Shown here: positions 1 to 64,000 of the stretch, piece after piece | Numbering within the stretch: position 1 is the stretch's first letter | Layout of the letters: every line of letters starts with the position of its first letter | Assembly (NCBI GenBank): GCA_009760885.1 | Contig: CM019696.1 | Coordinates: 41,958,221-42,022,220 of the forward strand | DNA length: 64,000 bases | DNA from: Achatina immaculata | Taxonomy: Eukaryota > Mollusca > Gastropoda > Stylommatophora > Achatinidae | Direction of reading: 5' to 3' | The notes under the pieces: generated by a model | Databases searched by the model: none | The model's input: the letters and a program-made list of their open reading frames with translations, nothing else | Told to the model about the DNA's origin: nothing | Made by a program: the position numbers and the translations under genes

Positions 1-1735
1 GTTGTTTTTTCACCATTTATTCTTACTGCTGCTTGTTGGTCTAAATACAGCAGTGATGTTAATTGTATCAAATGTGTTGGAAATCTCTTTTTTTCCATTA
101 TTTCCCAAAGTTTCTGGTGTTGTACACAATCAAATACCTTTGAGCAGTCTATAAAGGCTAAATATAGATACACATTAAACTCTCTGCATTTCTCTATTAT
201 TAATCTTATATTGAATATATGATCCCTTGATTGTTTTTCTTGCCTGAAGCCAGCTTGGATCATATTGATTTCTTCTTCTATTTTCTTTCGAAGTCTACCC
301 ATTATGATTTTTAATAGAATTTTACTGGCATGAATAATCAGAGCAACAGTTTTGTAGTTTGTGCAATAATTTCAGGTTATTCTTTTGTTTGGCAGTGGTA
401 TGAATATAGTTCTTTTCCATTCTTTTGGCCAAAAACCTGAATGCCATATCTTTTTACATAGTGCTTTCCTCCTGCTTTAATAAGTTCAGCTGTTATCTCA
501 TCACATCCTGGTGATTTAACATTTTTCAGATTCTTTATTGCCCATAAAACTTCTATTGTTGGTTCAGGTTTTTTTCTCCTCTAATAATAATTCACACCAT
601 TAATTTCTGCTTTCACAGTCAGTTGTTTCATATATTCCTCTGCAATAGTCCTTTCATCTTTCTAGAATTTCCTCTGTCTCTCTCAAGGTATCCCCATCTC
701 ATCACAAATTACATTTAGCTTAGGTGTGACATTTCTCATCAATGTGTTCATTTCTTTAAACATTTCACTATCTCTTCCACACTTCTAATGTCCTTCTTAT
801 TCTTTCACAACAATCTTGTATATATTGTTTTTTGTCTTTTCTTATGTTTATTCGTACTTCTTTTGTTACAGATTTATATTTCTTGTTGTTTGTCACTTTC
901 CCTTGCATCTTCATTTCTCTACAAAATTTTTTTATCAGTTCTAGTGTGGTTGCTATAATCCATCTATTCTTTTGTGTTTTCTTTACTGGAACCATGTCTT
1001 TAGCTGTTGTTATTAAGATATCTATGGCCTGCGTAGCCAGTTCATCTGGTGTCATCTCCTGCTGTACATTCATCAGGATTTTGAAATGGTTCTTCACTCC
1101 TATACCGTATTGTTCTGGTATTTTTGTAAGACCAAAGCGGAGTGGTCTTGATCTTGTAATTGTCTTTTGTATCTTTATCTTCATGTCTGCTATTAATAAC
1201 TGATGGTCTGTGTCACAATCAGCACCTGGTAAAGTTTTTGCTGATGTTATACTTGATATCCACCTTCTTTCCACTAAAATGTAATCTGTTTGATTCTTGG
1301 TTTTCCCATCAGGTGATGTCTATGTATAAAGTCTTCTTAGATGTTGTTTAAAAAGTGTGTTAGCGACCATCAGCTCATTTTCCATGCAAAATGCCATTAG
1401 ATTGTCACCTGCCTCATTTCTATGTCCTATGCTAAATTTCCCTACAACATGTCCTTCATCTTCTGCTCCTTCTGTACCAGTCTTTGCATGAAAATCCCCC
1501 ATTATTAATACAATATAATTTTTCTGTACCTGTTCTATCATCATTTGCAGTGTGTTATAAAAGTCTTCTACTTCCTCTTCTTCTGCTGCTGATGTAGGTG
1601 CATCTATCTGGATGATTTTTACATTTCTAGGAGTACCATTAAGTCTGATTGTGAGGATTCTATCACTTACTGGATTGTAACCTAGTAATGCATTTGATGT
1701 TGATTTGTCCAAGTAAAAAGCAACTGCTTAACATT
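1..1735 (-). mobile_element. RTE-2 LINE, endonuclease to N-terminal RT half
   Basis: Reverse-strand remnant of an APE-type non-LTR retrotransposon cut by the window edge. The 5' part (1712-1320) reads as an apurinic-like endonuclease with the MGDFHAKTG motif; it continues after a frame change (1274-768) with the PGADCDTDH motif that carries the C-terminal catalytic D/H. Positions about 560-1 hold the start of the reverse transcriptase and match the copy at 43021-43500 (WHSSIWPKEWK, QAGFRQGRG equivalents). Several stops and frameshifts make it non-coding. RTE family assignment rests on the endonuclease and RT motifs; the 3' end lies outside the window. Confidence 0.8.
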
Positions 1736-1879
1736 GTCATAATTTTCTTTTATACAGCAGTACTGTTCTATTTGACTCTTTAAAAATACACTTACAGTTT
1801 GTTGTGAGGACTTTTCTCATTTTTCAGGCCATGCAAATGGTAGCAGACACAAGGAGGCCAAAAACATAAAATTAGCATT

Positions 1880-2095
1880 GACTTGAAACCTTATTCCTTA
1901 ACCTCTTACATCTTACATCCTTCCTATGCCATTAAATGTCAGAAAGGGCTCTCATTGTTGTTTGCGAAATTTTCCTGTTTTTGCTGCATTTTCTGCTTCT
2001 TTTGCCATATTGTCCATATATTCTCTTTTTTCTCTTCTAACTGAACATTTTACTTTATTGTCTTGTTCTTTGTTTTTTTTTATTCCTTAACAGGG
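1880..2095 (-). mobile_element. Internally deleted LINE-3 fragment
   Basis: On the reverse strand this short piece first reads as the basic linker between endonuclease and RT seen in RTE-type LINEs (SVRREKREYMDNMAKEAE), then jumps to the extreme C-terminus and 3' tail of LINE-3 (compare 49380-49444), ending in a TTACATC-type repeat at 1898-1915. The RT itself is missing. It looks like an insertion that suffered internal deletion or template switching during reverse transcription. Confidence 0.6.
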
Positions 2096-2263
2096 AGAAG
2101 AAAAATGAGAAAAACAAGCTGTTTCACTCTTTATAGGAGAGAAATTCAAACTTTGAATGAGCAAATAAACTATTTGTAGTGGATGTTGCCTTATTGCACA
2201 ATTTTTATAACATCTGCAGGTACAGTAATAAATCTTGAGTTATCAAATGCTGCTGAATAAATA

Positions 2264-3627
2264 CTAGGGAGAATAAAAAACCAGACACACATCCTTTAAT
2301 ACCAGTAACTATGAGCAAATGATCATACCAGTTATATCGTTTTTCAACATAGTCTCCATGCAGGTCATTGCACTTCTAATATCGTTCCACTAGTATCTTT
2401 ATTCTTGAGAGAAATAACTTTTCAAACTGTGTGGTCATTAATTAATATAGCAGTTCTTACTTTTGGTTTAAATAATTTTAACATTCTGTAATCAGTTTTA
2501 CTGTATTAGCTTTATGTGTATTGACATATACTTCTGGTTTATGGTGTGGGTCATCATCATTGCACTCCCAACATGTCCATAGATGTTCAGGACCTCCCCC
2601 CCCCCCCTCACCTTAACATATCCATCAGCAGCTGATGGTGTCATCTTATGTTGGCTGACAAGTTCCTAGCATGTCCAGTATGTCTCTCATTCCTGGCCTT
2701 GCCAATCTGTACTCTCAGCTCTCTCAGTATAAGCAACAATGTAGATTAGCTACTCTCAAAGTTCTCCATTCTGCCTCTCTCTCTATACTTATATCCAAAA
2801 AAACAATTTGTTGTTACTCTCTAAGCAGAGCACACTATGTCGCAATGATCATTGTTTGTTTTTATTTCTAAAAATCCTTTATGTCTCAAAAGAGAGACAG
2901 TATGAATTTCATGGCAGAGGCTTGTTGAAATTCCTTTTAACCAGAGAAGACAGGTGTTCACATTGCATGCTTTGTCTCTTATATTCAGATTCACAGTGAT
3001 GGACCCATGTCTTGTTGACAGAGAAAATCACCTCCAAAACAGTTAGATCTTCAAATTTTTCAGAAATTTGGTCACAACCTAACTGCTCTGTTGTTTTTGC
3101 AGATCAGTAGGCTGGTCACTCATTTGGCACAAACTTTATGGTACCAAAAGTCATGACACATTATGGCATGTGTGGATCAACAGAAGGCAACATAATCTGT
3201 CAGTCTTCTCTAACCAAAAGACATGATGGGGACTTATGTTCACGATGCTGATGGCCAACCAGATCGAGCTTTGTCAATCACACTTGTTCTTCTTGGTTTT
3301 GCCCTTCTGTCAGTTCATAAACTTTTCACTGAGTCATGCTATTTTCTCTTCATTACTGAGCTAACAATATAGGGTGAATTTCAGCAGGTTTTCCTCCCTC
3401 TGCCCAAAGAAAATTCACTACATCACATTGTTCAACAATGATGCAATCCCACAGCAGAATGTTTATATTTATTTTACCTTGGCTAAAAATTGACTAAGGG
3501 CAAAGCACAGTGTCCTGCATGTTCAAACTACCCATCGGTCTCTGCGAATGTGTTGTATTGTGTCAGCTTCTATCTGTCATGGTTACTGTGTAAGTTTCAA
3601 ATTGCCTTTACTTTTAATTCTCCCTAG
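2264..3627 (-). mobile_element. Full-length decayed mariner-like DNA transposon
   Basis: Both ends carry the inverted repeat CTAGGGAGAAT (2264-2274 and, inverted, 3617-3627), each bordered by a TA dinucleotide (2262-2263, 3628-3629), the duplication made by mariner transposases. Length is 1364 bp, normal for mariner. The reverse strand still shows transposase relics: KARSGWPS near 3270, NKTWVHHCESEYKRQSM near 3000-2940 (family form DETWVHH...KRQSM), and DLHGDYVEK near 2360. Many stops and frameshifts, and the first catalytic Asp block reads N-K-T-W instead of D-E-T-W. Not functional. Confidence 0.8.
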
Positions 3628-4236
3628 TAGATACAACAGCATTCACAATAATTAGCTGATATAGTAACTTTTCTATAGTAGTCATTTATAATAATGTATT
3701 CTCATTGACCAGATGAAAAACGTACTCACAAAAACTAGCAGGTGCATTCAGGTCTTTCATGAGTCTTTCTCAAGTCACTACATTTAACTCTCATGTCCTT
3801 GCAAAGTAACTTCAAGTTGAATCTCAAGTCAAGTTTCAAAATGACTTATTTGCATTACTGCAAAGTGAGGGAATGTGAGTCAGAACAACTAATTGTTCTG
3901 GTTACTGGATCAGCAGTAGCAAAGATGATTTGTTATGGCATACACAAGGTGTTGTAAATTGTGAAAGTGAAGAAAGTAAAGTAAAATAAATAAAAGAAAT
4001 GGCGTTTACATGTCAAGCACGAGTAAATATACATTTTCCAGTTTGATTGCATCCATTCAATTTTCATTACATGTTTGACACACCTTTTTTTTTTAATCCT
4101 TGTAGCCATTACGCCGTCTAAAGTAAACAGATTATTAGGTGATGTCTATAACAACAGTAAAATCTCAGCTTAATAAACAAGATAAAATGCAAAAAAGAGT
4201 GTGAATGTTTGATATATTTAATTTCTTGTAACTCAC

Positions 4237-4303
4237 CAAGCATGTGCCGGCCTTTTTCTGTTAAATCAGAAATACTTAGACCATCTCTTGCTAATTCTTG
4301 GAG
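4237..4303 (-). CDS. Urease, coding exon 2 (gamma-domain C-terminal part)
   Basis: Reverse-strand exon between an acceptor (TTTATAG before 4303) and a strong donor (GTGAGT from 4236). It enters in phase 0 and leaves in phase 1, encoding LQELARDGLSISDL followed by TEKGRHML and the first base of Gly. Joined to exon 1 it gives ALIASQ-LQELARDG, which aligns with the conserved ureases' ALIASQ-x-x-E-x-x-RDG, and GRHMLG corresponds to their GRQ/H-LLG. This is the end of the UreA-like gamma domain that in eukaryotic urease is fused to beta and alpha domains. Later exons, including those with the nickel ligands, must lie left of the window; none was found in 1-4236. Confidence 0.85.
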
Positions 4304-4745
4304 CTATAAACAGAATAAATATCATCATCATTATTATCATAATAATCATAATCAACATTATCATTATTATCATCATCAATCTCATAAGTAACAACAGTAC
4401 AAATAACATTCACAAACAACTAATCACATTTTTCTTCTCACAGTTTTGAAACAGACTAAAGCAAATGTAAGCTTTGCTGAGCATAATTTTAGTTGATAGT
4501 TCCTCTCATTACTGGCTCTACCAATATTATATTTGTAATTTAAGCCATATCAACAGCAAAAATGTTTGTTTATGCTGCAAAAACCAGTCTTATTCTGCTC
4601 GTTTTTTTTTTTTTACTTCAAGTCTTGCTTTCATTTCTTCCTCAGGTAATGCTGCACCCATATGCAAAAGCTTACCACATGATATGATTTTTTATTAGTT
4701 CTTCCCTGTCCTTGTTACTGATAGAAAAATCCCTCATAGCTGACT

Positions 4746-4870
4746 AAACAAATATCTTTGTATCTCACTCATGGATGATTAAACAAATATCTTTGTATCT
4801 CACTCATGGATGATTAAACAAATATCTTTGTATCTCACTCATGAATGACTAAATAAATGTCTTTATATCT
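4746..4870. repeat. 35-bp minisatellite, about 3.5 copies
   Basis: Tandem units built on ACAAATATCTTTGTATCTCA plus ctcatggatgattaa repeat every 35 bp; the last copy is more divergent. It lies in urease intron 1. Confidence 0.9.
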
Positions 4871-4946
4871 CAGTTTGTGTCTCTTCCTCCCCACCCCACC
4901 CCACATTTTCTCTATATCAATTTTTATTGAAGGTGTGACTGTCATC

Positions 4947-5062
4947 CATTCTTGCTGTATGACCAAGCCATTCTTGCTGTATGACCAAGCCATTCTTGCT
5001 GTATGACCAAGCCATTCTTGCTGTATGACCAAGCCATTCTTGCTGTATGACCAAGCCATTTC
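4947..5062. repeat. 22-bp minisatellite, 5 copies
   Basis: Nearly perfect tandem copies of CCATTCTTGCTGTATGACCA+ag. The reverse-strand open frame across it is a by-product of the repeat. Located in urease intron 1. Confidence 0.95.
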
Positions 5063-5164
5063 ACTATTTTGCTACCTAGCATCATCATCACTGTTAGGAG
5101 CTTTGCATACTGCAGAACTTCAGAATCAGTTACTTTATTTGTTTATTTGTTTATTTTTTTAGTT

Positions 5165-5425
5165 TTTTTTTCTTCTCATTAATTGAATATGTTGTCCACA
5201 TTTCAGAACCTTTCAAGAGAAGAGGAAAATTGAAACACTTTGTGGCAACTGGAAAAATTGAGGGAAGAAGAGACAGAGGAAGACAGAGAAAGAAGTTACT
5301 GGATGGGCTGTCCGTGTGGCTAGGAATAAAGTCACCGGCAGATCTCATAATCAAGTCTAAAGACAGGGAATTGTGGAGAGAAATGATCACTTATGCCATG
5401 CGGTATGGCACTTGATTGATTGATA
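5165..5425 (+). mobile_element. RTE 3'-end fragment
   Basis: Plus-strand C-terminal tail of an RTE-type polyprotein: GKIEGRRDRGRQRKKLLDG followed by DRELWREMITYAMRYGT and stop, then a TTGATTGATTGA tail (5413-5424). The same tail protein in RTE-1 reads [18 protein letters not shown] (63430). Severely 5'-truncated. Confidence 0.8.
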
Positions 5426-5430
5426 GGTAT

Positions 5431-6560
5431 GACAAATCATAAGCTGTGTCTTCAGTGTTGATCTCCTGTTGCTCCATTTTCCCTTAGTCCAATGTGGCAT
5501 CTGACTTTTCATGTACTAATTTTTTTTTGTCTAGATAAAGGGTGAAACTAATTATAGATCCAGTATTGTTGAACGTGTACAGTGATTGATTTCCATTCCA
5601 TGTTATACTCATTGTTGTGCTTGAACTGCTGTCATGATACTTATACATAGTCTGGCCATCCTGTCTATCACTGATTGTAAGGCATCCCTTACAACAATAT
5701 AAATGGGGAGAGAGACAGCCAGACTATACAAGGTCATGGTCTTGGAGACAGGAGGAAGAGCAAAAGACAAGATCTGGGGACAAGAAGTGTAGAGATAAGA
5801 CTGAGAGTGAGACAACTCAGAATGTAAATGACTTTGTATCTCCTGGCCAAAGATTCACCGTATGACAGGTAAGTTTTGTTCAATTAAAACTAATCAGTAT
5901 CATAGTGTTGCGGACTTGGTTTTCACTGTACGTGTGCTGACATACAGGAAGCCAAATACTGTAGTGTCAGTAAGCAGGAGTGCCATGATTAGGGTCTGAG
6001 AATGTTTAAAACCTGGCTTAAAGTTAAGTTAGACAATTAACCATTTAATCCTGCATGAATGAAAACATCACCAACGACTTCATTGAATGTGCAGCTTAAA
6101 AGGACAGAAAAACATTCCAGATGTGCAGGGACTAGGACTAAGGTCAGTTTAACACTGCTCTTGACCTCAAAGATATCAGATGTGATCTCATCAAACAGTG
6201 GGGAGGTCTATAGCTGTGGAGAGCCAGACTGGTTCATGGGCCACTTACTATTGAACTTCCTATCCAAAGATGGATGTACATATTTTTAAAAATGTATGTC
6301 ATTATCCTTCCATTGTTTCTTACAGTTAAATTCTGTGATGATTATAAAATATTTTTCCTTGCTTTTCTGCTGACAAATGCATCAATTACATCATTAAAAT
6401 TCAGGGTAATTAGGCCCCTCAACACCTAAGGCTTGGTTATATATCCCAGGCTCTTCCATTAGCCTTGTCTCCTTTGTTTTTGTGCATCATTATCTTAGCA
6501 TCTCTCATGTCCTGTGTTATTTAACCTTCTCTACAGCACTAGATAAGGAGCTTGCAGAGG
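5431..6560. other. Unassigned intronic sequence
   Basis: Part of urease intron 1. Scattered short open frames have no recognisable motif, and no tandem repeat or transposon end was identified. Confidence 0.5.
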
Positions 6561-6566
6561 TGTGTA

Positions 6567-7563
6567 TGACAGAATAGGTCATAGTGGAAGGGTCATAACC
6601 AAGAAAAGTAAGAATACTTGCAGTACTTTCTCTGTGAGTATCTATTTACAGCTCACATGAACTTAGGAATAAACATCATGTAGAAATGGTTTAGAAGTTT
6701 CTAGAGCTCAAGATAGGATAATTCAGTACACGATAGAAAATTTATCATCGCATGAGAATCTGTAGTGGAAAATAGAGTAAGGTTAGAACAAGGAGTGGAA
6801 TTAGTGCGATTGTTTATAGCGTAAAAAACTTGGAAACATGGGATTGTTGGGCTGTAGCAGAGATTATAAAACTGATTTTAGAGAGGACAAGAGAGAGCCA
6901 GATAGGATGGTTAGTCATGACAGAGTTATGGACAGGATGAAAGATAGAGCTTGAGGTATAGTCAGTGAAGTTCAGTTTTGGACTTGAGTCCAGATGTAGT
7001 CAGGTTAGAGCTACTCGGTAGATTCATTTTTCAAGGAAGTTGTCAATATGCAGATTTTTGGGTTTTGTCCTTATTAGGACAGACAATCAAGCTTCAGTTG
7101 AGAAAGTTCATGCTAGAATATAGTAACAGTTTCTGAGAGGGAATTCTTTGAGAGGGTATTCTCAGTTGGATGGAATTTGTTAAGTTGTTTTTTGGGAGTG
7201 AAGTGTTGGATCCAGTGTGTAATTCTTAAGTTGTAAGTAAGTGAGATATGTATTTTCCTTTCGTAATATGGTGCTGTTCCCATATGGCAAAGTTGCTTTT
7301 GCCAGAAAGTTTTGTTGTTGCACTGATATCTCTGCTGTGTGGCACCAGTTTTTTCATCCTCACAACTTCACCCTCCATTCTAATCATCAATAATTTGTGT
7401 TGTCTGCTGTAAATCTACACCACTGGCTTTGTGGGAATCTTCATTTGTTCGACAAAGATGGTTGATGTCGGAAGACTGCCAGTTTATAGTCAAGTTGTAT
7501 TTGATCTTGTTCTAGTGGATTGAGTCCTATGCCTGGGTGTTTCTGTATGTTTCTAAGAATTTA
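6567..7563 (+). repeat. About 1-kb non-coding dispersed repeat, candidate solo LTR (copy 1)
   Basis: Shares its start (TGACAGAATAG, AAGGGTCATAACCAAG), middle (GTAGCAGAGATTATAAAACT) and end (GTCGGAAGACTGC, AGTCAAGTTGT) with 22087-23041. No coding potential. A late A-rich ATCAATAA-type box followed by TTTGTGTTG would suit an LTR polyadenylation region. Ends and target duplication are not certain. Confidence 0.55.
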
Positions 7564-7857
7564 GAAACAAGGTGTTCTAAGAAGGTCGAGAATTCAGATC
7601 TAATAGAAAGTCTATAACCAGAAAGAAAGTATTCTTACATAAACAAAGTTGTAAATCCAACTAGATGACTTATCAACATCAGCAGCACTCTACATTGTTT
7701 CACTGGTTGATATCATGTACTATATATATTCTTCTTTGTGTGGCAGGAGTACGTCCTATGTACATCTGCAGGATTGTTATCCTTTTGTGTTGCCTTTCTA
7801 TTTGGAAAGGTTATTATAGTTTCAGAGAATTCATGTGCAGTGGGATCATCATCAGAT

Positions 7858-8122
7858 TCAGCTGTTCATTCATTCATTCATTCATTTGCATGTCCCTTGT
7901 GGAACTTTGCCTCCCAAACAGCACTCTTGTAGGCCTCTCGGTTGTGAGCAAGATGGCCTGCTGCTGATGCATCCATTTGCAGATCATCGACGGTGTCTTG
8001 CAGCCATCTTTGCCTTGGTCTTCCTCTCTTTCTTTTTCCCATTATGTACACTTCCAAGATGGTTTTCTCTAGATTATCATGACGTTTAATGTGTCCAAAA
8101 TATTTAAGTTCTCTCAGCTGTT
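7858..8122 (-). mobile_element. RTE-2 LINE, 5'-truncated, with 9-bp TSD
   Basis: The insertion (7867-8113) is bounded by TCAGCTGTT at 7858-7866 and 8114-8122. The tail next to the left duplication is a CATT repeat (TGAA on the coding strand). It encodes the last 80 or so residues of RTE-2 (KYFGHIKRHDNLEKTILE, then DDLQMDASAAGHLAHNRE). It sits inside the 3' end of the LINE-4 copy to its right, so it is younger than that copy. Confidence 0.9.
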
Positions 8123-9135
8123 ACACTCTTTCTCTCTTTCTGAACCTTAAGTGCCAAGGACACATGGGGCTTCCGCAACGGTTTTCCACAAATGCCTGTC
8201 CTTTGGCTTTTTTCTGCTCTTGCCCAGGTGAGCCCTCTATTGCTCAACATCCTTTCTGTTGTTCTTTTCCATGTCTCTTTTGGTCTACCCTTACTTCTGT
8301 TCCCCTGTGGTGTCCATCTTAGTGCTATTTTTGGTAGTGAGTTGTCAGTCATTCGGAGCACATGTCCCAACCATTGCCACCATCTTTCCTCAATAATTGC
8401 TGCCAGTGGCTTCATCTGCATTTCTGCCAACAAGATGTTATTTCTTACGGTGTTTGGCCAAAATTTTTTCTAATTCTTCGTATACATTTAGTCTGGAAAG
8501 AATTCAACTTGTTTTCTATGGTTTTGATGATTTTCCACCATTCACTTCCATAGAATAGTACTTTTAGAACATTACTCTTAAATATCCTGATTTTCATATT
8601 TATGCTTAGTTTTTTAGATTTCCATATAGTCTGCAGCACTGCAAAAGCCTGGTTTGCTCTAGTAAGTCTGCTGATGATGTCCTCTGTGCTGTCTCCATTT
8701 TCTACTACTCTACTGCCAAGGTATACAAAATCATTGACCTCCTCCACTAACTTGCTATCTACTCTGAGTACATTTCTGTTGTTCACATTCTGCTTCATTA
8801 ACTTTGTCTTTCCTATGCTGGTCTTTAGTCCTATGTTGTTTGCATTCTGAGTTAGCTTGTTTATTTTATCTTGCATATCTTTGTGACTGCTTGACAGTAG
8901 ACAAATGTCGTCCGCAAAGTCAAGGTCCTCCAGCACTTGGTCAAGGTTCCATTGTATTCCTCCGCATTTGTCTTAACCAGTCTACTGCCAAGATAAATAA
9001 TGTTGGTGATAGTACACATCCCTGCTTCACTCCTGTTTGTACCCTAAAGCTGCTGGAGGTATGTGCTCTACAGATCACTTTGCACTGAAAACCCTTGTAT
9101 AGGGCTTTGATTACATTCACTATCTTATTGGGGAG
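8123..9135 (-). mobile_element. LINE-4 remnant, RT palm to 3' end
   Basis: Reverse-strand APE-type LINE. From 8936 leftward it reads LEDLDFADDICLLSSS (the RT catalytic FADD motif), then a Leu/Lys-rich thumb region with YLGSRVVENGDS and YGSEWW, and after a frame shift the C-terminal arginine-rich block GNRSKGRPKETWKRT (8433-8104). The 5' end stops near 9135 within the RT. Related copies lie at 33850-34660 and 52540-52650. Exact clade not assigned. Confidence 0.8.
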
Positions 9136-9237
9136 TCAGCTGTTACTGTTATTATATTATTACTAGATGTTTGAGGACTGGAAGGCTGGATTTGATGGTT
9201 TTTCCTCAGAGTAGACCCTTGATTAGCAATCAACCCA

Positions 9238-9475
9238 CCTTTCTAGCTGTGTGTTTTTATCTTTCAACCTACTTTTCTAACCGTGTGTTTCTATCCCTTA
9301 ACCAACATTTCTAGCTGTGTGTTTATATCTCTCAACTCACCTTTTTAGCTGTGTACTTCTATCTTTCAGCCCAACTTTCTAGCTGTGTATTCTCTTTCTC
9401 TCTCAACCCATCTGTCTAGTTGTGTGTTTATATCTTTCGACCCACATTTCTACCCATGTGTTTCTATCTCTAATG
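9238..9475. repeat. Degenerate 34-35-bp minisatellite, about 7 copies
   Basis: Variants of TTTCTAGCTGTGTGTTTCTA followed by tctcaacccac recur in tandem with about 10-20% divergence. Urease intron 1. Confidence 0.85.
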
Positions 9476-9479
9476 GGTA

Positions 9480-10970
9480 CATTATCTTCAGAGCTAATTT
9501 GCTGATGCTTGATCTGAAGAAGCCTTACTATTGGTGTAATTGTTTTGGCTACCCCCCCCCCCTCCAAAAAAGTACTAATTTCAGCAGCTTTTTGGATTGT
9601 TGTGCTCAAATTAGTCCTGTACTTATACCTGCATGTCCTAGATGGCAGCTGCACTTCTGCCTTCATAGTTTTGAAGTAGTCCTTTCAAAATTTAAGGAAA
9701 TGTAATGTCCGTATAGTGGAGAATTTTCTGCATGACCATTCTGTTCACTTTACTCATAACTAGTGTATAATTGTTGTCATGATCTGCACTCTGATAGGTA
9801 CTCATGCTTTTTGGATGTTGTTTGCACATGAGCAGAAAGTCCAGCTAGTGCCAGTGTCCTGATCTTAAAAAAAAAAGGTGCTTGCTATACACACGTGATT
9901 GTAGAGGCAAAAATTCTATCAGTCTCTGTCCATTTTCATTTATTTTACTAATTCTTTGCTGGATCTAGGCATGTAAGTAAGAAATGAAGGTAGATATAAT
10001 GCATTAATTGCAGTCATCTAGTCTGAGCAACTACTCAGCTTTGGGGAATTAATTGCATACTACAGTATTTGCAGCTTTCCATAGAACTTGTCCTTTCTCT
10101 TCCACTGTTGCTGCTAGTGTTTGGGTATAGATGCAACTAATTTGAATGAAGCCACCTTTCACATGGAAGTGAAGGGACATAATGCATTCTGATACCCACT
10201 TCTGGAGTGTTAATACATAGGCAAGACTATTATTCAAGCAAAAGTCAACTCTGTATAACTGAGATTGTTCAAAACAGAGGCCTTGCTAGAAGAATGTGTA
10301 AATTCTTTTCATTTATTGTGTCAGAATTTAGGAGCCTAGTATCCTGATGGGCAGTAATAGGGACCTGCAGCCTTGGAAAATCCATGTCAATGAAGGCTGT
10401 TTTCCTGTATCAAAGTCAGATTTTAGAATCCAGGCACAAAGTTTGCATGCTCCATGTGCCAAATTTAGTTATAAATTTCTTGTTTATGTTCTCAAGTATG
10501 CCTTTTAACATCTACTTTTTTACCTTTGATCCATTTATGTTTACCCCACAAGGCAGATAGATATGGCAGATCACCATAATTTTGTCCAAGGACTGCTCTG
10601 CCCAGCTTGAAATGAGTGATAGCTGATTAATTACAGTTGGAAAGGTGCTCAAACTGTCAAGAGTGACCAACGGTCCCCACTCCTTCACTAGAGTGGAAGG
10701 ACTTGTAACCTTTAACTACCACTTTCCATTTTGTTTTCTAAGCTGAATGAAAGGATGAGTTAGATATATCCATTCAGTATATATCCTGCTTGCCTGAATT
10801 TGCCCATACTGCACTTTCTCCTTCTGATTTTGCCAATCAGTTCAAGAGGAAAGACAAGGTCCATGTAAAATTAAGCCTAGCAGAGCTGCAGGGGATGTCT
10901 GAAGATGGATAGGCTAGAGAACCTCATTTTCATTTGCCTTGGGGTTCTTTCATCTGTTTTTTTTTGCTTT
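9480..10970. other. Unassigned intronic sequence
   Basis: No convincing coding, RNA or transposon signal. Contains a poly(C) run at 9550-9562 and short open frames without motifs. Confidence 0.5.
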
Positions 10971-10975
10971 CATGA

Positions 10976-11396
10976 TTACTTTCATGGCCATTAACTTTCC
11001 TGAGCCATCCACAAGACAGTTAACTTTCCTAAGTCACCAATAAGACAATTAACTTTCATGAGCCACCCACAAGACAGTTAACTTTCCTGTGTCATCCACA
11101 AGACAATTAACTTTCCTGAGCCACTCACAAGACAGTTAACTTTTCTGAGCCACTCACAAGACAGTTAACTTTCCTGAGCCATCCACAAGACAGTCAACTT
11201 TCCTAAGTCACCAATAAGACAATTAACTTTCATGAGCCACCCACAAGACAGTTAACTTTCCTGTTTCATCCACAAGACAGTTAACTTTTCTGAGCCACTC
11301 ACAAGACAGTTAACTTTCCTGAGTCACCCACAAGACAGTTAACTTTCCTGAGCTACCCACAAGACAGTTAACTTTCCTGAGCCACACACAAGACAG
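10976..11396. repeat. 29-bp minisatellite, about 14 copies
   Basis: Tandem copies of CTTTCCTGAGCCACCCACAA+gacagttaa, with alternating variants (gtcacc, ccatcc, catgagcc). A block of consecutive variants recurs about 190 bp apart, suggesting higher-order duplication. Urease intron 1. Confidence 0.95.
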
Positions 11397-11458
11397 TGGG
11401 TTTGATAAGAACTGGTAGCACTATTTATTATAGTAGCAAAGGAGTTCAGCCTATCCGT

Positions 11459-11544
11459 AGCTGGTAACTCAGTCAGTCATTTGCATGTCCCTTGCAGAAC
11501 TTTGCCTCCCTAACAGCTCTCCTGTATTACCATAGCTGGTAACT
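11459..11544 (-). mobile_element. 64-bp RTE-2 insertion with 11-bp TSD
   Basis: The direct repeat AGCTGGTAACT (11459-11469 and 11534-11544) encloses only 64 bp (11470-11533) of the RTE-2 3' end, including its tail (CAGTCAGTCATT) and the conserved GCATGTCCCTTG segment. It is an extremely 5'-truncated but cleanly delimited retrotransposition. Confidence 0.9.
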
Positions 11545-11651
11545 ATGGTTATGCAATTATCACAGATTTTATAACACAAACACAATAGACTCTGAAATAA
11601 TTCTGAGCTATTGATTTTGTGTATTCTCCAATTTTTATTCTGTATACTTAT

Positions 11652-13039
11652 ATTGTTTAATAAAATTTAGAAAGAAGAAAAGGTCCCTTCTAAATAGAAA
11701 TGAGGAATTCAAAATACCAAAAAAAAGACAACCTCAGTGACTGCAATAACTGGAGGGGTGTAACCTTACTATCAGTTGTGTCAAAGGTATTTTGTAAAGT
11801 GATTCTGAATAGAATTAAGGACATAGTGGATAACTGCAATGAGAGAAGAAGAGACAGGATTTCAAAAAGGGAGAAGCTGTCTCGACCAGATCTTTACTCT
11901 AAGAGTAATACTTGAAGAACATACTGACAAGCAGAAACCATTAATCCTGAACTTCAAAGACCTTAAAAAGACATTTGATAACATACACAGAGATTCACTG
12001 TGGAGAATTTTAAGAATATATGGAACACCATCTAAAACTGCCAACATCATTAGAGATCTCTACAATGGATATGTTTGTGCGGTCAACACAGAAGAAGGAA
12101 TGTGCGAATGGTTTCAGATTGAAACAGGCATGAAATAAGGATATATATTGTCTCTCTTGCTTTCTGGAATTGCTATAGACTTTGTAATGAAAAGATGCTA
12201 TACAGGTAAAACTGGCATTGATTGGGTACATGGGACCCAAATATAAGATCTTGATTTTGCAGATGATATAACTCTTGTCAGTGACAATGTGAAATCGATG
12301 GAGAAAAAAACAGATTCCCTGTCTTCCTTGGCTAGCAAAATAGGTCTTGAAATTAACAAAGACAAAATAAAAATAATGAAACCTCTCATTAATCAAGAAG
12401 GAAAAATATACATAGAAGGAACAGCTGTTGATGAAGTAAACCAGTTTGCATACCTTGGCAGCTACATAGACCAGGATAGTCACACAAGAAAGGAAGTCAG
12501 AATTAGAATTGCAAAAGCACCATTGTCCTTCAAAAATCTTTAGAACCTTATGGAACTCAAAAGTTATAACCACAAAAACCAAGCTAAGAATATTCAATTC
12601 AAATTTGATATCCACCCTCATTTATGCATGCAAAAGCTGGAAATCAACTAAAAAAACAGACAAGAAATTAGACTCTTTTTTTGCCTCAGGAAAATACTTG
12701 GTATAAAGTGGAACAAATTTAAGAACAACGCAAAGATAAGACAGATGAGCAAACAACAACCTGCCTCATGGGTGATCAGAAAAAGAAGATGGGCACATGT
12801 AAGCCATGTGATGAGAAGAAACAATCAGAGAATACCAAAACAAGCTATCAAGTGGAGCACAACAGGCCAAAGAAAAAGAGGTCGACCACATGAAAGAGGA
12901 CATTGTTAAGAGAAGCCAGCTTAGTGGGCATAACATCCCTTGATGAAGTTGAAAAACTCACCGAAAACAGGAAAACTTGGCATACAACTATGTGAGCCTT
13001 ATGTGATGTTTAATGGACAGGAAGGATGTAAGATGTAAG
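11652..13039 (+). mobile_element. LINE-3 copy, RT to 3' end
   Basis: Plus-strand RT with NWRGVTLLSVVSKVF (11750), LILNFKDLKKTFDNIHR (motif A region, 11940), DLDFADDITLVSDN (motif C, 12250), AYLGSYIDQDS (12445) and a C-terminal RKRRWAHV...GQRKRGRP block (12780-12880), across several stops. The 3' tail is an AGATGTAAGATGTAAGAT repeat. A candidate TSD ATACTTAT occurs at 11644-11651 and 13040-13047. 5'-truncated and inactive; in urease intron 1. Confidence 0.8.
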
Positions 13040-13049
13040 ATACTTATTA

Positions 13050-13480
13050 AGCTTCTTTATGTGTGAAAATAATATTCTAGCAAACATTTTATTTACAACA
13101 TCATGTATGATTACAAAGCTAACATCTTAATTACAACAACATGTGGGATCATGTAGCTTACATTTTATTTAGAACATGATAAAGCTTGGTTTTTAATTAC
13201 AGCAACATGTAGCTTGCAGTATCTTTTTTATTACAATTTCTGGAGCTGCCTAGGATAAAACCTTCCTTATAGCAAAATGTAGGTTTCCTGGTTTACATTT
13301 TTTTTAGTCTGTTATTTAGGGTTCCCCAGTCTTTAATCTTATTTATTGCAACATTCAGGGTTTGCACTGCTTACAACTTATTTAGAGAAACATGCAAGGT
13401 TTATATAGCATGACATACAGGGAGTTGTATTATGTGTACATACACCATGTGCACGTTTTTACTTCGTATTTCTATTAATT
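13050..13480. repeat. Degenerate tandem repeat
   Basis: Loose repeats of about 50-60 bp containing acattttatttacaacat and catgtagctt motifs. Too diverged to fix the unit; no coding signal. Confidence 0.5.
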
Positions 13481-13597
13481 AGTTCTTCCTAGTCTATCCT
13501 GTATCAGAATTTGGCAATTTCAAGAATCATTAATGTAACAGAGTCTGGAAAGTTCATGAGCCATTAATGTATCAGAATCTGACAAAATGTACCATAC

Positions 13598-13723
13598 CTG
13601 TGATGCAATAAGAGCAATTGTCTCTGGCTGATTCAGTCTGAGACCACGAGCTAATCTTCTCTGAGCTGTATGACCAGCCTGAGACAGGAGAAGTCCATCT
13701 AACTCTCTGGGTGACAAGCGCAT
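13598..13723 (-). CDS. Urease, first coding exon (gamma/UreA-like N-terminus)
   Basis: Encodes 42 residues starting [13 protein letters not shown], with [12 protein letters not shown] and ALIASQ at the end. This matches the start of ureases (MKLSPRE..., RLARGxRLN, ALIASQ), the gamma domain that precedes the beta and nickel-binding alpha domains in the single-chain eukaryotic enzyme hydrolysing urea to ammonia and carbamate. The exon ends at a donor (GTATGG from 13597) in phase 0 and joins in frame to 4303. The ATG is supported by an in-frame TAG two codons upstream and by alignment at the family's usual first residue. A TTTACAG acceptor ending at 13757 suggests an intron in the 5' UTR. The reading frame past the donor lacks urease similarity. 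Confidence 0.9.
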
Positions 13724-13756
13724 TCTCTAGGTAGCTAATGTCTGCACTGATCTGAT
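13724..13756 (-). other. Urease 5' UTR segment with probable upstream intron
   Basis: Between a candidate acceptor (AATTTACAG ending at 13757) and the urease ATG lies a 33-nt leader containing the in-frame stop TAG. The upstream 5' UTR exon and promoter were not located. Confidence 0.45.
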
Positions 13757-14047
13757 CTGTAAATTAATGTCATATAATTTTCGTGTCTTCAAATTCATTC
13801 ATTTTAAATGGCATGCAAAAATGAAGAATTACTTCTGGAAACAGCTGAAATGTTAGACAAATAAGCCACAAGTTAAGCATTTAACATCTCTCTTTTAAGA
13901 ACAGTGCCAGAAGTTGTTGAAACAGTATGATATTCTACTCATAATAGTCATCTACTACAAGAAATAAACACAATCACATGGCAATACTTATCACAGTTGA
14001 TGTGAAATAGAGAACTTTCATGGTAAATTTTTATAGCATGAAACAGA

Positions 14048-14280
14048 CTGAAAACAAGTGGAGATTAAATTTAACAATGAAAACAAGTGGAGATTAAATT
14101 TAACAATGAAAACAAGTGGAGATTAAATTTAACAATGAAAACAAGTGGAGATTAAATTTAACAATGAAAACAAGTGGAGATTAAATTTAACAATGAAAAC
14201 AAGTTGAGATTAAATTTAACAATGAAAACAAGTGGAGATTAAATTTAACAATGAAAACAAGTGAAGGTTAAGTTTACAAA
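14048..14280. repeat. 29-bp minisatellite, 8 copies
   Basis: Nearly identical copies of ATGAAAACAAGTGGAGATTA+aatttaaca. One unit plus its right flank is found again at 15637-15715 inside a LINE. Confidence 0.95.
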
Positions 14281-14689
14281 GAAAATGACATTGTTGCTGC
14301 ATTCTCCATTTTAATTTTGTGCTTAACTGCATTAGAGAAGAAAACCGTTCAAAAATAGAATTCATTGTCTGGACAAGTGGATGAATATGAAAAATTTGAA
14401 ATAATCATTTGTAAACAGACAATATGAATTTGAACTCAGCGTTATTGTACACTTTGAAAACTATAGACAATTCATTGAAAATCATCTGAAACAGCTGAAC
14501 TGAAAGAAAAAAAAAATGAATGTAACATGTGCAGTTGTGGCTGGTACTTTAAGGGAAATGAGTAAACCATTTTGGCATGTTGAGCTAAGACATGTTTACA
14601 TGTAAATGAGATGTTTAGAGGAGATATTTTCTTACTTTATGGACTTATATATTTTATATGCAAAGGTTTCCATTAATGACACTGAGTGT

Positions 14690-16030
14690 TTTCTCTCTCT
14701 CTGTGATCCATGCCAATCAGGCATTGGTCATCACTTATTTCCACAGCCATCTATTCTTTACTCCTTCTATAAGAAGTGTGTTTGACCATTCTCTGGACCA
14801 CTCTTTTGGTTCATCAAGTATCATGTTTCTCCTCTGTCTCTTTTTCACCCAGTTTTCCTGTTGTCACTAGGTTCTCCAGTTTACTTCTTCTCAAAACAAG
14901 TCCTAAAAATCTGGACTGTTGTGTTCTGAATTTTGCCATAATTTCTCTCTTTTCCCAAGTTTCACTTAGAACCTCTTAATTTGTTTTCTTGACTGTCCAT
15001 GGTATTCTCATCATTTTTATTATGAACCACATCTCTGCTGCTTCTATTAGATTTTGAGTGCTCTTGTCCATGCTTCGCATCCATATAATAATACAGGTTT
15101 GATGTAACCCTGAATAACTCTCTTTATGATATTCATTGACATAGCTTTATTGCATAGTATGTTTTTCATTTTCATAAATGCTGTCTTGGCTTGAGCTATT
15201 CTGCTCCTTATTTCAGTTTTGCGTCTTCTATCTTGTGTTATTATTGCTCCTAAATACTTGAATTTGTCCACTTGCTTTAATTTTGTGCCTTTTACTTTGT
15301 TGTTACATTTTTATGATGCTTCTTTCTTGGATATGACCACGACCTCTGTCTTCTTTTTATGTAAACTAAGTCCTTTCTCCTTGTTTTTTTATTTTATTCA
15401 ACAATGCTTGTAGTTCTTTGCTTTGGACTGTTAGTACCATGTCAGCCACATATCTTAGATTGTTTAGATTGTATCCACCCACCGCTATCCAAGGCATGTT
15501 TTCAGTGTCTCATAATCTTTTCACTATAGAGGGAGAAGAGATCAGGGGACAAAATGCATCCCTGCTATAATCCTACTTTTATGTTCTGATATTCTCCTAT
15601 TTGATTATCAATTCTGATTGCAGCTATTTGTTTCCATTAAATGTAACAATGAAAACAAGTGGAGATTAAGTTTAACAAAGAAAATGACATTGTTGCAGCA
15701 TTCTCCACTTTAAGATTCTCAGGGACTTTCCATCTAGATTTATGTCTTGTAACATTTATTTGTGTTTACTTTATCAAATGCTTTGTAATAATCTATAAAA
15801 CATAGGTACAGGTCTTTTTTTTTACTTCTACGGCCCATTCTATTAGTGTTCTTATAATATATATTGCTTTATTTGTGCCTTTTCCTTCACTCAATCCACA
15901 CTGTTCTTCAGCAATTTCTGGTCTTATCTTACTCCTAATTCTCCTCATAATTATGCAAAAGCAAGATTTTTGTTATGTGGCTCACAAGACTGATAGCTCA
16001 GCGATTTTTGTACTCTATTGCTCCTGGATT
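14690..16030 (-). mobile_element. RTE-type LINE remnant
   Basis: Reverse-strand RT C-terminal half. 15271-15047 reads FKYLGAIITQDRRRKTEIRS, QAKTAF and LLYGCEAWT, the RTE thumb/connection signature; further left are RSKLENLVTTGK and C-terminal relics. Right of 15716 lie relics of the RT fingers/palm. It is a different subfamily from RTE-1 at 18853. Interrupted at 15637-15715 by minisatellite-derived sequence. Confidence 0.75.
15637..15715 (+). repeat. Transposed minisatellite unit inside a LINE
   Basis: About 78 bp holding one unit of the 14048-14280 minisatellite and the single-copy sequence that follows it there (AAAGAAAATGACATTGTTGC). LINE sequence flanks it on both sides. Confidence 0.8.
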
Positions 16031-17460
16031 CTCTTAAATTAATTCAAAACATTCAAGACATAATAAAAAGCATATCAGTTTCCATTTTCTAAGATGAAAG
16101 TGAACATCCAATGATCATTCATCTCATCAAAACAATATTTGGCAGTTTAAAACTGATGATATAATGAGAGTTAATACAATGGTAATGTGCAACGAATATA
16201 GTTAATTTCTAGAGGGTGTCAATTTAAACCATAAACTGAGGTAAAAGGATATATGCAGGGTGTGCATGATAAGTTTTGCCAGCTGTTGCAAAATCTGAGT
16301 AGACTTAATGAAAGACCATGCCACTTAAAGACATATTCAACAGTGAGGAGTTACTTGAGATGGAGAAATGAGATTTGACTGGAATTGGAACTTTACTTGA
16401 AGGAGAAGCAGGGATTGGATCAGAACAGGAGCATTATTTGAAGGAGAAGCAGGGATTGGATCAGAACAGGAGCATTATTTGAAGGAGAAGCAGGGATTGG
16501 ATCAGAACAGGAGCATTATTTGAAGGAGAGGCTTGAATGAAACCAGAACAGGAGCAATTATCTGAATGAGAAACTAGGATCAAACTAGTCAGAGGCATTA
16601 TTTTTTTATCAAGATATTAAAATCAATCTAGAGCACATGCAACACAAGCACAAAGAGACAAGATTTTGTTGTGTAAATATTATTTGTTCTTCTTGCAGTG
16701 GATTCTGTCAATTAAATATTTAATGAATCAATCATGAAACTAGTTTCTCATCAATATAATGCTGGGCAGAATTTTTTAATCTCCATCCACTGATTTTATG
16801 TGTCTTATTTAACAAACTGACAGACTAAGGCACAGCTCATCTCTAGATATTGATATTGTTCATTCCTGGTGCATTAATTATGACACTGATACAGAAACTC
16901 ACAGACCCATGTGCCACCTTATTAAGGTAACGTGATCAGACCATCTGTTACATATCAACACTAAGCATTCAGTTTGGTCCCAAGAGATGAGTACTGAGAA
17001 GATATGCTGATCAATTTTCTGCATATAAAATATACCTTCATCTCTGACAGAATTTCACAGAAAATATCTCTATTATTTGGACTCTTCATCTGGGCAACTA
17101 AATTTGTACACAGATGACCTTGAGTCACAACTGTTGTTCCTATTAATTTTTGTACATTGGCATATTCTACCCCATTCTCAAATTTCAGCAGACGTCTTGC
17201 TCCATAAAATCAACAAGTGCTCATGCACTTATGTCTTGTCTTCTTCCTCATATACCTTTCAGCGTTGATGGAACAAATAGATGTCTTGATAGGACTAATG
17301 CATTCTTTATATCCTTACTATTGATAACTTTGCTACCAAAAAAATAATAAGTACATTAGGAATTAAGACCAAAAATAGAGGAATCTATGAGAATTAAACA
17401 AAAGACTTGTACTTCATTAACTGTGCAAAAACTTTTGATGGTAAAGTAAGAGAACACAGT
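16031..17460. other. Mostly unassigned, with a LINE relic
   Basis: Contains the 41-bp minisatellite listed separately. Near 17375-17455 a short stretch resembles an RT motif A region (FINCAKTFDGK, compare FIDYxKAFD). Nothing else was recognised. Confidence 0.45.
16393..16535. repeat. 41-bp minisatellite, about 3.5 copies
   Basis: Tandem copies of GCATTATTTGAAGGAGAAGC+agggattggatcagaacagga; the first and last are divergent. Confidence 0.95.
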
Positions 17461-17542
17461 TTTGTAGGATTAGACCTCGAAAAAATCGTAGACAAAGCAC
17501 TTTAGTGAGACGTGAGAGAAAGAAAAATTGCAAGAGAATTAC

Positions 17543-17632
17543 CTGGGATTCGAATACGGACTCTGGTAGGACGAGCAGCCGTCTAGCCGTGAAAGAACAG
17601 CGTACTGACCAGCTGAGCCAACTAGCACCTCC
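17543..17632 (-). mobile_element. tRNA-derived SINE head
   Basis: On the reverse strand a box A-like TGGCTCAGCTGG (near 17620-17609) and a box B-like GTATTCGAATCCC (17557-17545) are about 55 nt apart, the internal promoter layout of tRNA genes and tRNA-derived SINEs. No closed cloverleaf could be drawn confidently, and the unit lies in repeats, so a SINE is preferred over a tRNA gene. Confidence 0.6.
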
Positions 17633-17879
17633 AAAAATAAAAAAAAAATATTTGTAGGCCTAGTCATTAGTAACTGTTCAGTAGACACGAGGGATCGTGA
17701 CACCCAGAAAAAAAACGAGGTCGTGACACAGAAAATTCCGTAGCTTAGATTCAGTCTCTCTAGTAGGTGCCAATTTTTAAAAAAACATACACACGGTCTC
17801 CTGCTATGCCTGTGCATATTTGAACAACTTATACATATAACTTATCTTAGTGGCGTCCTGCTGAATATATCGTTTTGTT

Positions 17880-18045
17880 TGTGTATGTAACCTTCGAAAA
17901 AGGTTCACTCCGAAATATCGGATATTGTATGTTTTTCATGTGTACATTCTCATATTACTCTCATACTTTCTATTCGTTTTCTTTTCATTTTACACACTCT
18001 CTCTGCCGCTTTGTAAAACTGCACCATACACCTATATTATATTTA
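17880..18045 (+). repeat. Dispersed 3'-tail-like repeat (copy 1)
   Basis: Contains GAAAAAGGTTCACTCCGAAA, then TATCGGAT and TTTGTAAAACTGCACCATACA. It matches 21890-22040 and, in its last part, 36690-36740. The first motif resembles the segment next to the GIY-YIG element at 49860 (reverse strand, AAGGCTCATGCCAAAACATC), so these may be 3' UTRs of Penelope-like elements. Confidence 0.45.
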
Positions 18046-18432
18046 TAAATAATGTTGTTACATGACTGGAATAAGGTTGATGTTCCACGAATAAAATTAC
18101 AGCGAAGATTGTCTGTACCGTAACGTGTTACCTGTCATGTGACACGCTGTCTGTATTATGGCGTGTAAGCTGTCAGTACATTATTATGATTTTGCATCAA
18201 CACAATAACATTGTAAATATACTGTGACGTTTTTAAAACAATATTTAGAAGTGTAGACATGATACAACAGTAACATGTGGACAGGGGAGACGACTGCACG
18301 CTCTTCCAAGTTCCCAAGTGAAGAACAATCAACACTCAACTAGATGTAAAGTAATAAACACTTTTAGAAGCGAAAGAACGTGCACTTTTCTTTCATGTCT
18401 AAGAGTGCTTTGTCTACGATATTTTCGAGGTC

Positions 18433-20815
18433 TAACCATACAGCAATCTATCATGCACAGTGTAAAAAGATATGGCATTCAGGTATTTGGCCAAAAGAAT
18501 AGAAAAGAAATGTATTCGTACCACTGCCAAAAAGGGTACCCTGAAATTATGCACAAACTACAGAACTGTTGCCCTGATTAGTCATGCCAGTAAAATTCTA
18601 TTTAAAAATCATAATGGGTAGACATCGTACGAAAAAAGAAGGAGAAATCAATATGGCCTAACCTGGTTTTAGACAAGGAAGAGGAGAAGATGTATACAAA
18701 AAATATTACGATGCCATAAAAATTGGAGGTTATGAAAGACCAGAGATTAGATATGCTGGTGATACAGTATTACTGCCCACAACACAAAAAGGAATAGAAA
18801 AACTAATCATGTCCGTTCTTAAGAATAGCGAAAGGCAAAACCCTTTAATTATCATCATCATCATCATCAGGTGCCGTGCCGACTGGCGTTGGCTATTATG
18901 CTTCTCCAGAGTACGCGATCCTTCATGCAAGCCATCAGTTCAGTTGGTGATCTCCTCTCACACCATCCCGTCAGACTGTCCAGTATCATTTCTCTTGGTC
19001 TTCCTCTTGATCTTCTTCCTTCTATTTTTCCTGTTGTTATAATATTTTCAATGCCCCCTCTTCTCATTGCATGTCCTATGAAAGTACATTGTCTCTCTCT
19101 TATCTTTCTGACAAGGTTTTTTGTCTCTCCAGCTCTTCTCATACATTCTTCATTAGTTATTTTTGCTGTCCAGGGGATTCGCAACATTCTTCTAATAAAC
19201 CACATTTCTGCTGCTTCCAATGATTTTTGTGCAGACTTGCCTATTGTCCGTGATTCACTTCCATCTAACAAGATAGGTTCAATATAGCATTTTAGGACTC
19301 GTTTTCTAACATTCATTGATAAAGATGTGTTAGCTAATATGTTTCTCATTCTCTGAAATGCAGTCTTTGCTTGGCCTATTCTGTTCCTAATTTCTGTTTT
19401 GCATTTCCCATCTGAAGTTATTACTGCTCCAAGGTATTTGAATTTCTGCACCTGCTTTAGAATGGTTCCGTTTAATTTAATACTGCATGCTGGTGGATTC
19501 TGTTTCTTAGATATAACCATAGTCTCTGTCTTTTTTATGTTCAAAGTAAGGCCTTTCTGTTCACTTTCTTTGGCGACTTTATCCAAGAGATTTTGCAGGT
19601 CTTGTTGGTTCTCAGCTATCAGTACTGTGTCGTCAGCATACAGAAGGTTGTTAATATTGTATCCTCCAATTTTTATGCCTGGTTCTGTGATGATTGTTCT
19701 TAGAATATTCTCGCTGTACAGAGAAAAAAGGTCTGGAGATAGTACACATCCTTGTCGCACCCCTTGTTTTATAGGTTGGTATTTTCCAATTCTATTTTCA
19801 ACTCGAACTGCTGCTTCTTGCTGCCAGTATAGATGTTTTACAATCCTCAAGTCTTTGCCGTCTATATTGATGTCTTCAAGCATTTTAATAATTTCACTAT
19901 GTTTCACCTTGTCAAATGCCTTGGTGTAATCAATGAAGCATAAGTAGAGATCTTTCTGTACTTCTAAAGCTCTTTCTGTTAGTGTTCGTAAAGCATAAAT
20001 GGCATTGTGTGTTCCTTTCCTTCAACAAATCCAAACTGTTCATCTGCTATTTCCATTTTTATCTTTTTCCTTGTTCTTCTCATAATGATTCTCAGAAGTA
20101 GCTTCGTTATGTGACATGAGAGGCTGATAGTCCGGTGGTCGTCACATTCTTTTGCACCTGCCTTTAATTATGCAAAGAAAAATAAATTGATGACAACTGA
20201 CAAGACAAATAAGGCAACTTAAATATATATTAATGAGGAAAAATTCGAATAAGTGGAGAGTTTGGAATATCTTGGATCATTACTAACTAATAATGGAGAT
20301 ACAATGAGGGAAATTAAAAGGAGGATATCTATCGCTCTTCAAAAAGTAAAACAACTAAAGAAACAGACAACTACAAAAAATAAGTGCATGCATCTTTCCC
20401 ATCGCAACATTTACCTGTAATTCCTGGACACTTAATAAAACAGCTGAGAAGCACATAAATGCCTTTGAATGTAAATGCTACAGAAGGGTTCTTCAAATAT
20501 CATGGACACAAAAAAGAACAAATGTATCCATACTACAAGAACTTAATATTGAAGAAGGTTGGCTAGTAACGAAGATTAAAAGAGAAAATATTTTGGACAC
20601 ATCATGAGGATTTAGAGAAGACCATCTTGGAAGGGTACATAATGGGGGAAAAAAAAGAGAGGAAGATCAAGGCGAAGATGGCCTCAAGACATCGTTGATA
20701 ATCTGCAAATGGATGCATCAGCAGCAGGGCATCTTGCTTACAACCGAAAGGTCTACAGGAGAGCTGTTAGGAAGGCAAAGTTTCGCAAATGACATTCAAA
20801 TGACTGACTGACTGA
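18433..20815 (+). mobile_element. RTE-2 copy split by an RTE-1 insertion
   Basis: Plus-strand RT relics start at the WHSGIWPKEWK-equivalent (18470), with an internal deletion between the AGFRQGRG block and YDAIKIGGYE (near 18700). They run to YAGDTVLL-like motif C and stop at 18852. The same element resumes at 20172 (KLMTTDKTNKAT) and continues to the C-terminal DDLQMDASAAGHL equivalent and a GACTGACTGA tail (20802-20813). The break is exactly the RTE-1 insertion with its TSD. Confidence 0.85.
18853..20160 (-). mobile_element. RTE-1 (BovB-like) LINE, 346-codon ORF, perfect TSD
   Basis: 5'-truncated reverse-strand insertion with the 11-bp duplication CCTTTAATTAT at 18842-18852 and 20161-20171. 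An uninterrupted frame (19907-18867) encodes the RT from [11 protein letters not shown] through [29 protein letters not shown] (catalytic YADD), [11 protein letters not shown] and the C-terminal [15 protein letters not shown]. The 3' end is a GAT repeat. The open frame and perfect TSD show it is one of the youngest insertions here, although it lacks the endonuclease. Confidence 0.95.
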
Positions 20816-21214
20816 ATCATACAACACTATTACTTCACTGCGCGAAGGCCACGTTCTTTCTTATTTGTGAACTAAATGTACAGTACAGTCCGTGTAATTA
20901 TATTCTTATCTCAGCACAGCCTACGCATATATGGGCATCATCAACTCGCAAGTATTAGCCCGGCTGGACATACATAGATGTAATAAAAAATATTCTGGTT
21001 TTGACGATTACTGAATTGTTGATTAGTTCCTGACACAACCACGTCTATTGTGCTCCTCGTTCTAGCAACCATAGAAAAGTAATGTTACTACTGTATTCGT
21101 CAGAACTTGATAAATATACAGTCCTGCGAGTTGGTAGCTATTCTTTATTAGTAACACTGGCCAACACTCATTTTGGTCCCTGATAAAAGGGATGGCGACT
21201 GCAGTAAAACTGGT
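20816..21214. other. Unassigned sequence
   Basis: Between RTE-2 insertions; no frame, repeat or RNA motif recognised. Confidence 0.4.
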
Positions 21215-21808
21215 TTAAATGAAGTTCATTCATTCATTCATTTGCATGTCCCTTGCGGAACTTTGCCTCCCAAACACCACTCTTGTAGGCCTCTCGGTTG
21301 TGAGCAAGATGGCCTGCCGCTGATGCATCCATTTGCAGATTATCAACGATGTCTTGCAGCCATCTTCATTTTGGTCTTCCTCTCTTTCTTTTTTTCCCAT
21401 TATGTACCCTTCCAAGACGGTCTTCTCTAGATTATCGTGACGTTTAATTTGTCCAAAATATTTAAGTTTTCTCTCTTTAATCCTCTTTACTAGCCAGCCT
21501 TCTTCAATAGCTCTTGTAGTATAGACATATTTGTTCTTTTTTTGTGTCCACGATATTTGAAGAACTCTCCTGTAGCAATTACATTCAAAGGCATTTATGT
21601 GTTTCTCAGCTGTTTTGTTAAGTGTCCAGATCTCACAGGCATATGTTGCGATGGGAAAGATGCATGCCCTTAAAAATCTTATTTTTGTGGTTCTGTCTGC
21701 TCCTCTCCACAGATTCTTTAATTGTTTTACTTTCTGAAGAGCGATAGATGTCCTCCTTTTAATTTCCCATTAATTAATTAAATTAATAATTAAATAATTA
21801 AATGAAGT
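21215..21808 (-). mobile_element. RTE-2 LINE 3' fragment with 11-bp TSD and 5' filler
   Basis: TTAAATGAAGT occurs at 21215-21225 and 21798-21808. The reverse-strand element encodes the final RTE-2 segment (GYIMGKKEREEDQNEDG, from a frame-shifted GRPRxRW block) and has a TGAA-repeat tail (CATT on plus). Between its truncated 5' end (about 21770) and the right TSD is an AT-rich filler made of attaatt/aattaaat repeats. Confidence 0.85.
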
Positions 21809-21889
21809 AGGAAACAGAAATGACATTTCCTACTTCTAGAGGAGGCCATATTAAGATAAGTTCTCCGTTTAGTTATTTGTTTGTCTCGT

Positions 21890-22040
21890 TGTGTATGTAA
21901 TCCTCGAAAAAGGCTCACGCCGAAATATCGGATGTTGTATGTTTTTCATTTATTCATTCTCATACTTTCTATTCGTTTTTTCTCACTTTACTCACTCCCT
22001 CTGCCACTTTGTAAAACCACACCATACACCTCTATCTAAC
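21890..22040 (+). repeat. Dispersed 3'-tail-like repeat (copy 2)
   Basis: Same sequence block as 17880-18045: GAAAAAGGCTCACGCCGAAA, CTTTCTATTCGTTTT and TTTGTAAAACCACACCATAC. Confidence 0.5.
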
Positions 22041-22086
22041 TTTATCATTTTGGTACCTGAAATGTTAGACCTGTTTCTGGGTATAT

Positions 22087-23041
22087 TATGACAGAATAGC
22101 CATTAGTGTAAGGGTCATAACCAAGTAAAGTGCGAATACCTGCAGTACTCCCCCCCCCCCCCCCCGAAGTGTCTGTTTACGGCTTAGAGGGGGGAAAATC
22201 TCGTGATAAATGATTTATAAGTTTCCAGTAATGTAGTTTAATAGAGAAACTTAATGATCCACGACATTATGTACTGAAAATAGAGCGAGTAGTGGAATTC
22301 ATGCAATTGCTTATAGCGTGGGAGAAAGTGAGAATCATGGGATAGTTGGGGCGGTAGCAGAGATTATAAAACTGATTTTTGAAAGTATGAGATATAGCCA
22401 GAGCATGAGTTAGAGGTAGTCAGAGTATGAGTTAGGTCAGAGTCAAATTAGTAGTCATATGATAGTGTTTTGAGTTGTTGGGGGGAGACCTTCTTTGAGA
22501 TGTAGTCAGGTTAAGGAAATAATTGGAGTTATTCGTTTTTTATGGCTTTGGTTTGGGGGAATTTTGTCTCTTTTAGGACAAACGTGCACATTTGTTAAGA
22601 ATTCTAGATAGAATGATGAAATAGTTACAAGAGTGATGTTCACCACTGAAGAAATTGTGATGTGGTCATTTTGGAAATGAAGTTGTATTCAATGTGAATT
22701 AGAATTGTAAGTATTCGAGTTGGTATTTTTCCTTATTGTCATACATGGCTCTGTTCCCACATGGAGAACTTGTTCTAGCTAGGAAGTTTTTATTGTCATT
22801 GTATTCTATATTTCCTGCCTTGTGGCAGCGATGTTTATTCATCTTCACATTTTCATCCTTCATTCTATCCATTAATAAATTTGTGTTGTCTGATGTAAAA
22901 CAAATTACTGACTTTGTTACAACCCTCGCTGTTGACAAGTTTGTTTATGTCGGAAGACTGCTAAGTTTAGTCAAGTTGTGTGTCTCAATATTCTTCTGTG
23001 GAGCGGTGTGCCTGGAAGTTATTGTTGAATTTTCTTAGTGT
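22087..23041 (+). repeat. About 1-kb non-coding dispersed repeat, candidate solo LTR (copy 2)
   Basis: Aligns with 6567-7563 over its length. Has a poly(C) run at 22148-22165 and an ATTAATAAA polyadenylation-like signal at 22870 followed by TTTGTGTTGTC. A third, more distant relative with the same late layout lies at 38800-39885. Confidence 0.55.
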
Positions 23042-23479
23042 TTAGCAGAGGAAATTAGGTTGTCTGTTTAGATCATACATTCTGATTTGTTACCACCAAC
23101 AATAAGAATAAATCTCTGTAATGAAAAAATTGTACTCCACAAGAATCCGTATTAATGTACAGTAGTTGACTGCCAATTTAGGCATTCAGCGAAATACTAT
23201 TATATAGTACAACAAATAATATTTGATCTGCTGTTTCCAAAAATGGCACAAGTTTTCTCCTATCAGCTCTAGTTTTTTTAGATACAGAACATATGTCACT
23301 CTACTTACTCATAAAAAAAACACCATATTTTAATGTACTGTTTAAATTAATATATTTTAACCATGAATTAAACATTAAAAATGAAAAGAAAAGTGTACTA
23401 CACGAAAATCTACTTATTTCATATCAAGAGCACCAGTTTATGATACAAACTTTCCACTCAATCGACAGACAATAGGCTT

Positions 23480-23770
23480 CTTTTGTAAGACTTCCGAGAG
23501 TGGAATCTGCCAGGATAATCCCGCATAAGATTCCAACAATAGTCTGCCATCATGTGTGCATCCCATCTTCCTTGGTATCTGACTTCCATTGTTTTTATGT
23601 CTTGGTGAAATGTTTCATCTTGCACTTCGCTTAAGTCACCAAGGTTCTCTGGAAAGCGATCTGAGTGACTGTGCAAATAATGGATTTTAACACTCAAAAC
23701 AGCCAAGCCTGTTGAAATGAAAGAGCATATCCTCTACTAATTGTATGCAGTTGTCTGTTGCCAAGAAAGC
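23480..23770 (-). pseudogene. Transposon-associated protein fragment (FHQDI...YQGRWD motif)
   Basis: The reverse-strand frame reads MLFHFNRLGCLSVKIHYLHS before the first in-frame Met and then FPENLGDLSEVQDETFHQDI, TMEVRYQGRWDAHMMADYCW. I recognise this as the C-terminal part of a widely dispersed protein found in repetitive copies in animal genomes, but cannot name a function. It is a fragment with no upstream portion; probably a mobile-element relic. Confidence 0.5.
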
Positions 23771-25270
23771 TTTTCACAAAAAGAACAAATGAAGACCAGG
23801 CACGTGATTCGATTTCGTTCAGTAATGCTATGAAATATGCATCATTTATAAGTTATTTGATTTGAGAGCACCACAGACATTTTTCATAGCCGAATTTACC
23901 ATGGTCAATATGGCGCAGCTGAACTAGGATCCGCAAAAGGCCCCCCTCCCACAATAAATAAAAAAAGCCATACATATACATACAATAATAACAAGAGCAC
24001 TCAGAGAGTGCAGACTCCGCCAAGGGTCATGAAATCGAAGAAAAAAAAAACCCGCCCCCACATAAATAAAAGCAAGGGAAACTTTGTACGCAGTCTGTGA
24101 AATTTGTATACGCTCAGAAGAGTATCAGAAGAGTAGATACTTAGAAATACTAGACGCTGACAATGAATACGGACAAAAAGGAGTTGCTCAGATAACAATA
24201 GTACAGAGGAGACAGACACAACGAAAAGCGAGAACACATTAAAACATCCGACATGAAAGAGTAAGATAAATGACTTAGATAAATGACAGTTGTATAGACG
24301 GAATTGACACCAGTGACACGTATGTTTGCTAATCTTAGGACGCTATTGCACACGGTTTTAAAATAAGGGAGAAGACCGACTCGAACACCTGACCAATTAA
24401 AAATATTTAGAGGCATGGCCTATTGGACAACTGACTTACAATATAAGCCACGTGGGCAGTTTTAGGAAAAGACCAGGAAGACATATAACAGCAGAAAGAA
24501 AACACGAGGGAGACACGGAAGGGAAAAGCGATCGAGAAGACACGGAAGTAGTACACTAAGGTAACGACAGGTAGAACAGATGAACAATTAGACCAATAGA
24601 TATTCAGGAGATCAGTTTAGAACCAGAGTTAGTTTTATGACAGACAGAAATTGTTTCATGTTCGAAAAGTATTTATTTTAGTATTGCGTGAGGAATGTAG
24701 AAAATCGGATACATTTGAAATCTGGCGTAAAGAGATTTAGTCGAAGAATTAGTTGACCACGTGTTGCAGATCTGGATACAGTACAGAATTTGGAATTGTT
24801 CTCGTATCACATGTAGAGTATTTTGAAGTTGAGAACATTGAGAAGTACCACATTTAAAATAACTCTAGATTTTGATTTTGTGAACATTGATTATATGCTT
24901 CAAAGAATTTTATGTTCTATTGCACCTTATTCCAAGTGATGTTAATAATAAATCTGAGGCCTTATTTGTCAGAATTCAGTGAACTTTTCATCGGACTTGG
25001 TCTAGCTAATGTTGTAATGTTTGTGAAACCTAATCTAGACCACAGGAATTCGTGATGTATTGATCAAAGAGCACTTCTACTATCAGTCATTAAAATATAA
25101 TTTACAAATAAACATTGTTATAATGGTACCGTGACCAGGCCATTGTTATATTGCTGCATAATAATTCAAACAAAATATTCTTTTTAATTTCTATATTTTA
25201 CTGACCCCAAGAACCAAGATGAAACATGTTCATTTAAGTGGTGCATAAAAGCGAAAACTTTCAAAAAAGA
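23771..25270. other. Unassigned; possible LTR remains
   Basis: No coding signal. The stretch ending TGGTACCGTGACCAGG (25124-25139) resembles the junction downstream of some LTRs (primer-binding region), preceded by AATAAACATTG, so part of 24440-25123 might be an LTR. Weak evidence. Confidence 0.3.
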
Positions 25271-25284
25271 ATCAAGAGAAGACT

Positions 25285-27650
25285 TTGAACTTAGACTCCA
25301 AGACTGTAAAGCTGACTGTTTTCTTCACACAAGTTCCACGACATGATATACTGATTCCGGGTCAAAACCAATCTCCGTCATCAGAAGTTGACACAAATAT
25401 GGTAAATATCACTTTGATCATTTCAGAATCAAAATATGATGACGCTAGGATCACCGAGGTGTCACAAGCTTTGCCTGTAAATTCTCTTGATACCTCTACT
25501 GCAAATGTTGATTCAAGTTACTTTTCAATACATTCTGGGCTTGAAATATTTGCTGAAAATGAAAGTTCAATAGACCATGGTGATGGTGGTAAAATTATTC
25601 TGTCTACAAAAAGATGAAGTAAATCACAATGTAGCAAAGGATCCAGGGTTGTGGCTTGATTTCTTTGCTGATGATGTGAATTACTGGATTGTTTGCGGAC
25701 CCAGTAACTGTCAACACCACAATGGGCCACTTGACAAGTCATACTGGCATTTCAGTAGTGGTAAACCAGTGAGAATTGTTCGCAGAAACTTCCTGTTGGG
25801 ACAAAACCCAATGTGAGAAAAACAAGAGAGAGTGGCTAATGTATTCATCATCAACAGGATCAGTTTATTATTTTGTTTGTAAACTGTTTGCTCCTAAAAA
25901 TTTCTTGAATTTTGTTTATAAGAGAAGGATTCAGTGAATGGCGAAATACTATTGTAATTGATAATCATGAAAAAATCACTACTCACTGAGACTCTGTGCT
26001 AACATACTTAACTCACAGACGAGGTGCAGGGTTGGGGCAACAGTTGGAGAAACAAATTCAGGAAGAGTGTGAATACTTGGAACATGTCTTGAGGCGTGTC
26101 CTAGCTGTTATTCCTACGTTAGCTAAACGTGGCTTGGCTTTTCGAGGAACAGAAAAATAGTTTAGATCATTGAAAAATGGGAATTTCTTAGGGTTGCTTG
26201 AGTTAGTTTTATCAATTTTTAGCAGGCCACATTTCGAAATATGGAAATTCTGGCAAAGGAAATCCTTCTTACCTGTCCAAAACCACCTGTGAGGAACTCA
26301 TTCAACTAATGGAACAAAACTACCTGTGAGGAACTCATTCAACTAATGGAACAAAACCACCTGTGAGGAGCTAATTCAACTAATGGCACACAACCACCTG
26401 TGAGGAACTCATTCAACTAATGGCACACAACCACCTGTGAGGAACTCATTCAACTAATGGCACACAACCACCTGTGAGGAACTCATTCAACTAATGGCAC
26501 ACAACCACCTGTGAGGAACTCATTCAACTAATGGCACAAAATCACTTGTGAGGAACTCATTCAACTAATGGCACAAAACCACCTGTGAGGAACTCATTCA
26601 ACTAATGGCACAAAATCACCTGTGAGGAACTCATTCAACTAATGGCACAAAACCACCTGTGAGGAACTCATTCAACTAATGGCACAAAACCACCTGTGAG
26701 GAACTCATTCAACTAATGGCACAAAACCACCTGTGAGGAACTCATTCAACTAATGGCATAAAACCACCTGTGAGGAACTCATTCAACTAATGGCACAAAA
26801 CCACCTGTAAGGAACTCATTCAACTAATGGCACAAAAGGTCCATGCGCTCAATGTTGACGAAGTAAAATATTCTGGTTATTTTAGTTTGTCGGTTGATTC
26901 AGTTGATCAGTTAAGTGTTTAACTTAGGTACTTAAAAGATGGACAGCCTATTGGAAGCTTTTTTAACTTTTCTGGAAATGAAAAACCTTACCGGTGAGGA
27001 AATGGCAAATCAGGTGTTGTAGTACTTACGTGAAGCTTGTAGGCTAAACTTTTCAAAATGTAGGGGGTCAGTCTTACGACAACGCTGCTAACATGTCCGG
27101 GCGTTATAAGAGGATGAAGCAAAAAATTTTAGAAACAAACAAGTTTGCTATATATGTGCCCTGTGCAGCTCATTCACTAAGTCTGGTAGGCCGATGTGCT
27201 GGTGACTGCTATCACGAGGCAGTTAATTTCTTCTCCACAATGCAGTTACTCTATACCTTTTTTCAGCCTCAAGCAGCCGTGGAAAATTCTTAAAGGTTGT
27301 ATTGGAAATGAAAGCGTCTTAAAATCCCTCTCTGATACCAGATGGGAGGCACATGCTATGGCAACAGCAGCAATTTTGAAATCTTTCCTTAAAATTTTAG
27401 AAGCATTAGAATATGAATTAGCCGAAGACCAGTCACAAAAGTGAGACGCTAGAAGAAAAGCAAATAATACTGCAGATAATATCCAAGAGCTAGAATTCGT
27501 TTTTATGTTGAATTTTTGGAATGAGACTGCAGAATTTTCACAGAGTAAGCCAAATTCTACAAAATGAGGATGTGAACATAAAAACATATGCAGATCTGTA
27601 TGTATCATTAGCTGACCAACTGCACTTCACGAGATGAATTTGAAAGTGTG
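25285..27650 (+). pseudogene. ZMYM1-like hAT transposase, 5' part, broken
   Basis: Plus-strand relics of a hAT-superfamily transposase of the zinc-finger MYM-type 1-like (DUF4371-type) group. In order: a TTF-type zinc finger block (DPGLWLDFFADDVNYWIVCG... and HHNGPLDKSYWHFSSG, 25640-25750), GQSYDNAANMSGRYKRMKQK (27075-27130, catalytic region), YVPCAAHSLSLVG (27155) and SDTRWEAHA (27330). Stops, frameshifts and a 37-bp minisatellite expansion interrupt it. It resumes at 31660 after a LINE insertion. Confidence 0.8.
26277..26838. repeat. 37-bp minisatellite, about 15 copies, grown inside transposase codons
   Basis: The unit CACAAAACCACCTGTGAGGA+actcattcaactaatgg derives from transposase sequence TCEELIQLMAQ. 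The period is not a multiple of three, so each added unit shifts the frame; the expansion is post-inactivation or itself inactivating. Confidence 0.95.
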
Positions 27651-27871
27651 CAGGAAACTCTCTACTATAGAGAGCGGAACAACAACACAACTCCTTCAGA
27701 TCATCAGAGGAACTAACCCCCCTTCCCCTCAGACAAGTGTTTCGGCCATATTAAACTCCTGACACTCTAAGGGGGTGGGCCCCTCTGGATCATGACTCCC
27801 AGAGGTCTTGTGAGTTGTTGCTTTTTATCCCGAGAATGAACCCATGATCTTCCTGTTGGCACTGCACTTTG
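27650..27871. repeat. 220-bp direct repeat, left copy
   Basis: Begins CAGGAAACTCTCTACT and ends GGCACTGCACTT; about 90% identical to 31438-31659. Contains the short palindrome CTCTCTACTATAGAGAG and AGTGTTTCGGCCATATTAAA. It borders the RLE-type LINE at its 3' side. Confidence 0.9.
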
Positions 27872-27929
27872 AAGTGCGTCTTTAGCGATTTAGCTGTAGA
27901 GGACTGGTACTGGTTGTGACAAACGAAAT

Positions 27930-30900
27930 TATTTAATGTGTGTTTCGCATGCTCGACAGCCAGCATGAGGCCTTTTCCGCTGTTTCTGAAAGGCTTTTCA
28001 ATGCCCCTGCTCTTGCTTGGCCCTTTATTCCCAATTGCTTACATAGGTCGTATGCTGATGTTGCTACGAATCCTCTCGCTCCCACTTCTACAGCTATCAC
28101 TTTTGCCTTGACTCCTGCCCCCTGTCTCATTTGCTTGACCAGATCATTGTACTTCTCACATTTGAATAAATGCTGCTCCTTTGTCCTTGTTTCGTACGGA
28201 ACCATAAGCTCGATCATTATTAATTCCTGTTTTCCTATGGAGTACACTGCAATGCCCGATTGCATCCCTGTGTTCTTGATGGCAGTTGGGTATTTCTTCC
28301 TGGTAGGTCCGATACCACATCCCAGTCATTTCCATCATCTAGCAGTGATGGTAAGAGAATGTCCCTGATTTCAATATTCGATGTCGTACCAGCGCCTATG
28401 AAGTATTTAGGTGGGACCTCAACTATTTTCCTGTTATTTGCTTTATCTTTTGCCCTGTCTACAATGGCTACTAGTTCCTACAGCACTCTGTTGTGCCGCC
28501 AGTTGTAGCTTCCTTGACCTAATGATAATCTGCATGCTGACAGCGCGTGTTCTAATGTTTGCCTTTCATTGCAGAGAGGGCACTTTGTGTCGTCTTATAC
28601 ACCCCATTTGTATAGGTTAGAGCCTGTAGGCAGAAGGTCATAAGTAATTCTGATGATAAAGCTGAGTCTCAAGGGTGCTATTTTCCAGATATCATTCCAT
28701 GTTAGTGATCTCTGCAAGACTTCCATGTTGTCCATTGACCTTGCTGTGGCTGTTGGACTGCCTTTGGACCCGCTTATCATCCTCTGTATTTCTTACTTCG
28801 CTGATGATCATATCCCTTCTTTCCTTACAGGAGGCCTTTGACCACCATTTGATTTTACCATGACCAAATTCCCTTCTGTTGGTCTGGGTGTATCCCATTA
28901 CTTCTTTCAGCTCCTGTGTTTCCCTGGCTGTGGTCACTTCCTCGCTTACTTTCCATTTTCGTCCAGTTTTAAGTGTTGGTTGCACTTCTCGTACCGCCGG
29001 ATCTGTAGATTCTTGTAGCATCATTGCAAGGCTTGTCTTTCCTACCTTGTATTCTTCGACCACAGGTTTGAATGGCAGCTGCAGTTTGCGCTTCTTGCAG
29101 TACAGCGCTACATCAGTTAATCCTGGTGGTATGCCCAGCCACTTTCTTATGGATTTTAATATCTTTCTTTCGACTGCCTCTACTGTGCTGGTACTTACTT
29201 CGTAAATGAGTAGTGGCCACATCAATTTTGTAATCAGCATGACCTGGAGACACTATATTTTGAAATTCCCCAGTATCCTGCTTTTGTCTATGATGCACAG
29301 TCCATTCTGTGCCATTTCTATGACCTGCTTCACCGCGTTTGAGTCTTTCATGGAAGCATCATATACTCTGCCAAGGCTCTTCACTGGCTCTTCCCCTACA
29401 ATTGGGATTATTTGAATTTGCCACTGTCTACGATCTTTCTATCACTTTCCCCTTTATGGATGACAGGCTTCTTGACTTCTTTGGCTTGAAGCTCGTGCAG
29501 TACCATATGTTAAGGCTATCCAAACGCTCTAATATCTTTCGTGCCTGTGCTTCACTGGTTGTTATTACTGTTGTATCATCCATGAATGGTTTTAGGGGTG
29601 GCATCTGACATCCATTCCTGAACCTTCGGCCTTCTGCTGCTCATTCTGCTGCTTTCGGGATTACCTGCAAGACTAGTACGAACAGTATGAAGGGATATTG
29701 TACAGCCCATTGCAATTCCTACCTGGAGCTCAATCCATTTTGTAATATATCCTGATGTTCCAAATCTCATGAGGAACACTGTGAAGTACATTTTCAGCAT
29801 CTTCGTGATTTCTTCTGGCACATGATACATGTCTAGTGCTAGCCATATCATCTGGTGTGGTACTGAGCCAAACGCATTGGCTAAGTCAAGCCATATTACC
29901 TGTAGGTCTTCTTTCCTTATCGTGCCTGTTGAATAGCTTCCCAAATCATTGAAGCATGCTCGAGATATCCTGAGGAATCTGGAATTCCTCCCTTCTGCAC
30001 AAACGTACCAATGTAACTATTATCTAAGAGGTATTTTGTCAGTCACCTTGTCATCACGGAGAAGAATATCTTTCCTTCCACATTCAGAAGTGAGATCGGT
30101 CTGAACTGGTTGATTTTAATGGAATTCTACTCATTTGGGATGTATACTCTGTTAGCCTTTTTCCATTCTTTACTTATGAGTCCCTTGGTCCATGCTGTTC
30201 GTAGGAGTTTATGGAGCTTCTTTAGTACTTTGGGGCATCTTTTGTATAGTATGTAAGGGACGCCATTTGGTCCTGATGCTGACTTGCCTTTAGCTTTTTC
30301 TACGATGCTCCCTACTTCTTATAAGGTTGGTGGGCTGCATTTGACTTTTATTCCTGGTACACAGGCCCACACTAGACTTCATATATTCGAGAGGTGTATG
30401 CTGATTTTATCAGAGTATGTCTTGCTCAGATATTCCTCGAGCACCTCCTTACCTGCTTTCAGCGTACCTGATTTTGTCTGTTCAAATAACTGTTCGGCAA
30501 TTCTGAAGGGATCTTTGTAGGAATGTTATCTTTCGTATCTGGTTTCCCTCTTCCTTTTACATAGTCTTTCAGGTCTGCAAAGGGCATTGTACTGGGATTT
30601 TAGATGCTGCCAAACCTATCTTACTCCTTCCTTTTCTGATTCATGTGCCTTCTTGAACATTTTCAGGTCGTTGTTCTTCTGCTGTCTTATTGCTTCTATT
30701 TTCTTCTGTCTTCTGGACTTTCTTGGTGTTACTTTTTTTCTCTTTTTGCCTGTTTGGTTCAAAACTCTTTGTGGCAGTGAAGATATATTAAGTTACCACA
30801 TGCTTCCAGTTTTTGCTCAAGGTTTTTCTCTCTCAGCTGTTTGTCCAGTTCTTTTCATAATCCTGTGTCCAGGTTTTCCCATATGCTTTTGGCACTTGGT

Positions 30901-31430
30901 GGTGGGAAATTAATTTTGTCTCTGGTCTCGTCGGAGGGCTGCATTGCCTCCCCGCTGCCTGCCTCATCCTGAATATTCTCTGTACTGTGGTTTATATCCT
31001 GACAGATCTTCTAATGTTTTATCTGAGACTGGCGTCACAATGCACTGTTGAGTATTGGGCAGCAAGGAACCACCACATCCCTTCTTCGTTCTGTGTATCT
31101 TCATGCCACGTTGAGTGTTAAATTTCCTGCCACAGATGCATGGATACTCCATCCGCTGTTCCGAACTCGAATTAATTTGGGCGGGCATGGTCTTTTCCGC
31201 ATATAATGTGGATCCATTATTCTCTCCCTCCCCCCCCCCCCTTTTTGGTGAATCTTGGGAGATTTCTTCTTTTTGGAGTTTGTAGCGATAGTATGACGGC
31301 TGACAGGGTTACTGGCCCGGACAGACCAGTTCAGGGATGCTTTCCCAGTGAGGATTCTGGTCTTTCCCAGTGTCCATCGGTCTTTCCCGACTGTCCATCG
31401 GCCTTTCCCGATTGTCAATGGCATCACCAT
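27930..31430 (-). mobile_element. RLE-type non-LTR retrotransposon (R2/NeSL-like), near full length, degraded
   Basis: Reverse-strand order matches elements with a C-terminal restriction-like endonuclease. An N-terminal C2H2 finger CICGRKFNTQRGMKIHRTKK lies at 31140-31075. RT blocks include VIWLDLANAFGSVPHQMIW (29890-29830) and AMGCTIS (29700). A C-terminal CPLCNERQTLEHALSAC knuckle (C-x2-C-x7-H-x4-C) lies near 28590-28540. The endonuclease segment YSIGKQELIMIELMVPYE is near 28240-28180. The usual catalytic PD before VYSIGK is replaced by SGIA. About 3.5 kb, with several frameshifts. Clade (R2, NeSL or relative) is not settled. Confidence 0.8.
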
Positions 31431-31437
31431 GCTCTGT

Positions 31438-31659
31438 ATGCAGGAAACTCTCTACTGTAGAGAGCGGAACAACAACACAACTCCTTCAGATCATCAGAGG
31501 AAGTAAACCCCCCAATCCCCTCAGACAAGTGTTTCGGCCATATTAAACTGTTGACACTCTAAGGAGGCTGAGCCCCTCTGGGTCATGACTCCCAGAGGTC
31601 TTGTCAGTTGTTGTTTTTTTTACCCCGAGAATGAATCCATGATCTTCCAGTTGACACTG
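31438..31659. repeat. 220-bp direct repeat, right copy
   Basis: Second copy of the 27650-27871 sequence, in the same orientation, at the 5' side of the RLE-type LINE. The hAT host frame resumes directly after it (GGAAAGATATGAAGC). Confidence 0.9.
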
Positions 31660-32500
31660 CACTTGGAAAGATATGAAGCAGCTACAAAAGAAATGCTACC
31701 ATATGTTGATTATAAGGCACCTACAAGTCGCAAACGTATCAGAAAGAAGGTACCCACTGACGGAGATGCACCAGAACTTATCTGAATGCCAGCGATAAAT
31801 TTCGTATCACCACCTTTTACACAATTGTTGACAAACATGAAACTGAGATGAAAAGAAGAGGAGAGATATACAAAGAAATAGCAGAGAGATTTTCTTTTCT
31901 AACTAATGTGCCACATATTGTCACTTCATCATTTACTAACAGTGAGAGGTATTCTCGGTGATGTCAAAAGCTGACTGATGCTTACCCAGAGGACTTCAAC
32001 AATAATTTTTCAGCTGAGCTTTAGCAAAAAAATTAAAAAAAAAAAGATTCAATCATGCTGAACTTCATAAAATAATGGTAATATTGAGTGTGCCTTTCCA
32101 AACGTAGACACTGGCTTTCGTATATTTTGAACATTAATGGTCACAAATTTCTCAGCTGAACGTTCATTTTCTCAGTTGAAGTATATTAAAAATCTCACCA
32201 GAAGAACCATGCAACAAGGCAGGCAGAATACCTTATCTGTATTAAGTATAGAAGCAGATGTGTTACATAAAATTAGTTTTGAGGATCTGATCAAAGACTT
32301 TGCAATTAAAAATGTAAGAGATAACTTTTCCATTATAAATAAAGTGGAAATATAAAAAAAAAAAAACATTATTTTCCATCTTACTGTCACTTTTGTTTAA
32401 TTTCGATAAATAAAATTTTATTTTATGGTTTATTGTTGTCTATATTTTGAATTACATATATGGGGGGGGGGGGGCACCAAAATCTTGTTAGTGCTTAGGG
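31660..32500 (+). pseudogene. ZMYM1-like hAT transposase, 3' part
   Basis: Continuation of the 25285 element: ERYEAATKEMLPYVDYKAPT, a degenerate middle, then the hAT dimerisation domain NFSAERSFSQLKYIKN and RRTMQQGR with LSVLSIEADVL (32140-32260). The frame ends at 32355. A G-rich stretch (32462-32474) followed by GCACCAAAATCTTG and GGGCCTTAATCCGGCC probably marks the 3' terminus of the transposon. Confidence 0.8.
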
Positions 32501-32630
32501 CCTCTAAGGGCCTTAATCCGGCCATGTTCGAACCCCACATAATCCCAGCTTGAATTTAGTACGGTGTCATTTAGAATCTCTCGTGCTTCCAGTTCAAGCC
32601 CGACTTGCTCCCACCTTGAACAAGAAACAT

Positions 32631-32919
32631 TTTGTAAACCTCATTCATTCATTCCTTTGCATGTCCCTTGCGGAACTTTGCTTCCCAAACAGCACTCCTG
32701 TAGGCCTCTCGGTTGTGAGCAAGATGGCCTGCTGCTGCTGCATCCATTTCCAGATCGTCAACGATGTCTTGCAGCCATCTTCGTTTCGGTCTTCCTCTTT
32801 TCCTTTTTCCCATTATGTATCCTTCCAATACGGTCTTCTCTAAATTATCATGACGTTTAATGTGTCCAAAATATTTGTAGGTTTACAAATAATAAAAAAA
32901 TATTTGTAAACCTACAAAT
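32631..32919 (-). mobile_element. RTE-2 3' fragment with TSD and snap-back hairpin
   Basis: TTTGTAAACCT duplications at 32631-32641 and 32903-32913 border a reverse-strand RTE-2 3' end with CATT-repeat tail. At its 5' end, arms 32873-32891 and 32901-32919 form a perfect 19-bp inverted repeat around a 9-nt A-rich loop; the hairpin contains the TSD sequence in both orientations. Confidence 0.9.
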
Positions 32920-33059
32920 CAATAAATATCAAAACATGTGTTAAATATACTATTATATTATTATACAAATCTGCCTCATGTTCTCTAACTCTATGTTGTA
33001 AATATAAAATATCATACATTACGTGTTTAAAAATCTTGACGTCTCATATTAGTGTAACA

Positions 33060-33425
33060 TACATACAAGTGAACTAGCAGAAGTCAAAAGTTTCGCCGAC
33101 AGCTTGCACAGATTTGTCTGCTTCACATCTAAAAAAGCTGGACAACACAAATAAACCTGAAGCGAGATATATTGTTCAGCACCGACCTCTGCTGACCTGT
33201 TTTGTAAGTCTACAGATAAGAAGGACACGACTTTCCTTTGCTACTCGTCACAAGCAGAGCGTGTGCCAGAATATTAAATTACAAACTCATTTCCTGAACA
33301 CTCCAAAAATGCCAGGACAAGGAGAAAACGACAGCTGTACTAATAGGCTCGTTATTCATACTCAGATTCTTTGATAAGAAAATCTTCCCAAGAGCAAGTT
33401 CGATGTGCTGAGAAGTTTAGGTAAG
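33060..33425 (+). other. Possible untranslated exon
   Basis: Sequence less repeat-like than its surroundings ends at a consensus donor (GTTTAG before GTAAGTTC at 33420). Open frames are short (MPGQGENDSC then stop). It could be a distant 5' UTR exon of ureG or of another gene; no acceptor partner could be proven. Confidence 0.25.
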
Positions 33426-33519
33426 TTCAAGACTATACAATAGGACTTTGCTTCAGCTAATTTTTTATTTAAAGTAATAAATGTTATCGAGAGTATTTCG
33501 TTAATTCTGAACATGTCTA

Positions 33520-33845
33520 TGTACTTGTAAATGATTATACTAGTTCTAATGTTTGCGTATTTGTATGTGATTATAATAGTTCTGTTTGTGTGTGTGATTT
33601 TACTATTTATACTGTTTGTGTGTGTGATTATACTAGTTCTAATGTTTGTACAAGTGATTTTAATAATTCTGATGTTTGTTTATTGTAAATGATTATACTA
33701 GTTCTGATATATATGTATTTGTAAAAATTATAATAGTACTGATGCTTATGTATTTGCAAGAGATTTTAATAATTCTGTGTTGTGTATTTGTACGTGATTA
33801 TATTAGTTCTGAAATCTGTACATTTGTAAATGATTAAAGTAGTTA
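33520..33845. repeat. Degenerate about 40-bp minisatellite
   Basis: Repeated gtttgtgtatttgtaaatga / ttatactagttctgat motifs, about 8 copies with much drift. Confidence 0.8.
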
Positions 33846-33849
33846 ATAA

Positions 33850-34660
33850 GATATGCAAAATAAAATAAACAAGCTAACTCAGAATGCAAACAACATAGGA
33901 CTAAAGATCAACTTAGGAAAGACAAAGTTAATTAAGCAAAATGTGAACAACAGAAATGTACTCAGAGTAGATAGCAAGTTAGGGAGGAAGTCAATGAATT
34001 TGTATACCTTGGCAGTAGAGTAGTAGAAAATGGAGACAGCACAGAGGACATCAACAGCAGACTTACTAGAGCAAACCTGGCTTTTGCAGTGCTGCAGACT
34101 ATATGGAAATCTAAAAATTTTAAACTGAGCATAAATACGAAAATCAGGATATTTAAGAGTAATGTTCTAAGTGTACTACTCTGTGGAAGTGAATGGTGGA
34201 AAATCACCAAAACTATAGAAAACAAGTTCAATTCTTTCCAGACTAAATGTTTACGAAGAATTAGAAAAATATTTTGGCTAAACACCGTAAGAAATAACAT
34301 CTTGTTGGCAGAAATACAGATGAAGCCACTGACAGCAATTATAGAGGAAAGACGGTGGCGATGGTTGGGACATGTGCTCCAAAATGACTGACAAAGAACA
34401 TGTGCTCCAAAATGACTGACAATTCACTACCAAAAATAGCACTTAGATAGACACCACAGGGGAATAGAAGTAAGGGTAGACCAAAAGAGACATGGAGAAG
34501 AACAACAGAAAGGATGTTGAGCAATAGAGGGCTCACCTGGGCAAAAGCAGAAAAAAAGGCAAAGGACAGGCATTTGTGGAAAACCCTTGCGGAAGCCCCA
34601 TTAAGGTTCAGAAAGAGTATAAGAAATACAACAATTAAACCATACTTTAAAGTAATTTAG
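33850..34660 (+). mobile_element. LINE-4 remnant, RT thumb to 3' end
   Basis: Plus-strand copy matching 8900-8104: NKLTQNANNIGLK start, FKSNVLSVLLCGSEWW (34150-34200), RRWRWLGHVLQND (34345) and the GNRSKGRP-equivalent, ending GSPIKVQKEYK. Contains a small tandem duplication of CATGTGCTCCAAAATGACTG at 34370-34423. Several frameshifts. Confidence 0.8.
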
Positions 34661-34667
34661 ACTTTGG

Positions 34668-34669
<2 letters not shown>

Positions 34670-34740
<71 letters not shown>
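34670..34740. repeat. (TA)n microsatellite
   Basis: About 35 TA units directly left of the Tc1-like element, which inserts at TA. Confidence 0.98.
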
Positions 34741-34745
<5 letters not shown>

Positions 34746-36421
34746 TTCAAAAGAAGAAACGCAACAAATACGGTGTTGCGATTTAAACTGACGTTGCTGA
34801 TCAGACAAGGGCAAATTGCCTGAAACGTTCACTTGGACATCAACTTCACGTGCTGATCTGAATTATACTCAGCAGATGATTCATGAGCACAGAAAAGCGA
34901 CACTTGTCAAAACGGCATTTATGATAATAACTCATGACAGGTTCACGAGAATCCCATGAAACTTACTGAACACAAAACTCACTGACCATGTTATTGAATG
35001 CCTATAACAGATTTACGCTTCTCGAATCAATTCATTGGAAAATGCGCAAGTATGACTCATCTCACTACAGAACACCGACTCATCATCATTGGACGTTTAC
35101 AGACTGGACAGTCACAAAGTGTAGTGGCCAGACAATTTGATGTGGTTAGAAGCACCATTAGTCGCATTTGGAGACGATTTCAAGAAAATGGCTCAGTTGC
35201 AGACCGGCTGCGCAGTGGAAGACCCATAGTCACAACTCCTCTTTCATACGGCTGCTTCACCTCAGGAATCTATTTGCATCTGCGTCCTCAACAGTCCTGT
35301 CAATGACAGTAACTCGTCGAATTTCAGATCAAACAGTCAGGAACCGGCTGCACGACACTGGTCTTTGGGCTAGAAGACTCTACAGAGGTCCTGTTCTTAA
35401 GGACCGGCATCGCCAGAACCGACTGCGTTGGACGAACCAGCATCGCCAATGGACCATTGCGAATGATTAGAGAAGGGTTTGGTTTAGTGATTAATCATTC
35501 TTTCTGCTCCAGCGACAAGATAGTCGAAGAAGAGTTTACTGCAGAGTCCATGAGCGCTACGCCAAGAACTTCGTGGATAAGGCTCGTCCACATAGTGATG
35601 GAGTTGTGTTGGTGTGGGGGACGATCAACTTCATGGGAAGAAGTCTTATAACTTCTTATATCCTTCCCGTGCCGTTAAACGTCACATAGGGCTCGCAAAG
35701 TAGTTCGCCAATTTTTCCTGTCTTCGCCGAGTCTTTCAACCTCATCAAAGGATTTTATGCCTGTTAACTTGGCCTCTCTTAATAATGTCCTCTTCAGAGT
35801 TTCACGCGGTCTGCCCCTTTTTCTTCGGCCTATTGTGTTCCACTTGCTTGTGCAAATTGAAGGACGCCTTAACGCCCAACTGAAACTTGTCCTCACGTTT
35901 TTCCACTCCTGGCTGCACCAGGATCGATTTTCTAGGATAATTCTCGACCTCATGTGGCACATCTCACCACCCAGTTCCTCGCTGACAACAACGTCCAGAC
36001 CACTCCGTGGCCACCCATGTCATCAGACATGAACCCACTAGAACATTTATGGGATGAACTCAACAGACAAGTCCGACAACGAGATGTGGCGCCAACCAAT
36101 CTCCGACAGTTGTCTCTTGCACTGCGAGAAAGTGGGCAGCCGTCCCACAATAACAGATCCAACAGCTAATAGGATCCATGTCAAGGAGATGTCACTCTCT
36201 AATACAGGCCAGAGGAGGCCATACACCTTACTGAAACAGAGGCCTCAGTCGTAAAGAATAAAATTCCAAACCAAATTTAATGAACATCACTTCATTGTTA
36301 GGTCTTGAAGTTTCTTCATGGCAAGATTGAAACATTAATTCCGTGAAATAAAATTTTGATACAAGTTTGAAATTTGGTGTACATTACGACTACTGTAGTT
36401 TTGGGTTTCTTTTTTTAACAA
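34741..36421 (+). mobile_element. Tc1-like DNA transposon, decayed, carrying a LINE insertion
   Basis: Similar inverted ends: left AACTGTTCAAAAGAAGAAAC, right GTTTCTTTTTTTAACA (reversed), both abutting TA tracts. The transposase shows a helix-turn-helix (EHRLIIIGRLQTGQSQSVVA, STISRIWRRFQENGS), then SDQTVRNRLHDTGL. Next is FSD-stop-SFF, where the stop replaces a codon after the first catalytic Asp. After the insertion come DNSRPHVA (second Asp) and SSDMNPLEHLWDEL (third acidic residue). Inactive. A 200-bp LINE-3 end (35650-35850) splits the MGRS / LVQIEGRLNAQ boundary. Confidence 0.9.
35650..35850 (-). mobile_element. LINE-3 3'-end insertion within the Tc1-like element
   Basis: The reverse strand encodes GRRKRGRPRETLKRTLLREA and DEVERLGEDRKNWRTTLRAL, stop, and an AGGATATAAGAAGTTATAAG tail; nearly identical to 49255-49440. 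Very short or no TSD (perhaps CTT). Confidence 0.9.
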
Positions 36422-36484
36422 TATATGTGTGTGTGTGTGTGTGTATTCATGTATATGTATACAGATGTGTGTATATATACATGC

Positions 36485-36526
<42 letters not shown>

Positions 36527-36615
36527 AATGTGTACATAAAACACATACATACACAAATATATATATATATATGTATGCACATTAATATATGTAAACATAC
36601 ACATATATCCAAGTG
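36422..36615. repeat. Compound (GT)n/(TA)n/(CA)n microsatellite
   Basis: Alternating purine-pyrimidine tract; the open frames through it (ICVCVCVCI, YIYIYIYIYI) are low-complexity artefacts. Confidence 0.97.
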
Positions 36616-36689
36616 CATAGTTACACATATTCATAGAATAAACGGCGGATTTGTACCTACTCGTCTTATTTTCTGCCAGTCTAGTTCGT

Positions 36690-37510
36690 GATCACTTTCC
36701 TCACTCTTTCTTTTTGTAAAACGACACCATATGCATCAATTTACCTTTATTTATTTTTACAAATTTGTCTCCGTTAAAAATATTTAAAAGGGGAACTCTT
36801 CTTTTTGAAGAAGGTTACATACGGTATTCACCAACTTCAAGTTTATTGATATGTCGTATTTGTATTTTTTAAAGTATGAACGTATATTGGGCTGTCGTTG
36901 GATTGTTCATCATGCCCCCAATGAGACAAATGCGATGATTTCTCTCTCCGCTCCTCCAAATGCCTCTATAAAACTATATTGTTATTTGGACGAACATAGT
37001 ATTTAAACAATAGGCACAGCCTCATACAGAACGTGCAACGGTTCAACAAATCTGTGTTTTGAGTGTCTTCCACATACTACATATTCACCTTAACTCTCAC
37101 CACTGATTGCACTAGAACTTTTTTTAGGGTTGGGTTAACCATAGCCCTAACCCTAACTCAAACCAGTTCGACTGTATCTGTCTTTCGCTTTGTGTGAAGT
37201 ACTTTCCTACATTACGATGTTGTCAGTATAAACATTCGGTAATTTATATATTTTAAAATGTAAAATTAAACATACTTTACACAAACATCAGCAGAGATAA
37301 ATGTTCGTGCGATTTTTTAAAAAAAAAATCGTATTTGCGGTTGGATTTAATCTTTAACATGCCAAAGGGAAAAAAAGTCTGTCTGATTCTCCACTATGTA
37401 TATTGAGTATCATCAGCATTCTGGCCAGATTATCCCCTCAGCGAATTTCGCTTGTTGTTTTTTGCTACGTTTTTGATAATATAGACAGGCTACGGTAGCC
37501 AAGCCCTCCA
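36690..37510. other. Mostly unassigned
   Basis: Starts with a third partial copy of the TTTGTAAAAC-GACACCATA repeat (36713-36733). The rest has no recognised feature. Confidence 0.4.
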
Positions 37511-37518
37511 AAAGCTTC

Positions 37519-37676
37519 GGTTTTTATTGCTATTAATCAATAATTTACTGGTTTTTATTGCTATTAATCAATAATTTACTGGTTTTTATTTGCTATTAAT
37601 CAATAATTTACTGGTTTTTATTGCTATTAATCAATAATTTATTGGTTTTTATTGCTATTAATCAATAATTTACTGG
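37519..37676. repeat. 31-bp minisatellite, 5 copies
   Basis: Tandem GGTTTTTATTGCTATTAATC+aataatttact, followed at 37705-37759 by a (CT)n tract. Confidence 0.97.
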
Positions 37677-37707
37677 TAATTACCGGTTAACACGATCACT
37701 GCCCTCC

Positions 37708-37762
<55 letters not shown>

Positions 37763-38109
37763 GATGATGATGATCATGTGTTTGGACCTCTCAAGGATTC
37801 ACTAAGTGGAAGAAGTTCAGTACGGATGTTGAGATAAAAGTAGCAGTACATAGGTGCCTACACAGTCAGTGAGAAGATTGTTTTCTGGAGGAATCCAAGC
37901 ATTAGAGATGCAATGGCAAACCTGCATTGAATGTGATTGGAACTATGCGAAGCCTGAAAAGGAGTTTCAATCATATTTGTACAAGCTGTATTAATTTTTT
38001 TAATGTTACGGTTATTTTTTAACTTAGCTTTGTTTATTATGGATGTTTTGTTATCTTGTTTGACTGTTGTAAACTTGCATTCTTTATAACTTTCCATAGA
38101 AGTGTTACA

Positions 38110-40165
38110 CATTTCAGACCTTAAATTATCGTTCTTCTTCTTCTTCAGCATTCCCAGCCATTAAGGCTCATTGCTGCAGATAAATTTCACATCCATTCCG
38201 CTTTGTTCCTAATCTTCTCTCTCCAGTTGGTGACACCAATTTCTTTTATATCCTCTTCTATGTTGTCTTTCCGTCTTTGTCTACCCCTTGGTCTTGTTTC
38301 CCTTATCTCTTGTGCATACATCCTTTTCGTTTGTCTGTTCTCTTCCATTCTTTCTACATGCCCCAGTCAGCGTAGCATGTTCAGTTTCAAGACATTTATA
38401 ATTCATTGGGATTTAAATAAGATGTTCAGTTCAGTGTTCTTTCTAGCTCTCCATTCTCTACTGTTGATATCCTTTATCAGACCAAAGAGTCTTCTTAGGG
38501 TCTTGTTCTCAAAGATCTGCAGTTTTTGTTCATTTTTCTTGTACTCCACATTTCTTATTTATACATGACGGCTAGTCTTATTATAGTTTTGTAGATTGTT
38601 ATTTTGGTGTTTATATACAGGATTTTGGATTTTAACAGGTTTTGCATTACTATTCAACCTATTACTAGAAAAGATAATCAGAAAAGCAAAAGAAGAAAGC
38701 AGTACAGAAGAATAAGCTAAAATACCAGGATACGCTGATGACATCCATCTGGTGGGGGAAACTATGCAAGAGGTCATTAATATAACAGTATTTTGGAAGC
38801 TACTGTTACGATGGTTTGATTCTTATATAAGGGTATTTTAGTACTTTGACCATTCGATTTAAAGCCCTTGGCATTTTTGTTGTACAAGAGTTCAAAGAAA
38901 GGTCAGGTTTGACACGCTAAATTCCACGAGATGTTTGATTATTTTTATGAACTTATCCTTGACATGTTTGTAACAGAAGAGTTATTTTCGGAATGTCCAT
39001 AGAGTTTTCGTCTGAAGGTCAGTAAACAGGTAGAATAACGGGTTGAATGATTCTCGGGATAGAAACTTCGGGAAGTTTTAGGGAAAATAGGGTAGGATAT
39101 TTAAGTAGTGTGAAAGAAAGATTATGATTCGAAATGGTTTAGGTGAATGATTTTTGTTGAGATGTTTTTAGGATTAGGATGATAGCTACAGAATGCTTGA
39201 GCTGCACTTGTTCTCAGCGAGATAGGATTGTGGATAGGATTAGGATTACCTGAAAATGGGATTCTCCCATCTTAAAGTGCAGTGTATTATTGATTTTGTT
39301 ATGTAAGCTTGATTTGTGCAAAGAATGCTCCTCTTAAGAACATTTTCAGATGTTTCTATTATGGCTCCTGTAAAGAGTTATGTAGTTGGTAGTGACAATG
39401 TCAAGTAATTGTTTCCTGTCACTATTTGGTTGAATGTGAGATTAGTTCTTTTCGGAATTTTTGATATACCTTTGGTCTAGGGATTCTCTGTGATGAGTGA
39501 GAGAATTCTGTGATCCTTTTTGATGCAGTAACTCTGTACTCTTATGTTATACTTACATTTTTGTATGCCTGTTGTTATAATGTAGTGTGAGAGTTGGGTT
39601 TTCTACCTTTCCATTTGGTAAACTAGTTCTTGCCGGGAAGTGGATTAGCCAGAAACTTTGTATGAAGTTATCAAATGCCTCTCACCCTCACTTATCATCA
39701 CTCATTTTTTCCATTAATAAAGTGTGAGTTTATGTTATTCATACTGGACTTATTCTTCACACTGTGTATTGTCCTTGTTGGCATATTTCTATAGCAGAAG
39801 GTTCATGATAGTAATACACATTTTTGTAAGTATTGCCGTGTCTGTAACTAGCAATCACGGTAATAATAGACATTTACACGATACATATAAAAGTAGTGCA
39901 CGTCTACATCAATATCTACATACACCAGAGAGATGTAGCAGTAAAAGTGGGCCTGATCATAAATCAAGATAAGACAGAGTATATGAAGATATAAAGTGAC
40001 CAGAGGTAGAATGATCCAGATTATATAAATGTTGGAGAGATGGTTATTAGGAAAGCATAAACATACAAATATCTAGGCACAACCTTCAACAGAAGCAAAT
40101 TAAAATCAGAGTACAGATAGGGAATAAAATATATTTTGCCTTGCAACACCTGTCAAAATTATCGT
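38110..40165. mobile_element. 5'-inverted LINE remnant split by an LTR-like sequence
   Basis: The minus-strand part (38640-38110) holds the post-RT region: NEQKLQIFENKTLRRLFGL, LGHVERMEENRQTKRM, RPRGRQRRKDNIEEDIKEIG, with a CTT-repeat tail. The plus-strand part (38640-38790) holds the RT: LLFNLLLEKIIRKAKEE and GYADDIHLVGETMQE. After the sequence at 38800-39885 it resumes with KVGLIINQDKTEYMK and YKYLGTTFN (39940-40090). The two orientations meeting back to back fit twin priming. Confidence 0.65.
38800..39885 (+). repeat. LTR-like non-coding insertion (distant copy 3)
   Basis: Begins near TGTTACGATGG and carries late blocks like those of 22087-23041 (GTTCTTGCCGGGAAGT, CCATTAATAAAGTGTGAG). It interrupts the RT frame between motif C and the following KVGLIIN block. 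No internal retroelement genes, so a solo LTR or non-autonomous element. Confidence 0.45.
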
Positions 40166-40544
40166 TCTTCATTCTTAATGTATTTCTCTCTCTCTCTCCC
40201 CATCCCTCTCTCTCCCCCTCTCCCTCATTTCCGACAGGGAAAAGATAACGATGAAGGTTGCTCTGCTTTTTTGTTTAATTAAATGAAGTAAGTAAAGAAC
40301 GTAATATTTTTAATGCCATCCAAAAATCCGGAATTTCTTTCAAAATCCATTAAATTTATTTTGTCCAGGTACCGCAGAACTATTTTACGTACTTATGGCC
40401 TTACTGAAAGGAACATATAATATAATATGAATTAATATGTGTAATTAAAACTCGTTCTATTCAGTTACAATCATGAAGTGTATACACATGCAGACAGTCA
40501 ACGTGTATCTCCGTGCACATGGCAGTTACAGGCACCAGATGGAA

Positions 40545-40545
<1 letters not shown>
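40166..40545. other. Unassigned sequence
   Basis: No feature recognised apart from a CT-rich stretch near 40187-40230. Confidence 0.4.
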
Positions 40546-40547
<2 letters not shown>

Positions 40548-40601
<54 letters not shown>

Positions 40602-40612
40602 ACTCACTCACT
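40548..40612. repeat. (CT)n microsatellite
   Basis: CT repeats ending in (CACT)n; the poly Ser-Leu frames through it are artefacts. Confidence 0.98.
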
Positions 40613-41164
40613 CACGCATGCACAAACACACAATGGACTCACACACAACACTCACTCGTACAAACACACATATGCTCAAAGAGAAGGAATATGAAGAGCA
40701 TGGATATTACGAGCACTATATTACTGACAACGGTCGATTCTACGGATTTACTTTGTGTAATCACTTGTTTGCAGCTTTATGCTTGTGATTATAACATTCT
40801 TTGAATCATGCGATTTACTTGTTTATAGAATCACATAAAAAAGTATGGAAATCTTTAACATTTTAAATCAAGAGATAACTGAAGCCATAGCCACCTCATA
40901 GCTCTGCCTAAAGCAAACAGAAATCACAGAGAGCTATCGGGTCACCGAATCACAACACTAAAACACAAATGGAAAACTGGATTAAAAAAAATTGTAGCCA
41001 GGAAAATCACACAAGCCCTTAAAGATAGCGGCAACCTGCCCAGCACAATGGAAGGATGCTGACCAGGAAGAAACACCACAATGAACACAGCCATAATGGC
41101 GTATGAAGTATTCGAAGGGTTACAAAAGAAAGATGAAACGCTACTGGTGACCTGGACCTAGAGG

Positions 41165-42600
41165 ATACGTACAACCGAGTGGATTACATCACCCTACTTA
41201 CACTAGAGGATGCATACAACCGAGTGGATTACATCACCCTACTTACACTAGAGGATGCATACAACCGAGTGGATTACATCACCCTACTTACACTAGAGGA
41301 TGCGTACAACCGAGTGGATTACATCACCCTACGTACACTAGAGGATGCATACAACCGAGTGGATTACATCACCCTACTTACACTAGAGGATGCATACAAC
41401 CCAGTGGATTATATCACCCTACTTACACTAGAGGATGCATACAACCGAGTGGATTACATCACCCTACTTATACTAGAAGATGCGTACAACCGAGTGGATT
41501 ACATCACCCTACTTACACTAGAGGATGCGTACAACCCAGTGGATTACATCACCCTACTTACACTAGAGGATGCATACAACCGAGTGGATTACATCACCCT
41601 ACTTACACTAGAGGATGCATACAACCCAGTGGATTACATCACCTTACGTACACTAGAGGATGCATACAACCGAGTGGATTACATCACCCTACTTACACTA
41701 GAGGATGCGTACAACCCAGTGGATTACATCACCTTACTTACACTAGAGGATGCGTACAACCGAGTGGATTACATCACCCTACTTACACTAGAGGATGCAT
41801 ACAACCGAGTGGATTACATCACCCTACTTACACTAGAGGATGCATACAACCCAGTGGATTACATCACCCTACTTACACTAGAGGATGCATACAACCGAGT
41901 GGATTACATCACCCTACTTACACTAGAGGATGCATACAACCCAGTGGATTACATCACCCTACTTACACTAGAGGATGCATACAACCGAGTGGATTACATC
42001 ACCCTACTTATACTAGAAGATGCGTACAACCGAGTGGATTACATCACCCTACTTACACTAGAGGATGCGTACAACCCAGTGGATTACATCACCCTACTTA
42101 CACTAGAGGATGCATACAACCGAGTGGATTACATCACCCTACTTACACTAGAGGATGCATACAACCCAGTGGATTACATCACCTTACGTACACTAGAGGA
42201 TGCATACAACCGAGTGGATTACATCACCCTACTTACACTAGAGGATGCGTACAACCCAGTGGATTACATCACCTTACTTACACTAGAGGATGCGTACAAC
42301 CGAGTGGATTACATCACCCTACTTACACTAGAGGATGCATACAACCGAGTGGATTACATCACCATACTTACATTAGAGGATGCATACAACCCAGTGGATT
42401 ACATCACCCTACTTACACTAGAAGATGCATACAACCGAGTGGATTACATCACCCTACGTACACTAGAGGATGCATACAACCCAGTGGATTACATCACCCT
42501 ACTTACACTAGAAGATGCATACAACCGAGTGGATTACATCACCCTACGTACACTAGAGGATGCATACAACCGAGTGGATTACATCACCCTACTTACACTA
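41165..42600 (+). repeat. 45-bp minisatellite, about 32 copies, made from RT motif A
   Basis: Each unit encodes VDYITLLTLEDAYNR (or ...NP), 15 residues, and keeps the frame, giving a 524-codon open frame. The unit is the catalytic motif A region of the surrounding Jockey-like RT (DLEDAYNRV, where the Asp is a metal ligand). Sequence variants (TATACTAGAAGATGCG, ACGTACA, CCAGTG) recur exactly 540 bp apart: 41401-41940 and 41941-42480 are two near-identical 12-unit blocks. Confidence 0.98.
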
Positions 42601-42782
42601 CCCAGTCGCCCAGCTGTGGAAATGGGTACCCGACTTCTACTGGAGTTGGGGAAGGAAAGGCGGCCAGGGGTGATACTGACCATATCACCCTCTAGTGTGC
42701 TGACAGGTCAAGGAAAATATGGGCACCAACACCATATCCCTATGTGCCTCTAAGACACGACAGGATTACCCTTACCTTTTCG
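42601..42782 (+). mobile_element. SINE body insertion with 10-bp TSD
   Basis: Flanked by ACTTACACTA (42591-42600 and 42783-42792). Its body (GTTGGGGAAGGAAAGGCGGC, TGATACTGACCATATCACCC, TATGTGCCTCTAAGACACGA) matches the tRNA-derived SINE at 57717-57960, without the tRNA-like head. It separates the array from the continuing RT frame (LMPQLGTVTWLVK). Confidence 0.85.
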
Positions 42783-43020
42783 ACTTACACTAATGCCGCA
42801 ACTAGGCACCGTCACATGGCTTGTCAAATGAATAGCTGTAGCACTCTTAAGCAAAACTGTGGCCATGAGATATAGATCATGGACATCCAATCCAAACAAG
42901 ATGAATTCTGGCCTCCCTTATGGATCACCTTCACCACTGTTATTCAGCATATACACAGTGAGACTAACTCTGGACTCCCTCAAGGATCCTCCCTCACGTA
43001 TATTGTTCAGCATATACACA

Positions 43021-44452
43021 GATGAATTTATTAAAGCAGGAGGAAAGGAATGTGCAACAGTCTATCATGCACTACGTAAAAAGATATGGCATTCAAGTAT
43101 TTGGCCAAAAGAATGGAAAAGAACTATATTCATACCACTGCCAAAAAAGGGTAACCTGAAATTATGCACCAACTACAGAACTGTTGCCCTGATTAGTCAT
43201 GCCAGTAAAATTCTGTTAAAAATCATAATGGGCAGACTTCGTAAGAAAATAGAAGAAGAAGTCAATATGGTCCAAGCTGGTTTCAGGCAAGGAAGAGGAT
43301 CAAGAGATCATATATTCAATATAAGATTAATAACAGAGAAATGCAGAGAGTTTAATGTGAATCTATATTTATCCTTTATAGACTACTCAAAGGCATTTGA
43401 TTGTGTACAACATCATAAACTTTGGGAATTAATGGGAAAAAATGGGATTTCCAACACATTTGATACAATTAACATCACTGCTGTATCTAGACCAACAAGA
43501 ACCAGTAAAAATAAATGGTGAAACAACTTGGTTTGACATAAAACAAGGGATCCGCCAGGGGTGCATATTGTTGCCTTACTTATTTAACTTGTATACTGAA
43601 AATATAATGAGGAATGTTAGAGAAGATGTAGACAAAGAATATTATGATGCCATAAAAATTGGAAGTTATGAAATACCAGAGATTAGATATGCTGATGACA
43701 CAGTATTACTGTCCACAACACAAAAAGGAATGGAAAAACTAATTATGTCAGTCCGTAAGAATAGTGAAGAGCAAAACCTCCATCTTAATGCGAAGAAAAC
43801 TAAACTGATGACAACTGACAAAACAAACAAGGCAGCTGATATATGTATCAATGAGGAAAAACTAGAAGAAGTGGAGAGTTTTGAATATCTTGATCACTGC
43901 TAACTAATAATGGAGATACAATGAGGGAATTAAAAAAGAGGACATCTATCGCTCTTCAGAAAGTAAAACAACTAAAGAATCTGTGGAGAGGAACAGACAG
44001 AACTACAAATATAAGATTTTTAAGGGCATGCATCTTTCCCATCGAAACATGCCTGTGAGACCTGGACACTTAACAAAACAGCTGAGAAGCACATAAATGC
44101 CTTTGAATGTAAATTTGAATAGTTCTTCAAATATTATGGACACAAAAAAGAACAAATATATCCATACTACAACAACTTAATATTGAAGAAGGCTGGCTAG
44201 TAAATACTATTAAGCAGAGAAAACTTAAATATTTTGGACACATTAAACGTCATGATAATCTAGAAAAAACCGTCTTGGAAGGGTACATAATAGGAAAAAG
44301 AGAGGAAGGCCAAGACGAAGACGGCTACAAGACATCGTTGATGATCTGCAAATGGATGCATCAACAACAGGCCTTCTTGCTCACAGAGGTCTACAGGAGT
44401 CTTGTTAGGGAGGCAAAGTTCTACAAGGGACAAGCAAATGAATGAATGAATG
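43021..44452 (+). mobile_element. RTE-2 LINE, RT half, 7-bp TSD
   Basis: ATACACA at 43014-43020 and 44453-44459. Frames 43021-43521 and 43442-43903 give the RT: WHSSIWPKEWKRTIFIPLPK, QAGFRQGRGSRDHIF, LSFIDYSKAFDCVQHHKLW (motif A), GIRQGCILLPYLFNLYTENI, IRYADDTVLLSTTQ (catalytic YADD). Frameshifts near 43440, 43900 and beyond break it; the C-terminal part is degraded and ends in a TGAATGAATGAATGA tail. Best reference copy of RTE-2 RT in the window. Confidence 0.9.
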
Positions 44453-44799
44453 ATACACACTGAGACTAGCTCTGCTAAATCAAACGGCCACTGCTCGGCT
44501 TTTAACCTTTATGGACGATATAGCAATATATGCAAAAGATTGAAACCGCCAAGAAGTAGCAAACATAGCACTGAGACAAGTGAATCTCGTCACGACATGG
44601 TGCAAAGAATATTAACCTAAACTATTATAGTGTCCTTGGATAACCGAACACCAAAAGCCGAAATGCCAAAGGTGTACTGTGAAAATACCTACACAGAAAG
44701 ATGTCACACAACTAAATATTTGAGATTACCTTCGACAGATGCCTATCCTTCGGGTAATATGTGGACGAGACGGTATTATTTCCTGCCGCGACCCCTTAC

Positions 44800-45205
44800 G
44801 GTATAACATTTCCCTGCCGAAATTGGTCACTTTTGTGACCAATGTTTTGTTTCATTAAAAACCGGTGTAACTTTCTATTGTAAACTTTTTTATTTGCGCA
44901 TGTCCAGTTACCCTTTTCGTCCTCTTCGAAGCGTGGGTGGCAACGAGTGTGAAAATAGAAGTTTAGATCGAGGATTTTCAATTTTTGTGTGTGATGTAGA
45001 TAGGCATACGGATATGCACCATGACCAGACAATTGTTCTTGAATATACCCCAAGAAGATCTAGACTATTAGACGGACTGGAGAAGTAGTTAGAAGATTAT
45101 TTCAGACATCATTTTAGTGAGCATGCCACATATCATCACAAGACAAAATCGTATAGATCTACAAGTAGATCTAGACATCTCCAATGGTACGTAGGACACA
45201 ATCAT
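44800..45205 (+). repeat. 400-bp dispersed non-coding repeat, forward copy
   Basis: Matches the reverse complement of 52830-53225: shared blocks TTTGTTTCATTAAAAACC, TTATTTCAGACAT, AGACTATTAGACGGACT, GATCTAGACATC. No frame conserved; probably a MITE or SINE-like element. Confidence 0.8.
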
Positions 45206-46649
45206 CATCGTTTTTGTTGTTATTGGTGGTAAAAATGTTCTTCTATTTTAACACCATTTCTTTTTTTCCTAAAACGAACTCTGCATTTATGGAATCTTCA
45301 TATGTACAGTTATTTTGATGCATAATGTATACTTTTAACGAGGAAATACTTTGTTACATTCACTTTTCCAACTATACTCCCTATGCATATCAAGATCCGC
45401 GCTTTTATCGTGGCTGAAGTGAGATGTCCGCATTTGTGCCTCTGGCAAAGAAAGGCCTACCAGCATTAAAAAATAATAGCAAATATGGGTCTATTACAAC
45501 AAAAAAATGTAACCTGAACAATGAAAGCGCTGATAGTGTCAAGATTGGAATATGGCATCGGCATGTTCACTTTATCAGCAACTCAAACAACTCGACTGGA
45601 GAGAATTCAGAATGAAGCAATGAGGATGGTGATCGGATGCCCCAGGGACACGCCAGTGCATGCCACAAGACACCTGTTGAACATACCTCATAAGTAAAAG
45701 AGTACATACGAAAGAACATGAAAGACCTCCCATTTAAAAAGGAGATTCAAACACAAAAAGGTGCACAAATAAAACGAGGTAAATCATGGATAGTGGAGGC
45801 TGAAAAGACCATAGGACAGATATGCAACTCTGAAGAAATCCCCATGGGTGCTGACTGGATTGATCCCCGAAAACATCCACACCTTACCTAAGTTTACATA
45901 TGACTCAGTCGAGAACGACGAAATTGGGCGACAGGATGAGCAGAATCAGAAATCAAATAGTGAATTACTAAGCACTCCAACCCAGATGACTCTATAATAT
46001 ATACAGATAGATGGTCACGAGCGGACAAAGGAGTGGATGGCGATTCGTGGTCTATCGCAATGGACGCTCCATCGTCAGTTTGTCTGAACCTTTCGTCATA
46101 ACCACATCCAGCATGAGGATGGAGACTGAAGCAACCACCCAAACCATAAACTGGCTAACAAACCATAAGCATCACAAGCTATAATATTATCAGACACACA
46201 ATACATGCTAAAAAATAATCGAAAACCAGATGATGCGTCGCGAGTGGTTGAACAAACTAAAAAAAGTCGTAAGTCTCCTATCAAATATGGATTTATTGCC
46301 CTGGACATGCCGGTATCAAAGGTAATGAAAAGGTAGATCAACTGACAAACAAAGCACAGCCCTGGGCATCCTACAAATGGACGGACAAACCAGACGTTAT
46401 AACAGCCACCCTATCAAAATTACAAGGAGATGAACAAAATGTTTTTTTTTTTAACACAGTACCAAAGACTGTGCAAAAGAGGAATAACAAAGGGCAATGG
46501 CAGACATTCAGAATTTTCTGGAAAAGATCGAGCTGTATTCAATCAATGTGTCATTGGCACTATCAGCCAACACACACTAGGAACAACACTGAGGTTAAAG
46601 GTTGAGCACATATGGGAGTGTCCTGAGTACAAGGAGGTCCATGCGTAGA

Positions 46650-47108
46650 CCAGCAGCAGAGTATGGCCGGTCTTCAAGGTCAAGTTCAAGAATCACAGCA
46701 GTTACTTATTTATAGAATCATAACATTTATTTATAAAATCAAAAGATTTGCTTACTATAGAATCAAAACTAATGTAACTGACTTTACATGCGAAACTTTA
46801 AGACAGATGATATACTTGGAACTATCTTCTGTCTTAGAGTATTTTTTACAGTCTGTCTTTGATGTTTCTTACCTAGTTTTCATTTGTTCCACACAAAATG
46901 ATGGAATTCATAATCTGTACTTTTTTTCATTTTACAATTTGAGATCATTATAGAATCCATGACAGTTAATCATCATCATCATCATCGATCCAGATTTATC
47001 ACTACTATAATGTAGGTCAGAAACTGATTTGTCTGCACTAGTGTTTACTTTGCTCTTTTCTAGAACTCATAAGTATTTCTGTTCACTACACTTTTTTTAT
47101 CCTTTCAG
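46650..47108. other. Sequence upstream of ureG
   Basis: AT-rich; contains a (CAT)n tract at 46973-46986. A pyrimidine-rich acceptor (CTTTTTTTATCCTTTCAG ending at 47109) suggests that the first ureG coding exon is preceded by a 5' UTR intron, so the promoter lies further left. No promoter motif could be identified. Confidence 0.4.
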
Positions 47109-47304
47109 AAGCCTACAAACATCTTAGCGTGCTTTATTTGATATACCTGTGACTCCATAGACACATATGTGGCTCCACAAATACGACTGAAACAATACAG
47201 ATTTTCCACGTGTTCTCCAGGCATCAAAAGTGTATTTTAAAACTGTAAAAACTTGTACTGCGTACATTTTTTGTTATCTGCCTGGTTGTTGACAAGGTGA
47301 TAAC

Positions 47305-47344
47305 ATGTCAGAAGAACAGGATGAGAAATTTAAATTCATCAAGG
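47305..47344 (+). CDS. ureG: Urease accessory GTPase UreG, coding exon 1
   Basis: ATG at 47305 opens MSEEQDEKFKFIK and the first base of a Gly codon, then a GTATGT donor at 47345. An in-frame TGA 15 nt upstream fixes this as the first Met. Phase 1 joins exactly to the exon at 47847 (Gly-Gly-Ser-Ile-Val). The short acidic/basic start itself is not conserved in UreG; the call rests on frame continuity with exons 2 and 3. Confidence 0.75.
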
Positions 47345-47393
47345 GTATGTACAATCTGATGAAGAGTTGTTTCTTTTGTGAAAACTATTTTAA

Positions 47394-47592
47394 AATTTTA
47401 TTCAGAACACTAAATGTTGATTTATTGAACAAAGCATTAGAAAGACATCTTATTTTAACATTTTATTCAGAATACTAAATGTTGATTTATTAAACAAAGC
47501 ATTGGAAAGATATCCTATTTTAACATTTTATTTGGAACACTAAATGTTGATTCATTGAACAAAGCACTAGAAAGACATCTTATTTTATACAT
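47394..47592. repeat. 65-bp minisatellite, 3 copies
   Basis: Tandem units with ACTAAATGTTGATTTATTGA and aaagcattagaaagacatct, in ureG intron 1. Confidence 0.95.
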
Positions 47593-47846
47593 TTTAGGTT
47601 GCTGATGTTGTTGTGTGTCACAGTTTATTAATAACTTCTAGTGACTGTAAATTATATATCACTCAGTGACATTGGTTTTATTTTGAAAATGTTACTTAAA
47701 AGAATCTGTTACAGTGGTTTCATATAAAATTATTTGATAAATGTCTTACATAAAAATATCTGATAGTAATTTTCTGTGATAATAATTGCTTTACAAGCTC
47801 ATGAAAACATTGTCTCTAAAGAAGTAATTTTTGTGAAATATTTTAG

Positions 47847-48043
47847 GTGGATCCATTGTTAGTTCTGGACACAGCCATGGAGACAGCCATGGACACAGCC
47901 ATGATGACAGCCATGGACACAGCCATGATGACAGCCATGGACACAGCCATGATGACAGCCATGGACACAGACATGACACCTTAGACAACCCAGGCACTTA
48001 TACTGACAGAGATATGCCAAACTACAGAAATGACTGGAATGAG
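47847..48043 (+). CDS. ureG: UreG, coding exon 2: His-rich nickel-binding N-terminal tail
   Basis: Acceptor TTTTAG ends at 47846; donor GTAGTT starts at 48044; phases 1 in and 0 out. After GGSIVSS it encodes GHSHGDSH, three copies of GHSHDDSH and GHRHD, then YTDRDMPNYRNDWNE. Plant and some bacterial UreG proteins carry comparable His-rich tails before the GTPase domain; these bind nickel and zinc. The repeat is a 24-bp coding minisatellite (47867-47962). The segment after it corresponds to the linker before the family's R-A-F-x-V-G-I-G-G P-loop start, which is exactly how exon 3 begins. Confidence 0.88.
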
Positions 48044-48434
48044 GTAGTTCTGACATGTGTTAGATGTTTGTTTGTTTGTGTCCCATTATGTATCATTAGT
48101 TATTTAAATCAGTCTAATTTGTGAGTGCTAAGTTTCCATCATTATAGACTGCATAATGAAAAAATGCTGCACAGGTAAAACGGGCACTGACTGGGGACAT
48201 GGGACCCAACTAGAAGATCTTGATTTTGCAGATGACATAACTCTTATTAGTGACAATATGAAATCGATGCAAGAAAAAACAGATACCTTGTCTTCGCTGG
48301 CTAGCAAAATAGGACTCAAAATTAACAAGGAGAAAACAAATAATGAAACTTCTCATTAATCAAGAAGAAAAAATATGCATAGAAGGAACAGCTGTTGAAG
48401 AAATACACCAATTTATATACCATGGTAGCTACAT

Positions 48435-49444
48435 CATTAAGGACTTATACAATGGATATGGTTGTGCAGTCAAGACAGAAGAAGGGATGAGTGAATGGTT
48501 CCAGATTGAAACAGGCGTGAAACAAGGATGTATACTGTCTCACTTACTTTTTGGGATTACAATAGACTTCATAATGAAAAAATGCTGCACAGATAACACA
48601 GGCATTGACTGGGTACATGGGACCCAACTAGAAGATCTTGATTTTGCTGATGACATAACTCTTATCAGTAATAATGTGAATTCCATGCAAGGAAAAACAG
48701 ATAGCCTGTCTTCACTGGCTAGCAAAATAGGACTTGAAATTAACAAGGACAAAACAAAAATAATGAAAATTCCTCTCAATCAAAATGGAAAAATACACAT
48801 AGAAGGGACAGATATTGAAGAAGTCAATCAATCTGCATACCTTGGCAGCTACATAGACCAGGATAGTGATACTAGAAAGGAAGTTAGGATCAGAATTGCA
48901 AAAGCAGCATCACTCTTCAAGAATCTTGAGAACATATGGAATTCAAAAGTTATAAGCACAAAAACCAAGTTAAGACTATTCAATTCAAATGTAATATCCA
49001 CCCTCATTTATGCATGCGAAAGCTGGAAAACAACTAAAGAAATAGAAAAGAAATTAGACTCTTTTGAAAACAAATGCCTAAGGAAAATTCTTGGCATCAA
49101 GTGGAATGAATTCAAGAACAATGCAGAGATAAGACAGATGACTGAACAACAACCAGTCTCATGGGTGATCAGGAAAAGGAGATGGACATATGTTGGTCAC
49201 TTGATGAGAAGAAATGATCAGAGAATCCCAAAACAAGCTATCAAGTGGAACACAACAGGCCGAAGAAAAAGGGGCAGACTGCGTGAAACTCTGAAGAGGA
49301 CATTATTAAGAGAGGCCAAGCTAACAGATATAAAATCCTTTGATGAGGTTGAAAGACTCGGCGAAGACAGGAAAAATTGGCGAACTACTTTGCGAGCCCT
49401 ATGTGACGTCTAACGGCACGGGAAGGATATAAGATATAAGATAA
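48435..49444 (+). mobile_element. LINE-3 inserted into LINE-3, 11-bp TSD, long ORF
   Basis: TSD GGTAGCTACAT at 48424-48434 and 49445-49455. The insert starts within the RT (IKDLYNGYGCAVKTEEGMSE, GVKQGCILSHLLFG), has LEDLDFADDITLISNN as catalytic motif and ends GRRKRGRLRETLKRT...LRALCDV, stop at 49411-49413, with a GATATAAGATATAAGATAAG tail. The open frame 48343-49413 starts in the host element and crosses the junction in frame, so its first 30 codons belong to a different copy. Confidence 0.95.
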
Positions 49445-49790
49445 GGTAGCTACATAGACCAGGATGGTGACACCAGAAAGGAAGTTAGAATTTGAATCGC
49501 AAAAGCAGCATTGACCTTCAATAATCTTGAAAACATATGTCATTCAAAAGTTATAAGCACAAAAACCAAGTTAAGATTATTCAATTCAAATGTAATATTC
49601 ACCATATTTATGGAAAACAACTAAATAAATACACAAGAAATTAGACTCTTTTAAAAACAAATGCCTAAGGAAAATAGTCAGTATAAAGTGGAACACGAAT
49701 TCAAGAACAACGCAGAAATAAGGCAGATGAGTGAACAACAGCCTGTCTCATTGGTGATCAGAAAAAAAAAGATGGACATATATTGGTCAT

Positions 49791-50913
49791 AGAATGTATA
49801 AACTAGGAAAAATGTAGGAACAGCTTTATTAAACAACTACAAATTTGTGATGTTTTGGCATGAGCCTTGATCATACAAAAACATACAGGACGAAGAAATA
49901 GAGAGAGGAGATAAAGTATAGATTCACATGAATACTATTAAAAAAAAATTTAAAAATTAAATAGAATACTTAGCTATAAATTGTAAGATGTGGCTTGTCC
50001 GGTTGTGTGTGTCAGGAATGGATCTAGTAGGACGTGGAGACTGTTTAAATGGAGACCTGTGATATGTGGTCAGTGGGTTGTAACTGGGGGTGGTGGATGG
50101 GGAACCGGGGAGTGGAGAGAGAGTGATACAATGTTGACCTAGCCAAGAGAAGGTGAAATAGATGATTAGGGAAGAGGGGTTGCAAAGTGATGCTGTGAGG
50201 ATGTTTGACAAGTAAGAAGGGGTGGATCTTAGTAGAGAGGTACTATAATGATTGAAGAGAATGTTAAGTGTAGCTTAACAGCGAGTTTAACCCATGTGGC
50301 TCCAGCGTCTCATAATTTTGAATGCAGTGGTTCTCAAGCATCAAGTGGCTTGTGTCATCTGCATGACATTGTTTGATGGCTGTGACCAGAAAATCAGATT
50401 TGCCTCTGTGGTTGGGGCCACTGAAATGATTTGGGACTGGTTTCGAAGCATGCTGGGCAATGTTGTACAGATGTTTTTGCATACAGTCCCCTAATCTGAG
50501 GCCAGTCTCACCAATATACATTATCCTGCATCTTTTGCAAACGATGACATATATCACATTACAGGACTTGCATGTGAATCCCTCATGAAGAGTGAGGATG
50601 GTTTTGGGAAAGGTGATTGTTTTCGCTTCCCAGACTACCAGGAAGGTAATGCAGCAGGGGCGGTTACATTGTCTGGTGCCAACATATGTAAGGCTCTGCT
50701 TCAAGTGGCTGTGGATGAGGATGTCCTTAAGGTTTGGCTCACGTTTGTATGCCAACAGGGGTGGATTGGAGAAAATGTCGCGAGTGTTGGGGTTGAGTTG
50801 GACTAGAGGCAGATGATGATAAAGAATTTTCTTAACCATCTGACCATGTGGATGGAAAGGTAGTACTAACTGAACTCTGTCAGATGGAGTAACAGGCTTT
50901 TTCCTGGACACTT
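49791..50913 (-). mobile_element. Penelope-like element 3' part with GIY-YIG endonuclease
   Basis: The reverse-strand frame (50941-50264) carries PFHPHGQMVKKIL, CNRPCCITFLV, then TCKSCNVIYVIVCKRC and MYIGETGLRLGDCMQKH. The Y-V-I...Y-I-G-E-T-G-x-R-L-x-D pattern is the GIY-YIG nuclease, and C-x2-C pairs flank it as in Penelope-like retroelements. RT is missing (5' truncation). 3' sequence contains AAGGCTCATGCCAAAACATC. Inserted in LINE-3 at an ATTGG[T/G]CA site that is imperfectly duplicated. Confidence 0.75.
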
Positions 50914-51055
50914 CTATTGGGCACATGATGAGAAGAAACAATTAGAGAATACCAAAACAAGCTATCAAGAGGAACACAACAGGCCATTGAAAAAGAATGA
51001 AAAAGAAAGAGGTTGACCATATGAAACTCTAAAGAGGATATTGTTAAGAGAGGCA

Positions 51056-52154
51056 TCCAATGGAAAACCTTGGCGCAAGATAAGAACAGAGGAGGCATCT
51101 CCCTACAAACATATCAACAAAGATCCAGGCACTCAGAATTAAATATGTGGGACAAATCATCCAGCAGCCACACAAACATACACTAGCCCATTACTACGTA
51201 GGGCTAAGGCTAATCAAACTTTGTAAATTAAACAATGCATATCCCATCACTTTGGCACTATACCGCTCTTCTACAGACAATGCATACAAAGTGTCACTGG
51301 ACATGAACATTTAATACACATGAAAACATCAGGCATATACAAATATCTGGTCAGAAAACAGGAGCCACAATTACAGGACAGAATAAAGAGAGGATACAAA
51401 TACTTCATCACTGACTACACACGATCATTTCAAAACCTACACCAGAAAGGAATCACACCAAGTGCACGAGAGATAACATACAGACTATTGTTCAGCATAA
51501 CACCGACCACACAAGGTGTCACCCGCAGATCCAACAGACTGATCAGATGTAGACTATGTAGAACTAAAACACAGGAAACAGAAGAGCACATCTTCTTTGA
51601 GTGCAAAACTGTTTCTTTAGCTTTTAAACTGTTGACTCACGAGATAACAACAAGAACAACACAGACAGTAGACATGTATAGAGCAGTCATGTTGAACACC
51701 ATCCCTCGAACAGTAGCAGACAGCCATAAACAGTCCATCATAATCCTAGCAGAATTTAGATCTCTTATCTGGTCACGTAGGAATAAGGCCATGTTTGATA
51801 ACAAAGTTTTTACACCAGAAATTTTTCTGACCATCTTCCAAAACAAATTGTTAAGGCTTTCCGGTAGTTTTTAACAACTACTTGGAATACTGAAGTCCTT
51901 TTTGTTTTTTGTGTATGTATGTATGTTTTGACAACGACACAGTTTTAGTTTCAAAATATTGGTTATTATATAACCCTGTTTGTATATAACTATGCACTCA
52001 GGTGTACCTATCATCCAAATCACTATCATCTCATGTTTTGTTAAAGCCCACCATTTCATTATTTCACTTCACGGGCAATCACCCTCACTTCACGTCATTT
52101 GCACACGATTTGTAACTATCAGACAAATAAACTTCATTAAAAAAAACAAAAAAC
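51056..52154 (+). mobile_element. L1/Tx1-like LINE, ORF2 C-terminus and 3' UTR
   Basis: The frame after 51060 reads ISTKIQALRIKYVGQIIQQP and ITLALYRSSTDNAYKVSLD, and 51320-51874 encodes KGITPSAREITYRLLFSI and a zinc-binding CRLCRTKTQETEEHIFFEC (C-x2-C-x7-H-x4-C). This is the C-terminal architecture of L1/Tx1-type ORF2 (zf-RVT). The 3' UTR runs to an A-rich end (52139-52153) that abuts U1 snRNA sequence. RT and endonuclease are absent. Confidence 0.7.
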
Positions 52155-52282
52155 GGTGGTACTTCCAGGGTGAGACCGTCCCATTGCACTCCGGGTGGGT
52201 TGACCCCTGCGATCACCCCAAATGCGGGTGACTCGAGTGCGTAAATTTTTCGTAGGGGGGACTGCGTTTGCACTATCCCCTG
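52155..52282 (+). pseudogene. U1 snRNA, 5'-truncated (nt about 37-164)
   Basis: GGTGGTACTTCCAGGGTGAG, CCATTGCACTCCGGGTGGGT, TGACCCCTGCGATCACCCCA, AATGCGGGTGACTCGAGTGC, an Sm-site-like AAATTTTTCG and the final stem ending ACTATCCCCTG align with animal U1. The first 36 nt, including the ACTTACCTG that pairs with 5' splice sites, are absent; an A-rich LINE end takes their place. The 3' flank ATTAAACAAATAG loosely resembles a snRNA 3' box, then an 18-nt poly(A) ends the insertion at 52330. Confidence 0.9.
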
Positions 52283-52330
52283 ACATTAAACAAATAGCAT
52301 GATTGGTTAGAAGCAAAAAAAAAAAAAAAA

Positions 52331-52455
52331 AGGCCAAATTAGTAGGCATAAAATCCCTTGATGAGATTGAAAAGCTTACCAAAAACTGGACAACTTGGCA
52401 AGCTGCTATGCGAGCCATATGTGACATTTAACGATATGAGAAAGATGTAAGAAAT
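52331..52455 (+). mobile_element. LINE-3 3' terminus (end of the split host copy)
   Basis: Begins AGGCCAAATTAGTAGGCATA, continues with SLDEIEKLTKNWTTWQAAMR-like codons and a GAGAAAGATGTAAGAA tail; continues the copy interrupted at 51055. Confidence 0.8.
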
Positions 52456-52539
52456 TTCCATCAAACCAGCAAGCTTAGTGGTTCTGCAGCTGATGTTATG
52501 ACAAAAAACATGAATAAAGGCACAAGAATTAGAATGTAT

Positions 52540-52650
52540 TATCAAAGCTATCTTTGGACTCACCTGGGCAAGAGTAGAAAAAAAAGCAAAGGACATGTGT
52601 TTGCGGAAGCCCATGTGCCTTTGGCACTTAAGGTTCAGAGAAAGATGGTT
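52540..52650 (+). mobile_element. LINE-4 3' terminus
   Basis: CTCACCTGGGCAAGAGTAGA to GCACTTAAGGTTCAGAGAAA matches the LINE-4 ends at 8104-8230 and 34530-34620. Confidence 0.8.
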
Positions 52651-52829
52651 ATCTTTGCTTCTCTTAGCAGACCTGAGAAATGTGCTTCTCAATTATTTCC
52701 ACGTATTATGTATGTGTATTGTGCATCACAATATCTGTAAATGTAAGAAGATTTCATAAATGAAGAGTTTTTTTTTAGGAAAAAATATGTAGTGTGATGA
52801 TTTTAGCTGATATTTGTGTACTACTGTCC

Positions 52830-53225
52830 ATCGGCAATGACGAGAACTACCACTGGTGATGTCTAGATCGACTTGTATCCAAACTCATTGTATGGCATAC
52901 TAAAATAATAAATAATGTCTGAAATAACCTTCTAGATGTAATTTATTTATTATTTAACTACTTCCCTAGTCCATCTAATAGTCTAAATCTACTTGGGGTA
53001 AATTCACGAACAGTGGTCTAGTCGTAGGGGGATATGTTTACCTCCGAAGTCACACAAAAATTTATATTTTTTCATTCAACTGAAACATTTGACCCCCATT
53101 GTTAACCACGGGTCACAAGACATGCACACTAAACTGTTTACAATCAAAATTTACATCGGGTTTTTAATGAAACAAAGCTAGTGTATAAGTACATTGGCAG
53201 AAACTTAACAAACCGGAAGTGTTAA
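52830..53225 (-). repeat. 400-bp dispersed non-coding repeat, inverted copy
   Basis: Reverse complement relative of 44800-45205; see that entry for the shared blocks. Confidence 0.8.
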
Positions 53226-53279
53226 TATAAGTACACTGGCAGGGGAAGAGCTAAAAGACCAGGAAAGGGTACTTCTTTC

Positions 53280-53490
53280 AACAAATTTAATGTGCATCTC
53301 TTGACAAATGTAGAAAATGTGCTTCTCATAGCAAACATGGAAAATATACTTCTCTTGTAAAACATGAAAAATGTGCTTTTCTTAGCAAACATGAAAAATG
53401 TGCTTCTCTTAGCAGACATAGGAATCGTTTTCTCTTAGCACATATAGAAAGCATTCTTCTCTTAGCAAACATAGAAAATTTGCTTCTCTT
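53280..53490. repeat. Degenerate 27-bp minisatellite, left half
   Basis: Copies of GTGCTTCTCTTAGCAAACAT+gaaaaat. The array continues at 55551-55680 beyond an RTE-1 insertion; a related array lies at 59890-60120. Confidence 0.9.
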
Positions 53491-53492
53491 AC

Positions 53493-55549
53493 CAATTATC
53501 CAAATGCTTGAAGACATCAATATAGACGGCAAAGACTTGAAGACTGTAAAACATCTATACTGGCATCAAGAAGCAGCAATTCAATTTGAAAATGGAACTG
53601 GAAAATATCAACCTATAAAACAAGGGATGCGACAAGGATGTGTACTATCTCCAGACCTTTTTTCCCTGTATAGCGAGAATATTCTAAGAACGATCATCAC
53701 AGAACCAGGCATAAAAATTGGAGAATACAATATTAATAACCTTCGGTATGCTGATGACACAGTACTGATAGCTGAGAACCAACAAAATCTCTTGGATAAA
53801 GTTGCTAAAGGAAGTGAACAGAAAGGCCTTACTTTGAACATCAAAAAGACAGAGACTATGGTTATATCTAAGAAATAGAATCCACCAACATGCAGTATAA
53901 AATTAAATGGAACTATTCTAAAGCAGGTGCAGAAATTCAAATACCTTGGAGCAGTAATAACTTCAGATGGGAAATTAGTTAGCAAGTTAGTTGATTCTCT
54001 TGGGCCAAATGTGGCGCATAGGGCGGAGGACAAGACTCTCCATGTCTGGCAATTCCTTGCTACTTGCTTTAGATCTTTGGTGTTTCTGATGAGCATTGTT
54101 GAACACTTCTTGGTGATAACTCTTCTTAGCGTGTCTTTGGGTCTTCCCTGCTTTCTTTTACCCCCTGGTGACCATGTAGAGTGTGGGAGTTGAATCCCCA
54201 CCAAAGGAATGGAGAGAAGGTATTATTTTTAAACTGCTTAAAAAAGGGGAGTTGTCTGACTACAATAACTGGCGTGGTATCACCCTGCTATCAATACCAG
54301 GAAAACTCGTTTGCAGTTTGCTGATAGAAAGACTCAGGAAATCACTGATTGTCAAACTTAGAGAAGAACAGGAGGGTTCAGACCAAACCAGTCCTGCATG
54401 GACCATACTCAGAACTATCATAGAAGAATCAATAGAATTTCAGTCTCATCTCACCATCAACTTCATGGACTTCCAAAAAGCCTTCGACAGCCTCCACCAA
54501 CCCACACTGTGGAAACTTCTTACAATCTATGGCTTTCCGTCCAAATATGTAAACATAATAAAAGCCCTCTACGATGATTCATGTTGCTGTGTAAGAACAG
54601 AATCTGGCAACTCTGACTGGTTTCCGGTGGAAACAGGTGTAAAACAAGGTTGCGTCATGTCACCAATGCTATCTGGGCTAGCAATTGATTGGATATTTCA
54701 CAGATGCACCCATGATACATCCCTGGGCATTAAATGGATTGACAATAAATCACTGGAAGACCTAGACTTCGCAGATGATATCGCACTGCTGAGCTCCACA
54801 CACGCTGATGTGAAATAGAAAACAAACTGACTCCAAAATATCTCTAAACAAATTGGCCTCAAAATCAACTCAGAAAAAAATAAAGTTCTTGATCTCACCA
54901 ACAAACCAGATAACATTAAACTTAATGGCCATGCTCTTGAAAAAGTTACTAATTTTACACACCAAGGAAGCAAGTTAACACCCACAGGAGATGAGAAATG
55001 CAGAACAGAAATTAGGAACAGAATAGGCCAAGCAAAGACTGCATTTCAGAGAATGAGAAACATATTATGCAACATATCCTTATCAATGAATGTTAGAAAA
55101 TGAGTCCTAAAATGTTATATTGAACCTATCTTGTTATATGGAAGTGAATCATGGACAATAGGCAGGTCTTCACAGAAATCATTGGAAGCAGCAGAAATAT
55201 GGTTTATTAGAAGATGTTGTGAATCCCCTGGACAGCAAAAATAACTAATGGAGAATTGTATGAGAAGAGCTGAAGAGACAAAAAAATCTTGTAAAAAAAA
55301 TAAGAGGGAGACAATGTACTTTCATAGGACATGCAATGAGAAGAGGGGGCACTGAAAATATTACAACAACAACTGGAAAAATAGAGGGAAGAAGATCCAG
55401 AGGAAGACCAAGAGAAATGATACTGGACAGTCTGATGGGATGGTGTGAAAGGAGGTCACCAACTGAGCTGATGGCCTGCATGAAGTATCGGGTACTCTGG
55501 AGAAGCATAATAGCCAACACCAGTCAGCACAGCAACTGATGATGATGAT
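53493..55549 (+). mobile_element. RTE-1 LINE inserted in a minisatellite, carrying LINE-5
   Basis: RT from [20 protein letters not shown] through [16 protein letters not shown] and [13 protein letters not shown] to [11 protein letters not shown] (53930-53970). Interrupted at 53976-54988, then [15 protein letters not shown] (55000), LLYGSESWTIG and [17 protein letters not shown] with a GATGATGATGAT tail ending at 55549. Stops and a small deletion near 53790 (one DLQ block lost). Confidence 0.9.
53976..54988. mobile_element. LINE-5 insertion, 5' part inverted (twin priming)
   Basis: TSD AGATGGGAAAT (53965-53975) and AGATGAGAAAT (54989-54999), one mismatch. The minus-strand part (about 54188-53976) is the 3' end: GGKRKQGRPKDTLRRV, LKQVARNCQTWRVLSSAL, ALCATFGPRES. 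The plus-strand part (about 54188-54988) is the RT: WREGIIFKLLKKGELSDYNN, INFMDFQKAFDSLHQPTLW (motif A), GVKQGCVMSPMLSGLAIDW, LEDLDFADDIALLSS (motif C), ending near KLTPTGD. The two parts are head to head with the intervening C-terminal region missing. Confidence 0.85.
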
Positions 55550-55550
55550 A

Positions 55551-55680
55551 GCAAACATGGAAAATGTATTTCTGTTCGCAAATATAGAAAATTTGCTTCT
55601 CTTAGAAGACATGGAAAGCATTCTTCTCTTAGCAAACTTAGAGGAGTGCTTCTTAAAAAAAAACATGGACAGAGTGCTTC
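55551..55680. repeat. Degenerate 27-bp minisatellite, right half
   Basis: GCAAACATGGAAAATGTATT and TTGCTTCTCTTAGAAGACAT units continue the array of 53280-53490. Confidence 0.9.
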
Positions 55681-55689
55681 TCCTGGTAT

Positions 55690-56395
55690 TATAGAATAAG
55701 GGGATGGAACCATAATGACAAAGTTCAAAATTCAGACTCTGGCTTCACTGCATTTGGGACAACCCTATATATGCTCAGCTGCATGCCACACCATCCATTC
55801 CTGTCATATGTTGGTTGTTTATGATGTGTTTTCTGTCACACAGTTTGGATTTCTTGCAGCAGCACCTTTAATTTTTCCTAACTCCAGCAGTCTTTTCACA
55901 GCTACATTGTTCTACCATTCACCCTCTTCATTCTCCCACAGTCTGTCCAGTACAGTCTTTCAATGTCCCCCTTGCTCATTTTTTTAAAATGTGCCCTTAG
56001 AAAATCTAGTGGCATAAGAAAATTAATTTTTTTAATAAGCTGAAAGGAATGGAGGAAAATGAACTCTTTCCATTACAGCTTTATGGAAAAGGATGGATCT
56101 TCTAAATTTCAAAACAAATTAAAGAAATGTAGAGAAGAAACTAAATTGAAAACTGCCAGAGAACTGATTCTTTTGAAAATTATTGGAGCCTTTCAAGAAT
56201 AACTAATCTTTTCCATTTTGATGGCACACTATTGCATCGTCTATTTTTCATTTCCAACTTTGCCATTAAAATCATTGAATATATATGTGATTTGGTGTAG
56301 CTCATAGTTTGTTCTAAACTGAGTATGGTATTAATTTCATGTGGTTTAGTGTGGCTCATAGCTTGTTCTAAGTCTATAAAATATCTGAATATCTT
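55690..56395. other. Unassigned intronic sequence
   Basis: 55735-55985 has relics of a LINE C-terminus on the minus strand (GxGDIERLYWTDC-like) but is too decayed to assign. Two copies of GTGTGGCTCATAGCTTGTTC-type sequence occur at 56296-56370. Confidence 0.35.
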
Positions 56396-56800
56396 CTTCA
56401 GGACTGTCTGCTGTCAGAGCACATGCTAGTACAATGTTTACATTTATAGGTCTTTCCATCAAATGAACTAACAGATTTGATCTGAAATATTCCAAAATTC
56501 TTCAGTTTGTTCCTCTGCTTCCTCAGCAAAGATGATCCCTTCTCCTCTTTTATGTTTATCCTTTCCTGAGTGTATGATACTGTGCTGTCCAACTCAGTTT
56601 TGTCTATGATACTGTACTGTCCAACTCAGTTTTGTCTACACCTGTCCATCTCACTTCACTCATTTCTAGGTTGTCAGTTTCCATTCTTTCCATTTCTTTT
56701 ATTACATTTTCTAATTTTCCTGTCTGATAAAGTGTTCTCACATTCCAAGCTGCAAATTTGACTATGTTTGTTTTGTAGCTTGACGATCATCTAAAATCAC
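56396..56800 (-). mobile_element. RTE endonuclease N-terminal fragment
   Basis: The reverse strand reads NVRTLYQTGKLENVIKEMER, METDNLEMSEVRWTGVDKTE, then degraded sequence. Equivalent to the inverted part of the RTE-1 at 60440 (WNVRTLFQAGKLENVKMEME). Confidence 0.75.
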
Positions 56801-56823
56801 CTGTTTCATGAAATGCCCGACTG

Positions 56824-56925
56824 GAAAGAAATGTCTGCAACAGATGGTATTACCAAGTGGTTACCTATGGTTAGATAGAAAGAAATGTCTGCAACAGATG
56901 GTATTACCAAGTGGTTACCTATCTA
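56824..56925. repeat. Tandem duplication, 54-bp period
   Basis: AAAGAAATGTCTGCAACAGA through tggttacctat occurs twice, and the sequence between (atggttagat) is the inverse of what follows the second copy (atctaaccat), giving a small palindrome. Confidence 0.85.
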
Positions 56926-57478
56926 ACCATACCAATCATTGGTTGATTTGGTGATCGAATGAAAACCTATATTTGCAATGTAGTATGGTTGTAGTTGGAA
57001 ATGAAAAAGTAGAAGATTTAGTAGAATTTTATGGTCTGGGAATGAGAAATGAGCTGACAGATAATGTTGGTTATGGTCACCATTCTATGATGGTAGGCAG
57101 ATGATCTCAATGTAGGGACAATGGCTACAATCAATGACTAGTACAGTCACTGCCAGGAAAGAAAGCAATGGTAAACTATCTTCTGGAAATATACCAAGAA
57201 ACCCAAACAGCAATCATGGAAAGTCAAATAGGAAAAAGATCTGGTGGTGAGGCCTCCAGGTCAGATAGATCTAATTTTAACACCGGGGAAGAGTGTGAGG
57301 CAGAGGTCAGTACTAGTAATTGTGATGACGGACAAAATCCTGACAGTGTTACCAAGGAAAACCCCTGCATCGAACTAAAAAGAAAAATAAGAGTAGGAAC
57401 ATGGAATGTAAGAAGTATGTATGAGGGAATGTGCGAGGAGATAAATTAATAGAATGGGCAAATATGCATAACATGATT

Positions 57479-57610
57479 CATCATCATTATCAGGTGCCAT
57501 GCCAACTGGCACTGGCTATTATGCTTCTCCAGAGTACACGATCCTTCATGCAGGCCATTAGCTCAGTTGGTGATCTCCTCTCACATCATCCCATCAGACT
57601 GTCCAGTATC
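57479..57610 (-). mobile_element. 132-bp RTE-1 3' end with 10-bp TSD
   Basis: TAACATGATT at 57469-57478 and 57611-57620. The reverse strand encodes the last RTE-1 residues ([21 protein letters not shown]) and a GAT-type tail next to the left TSD. Confidence 0.92.
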
Positions 57611-57716
57611 TAACATGATTATTGGAAACAAATGGTTTAAGTGATGTTTGAGAAGTCTGGCTACCTGAAGCAGGCCAAACAAAAAGACCTTTATTCACAC
57701 TTACTACATTCTTATT

Positions 57717-57960
57717 GGGTGTCTGAGTGGTGAAGTGGTTAGTGCATTGGTCTATCTAATGGCAAAGGTCAGGGGTTTGAATCTGGCCGGAGGCACTCTA
57801 GTCACCCAACTTCTTTTGGGGCTGGGGAAGGAAAGGTGGCCAGGCATGATACTGACCACATCACCCTCTAGTGGCTAACAGGTCAAGGAAAATATGGGCA
57901 CTAACACCATATACCTATGTGCCTCTAAGGCATGACAGGATTACTTTTTCTTTTTTTTTT
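57717..57960 (+). mobile_element. tRNA-derived SINE, complete, 11-bp TSD
   Basis: ACATTCTTATT at 57706-57716 and 57961-57971. The 5' region has a box A-like GTGGTGAAGTGGTTAGTGCA (near 57727) and box B-like GGGTTTGAATCTGGCC (near 57775), i.e. an RNA polymerase III promoter of tRNA origin. The body has GGGGAAGGAAAGGTGGCCAG and TATGTGCCTCTAAGGCATGA, then a pyrimidine/T-rich 3' end. 244 bp. Confidence 0.92.
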
Positions 57961-58189
57961 ACATTCTTATTACTAAAAGATTCCAAAATGCCTTATTAAC
58001 AACAAAAAAATGTGCCAGGGCCAATAGTGTGGGGCAATAGTGACCATGATCAGTTATGTTGCAGAATAAGAGTAAAATTAAAGCAATCACAGAAGGATGA
58101 GAAACATCAAGCTAGATAAAGATCCATTTAAAAAGCAGTGAAAAACTAAAGGACAGATACAGAATTTTGTTACAGATAGATACAATGAG

Positions 58190-59148
58190 TCAGTCATTTG
58201 CATGTCCGTTTTGGAACTTTGCCTCTCGGTTGTAAGCAAGATGGCCTGCTGCTGATGCATCCATATGCAGATTATCAACTATGTCTTGCAGCCATCTTCG
58301 TTTTGATCTTCCTCTCTTTCTTTTTCCCATTATGTGTCCTTCCAAGATGGTCTTCTCTAAATTATCATGATGTTTAATGTGTCCAAAATATTTAAGTTTT
58401 CTCTCTTTAATCCTCTTTACCAGCCAACCTTCTTCAATATTAAGTTCTTGTAGTATGGATATATTTGTTCTTTTTTGCGTCCATGATATTTGAAGAACTC
58501 TTCTGTAACATTTACATTCAAAGGCATTTTATGTGTTTCTCAGCTGTTTTGTTAAGTGTCCAGGTCTCACAGGCATATGTTGTGATGGGAAAGATGCATG
58601 CCCTTAAAAATCTGTGTGGGGAGAATGAAAGATGGAGTGATGAACGGCAGAATGTAAGATGGGCCTGCATGCCCACTTCTTTATCCTTTAAAAATAATGA
58701 TCATTCATTCATTCATTCCCTCAATGCATCTCCATTATTAATTAGTAATGATCCAAGGTATTCAAAACTTTCCACTTCTTCCAATTTTTCCTCATTGATA
58801 CATATATCAGCAGCCTTATTTGTTTTGTTAGTTGTCATCAGTTTAGTTTACCTCACATTAAGATGGAGGTTTTGCTCTTCACTATTCTTATGGACTGACA
58901 TAATTAGTTTTTGTATTCCTTTTTGTGTTGTGGACAGTAATACTGTGTCATCAGCATATCTAATCTGTGGTATTTCATAATCTCCAATTGTTATGGCATT
59001 GTAATATTCTTTGTCTACATCTTCTCTAACATTCCTCATTATATTTTCAGTATACAAGTTAAATAAGTAAGGCGACAGTATGCACCCCGATGGACCCCTT
59101 GTTTTATGTCAAACCAAGTTGTTTCATCATTTATTCTCACTGCTATAC
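58190..59148 (-). mobile_element. RTE-2 LINE, RT motif C to 3' end
   Basis: The reverse strand from 59148: ETTWFDIKQGV, MYTENIMRNVREDVDKEYY, QIRYADDTVLLSTTQK (59057-58910), then the C-terminal DNLEKT and QMDASAAGHLA equivalents and a TGAC-type tail at 58190. About 105 bp of unrelated sequence lies near 58613-58720. A short TSD (ATACAAT) is likely at both sides. Confidence 0.85.
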
Positions 59149-59889
59149 AATACATTGGAAAAAATAAAAAGTATTGATGAACAATGGGAAGTGCTATGAG
59201 ATTTAATCCATCAGAGAAGAAAAGAAATAATATCTGAGAGAAAAGTGACAGCAAAGGAGAAAGATGCAAATATCATAAGGGTCAACAAAGATGTGGTTTA
59301 TTAGAAGAATGTTAAGAACACCATGGACAGCTAAGATGTCAAACAGAGAATGTCTAAGAAAAGCAGATGTAGAAAGTAAGTTATTTAAATGTACAAAAAA
59401 CAACAGTCATCATTCATGGGACATATTATGAGAAGAAGAGGGCTTGAAAACATCATAACAACAGAAAAGATAAATGAGGAGGCAGGAAAAAAATCATGAA
59501 TAGTCTAACATTATGACATGACAAAAAATCACCAGCTGAGCTGATATCAAGGAACAAGATCTATGGAGAAAGATGACCACCAACCTTTGGTAGAGAGTGT
59601 TACTATACTAGTGTTCACTATTGATTCATGCCATTGTAATATCAGTAAACATCTGTGAGAATTGTATGCTACAGTAACACAAAAACTGTTATTATGATGT
59701 CCCAACATCATTTTAAATTATGAGATTGATCATTATTTTCTGAGATATATGTTTTTTTCATGTTATGCTGTTGACAGGTGTTATGTTATTAAAAGTTAAT
59801 GAACCTTGAGACTCAGGAGGATTTATGTAATTCTGAACATTGATGTCCTGTGATGTCACTCTGTAGAACAATAATTGTTGAAATTACCT

Positions 59890-60120
59890 AATAGTTTAAC
59901 AATAGCAGACATGGAAAATATACTTCTTGTAGTAAACATGGAAAGTGTGTTTCTCTTAGTAAAGTTTGCTTCTTGTAGTAGACATGGAAAGTGTGTTGTA
60001 AAGTTTGCTTCTTGTAGTAGACATGGAAAGTGTGTTTCTCTTAGTAAAGTTTGCTTCTTGTAGTAGACATGGAAAGTGTGCTCCTCTTAGTAGACATGGG
60101 AGCATGGGAAGTGTTCGCTT
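59890..60120. repeat. Degenerate minisatellite related to 53280/55551
   Basis: Units such as TTTGCTTCTTGTAGTAGACA+tggaaagtgtg recur, some with a longer period of about 55 bp. Same motif vocabulary as the arrays at 53280 and 55551. Confidence 0.85.
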
Positions 60121-60179
60121 CTAAACAAATTTTGTTACGAAGGAGAACACTGTGACTCCCACTGGTCATGCTGTAATAT

Positions 60180-60326
60180 CATAACAGTCCGTTTCCAAAA
60201 CAGTCTGAAGAAGGAGAAGACAGAAGACATAACAGTCCATTTCCAAAACACTTTGAAGAAGGAGAAGACAGAAGACATAACAGTCCGTTTCCAAAACACT
60301 TTGAAGAAGGAGAAGACAGAAGACAT
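60180..60326. repeat. 48-bp minisatellite, 3 copies
   Basis: CATAACAGTCCGTTTCCAAA+acactttgaagaaggagaagacagaaga in tandem, in ureG intron 2. Confidence 0.95.
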
Positions 60327-60439
60327 AATGACCAGCTTTATTTCACATGTTTCATAACTCACTTTAGACACAGAAATCTCATTTCTGGAAAATAATGTTA
60401 AGTAAGACATAAGCAAAAATAAAACTAATATACTATCAC

Positions 60440-63400
60440 TACAAATTATCCTACAATTGTCCTTGCTGTTTGTTCATCAAATATAATTCCTACTCCTCGT
60501 TCATGTTTCTCACTTCCTGAATATATTATTGTATATTTATCTGAGTTTATCTTCCCTGCACATGTCCATCTAACTTCACTCATTCCTAATATGTTGATCT
60601 TCATCCTTTCCATTTCCATCTTTACATTTTCTAATTTTCCAGCCTGGAATAAAGTTCTAACATTCCATGTTGCTATTTTGAACTTGTTAGTTTTGCCACC
60701 ATTAGCTTGATGACGATCTGGCCTCACCTGTGGCTCGTGAGCTGCCCTACCGGACGAGGCTGTTCCAGAGGAACATCCATTAATGTCGTTCATGATGAAT
60801 CGATTATTCTGTTTAAGCATAAATATTCTTGGGAATTACAACAGTGGTTTCCCGTTGCCTTCTGTTGGTTTGTGTACGGACTCTCCGCTAGCCTTTGGAC
60901 TCCCTGTCCTACCTGCAAGGCAGCGGGAGCGAGAGGTTTTAAGGCGTCTCTGACCCACCTGGTATTCCCTTCACTGAGCACCTGAGGCACTTTATAGGAG
61001 TAGTAGAGCCACCTACTACCCCACCTCGCTCCAAGTCATGCTAGCCCAACTGAAAGGACAACCAATAAACATAAATATTATACAAGTGTACGCTCCAACA
61101 TCAGAAAGCTCTGAAGAAGATGTACAGCTATTTTATAATGACATAGAGACAGCACTAAAACACACAAAGTCACATGAAGTTACCATAGTCATGGGAGATT
61201 TTAATGCCAAAGTTGGTAAAGGAAGAACTTCAGACATCGTTGGTGACTATGGACTGGGGGAGAGGAATGACAGAGGTTATAAATTAATTGAATGGGCAAG
61301 AATACACAGCATGGTTGTAGGAAACACCTGGTTTAAACAACATCCTCAAAGACTGGCAACATGGTGCAGTCCAGACAAAAAGACTTTTAACCAGATAGAC
61401 TACATATTAATCAACAAACGATTCCGCAATGCGTTACTGACAACAAAAACCATGCCAGGAGCTGACTGCAATAGTGACCATGATCCACTCTGTGGAAAAG
61501 TTAGAATAAAACTAAAGAAAGCAGGCAGAAAAGTGAGAAACATCAAACTGAATACAGAACTTCTTAAAAATGACCGAGAACTGAGAGAACAATACAAAGT
61601 TATTATAACAAATAGATACAATGCAATAGCAAAGATAAATAGTATAGATGAACAATGGGAAATGTTAAGAGATTCTATCCACCAAACTGTTAAGGAGATA
61701 ATACCACCAAAAAAAGAAGCCCCTAAAAATAAATGGATGACAGACGACATCTTATGACTGATGGACAAGAGGAGGAGGAGGAGTAAAAATAACGAGAAAA
61801 AATATAACAAGATAAATAAAGAAATAAGACACAAATGCAGAGAAGCAAAAGAAGTGTGGTTAAATGAGCAGTGCAGACAGATAGAGGACTCTCATATTAA
61901 AGACAGCAAAAACATGCACAAATGAATTAATGAACTCACAGGCAGGAAAACAAAATATACCACAGGATGCCTGAAATCGAAAGAAGGTAAAATGTTAATG
62001 GGAAAAGAAGACATTGTGGACAGGTGGACAGAGTATATCGGTGAGCTATATGGAGGAGAAAGACCAGAATTAACACCAGATACTGAAAACTGTGAGGGAC
62101 CACCAATACTTGAAGATGAAATCATAGATGCCATCAAACACATGAAGAAAAGCGACTGTGCCTGATAATATAACAATAGAAGAAATAGAGGCACTAGAGG
62201 AGACAGGAATAAAAATAATAACCAAGTTACTGAATGACATTTACAACAGTGGTTATATTCCCAGTGACCTGATTAAATCTACGTTTATAGCACTACCAAA
62301 GAAACCAGGTGCAAAGGAATGTGACGACCACCGGACTATCAGCCTCTCATGTCACATAACGAAGCTACTTCTGAGAATAATTATGAGAAGAACAAGGAAA
62401 AAGATAAAAATGGAAATAGCAGATGAACAGTTTGGATTTGTTGAAGGAAAGGGAACACACAATGCCATTTATGCTTTATGAACACTAACAGAAAGGGCGT
62501 TAGAAGTACAGAAAGATCTCTACTTATGCTTCATTGATTACACCAAGGCATTTGACAAGGTGAAATATAATGAAATTATTAAAATGCTTGAAGACATCAA
62601 TATAGACGGCAAAGAACTGAGGATTGTAAAACATCTATACTGGCAGCAAGAAGCAGCAGTTCGAGTTGAAAACAGAATTGGAAAATATCAACCTATAAAA
62701 CAAGGGGTGCGACAAGGATGTGTACTATCTCCAGACCTTTTTTCTCTGTACAGCGAGAATATTCTAAGAACATCACAGAACCAGGCATAAAAATTGGAGG
62801 ATACAATATTAACAACTTTCGGTATGCTGACGACACAGTACTGATAGCTGAGAACCAACAAGACCTGCAAAATCTCTTGGATAAAGTCGCCAAAGAAAGT
62901 GAACAGAAAGGCCTTACTTTGAACATCAAAAAGACAGAGACTATGGTTATATCTAAGAAACAGAATCCACTAGCGTGCAGTATAAAATTAAACGGAACTA
63001 TTCTAAAGCAGGTGCAGAAATTCAAATACCTTGGAGCAGTAATAACTTCAGATGAGAAATGCAGAACAGAAATTAGGAACAGAATAGGCCAAGCAAAGAC
63101 TGCATTTCAGAGAATGAAAAACATATTAACCAACACATCTTTATCAATGAATGTTAGAAAACGAGTCCTAAAATGCTATATTGAACCTATCTTGTTATAT
63201 GGAAGTGAATCATGGACAATAGGCAAGTCTGCACAAAAATCATTGGAAGCAGCAGAAATGTGGTTTATTAGAAGAATGTTGCGAATTTCCTGGACAGCAA
63301 AAATAACTAGTGAAGAATGTATGAGAAGAGCTGGAGAGACAAAAAACCTTGTCAGAAAGATAAGAGAGAGACAATGTACTTTCATAGGACATGCAATGAG

Positions 63401-63604
63401 AAGAGGGGGCATTGAAAATATTATAACAACAGGAAAAATAGAAGGAAGAAGATCAAGAGGAAGACCAAGAGAAATGATACTAGACAGTCTGACGGGATGG
63501 TGTGAGAGGAGATCACCAACTGAGCTGATGGCCTGCATGAAGGATCGCGTACTCTGGAGAAGCATAATAGCCAACGCCAGTCGGCACGGCACATGATGAT
63601 GATG
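60440..63604. mobile_element. Near full-length RTE-1 (BovB-like), 5' end inverted, 12-bp TSD
   Basis: Perfect TSD ATATACTATCAC at 60428-60439 and 63605-63616. The minus part (about 61030-60440) holds the 5' UTR and endonuclease start (FKIATWNVRTLFQAGKLENV, INILGMSEVRWTCAGK). The plus part continues exactly where it stops: INIIQVYAPTSESSEE, VIVMGDFNAKVG-type (reads TIVMGDFNAKVGKG), QIDYILINKRF, MPGADCNSDHD (61040-61500). The RT follows: [74 protein letters not shown], and the C-terminus [11 protein letters not shown], with a GATGATGATGAT tail. At least three lesions: stops near 61755 and 62479 and a deletion/frameshift near 62771. Confidence 0.95.
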
Positions 63605-63659
63605 ATATACTATCACACTGAAACTGCATGGACAACCATTTTAAAATTTGTTTTTTTCA

Positions 63660-63795
63660 TGATAATAAAAGTTTAGTTTTATGACAAATCACATGAAATA
63701 ATGCAGTTAGATTTAAACAATTTTTATGACAAATCACATGAAATAATGCAAGTTTGTTTTCTATTTATTTGACAAATCACATGAAATAATGGAGT
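63660..63795. repeat. Short tandem repeat, 3 copies
   Basis: GACAAATCACATGAAATAAT occurs three times at roughly 41-50-bp spacing just before ureG exon 3. Confidence 0.9.
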
Positions 63796-63819
63796 TCACT
63801 AAAAAAATTTATTTCACAG

Positions 63820-63944
63820 AGAGCCTTTTCAGTCGGCATTGGCGGACCTGTTGGTTCGGGAAAGACAGCCTTAGTGTTAGCATTGTGTCGGTGCCTCAGA
63901 GACAAATACGGAGTTTGTGTCGTCACCAACGATATCTTCACAAA
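63820..63944 (+). CDS. ureG: UreG, coding exon 3: P-loop GTPase start
   Basis: Acceptor TTTCACAG ends at 63819; donor GTACTT begins at 63945; phase 0 in, phase 2 out. Encodes [30 protein letters not shown] and [20 protein letters not shown] is the Walker A/G1 motif and VVTNDIFTK the next conserved UreG block. UreG is a SIMIBI-class GTPase that, with UreF and UreH/UreD, delivers nickel to urease. The normal continuation after TNDIFTK is E-D, which would need the next exon to start with G (from K's last base) then GAA/GAC; it lies right of the window. Reading past 63944 gives unrelated residues and a stop, supporting the donor. Confidence 0.93.
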
Positions 63945-64000
63945 GTACTTTCTTGTCTGTCTGTAATCAGAATTTGTACTATGTTTGTCTATAATCATAA

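Follow-up and report, generated by a model that had tools for sequence, protein, structure and literature searches.

In bacteria, urease genes and those for the maturation of the enzyme are organized in operons. In Sinorhizobium sp. K101 (locus L001), the structural genes and ureG are neighbours, with about 6.6 kb from the start of ureA to the end of ureG; the ure genes of this locus are putative assignments, and ureA was also identified by a tblastn match. The bacterial urease subunits are separate, whereas eukaryotic urease 3la4_A, which we take to be jack bean urease, is a single chain. Eukaryotic UreG proteins, such as those of Bradybaena, Arion, and Lymnaea, have a His-rich N-terminus followed by a P-loop. 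Animal genomes are not usually expected to keep the genes for an enzyme and its chaperone side by side for long.

According to the literature, no nickel enzyme other than urease has been reported in eukaryotes (PMC7435645). A paper from 2011 states that the only metazoan ureases found were those of a sea anemone and, among entries of the NCBI database, of sea urchin, amphioxus, and tick (PMC3073912). Other papers mention the previously reported urease activity of the host tissue in tubeworms (PMC8789280) and invoke urea/urease-aided mineralisation in the mussel mantle (PMC10610157).

The window analysed here is a stretch of 64,000 nucleotides from the stylommatophoran snail Achatina immaculata. 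It contains the 5' ends of a urease gene and of a UreG gene, which are arranged head to head and point away from each other (Table 1). Unlike the co-directional and closely spaced genes of the bacterial operon, these genes are divergent and spliced, and their start codons are 33,582 bases apart. The linkage of both genes is likely ancestral, dating back at least to the time before gastropods and bivalves diverged, and its age possibly reaches back to early bilaterians. A sequence-only reading of this DNA had named both genes and described a head-to-head orientation with start codons 33.6 kb apart. The exon coordinates agree with this geometry, and the identities are supported by Pfam, NCBIfam, and tblastn scores above those of shuffled windows. 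Both genes are incomplete in the window, and what had been named are their 5' parts.

Table 1. Features of the urease-UreG locus. Bit scores are those of tblastn searches in which Candidula urease and Bradybaena UreG served as queries.
Feature	Position	Strand	Description
Urease exon 2	4237..4303	-	residues 43-64, 67 nt; AG acceptor and GT donor; ends in phase 1; 45.1 bits
Urease exon 1 (coding part)	13598..13723	-	residues 1-42, 126 nt; ATG at 13723; GT donor; 72.4 bits
Interval between start codons	13724..47304	.	reverse transcriptase fragments, fragments of a Tc-type transposase, tandem arrays
UreG exon 1 (coding part)	47305..47344	+	40 nt (13 codons + 1 nt); 32.3 bits
UreG exon 2	47847..48043	+	197 nt; His-rich extension and linker; 44.3 bits on the non-repetitive part
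24-bp tandem repeat	47866..47976	+	encodes the His-rich extension; 4.6 copies, 96% match (Tandem Repeats Finder)
UreG exon 3	63820..63944	+	125 nt; P-loop; ends in phase 2 after TNDIFT; 81.6 bits

When joined, the two urease exons encode 64 residues, which match positions 1-64 of the 99 positions of Pfam Urease_gamma (PF00547; E 4.3e-21) and align with the N-terminus of ureases from 13 named animal species. Among 15 sequences compared, identity was highest with Candidula (53/64), the next best reaching 47/64; the match to UreA of Sinorhizobium amounts to 58% over 43 residues. Residues 1-65 of 3la4_A align with residues 1-64 of the window. Compared with such a single-chain urease, the window shows the N-terminal 64 residues alone: the beta and alpha domains, with the nickel ligands and the carbamylated lysine, would lie to its left, and the catalytic part and the fusion itself are outside. 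The relatives of the window urease are single fused chains, unlike the separate bacterial subunits. Judged by its two in-phase exons, its GT/AG borders, and its animal nearest relatives, this appears to be a spliced animal nuclear gene.

The three UreG exons encode the first 120 residues of the protein, including an intact GTPase P-loop in exon 3, while most of the GTPase domain lies outside the window. These residues match Pfam cobW/HypB/UreG with an E-value of 1.1e-6 and NCBIfam ureG with an E-value of 2.9e-11, the latter yet under the full-length cut-off of that profile. Exon 2 encodes 14 His in 65 residues, an N-terminal extension as in eukaryotic UreG that precedes the P-loop in the same manner; its origin from a nearly perfect 24-bp repeat, resulting in DDSHGHSH units, is a trait of the window UreG itself. 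Identity is 53/64 with Bradybaena and 51/64 with Arion, and exon 1 including the junction residue is identical to both at 13 of 14 positions; with UreG of Sinorhizobium, the match is 67.5% over 40 residues. In a FastTree phylogeny of 32 sequences and 78 columns, the window UreG joins Bradybaena first (support 0.875) and Arion next (0.952). Sea urchins fall among heterobranch snails in this short tree, and its deeper branches are therefore unreliable. Cys-Pro-His is the metal site motif of UreG. It was found in two relatives (P0160 and P0162), and its position in UreG, like those of the remaining GTPase motifs, would lie after residue 120, past the window.

With Candidula urease and Bradybaena UreG as queries, tblastn recovered each of the five exons, with order and strands unchanged, along with one additional match of 22.3 bits in the window. 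In 20 triplet-shuffled windows, urease scored at most 26.6 and UreG at most 23.5. As in the urease part, the borders of the UreG exons are GT/AG throughout and the phases of the three exons are compatible, so that the earlier statement on agreeing splice phases holds. By sequence comparison, the closest named proteins to both genes are those of land snails and slugs. Bacterial contamination, which had already been argued against, is ruled out by the introns, the reverse transcriptase fragments, and the animal nearest relatives.

The linkage was further compared among other animals. Thirteen named animal species are represented among 39 urease matches, and six of them also appear among the UreG matches listed; UreG of the remaining seven was not among these, nor was any other stylommatophoran with both proteins among the matches listed. 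In all six species with both proteins, urease and UreG are on contigs of identical length, namely Lymnaea (1,798,005 bases), Solemya (185,037,279), Mya (80,778,335), Mactra (35,424,985), Gigantopelta (46,388,186), and the sea urchin Lytechinus (28,770,610), for which a second UreG entry (P0197) carries no contig. Equal length presumably indicates the same contig in these six species. The listed value does not merely give the largest contig in each assembly, because it can vary among the proteins of a single species: two ureases of Escallonia are listed with contigs of 1,011,128 and 259,579. In Lymnaea the distance between both genes is bounded by the 1.8-Mb contig, and in Solemya it is hinted at by locus tags that differ by 3 (ScPMuIL_009285 and ScPMuIL_009282), while the contigs of Solemya, Mya, Mactra, Gigantopelta, and Lytechinus are chromosome-sized and therefore show at most location on the same chromosome.

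Since equal-length contigs recur in another five molluscs and in a sea urchin, animals have likely kept urease and UreG together since a distant common ancestor, and the linkage would then be orthologous in these species. The sequence-only reading had proposed a comparison with related species and had left a choice between retained synteny, co-regulation, and later clustering. The comparison, with its six of six species among the matches listed, favours the first of these. A rearrangement that brought the genes together in this snail lineage only appears quite unlikely: orientation and exact spacing are known from this window alone, as such an event would allow, but the equal-length contigs of all six species, Lymnaea and Solemya among them, speak against it. 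Even less credit is given to a misjoining of two unrelated loci within the repeat-rich region between 14 and 47 kb. Of the 33,581 bases between the start codons, 10,396, or about a third, resemble another part of the window and could mislead an assembler; however, the window is free of any run of N, and a random misjoin would not predict the same two proteins on equal-length contigs in other assemblies. Accordingly, the linkage is probably neither unique to this window nor an accident of assembly. No report of urease-UreG linkage in animals was found among the papers listed by an open-access library, a scope outside of which most subscription journals and bioRxiv preprints fall.

From its protein family, UreG is predicted to be a GTPase that acts with UreF and UreD/UreH in supplying urease with nickel, and its His-rich N-terminus may bind the metal. 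Under ancestral linkage, insertions of transposons would have enlarged both the interval and the UreG intron, leading to the present spacing, in line with the mobile elements seen in the interval and the introns. A shared short promoter is implausible because 33.6 kb with transposon fragments lie between the genes, and given this spacing urease and UreG most likely have separate promoters. Any surviving co-regulation would work via a common chromatin neighbourhood.

A stronger form of ancestral linkage, compatible with it, is that selection for co-regulation has kept the genes together as a functional cluster that is divergent, widely spaced, and placed in a common regulatory neighbourhood. 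Both products are predicted to act on one enzyme, and equal-length contigs extend from molluscs to a sea urchin in all six comparable species, which would fit this proposal; it is nevertheless doubtful, as the start codons are separated by 33.6 kb including transposon fragments and as passive retention yields an identical pattern. In its fullest version, which we regard as rather unlikely, urease and UreG would be an animal functional pair linked since before the protostome-deuterostome split and held by selection for joint control, a counterpart of the operon that transposons have stretched and not broken.

If the ancestral linkage is as old as suggested, it would offer a sharp test of selection for co-regulation against mere lack of breakage in animal gene order, and a landmark by which genes for urease maturation could be located in molluscs. 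Land snails release ammonia and have tissue urease, and for this reason the locus may bear on nitrogen excretion and shell chemistry.

Within the window, bacterial queries from Sinorhizobium, which are weak probes for short animal exons, gave no tblastn match up to E 1 for UreE and UreF and two chance-level matches for UreD (E 0.50 and 0.81). All 52 frames inside the interval that are stop-free over 90 residues or more were screened against Pfam, and no further cellular gene was recognised among them; 40 had no match at E up to 0.01 and 12 had one. Reverse transcriptase matches occurred in four frames, three of which exceed the curated cut-off, and an RNase H match below cut-off in one. Of two frames of a 45-bp tandem array, one gave a repetitive HTH_25 score in which no individual stretch passed, the other a DUF5065 match below cut-off. 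Matches to Cas9_a and Bunya_G2 in two frames, both below cut-off, were disregarded. Transposase-type helix-turn-helix domains were matched above cut-off in two frames, and DUF6451 in one. Frames 48313-49410 and 8448-8972 each combine the latter domain with a reverse transcriptase.

The urease and UreG genes are arranged head to head and point apart, with 33,582 bases from one start codon to the other. This arrangement, with five exons, agreeing splice phases and 33.6 kb between the start codons, had been claimed in the sequence-only reading and is borne out, since all five exons are found at their claimed coordinates in the sequence and both sets join in phase. The two urease exons, read directly in the sequence, encode an N-terminus of 64 residues, and the three UreG exons encode 120 residues, stopping in phase 2 after TNDIFT. 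GT or AG is present at every intron border seen, and the last intron of each gene ends outside the window. No N occurs in the 64,000 nucleotides.

Coordinates of exons, repeats, mobile-element fragments and RNA matches in the window
Feature	Position	Strand	Detail
Urease exon 1	13723-13598	-	
Urease exon 2	4303-4237	-	
UreG exon 1	47305-47344	+	
UreG exon 2	47847-48043	+	
UreG exon 3	63820-63944	+	
His-rich UreG repeat	47866-47976		24-bp tandem repeat, 4.6 copies, 96% match
Non-LTR-type retrotransposon fragment	18870-20021	-	Pfam
Non-LTR-type retrotransposon fragment	42832-43900	+	Pfam
Non-LTR-type retrotransposon fragment	48313-49410	+	Pfam
Non-LTR-type retrotransposon fragment	54180-54815	+	Pfam
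Non-LTR-type retrotransposon fragment	60978-61754	+	Pfam
Non-LTR-type retrotransposon fragment	62482-63593	+	Pfam
Tandem array	41158-42600		45 bp, 32 copies, 94% match
U1 spliceosomal RNA match	52151-52282	+	72.2 bits, gathering 69.5
5S rRNA match	56886-56996	-	39 bits, threshold 38

Using Candidula urease and Bradybaena UreG as tblastn queries, all five exons were recovered from the window in correct order and strand (72.4, 45.1, 81.6, 44.3, and 32.3 bits); the sole further match reached 22.3 bits. These matches are not due to chance, because 20 triplet-shuffled windows yielded no score above 26.6 bits with the urease query or 23.5 bits with the UreG query. Pfam identified Urease_gamma (E 4.3e-21) and cobW/HypB/UreG (E 1.1e-6) in the respective residues. 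The NCBIfam matches to UreG (E 2.9e-11) and to four urease models all lie under the full-length cut-offs, as expected for fragments. Among solved structures, the UreG part matched two UreG sequences (5xkt and 4hi0) and the urease part 16 urease sequences, including 3la4, which we take to be jack bean urease.

The nearest relatives are Candidula, Bradybaena, and Arion, which are stylommatophorans, an order placed by taxonomy look-up in Heterobranchia within Gastropoda. Urease residues 1-64 are most similar to Candidula unifasciata (53/64 identical, best of 15 compared), followed by Limulus (47/64) and Physella (46/64). The conserved part of UreG is identical to Bradybaena similaris at 53/64 positions and to Arion vulgaris and Aplysia at 51/64 each, and exon 1 matches Bradybaena and Arion at 13/14. 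In a FastTree phylogeny of 32 sequences picked from the listed UreG matches (78 columns), the window is sister to Bradybaena (0.875), nested in a clade with Arion (0.952). The deeper branches are not trustworthy, as sea urchins are placed among heterobranch snails. By these affinities the window most likely derives from a land snail or slug other than those whose proteins were matched.

Linkage in other animals was assessed from the size of the longest contig carrying each protein, which the database gives for many matches. Thirteen animal species are named among the 39 urease matches (Candidula, Limulus, Mytilus edulis, Mytilus coruscus, Tachypleus, Physella, Solemya, Lymnaea, Gigantopelta, Mactra, Mya, Diadema antillarum, and Lytechinus), and six also occur among the UreG matches listed (two lists, each the best 120 of thousands). 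In all six, urease and UreG are each on a single contig of identical size: Lymnaea stagnalis (1,798,005), Solemya velum (185,037,279), Mya arenaria (80,778,335), Mactra antiquata (35,424,985), Gigantopelta aegis (46,388,186), and Lytechinus pictus (28,770,610); a second Lytechinus UreG entry, P0197, has no contig given. Contig size is not a species constant, since two Escallonia ureases among the 39 matches differ, and the equal sizes suggest that both genes share a contig in these species. If so, the size of the Lymnaea contig would limit their distance to at most 1.8 Mb. The Solemya locus tags, which presumably run along the scaffold, are three apart (UreG ScPMuIL_009282, urease ScPMuIL_009285), which hints at near neighbours. 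For Mya, Mactra, Gigantopelta, and Lytechinus, a shared chromosome is indicated at most.

The gene order most likely reflects ancestral linkage, retained at least since the gastropod/bivalve split, with a spacing that transposons may have stretched. The interval between the start codons contains fragments of reverse transcriptases and of a Tc-type transposase and several tandem arrays, and 10,396 of its 33,581 bases, those in tandem arrays counted, have a similar stretch elsewhere in the window. Pfam named no further cellular gene in any of the 52 stop-free interval frames of >= 90 residues; 12 had matches at E up to 0.01, namely eight of mobile-element kind, two in a tandem array, and two below the cut-off, which were disregarded. 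A short promoter common to both genes is implausible because of the 33.6 kb between the start codons; control via a common chromatin neighbourhood is a hypothetical possibility.

For bacterial proteins, the delivery of nickel to urease by UreG together with UreF and UreD/UreH is established (PMC3792862). From its family, the UreG encoded here is predicted to act likewise as a GTPase with these partners, and its His-rich stretch would bind nickel. Because a 24-bp tandem repeat encodes this stretch, individuals could differ in its length.

All five frames from UreG intron 2 (15.8 kb) given to Pfam carry reverse transcriptase or its endonuclease, and the one from the urease intron contains DUF6451 together with a weak match to reverse transcriptase. 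At all six retrotransposon fragments in the table, Pfam confirmed either reverse transcriptase or endonuclease. The 45-bp array is open in two forward frames (538 and 514 residues), for which Pfam gave repetitive, unconvincing scores and nothing more. The U1 match in UreG intron 2 is either a gene or a pseudogene, and the 5S rRNA match, barely above threshold, is perhaps a 5S-derived short interspersed element.
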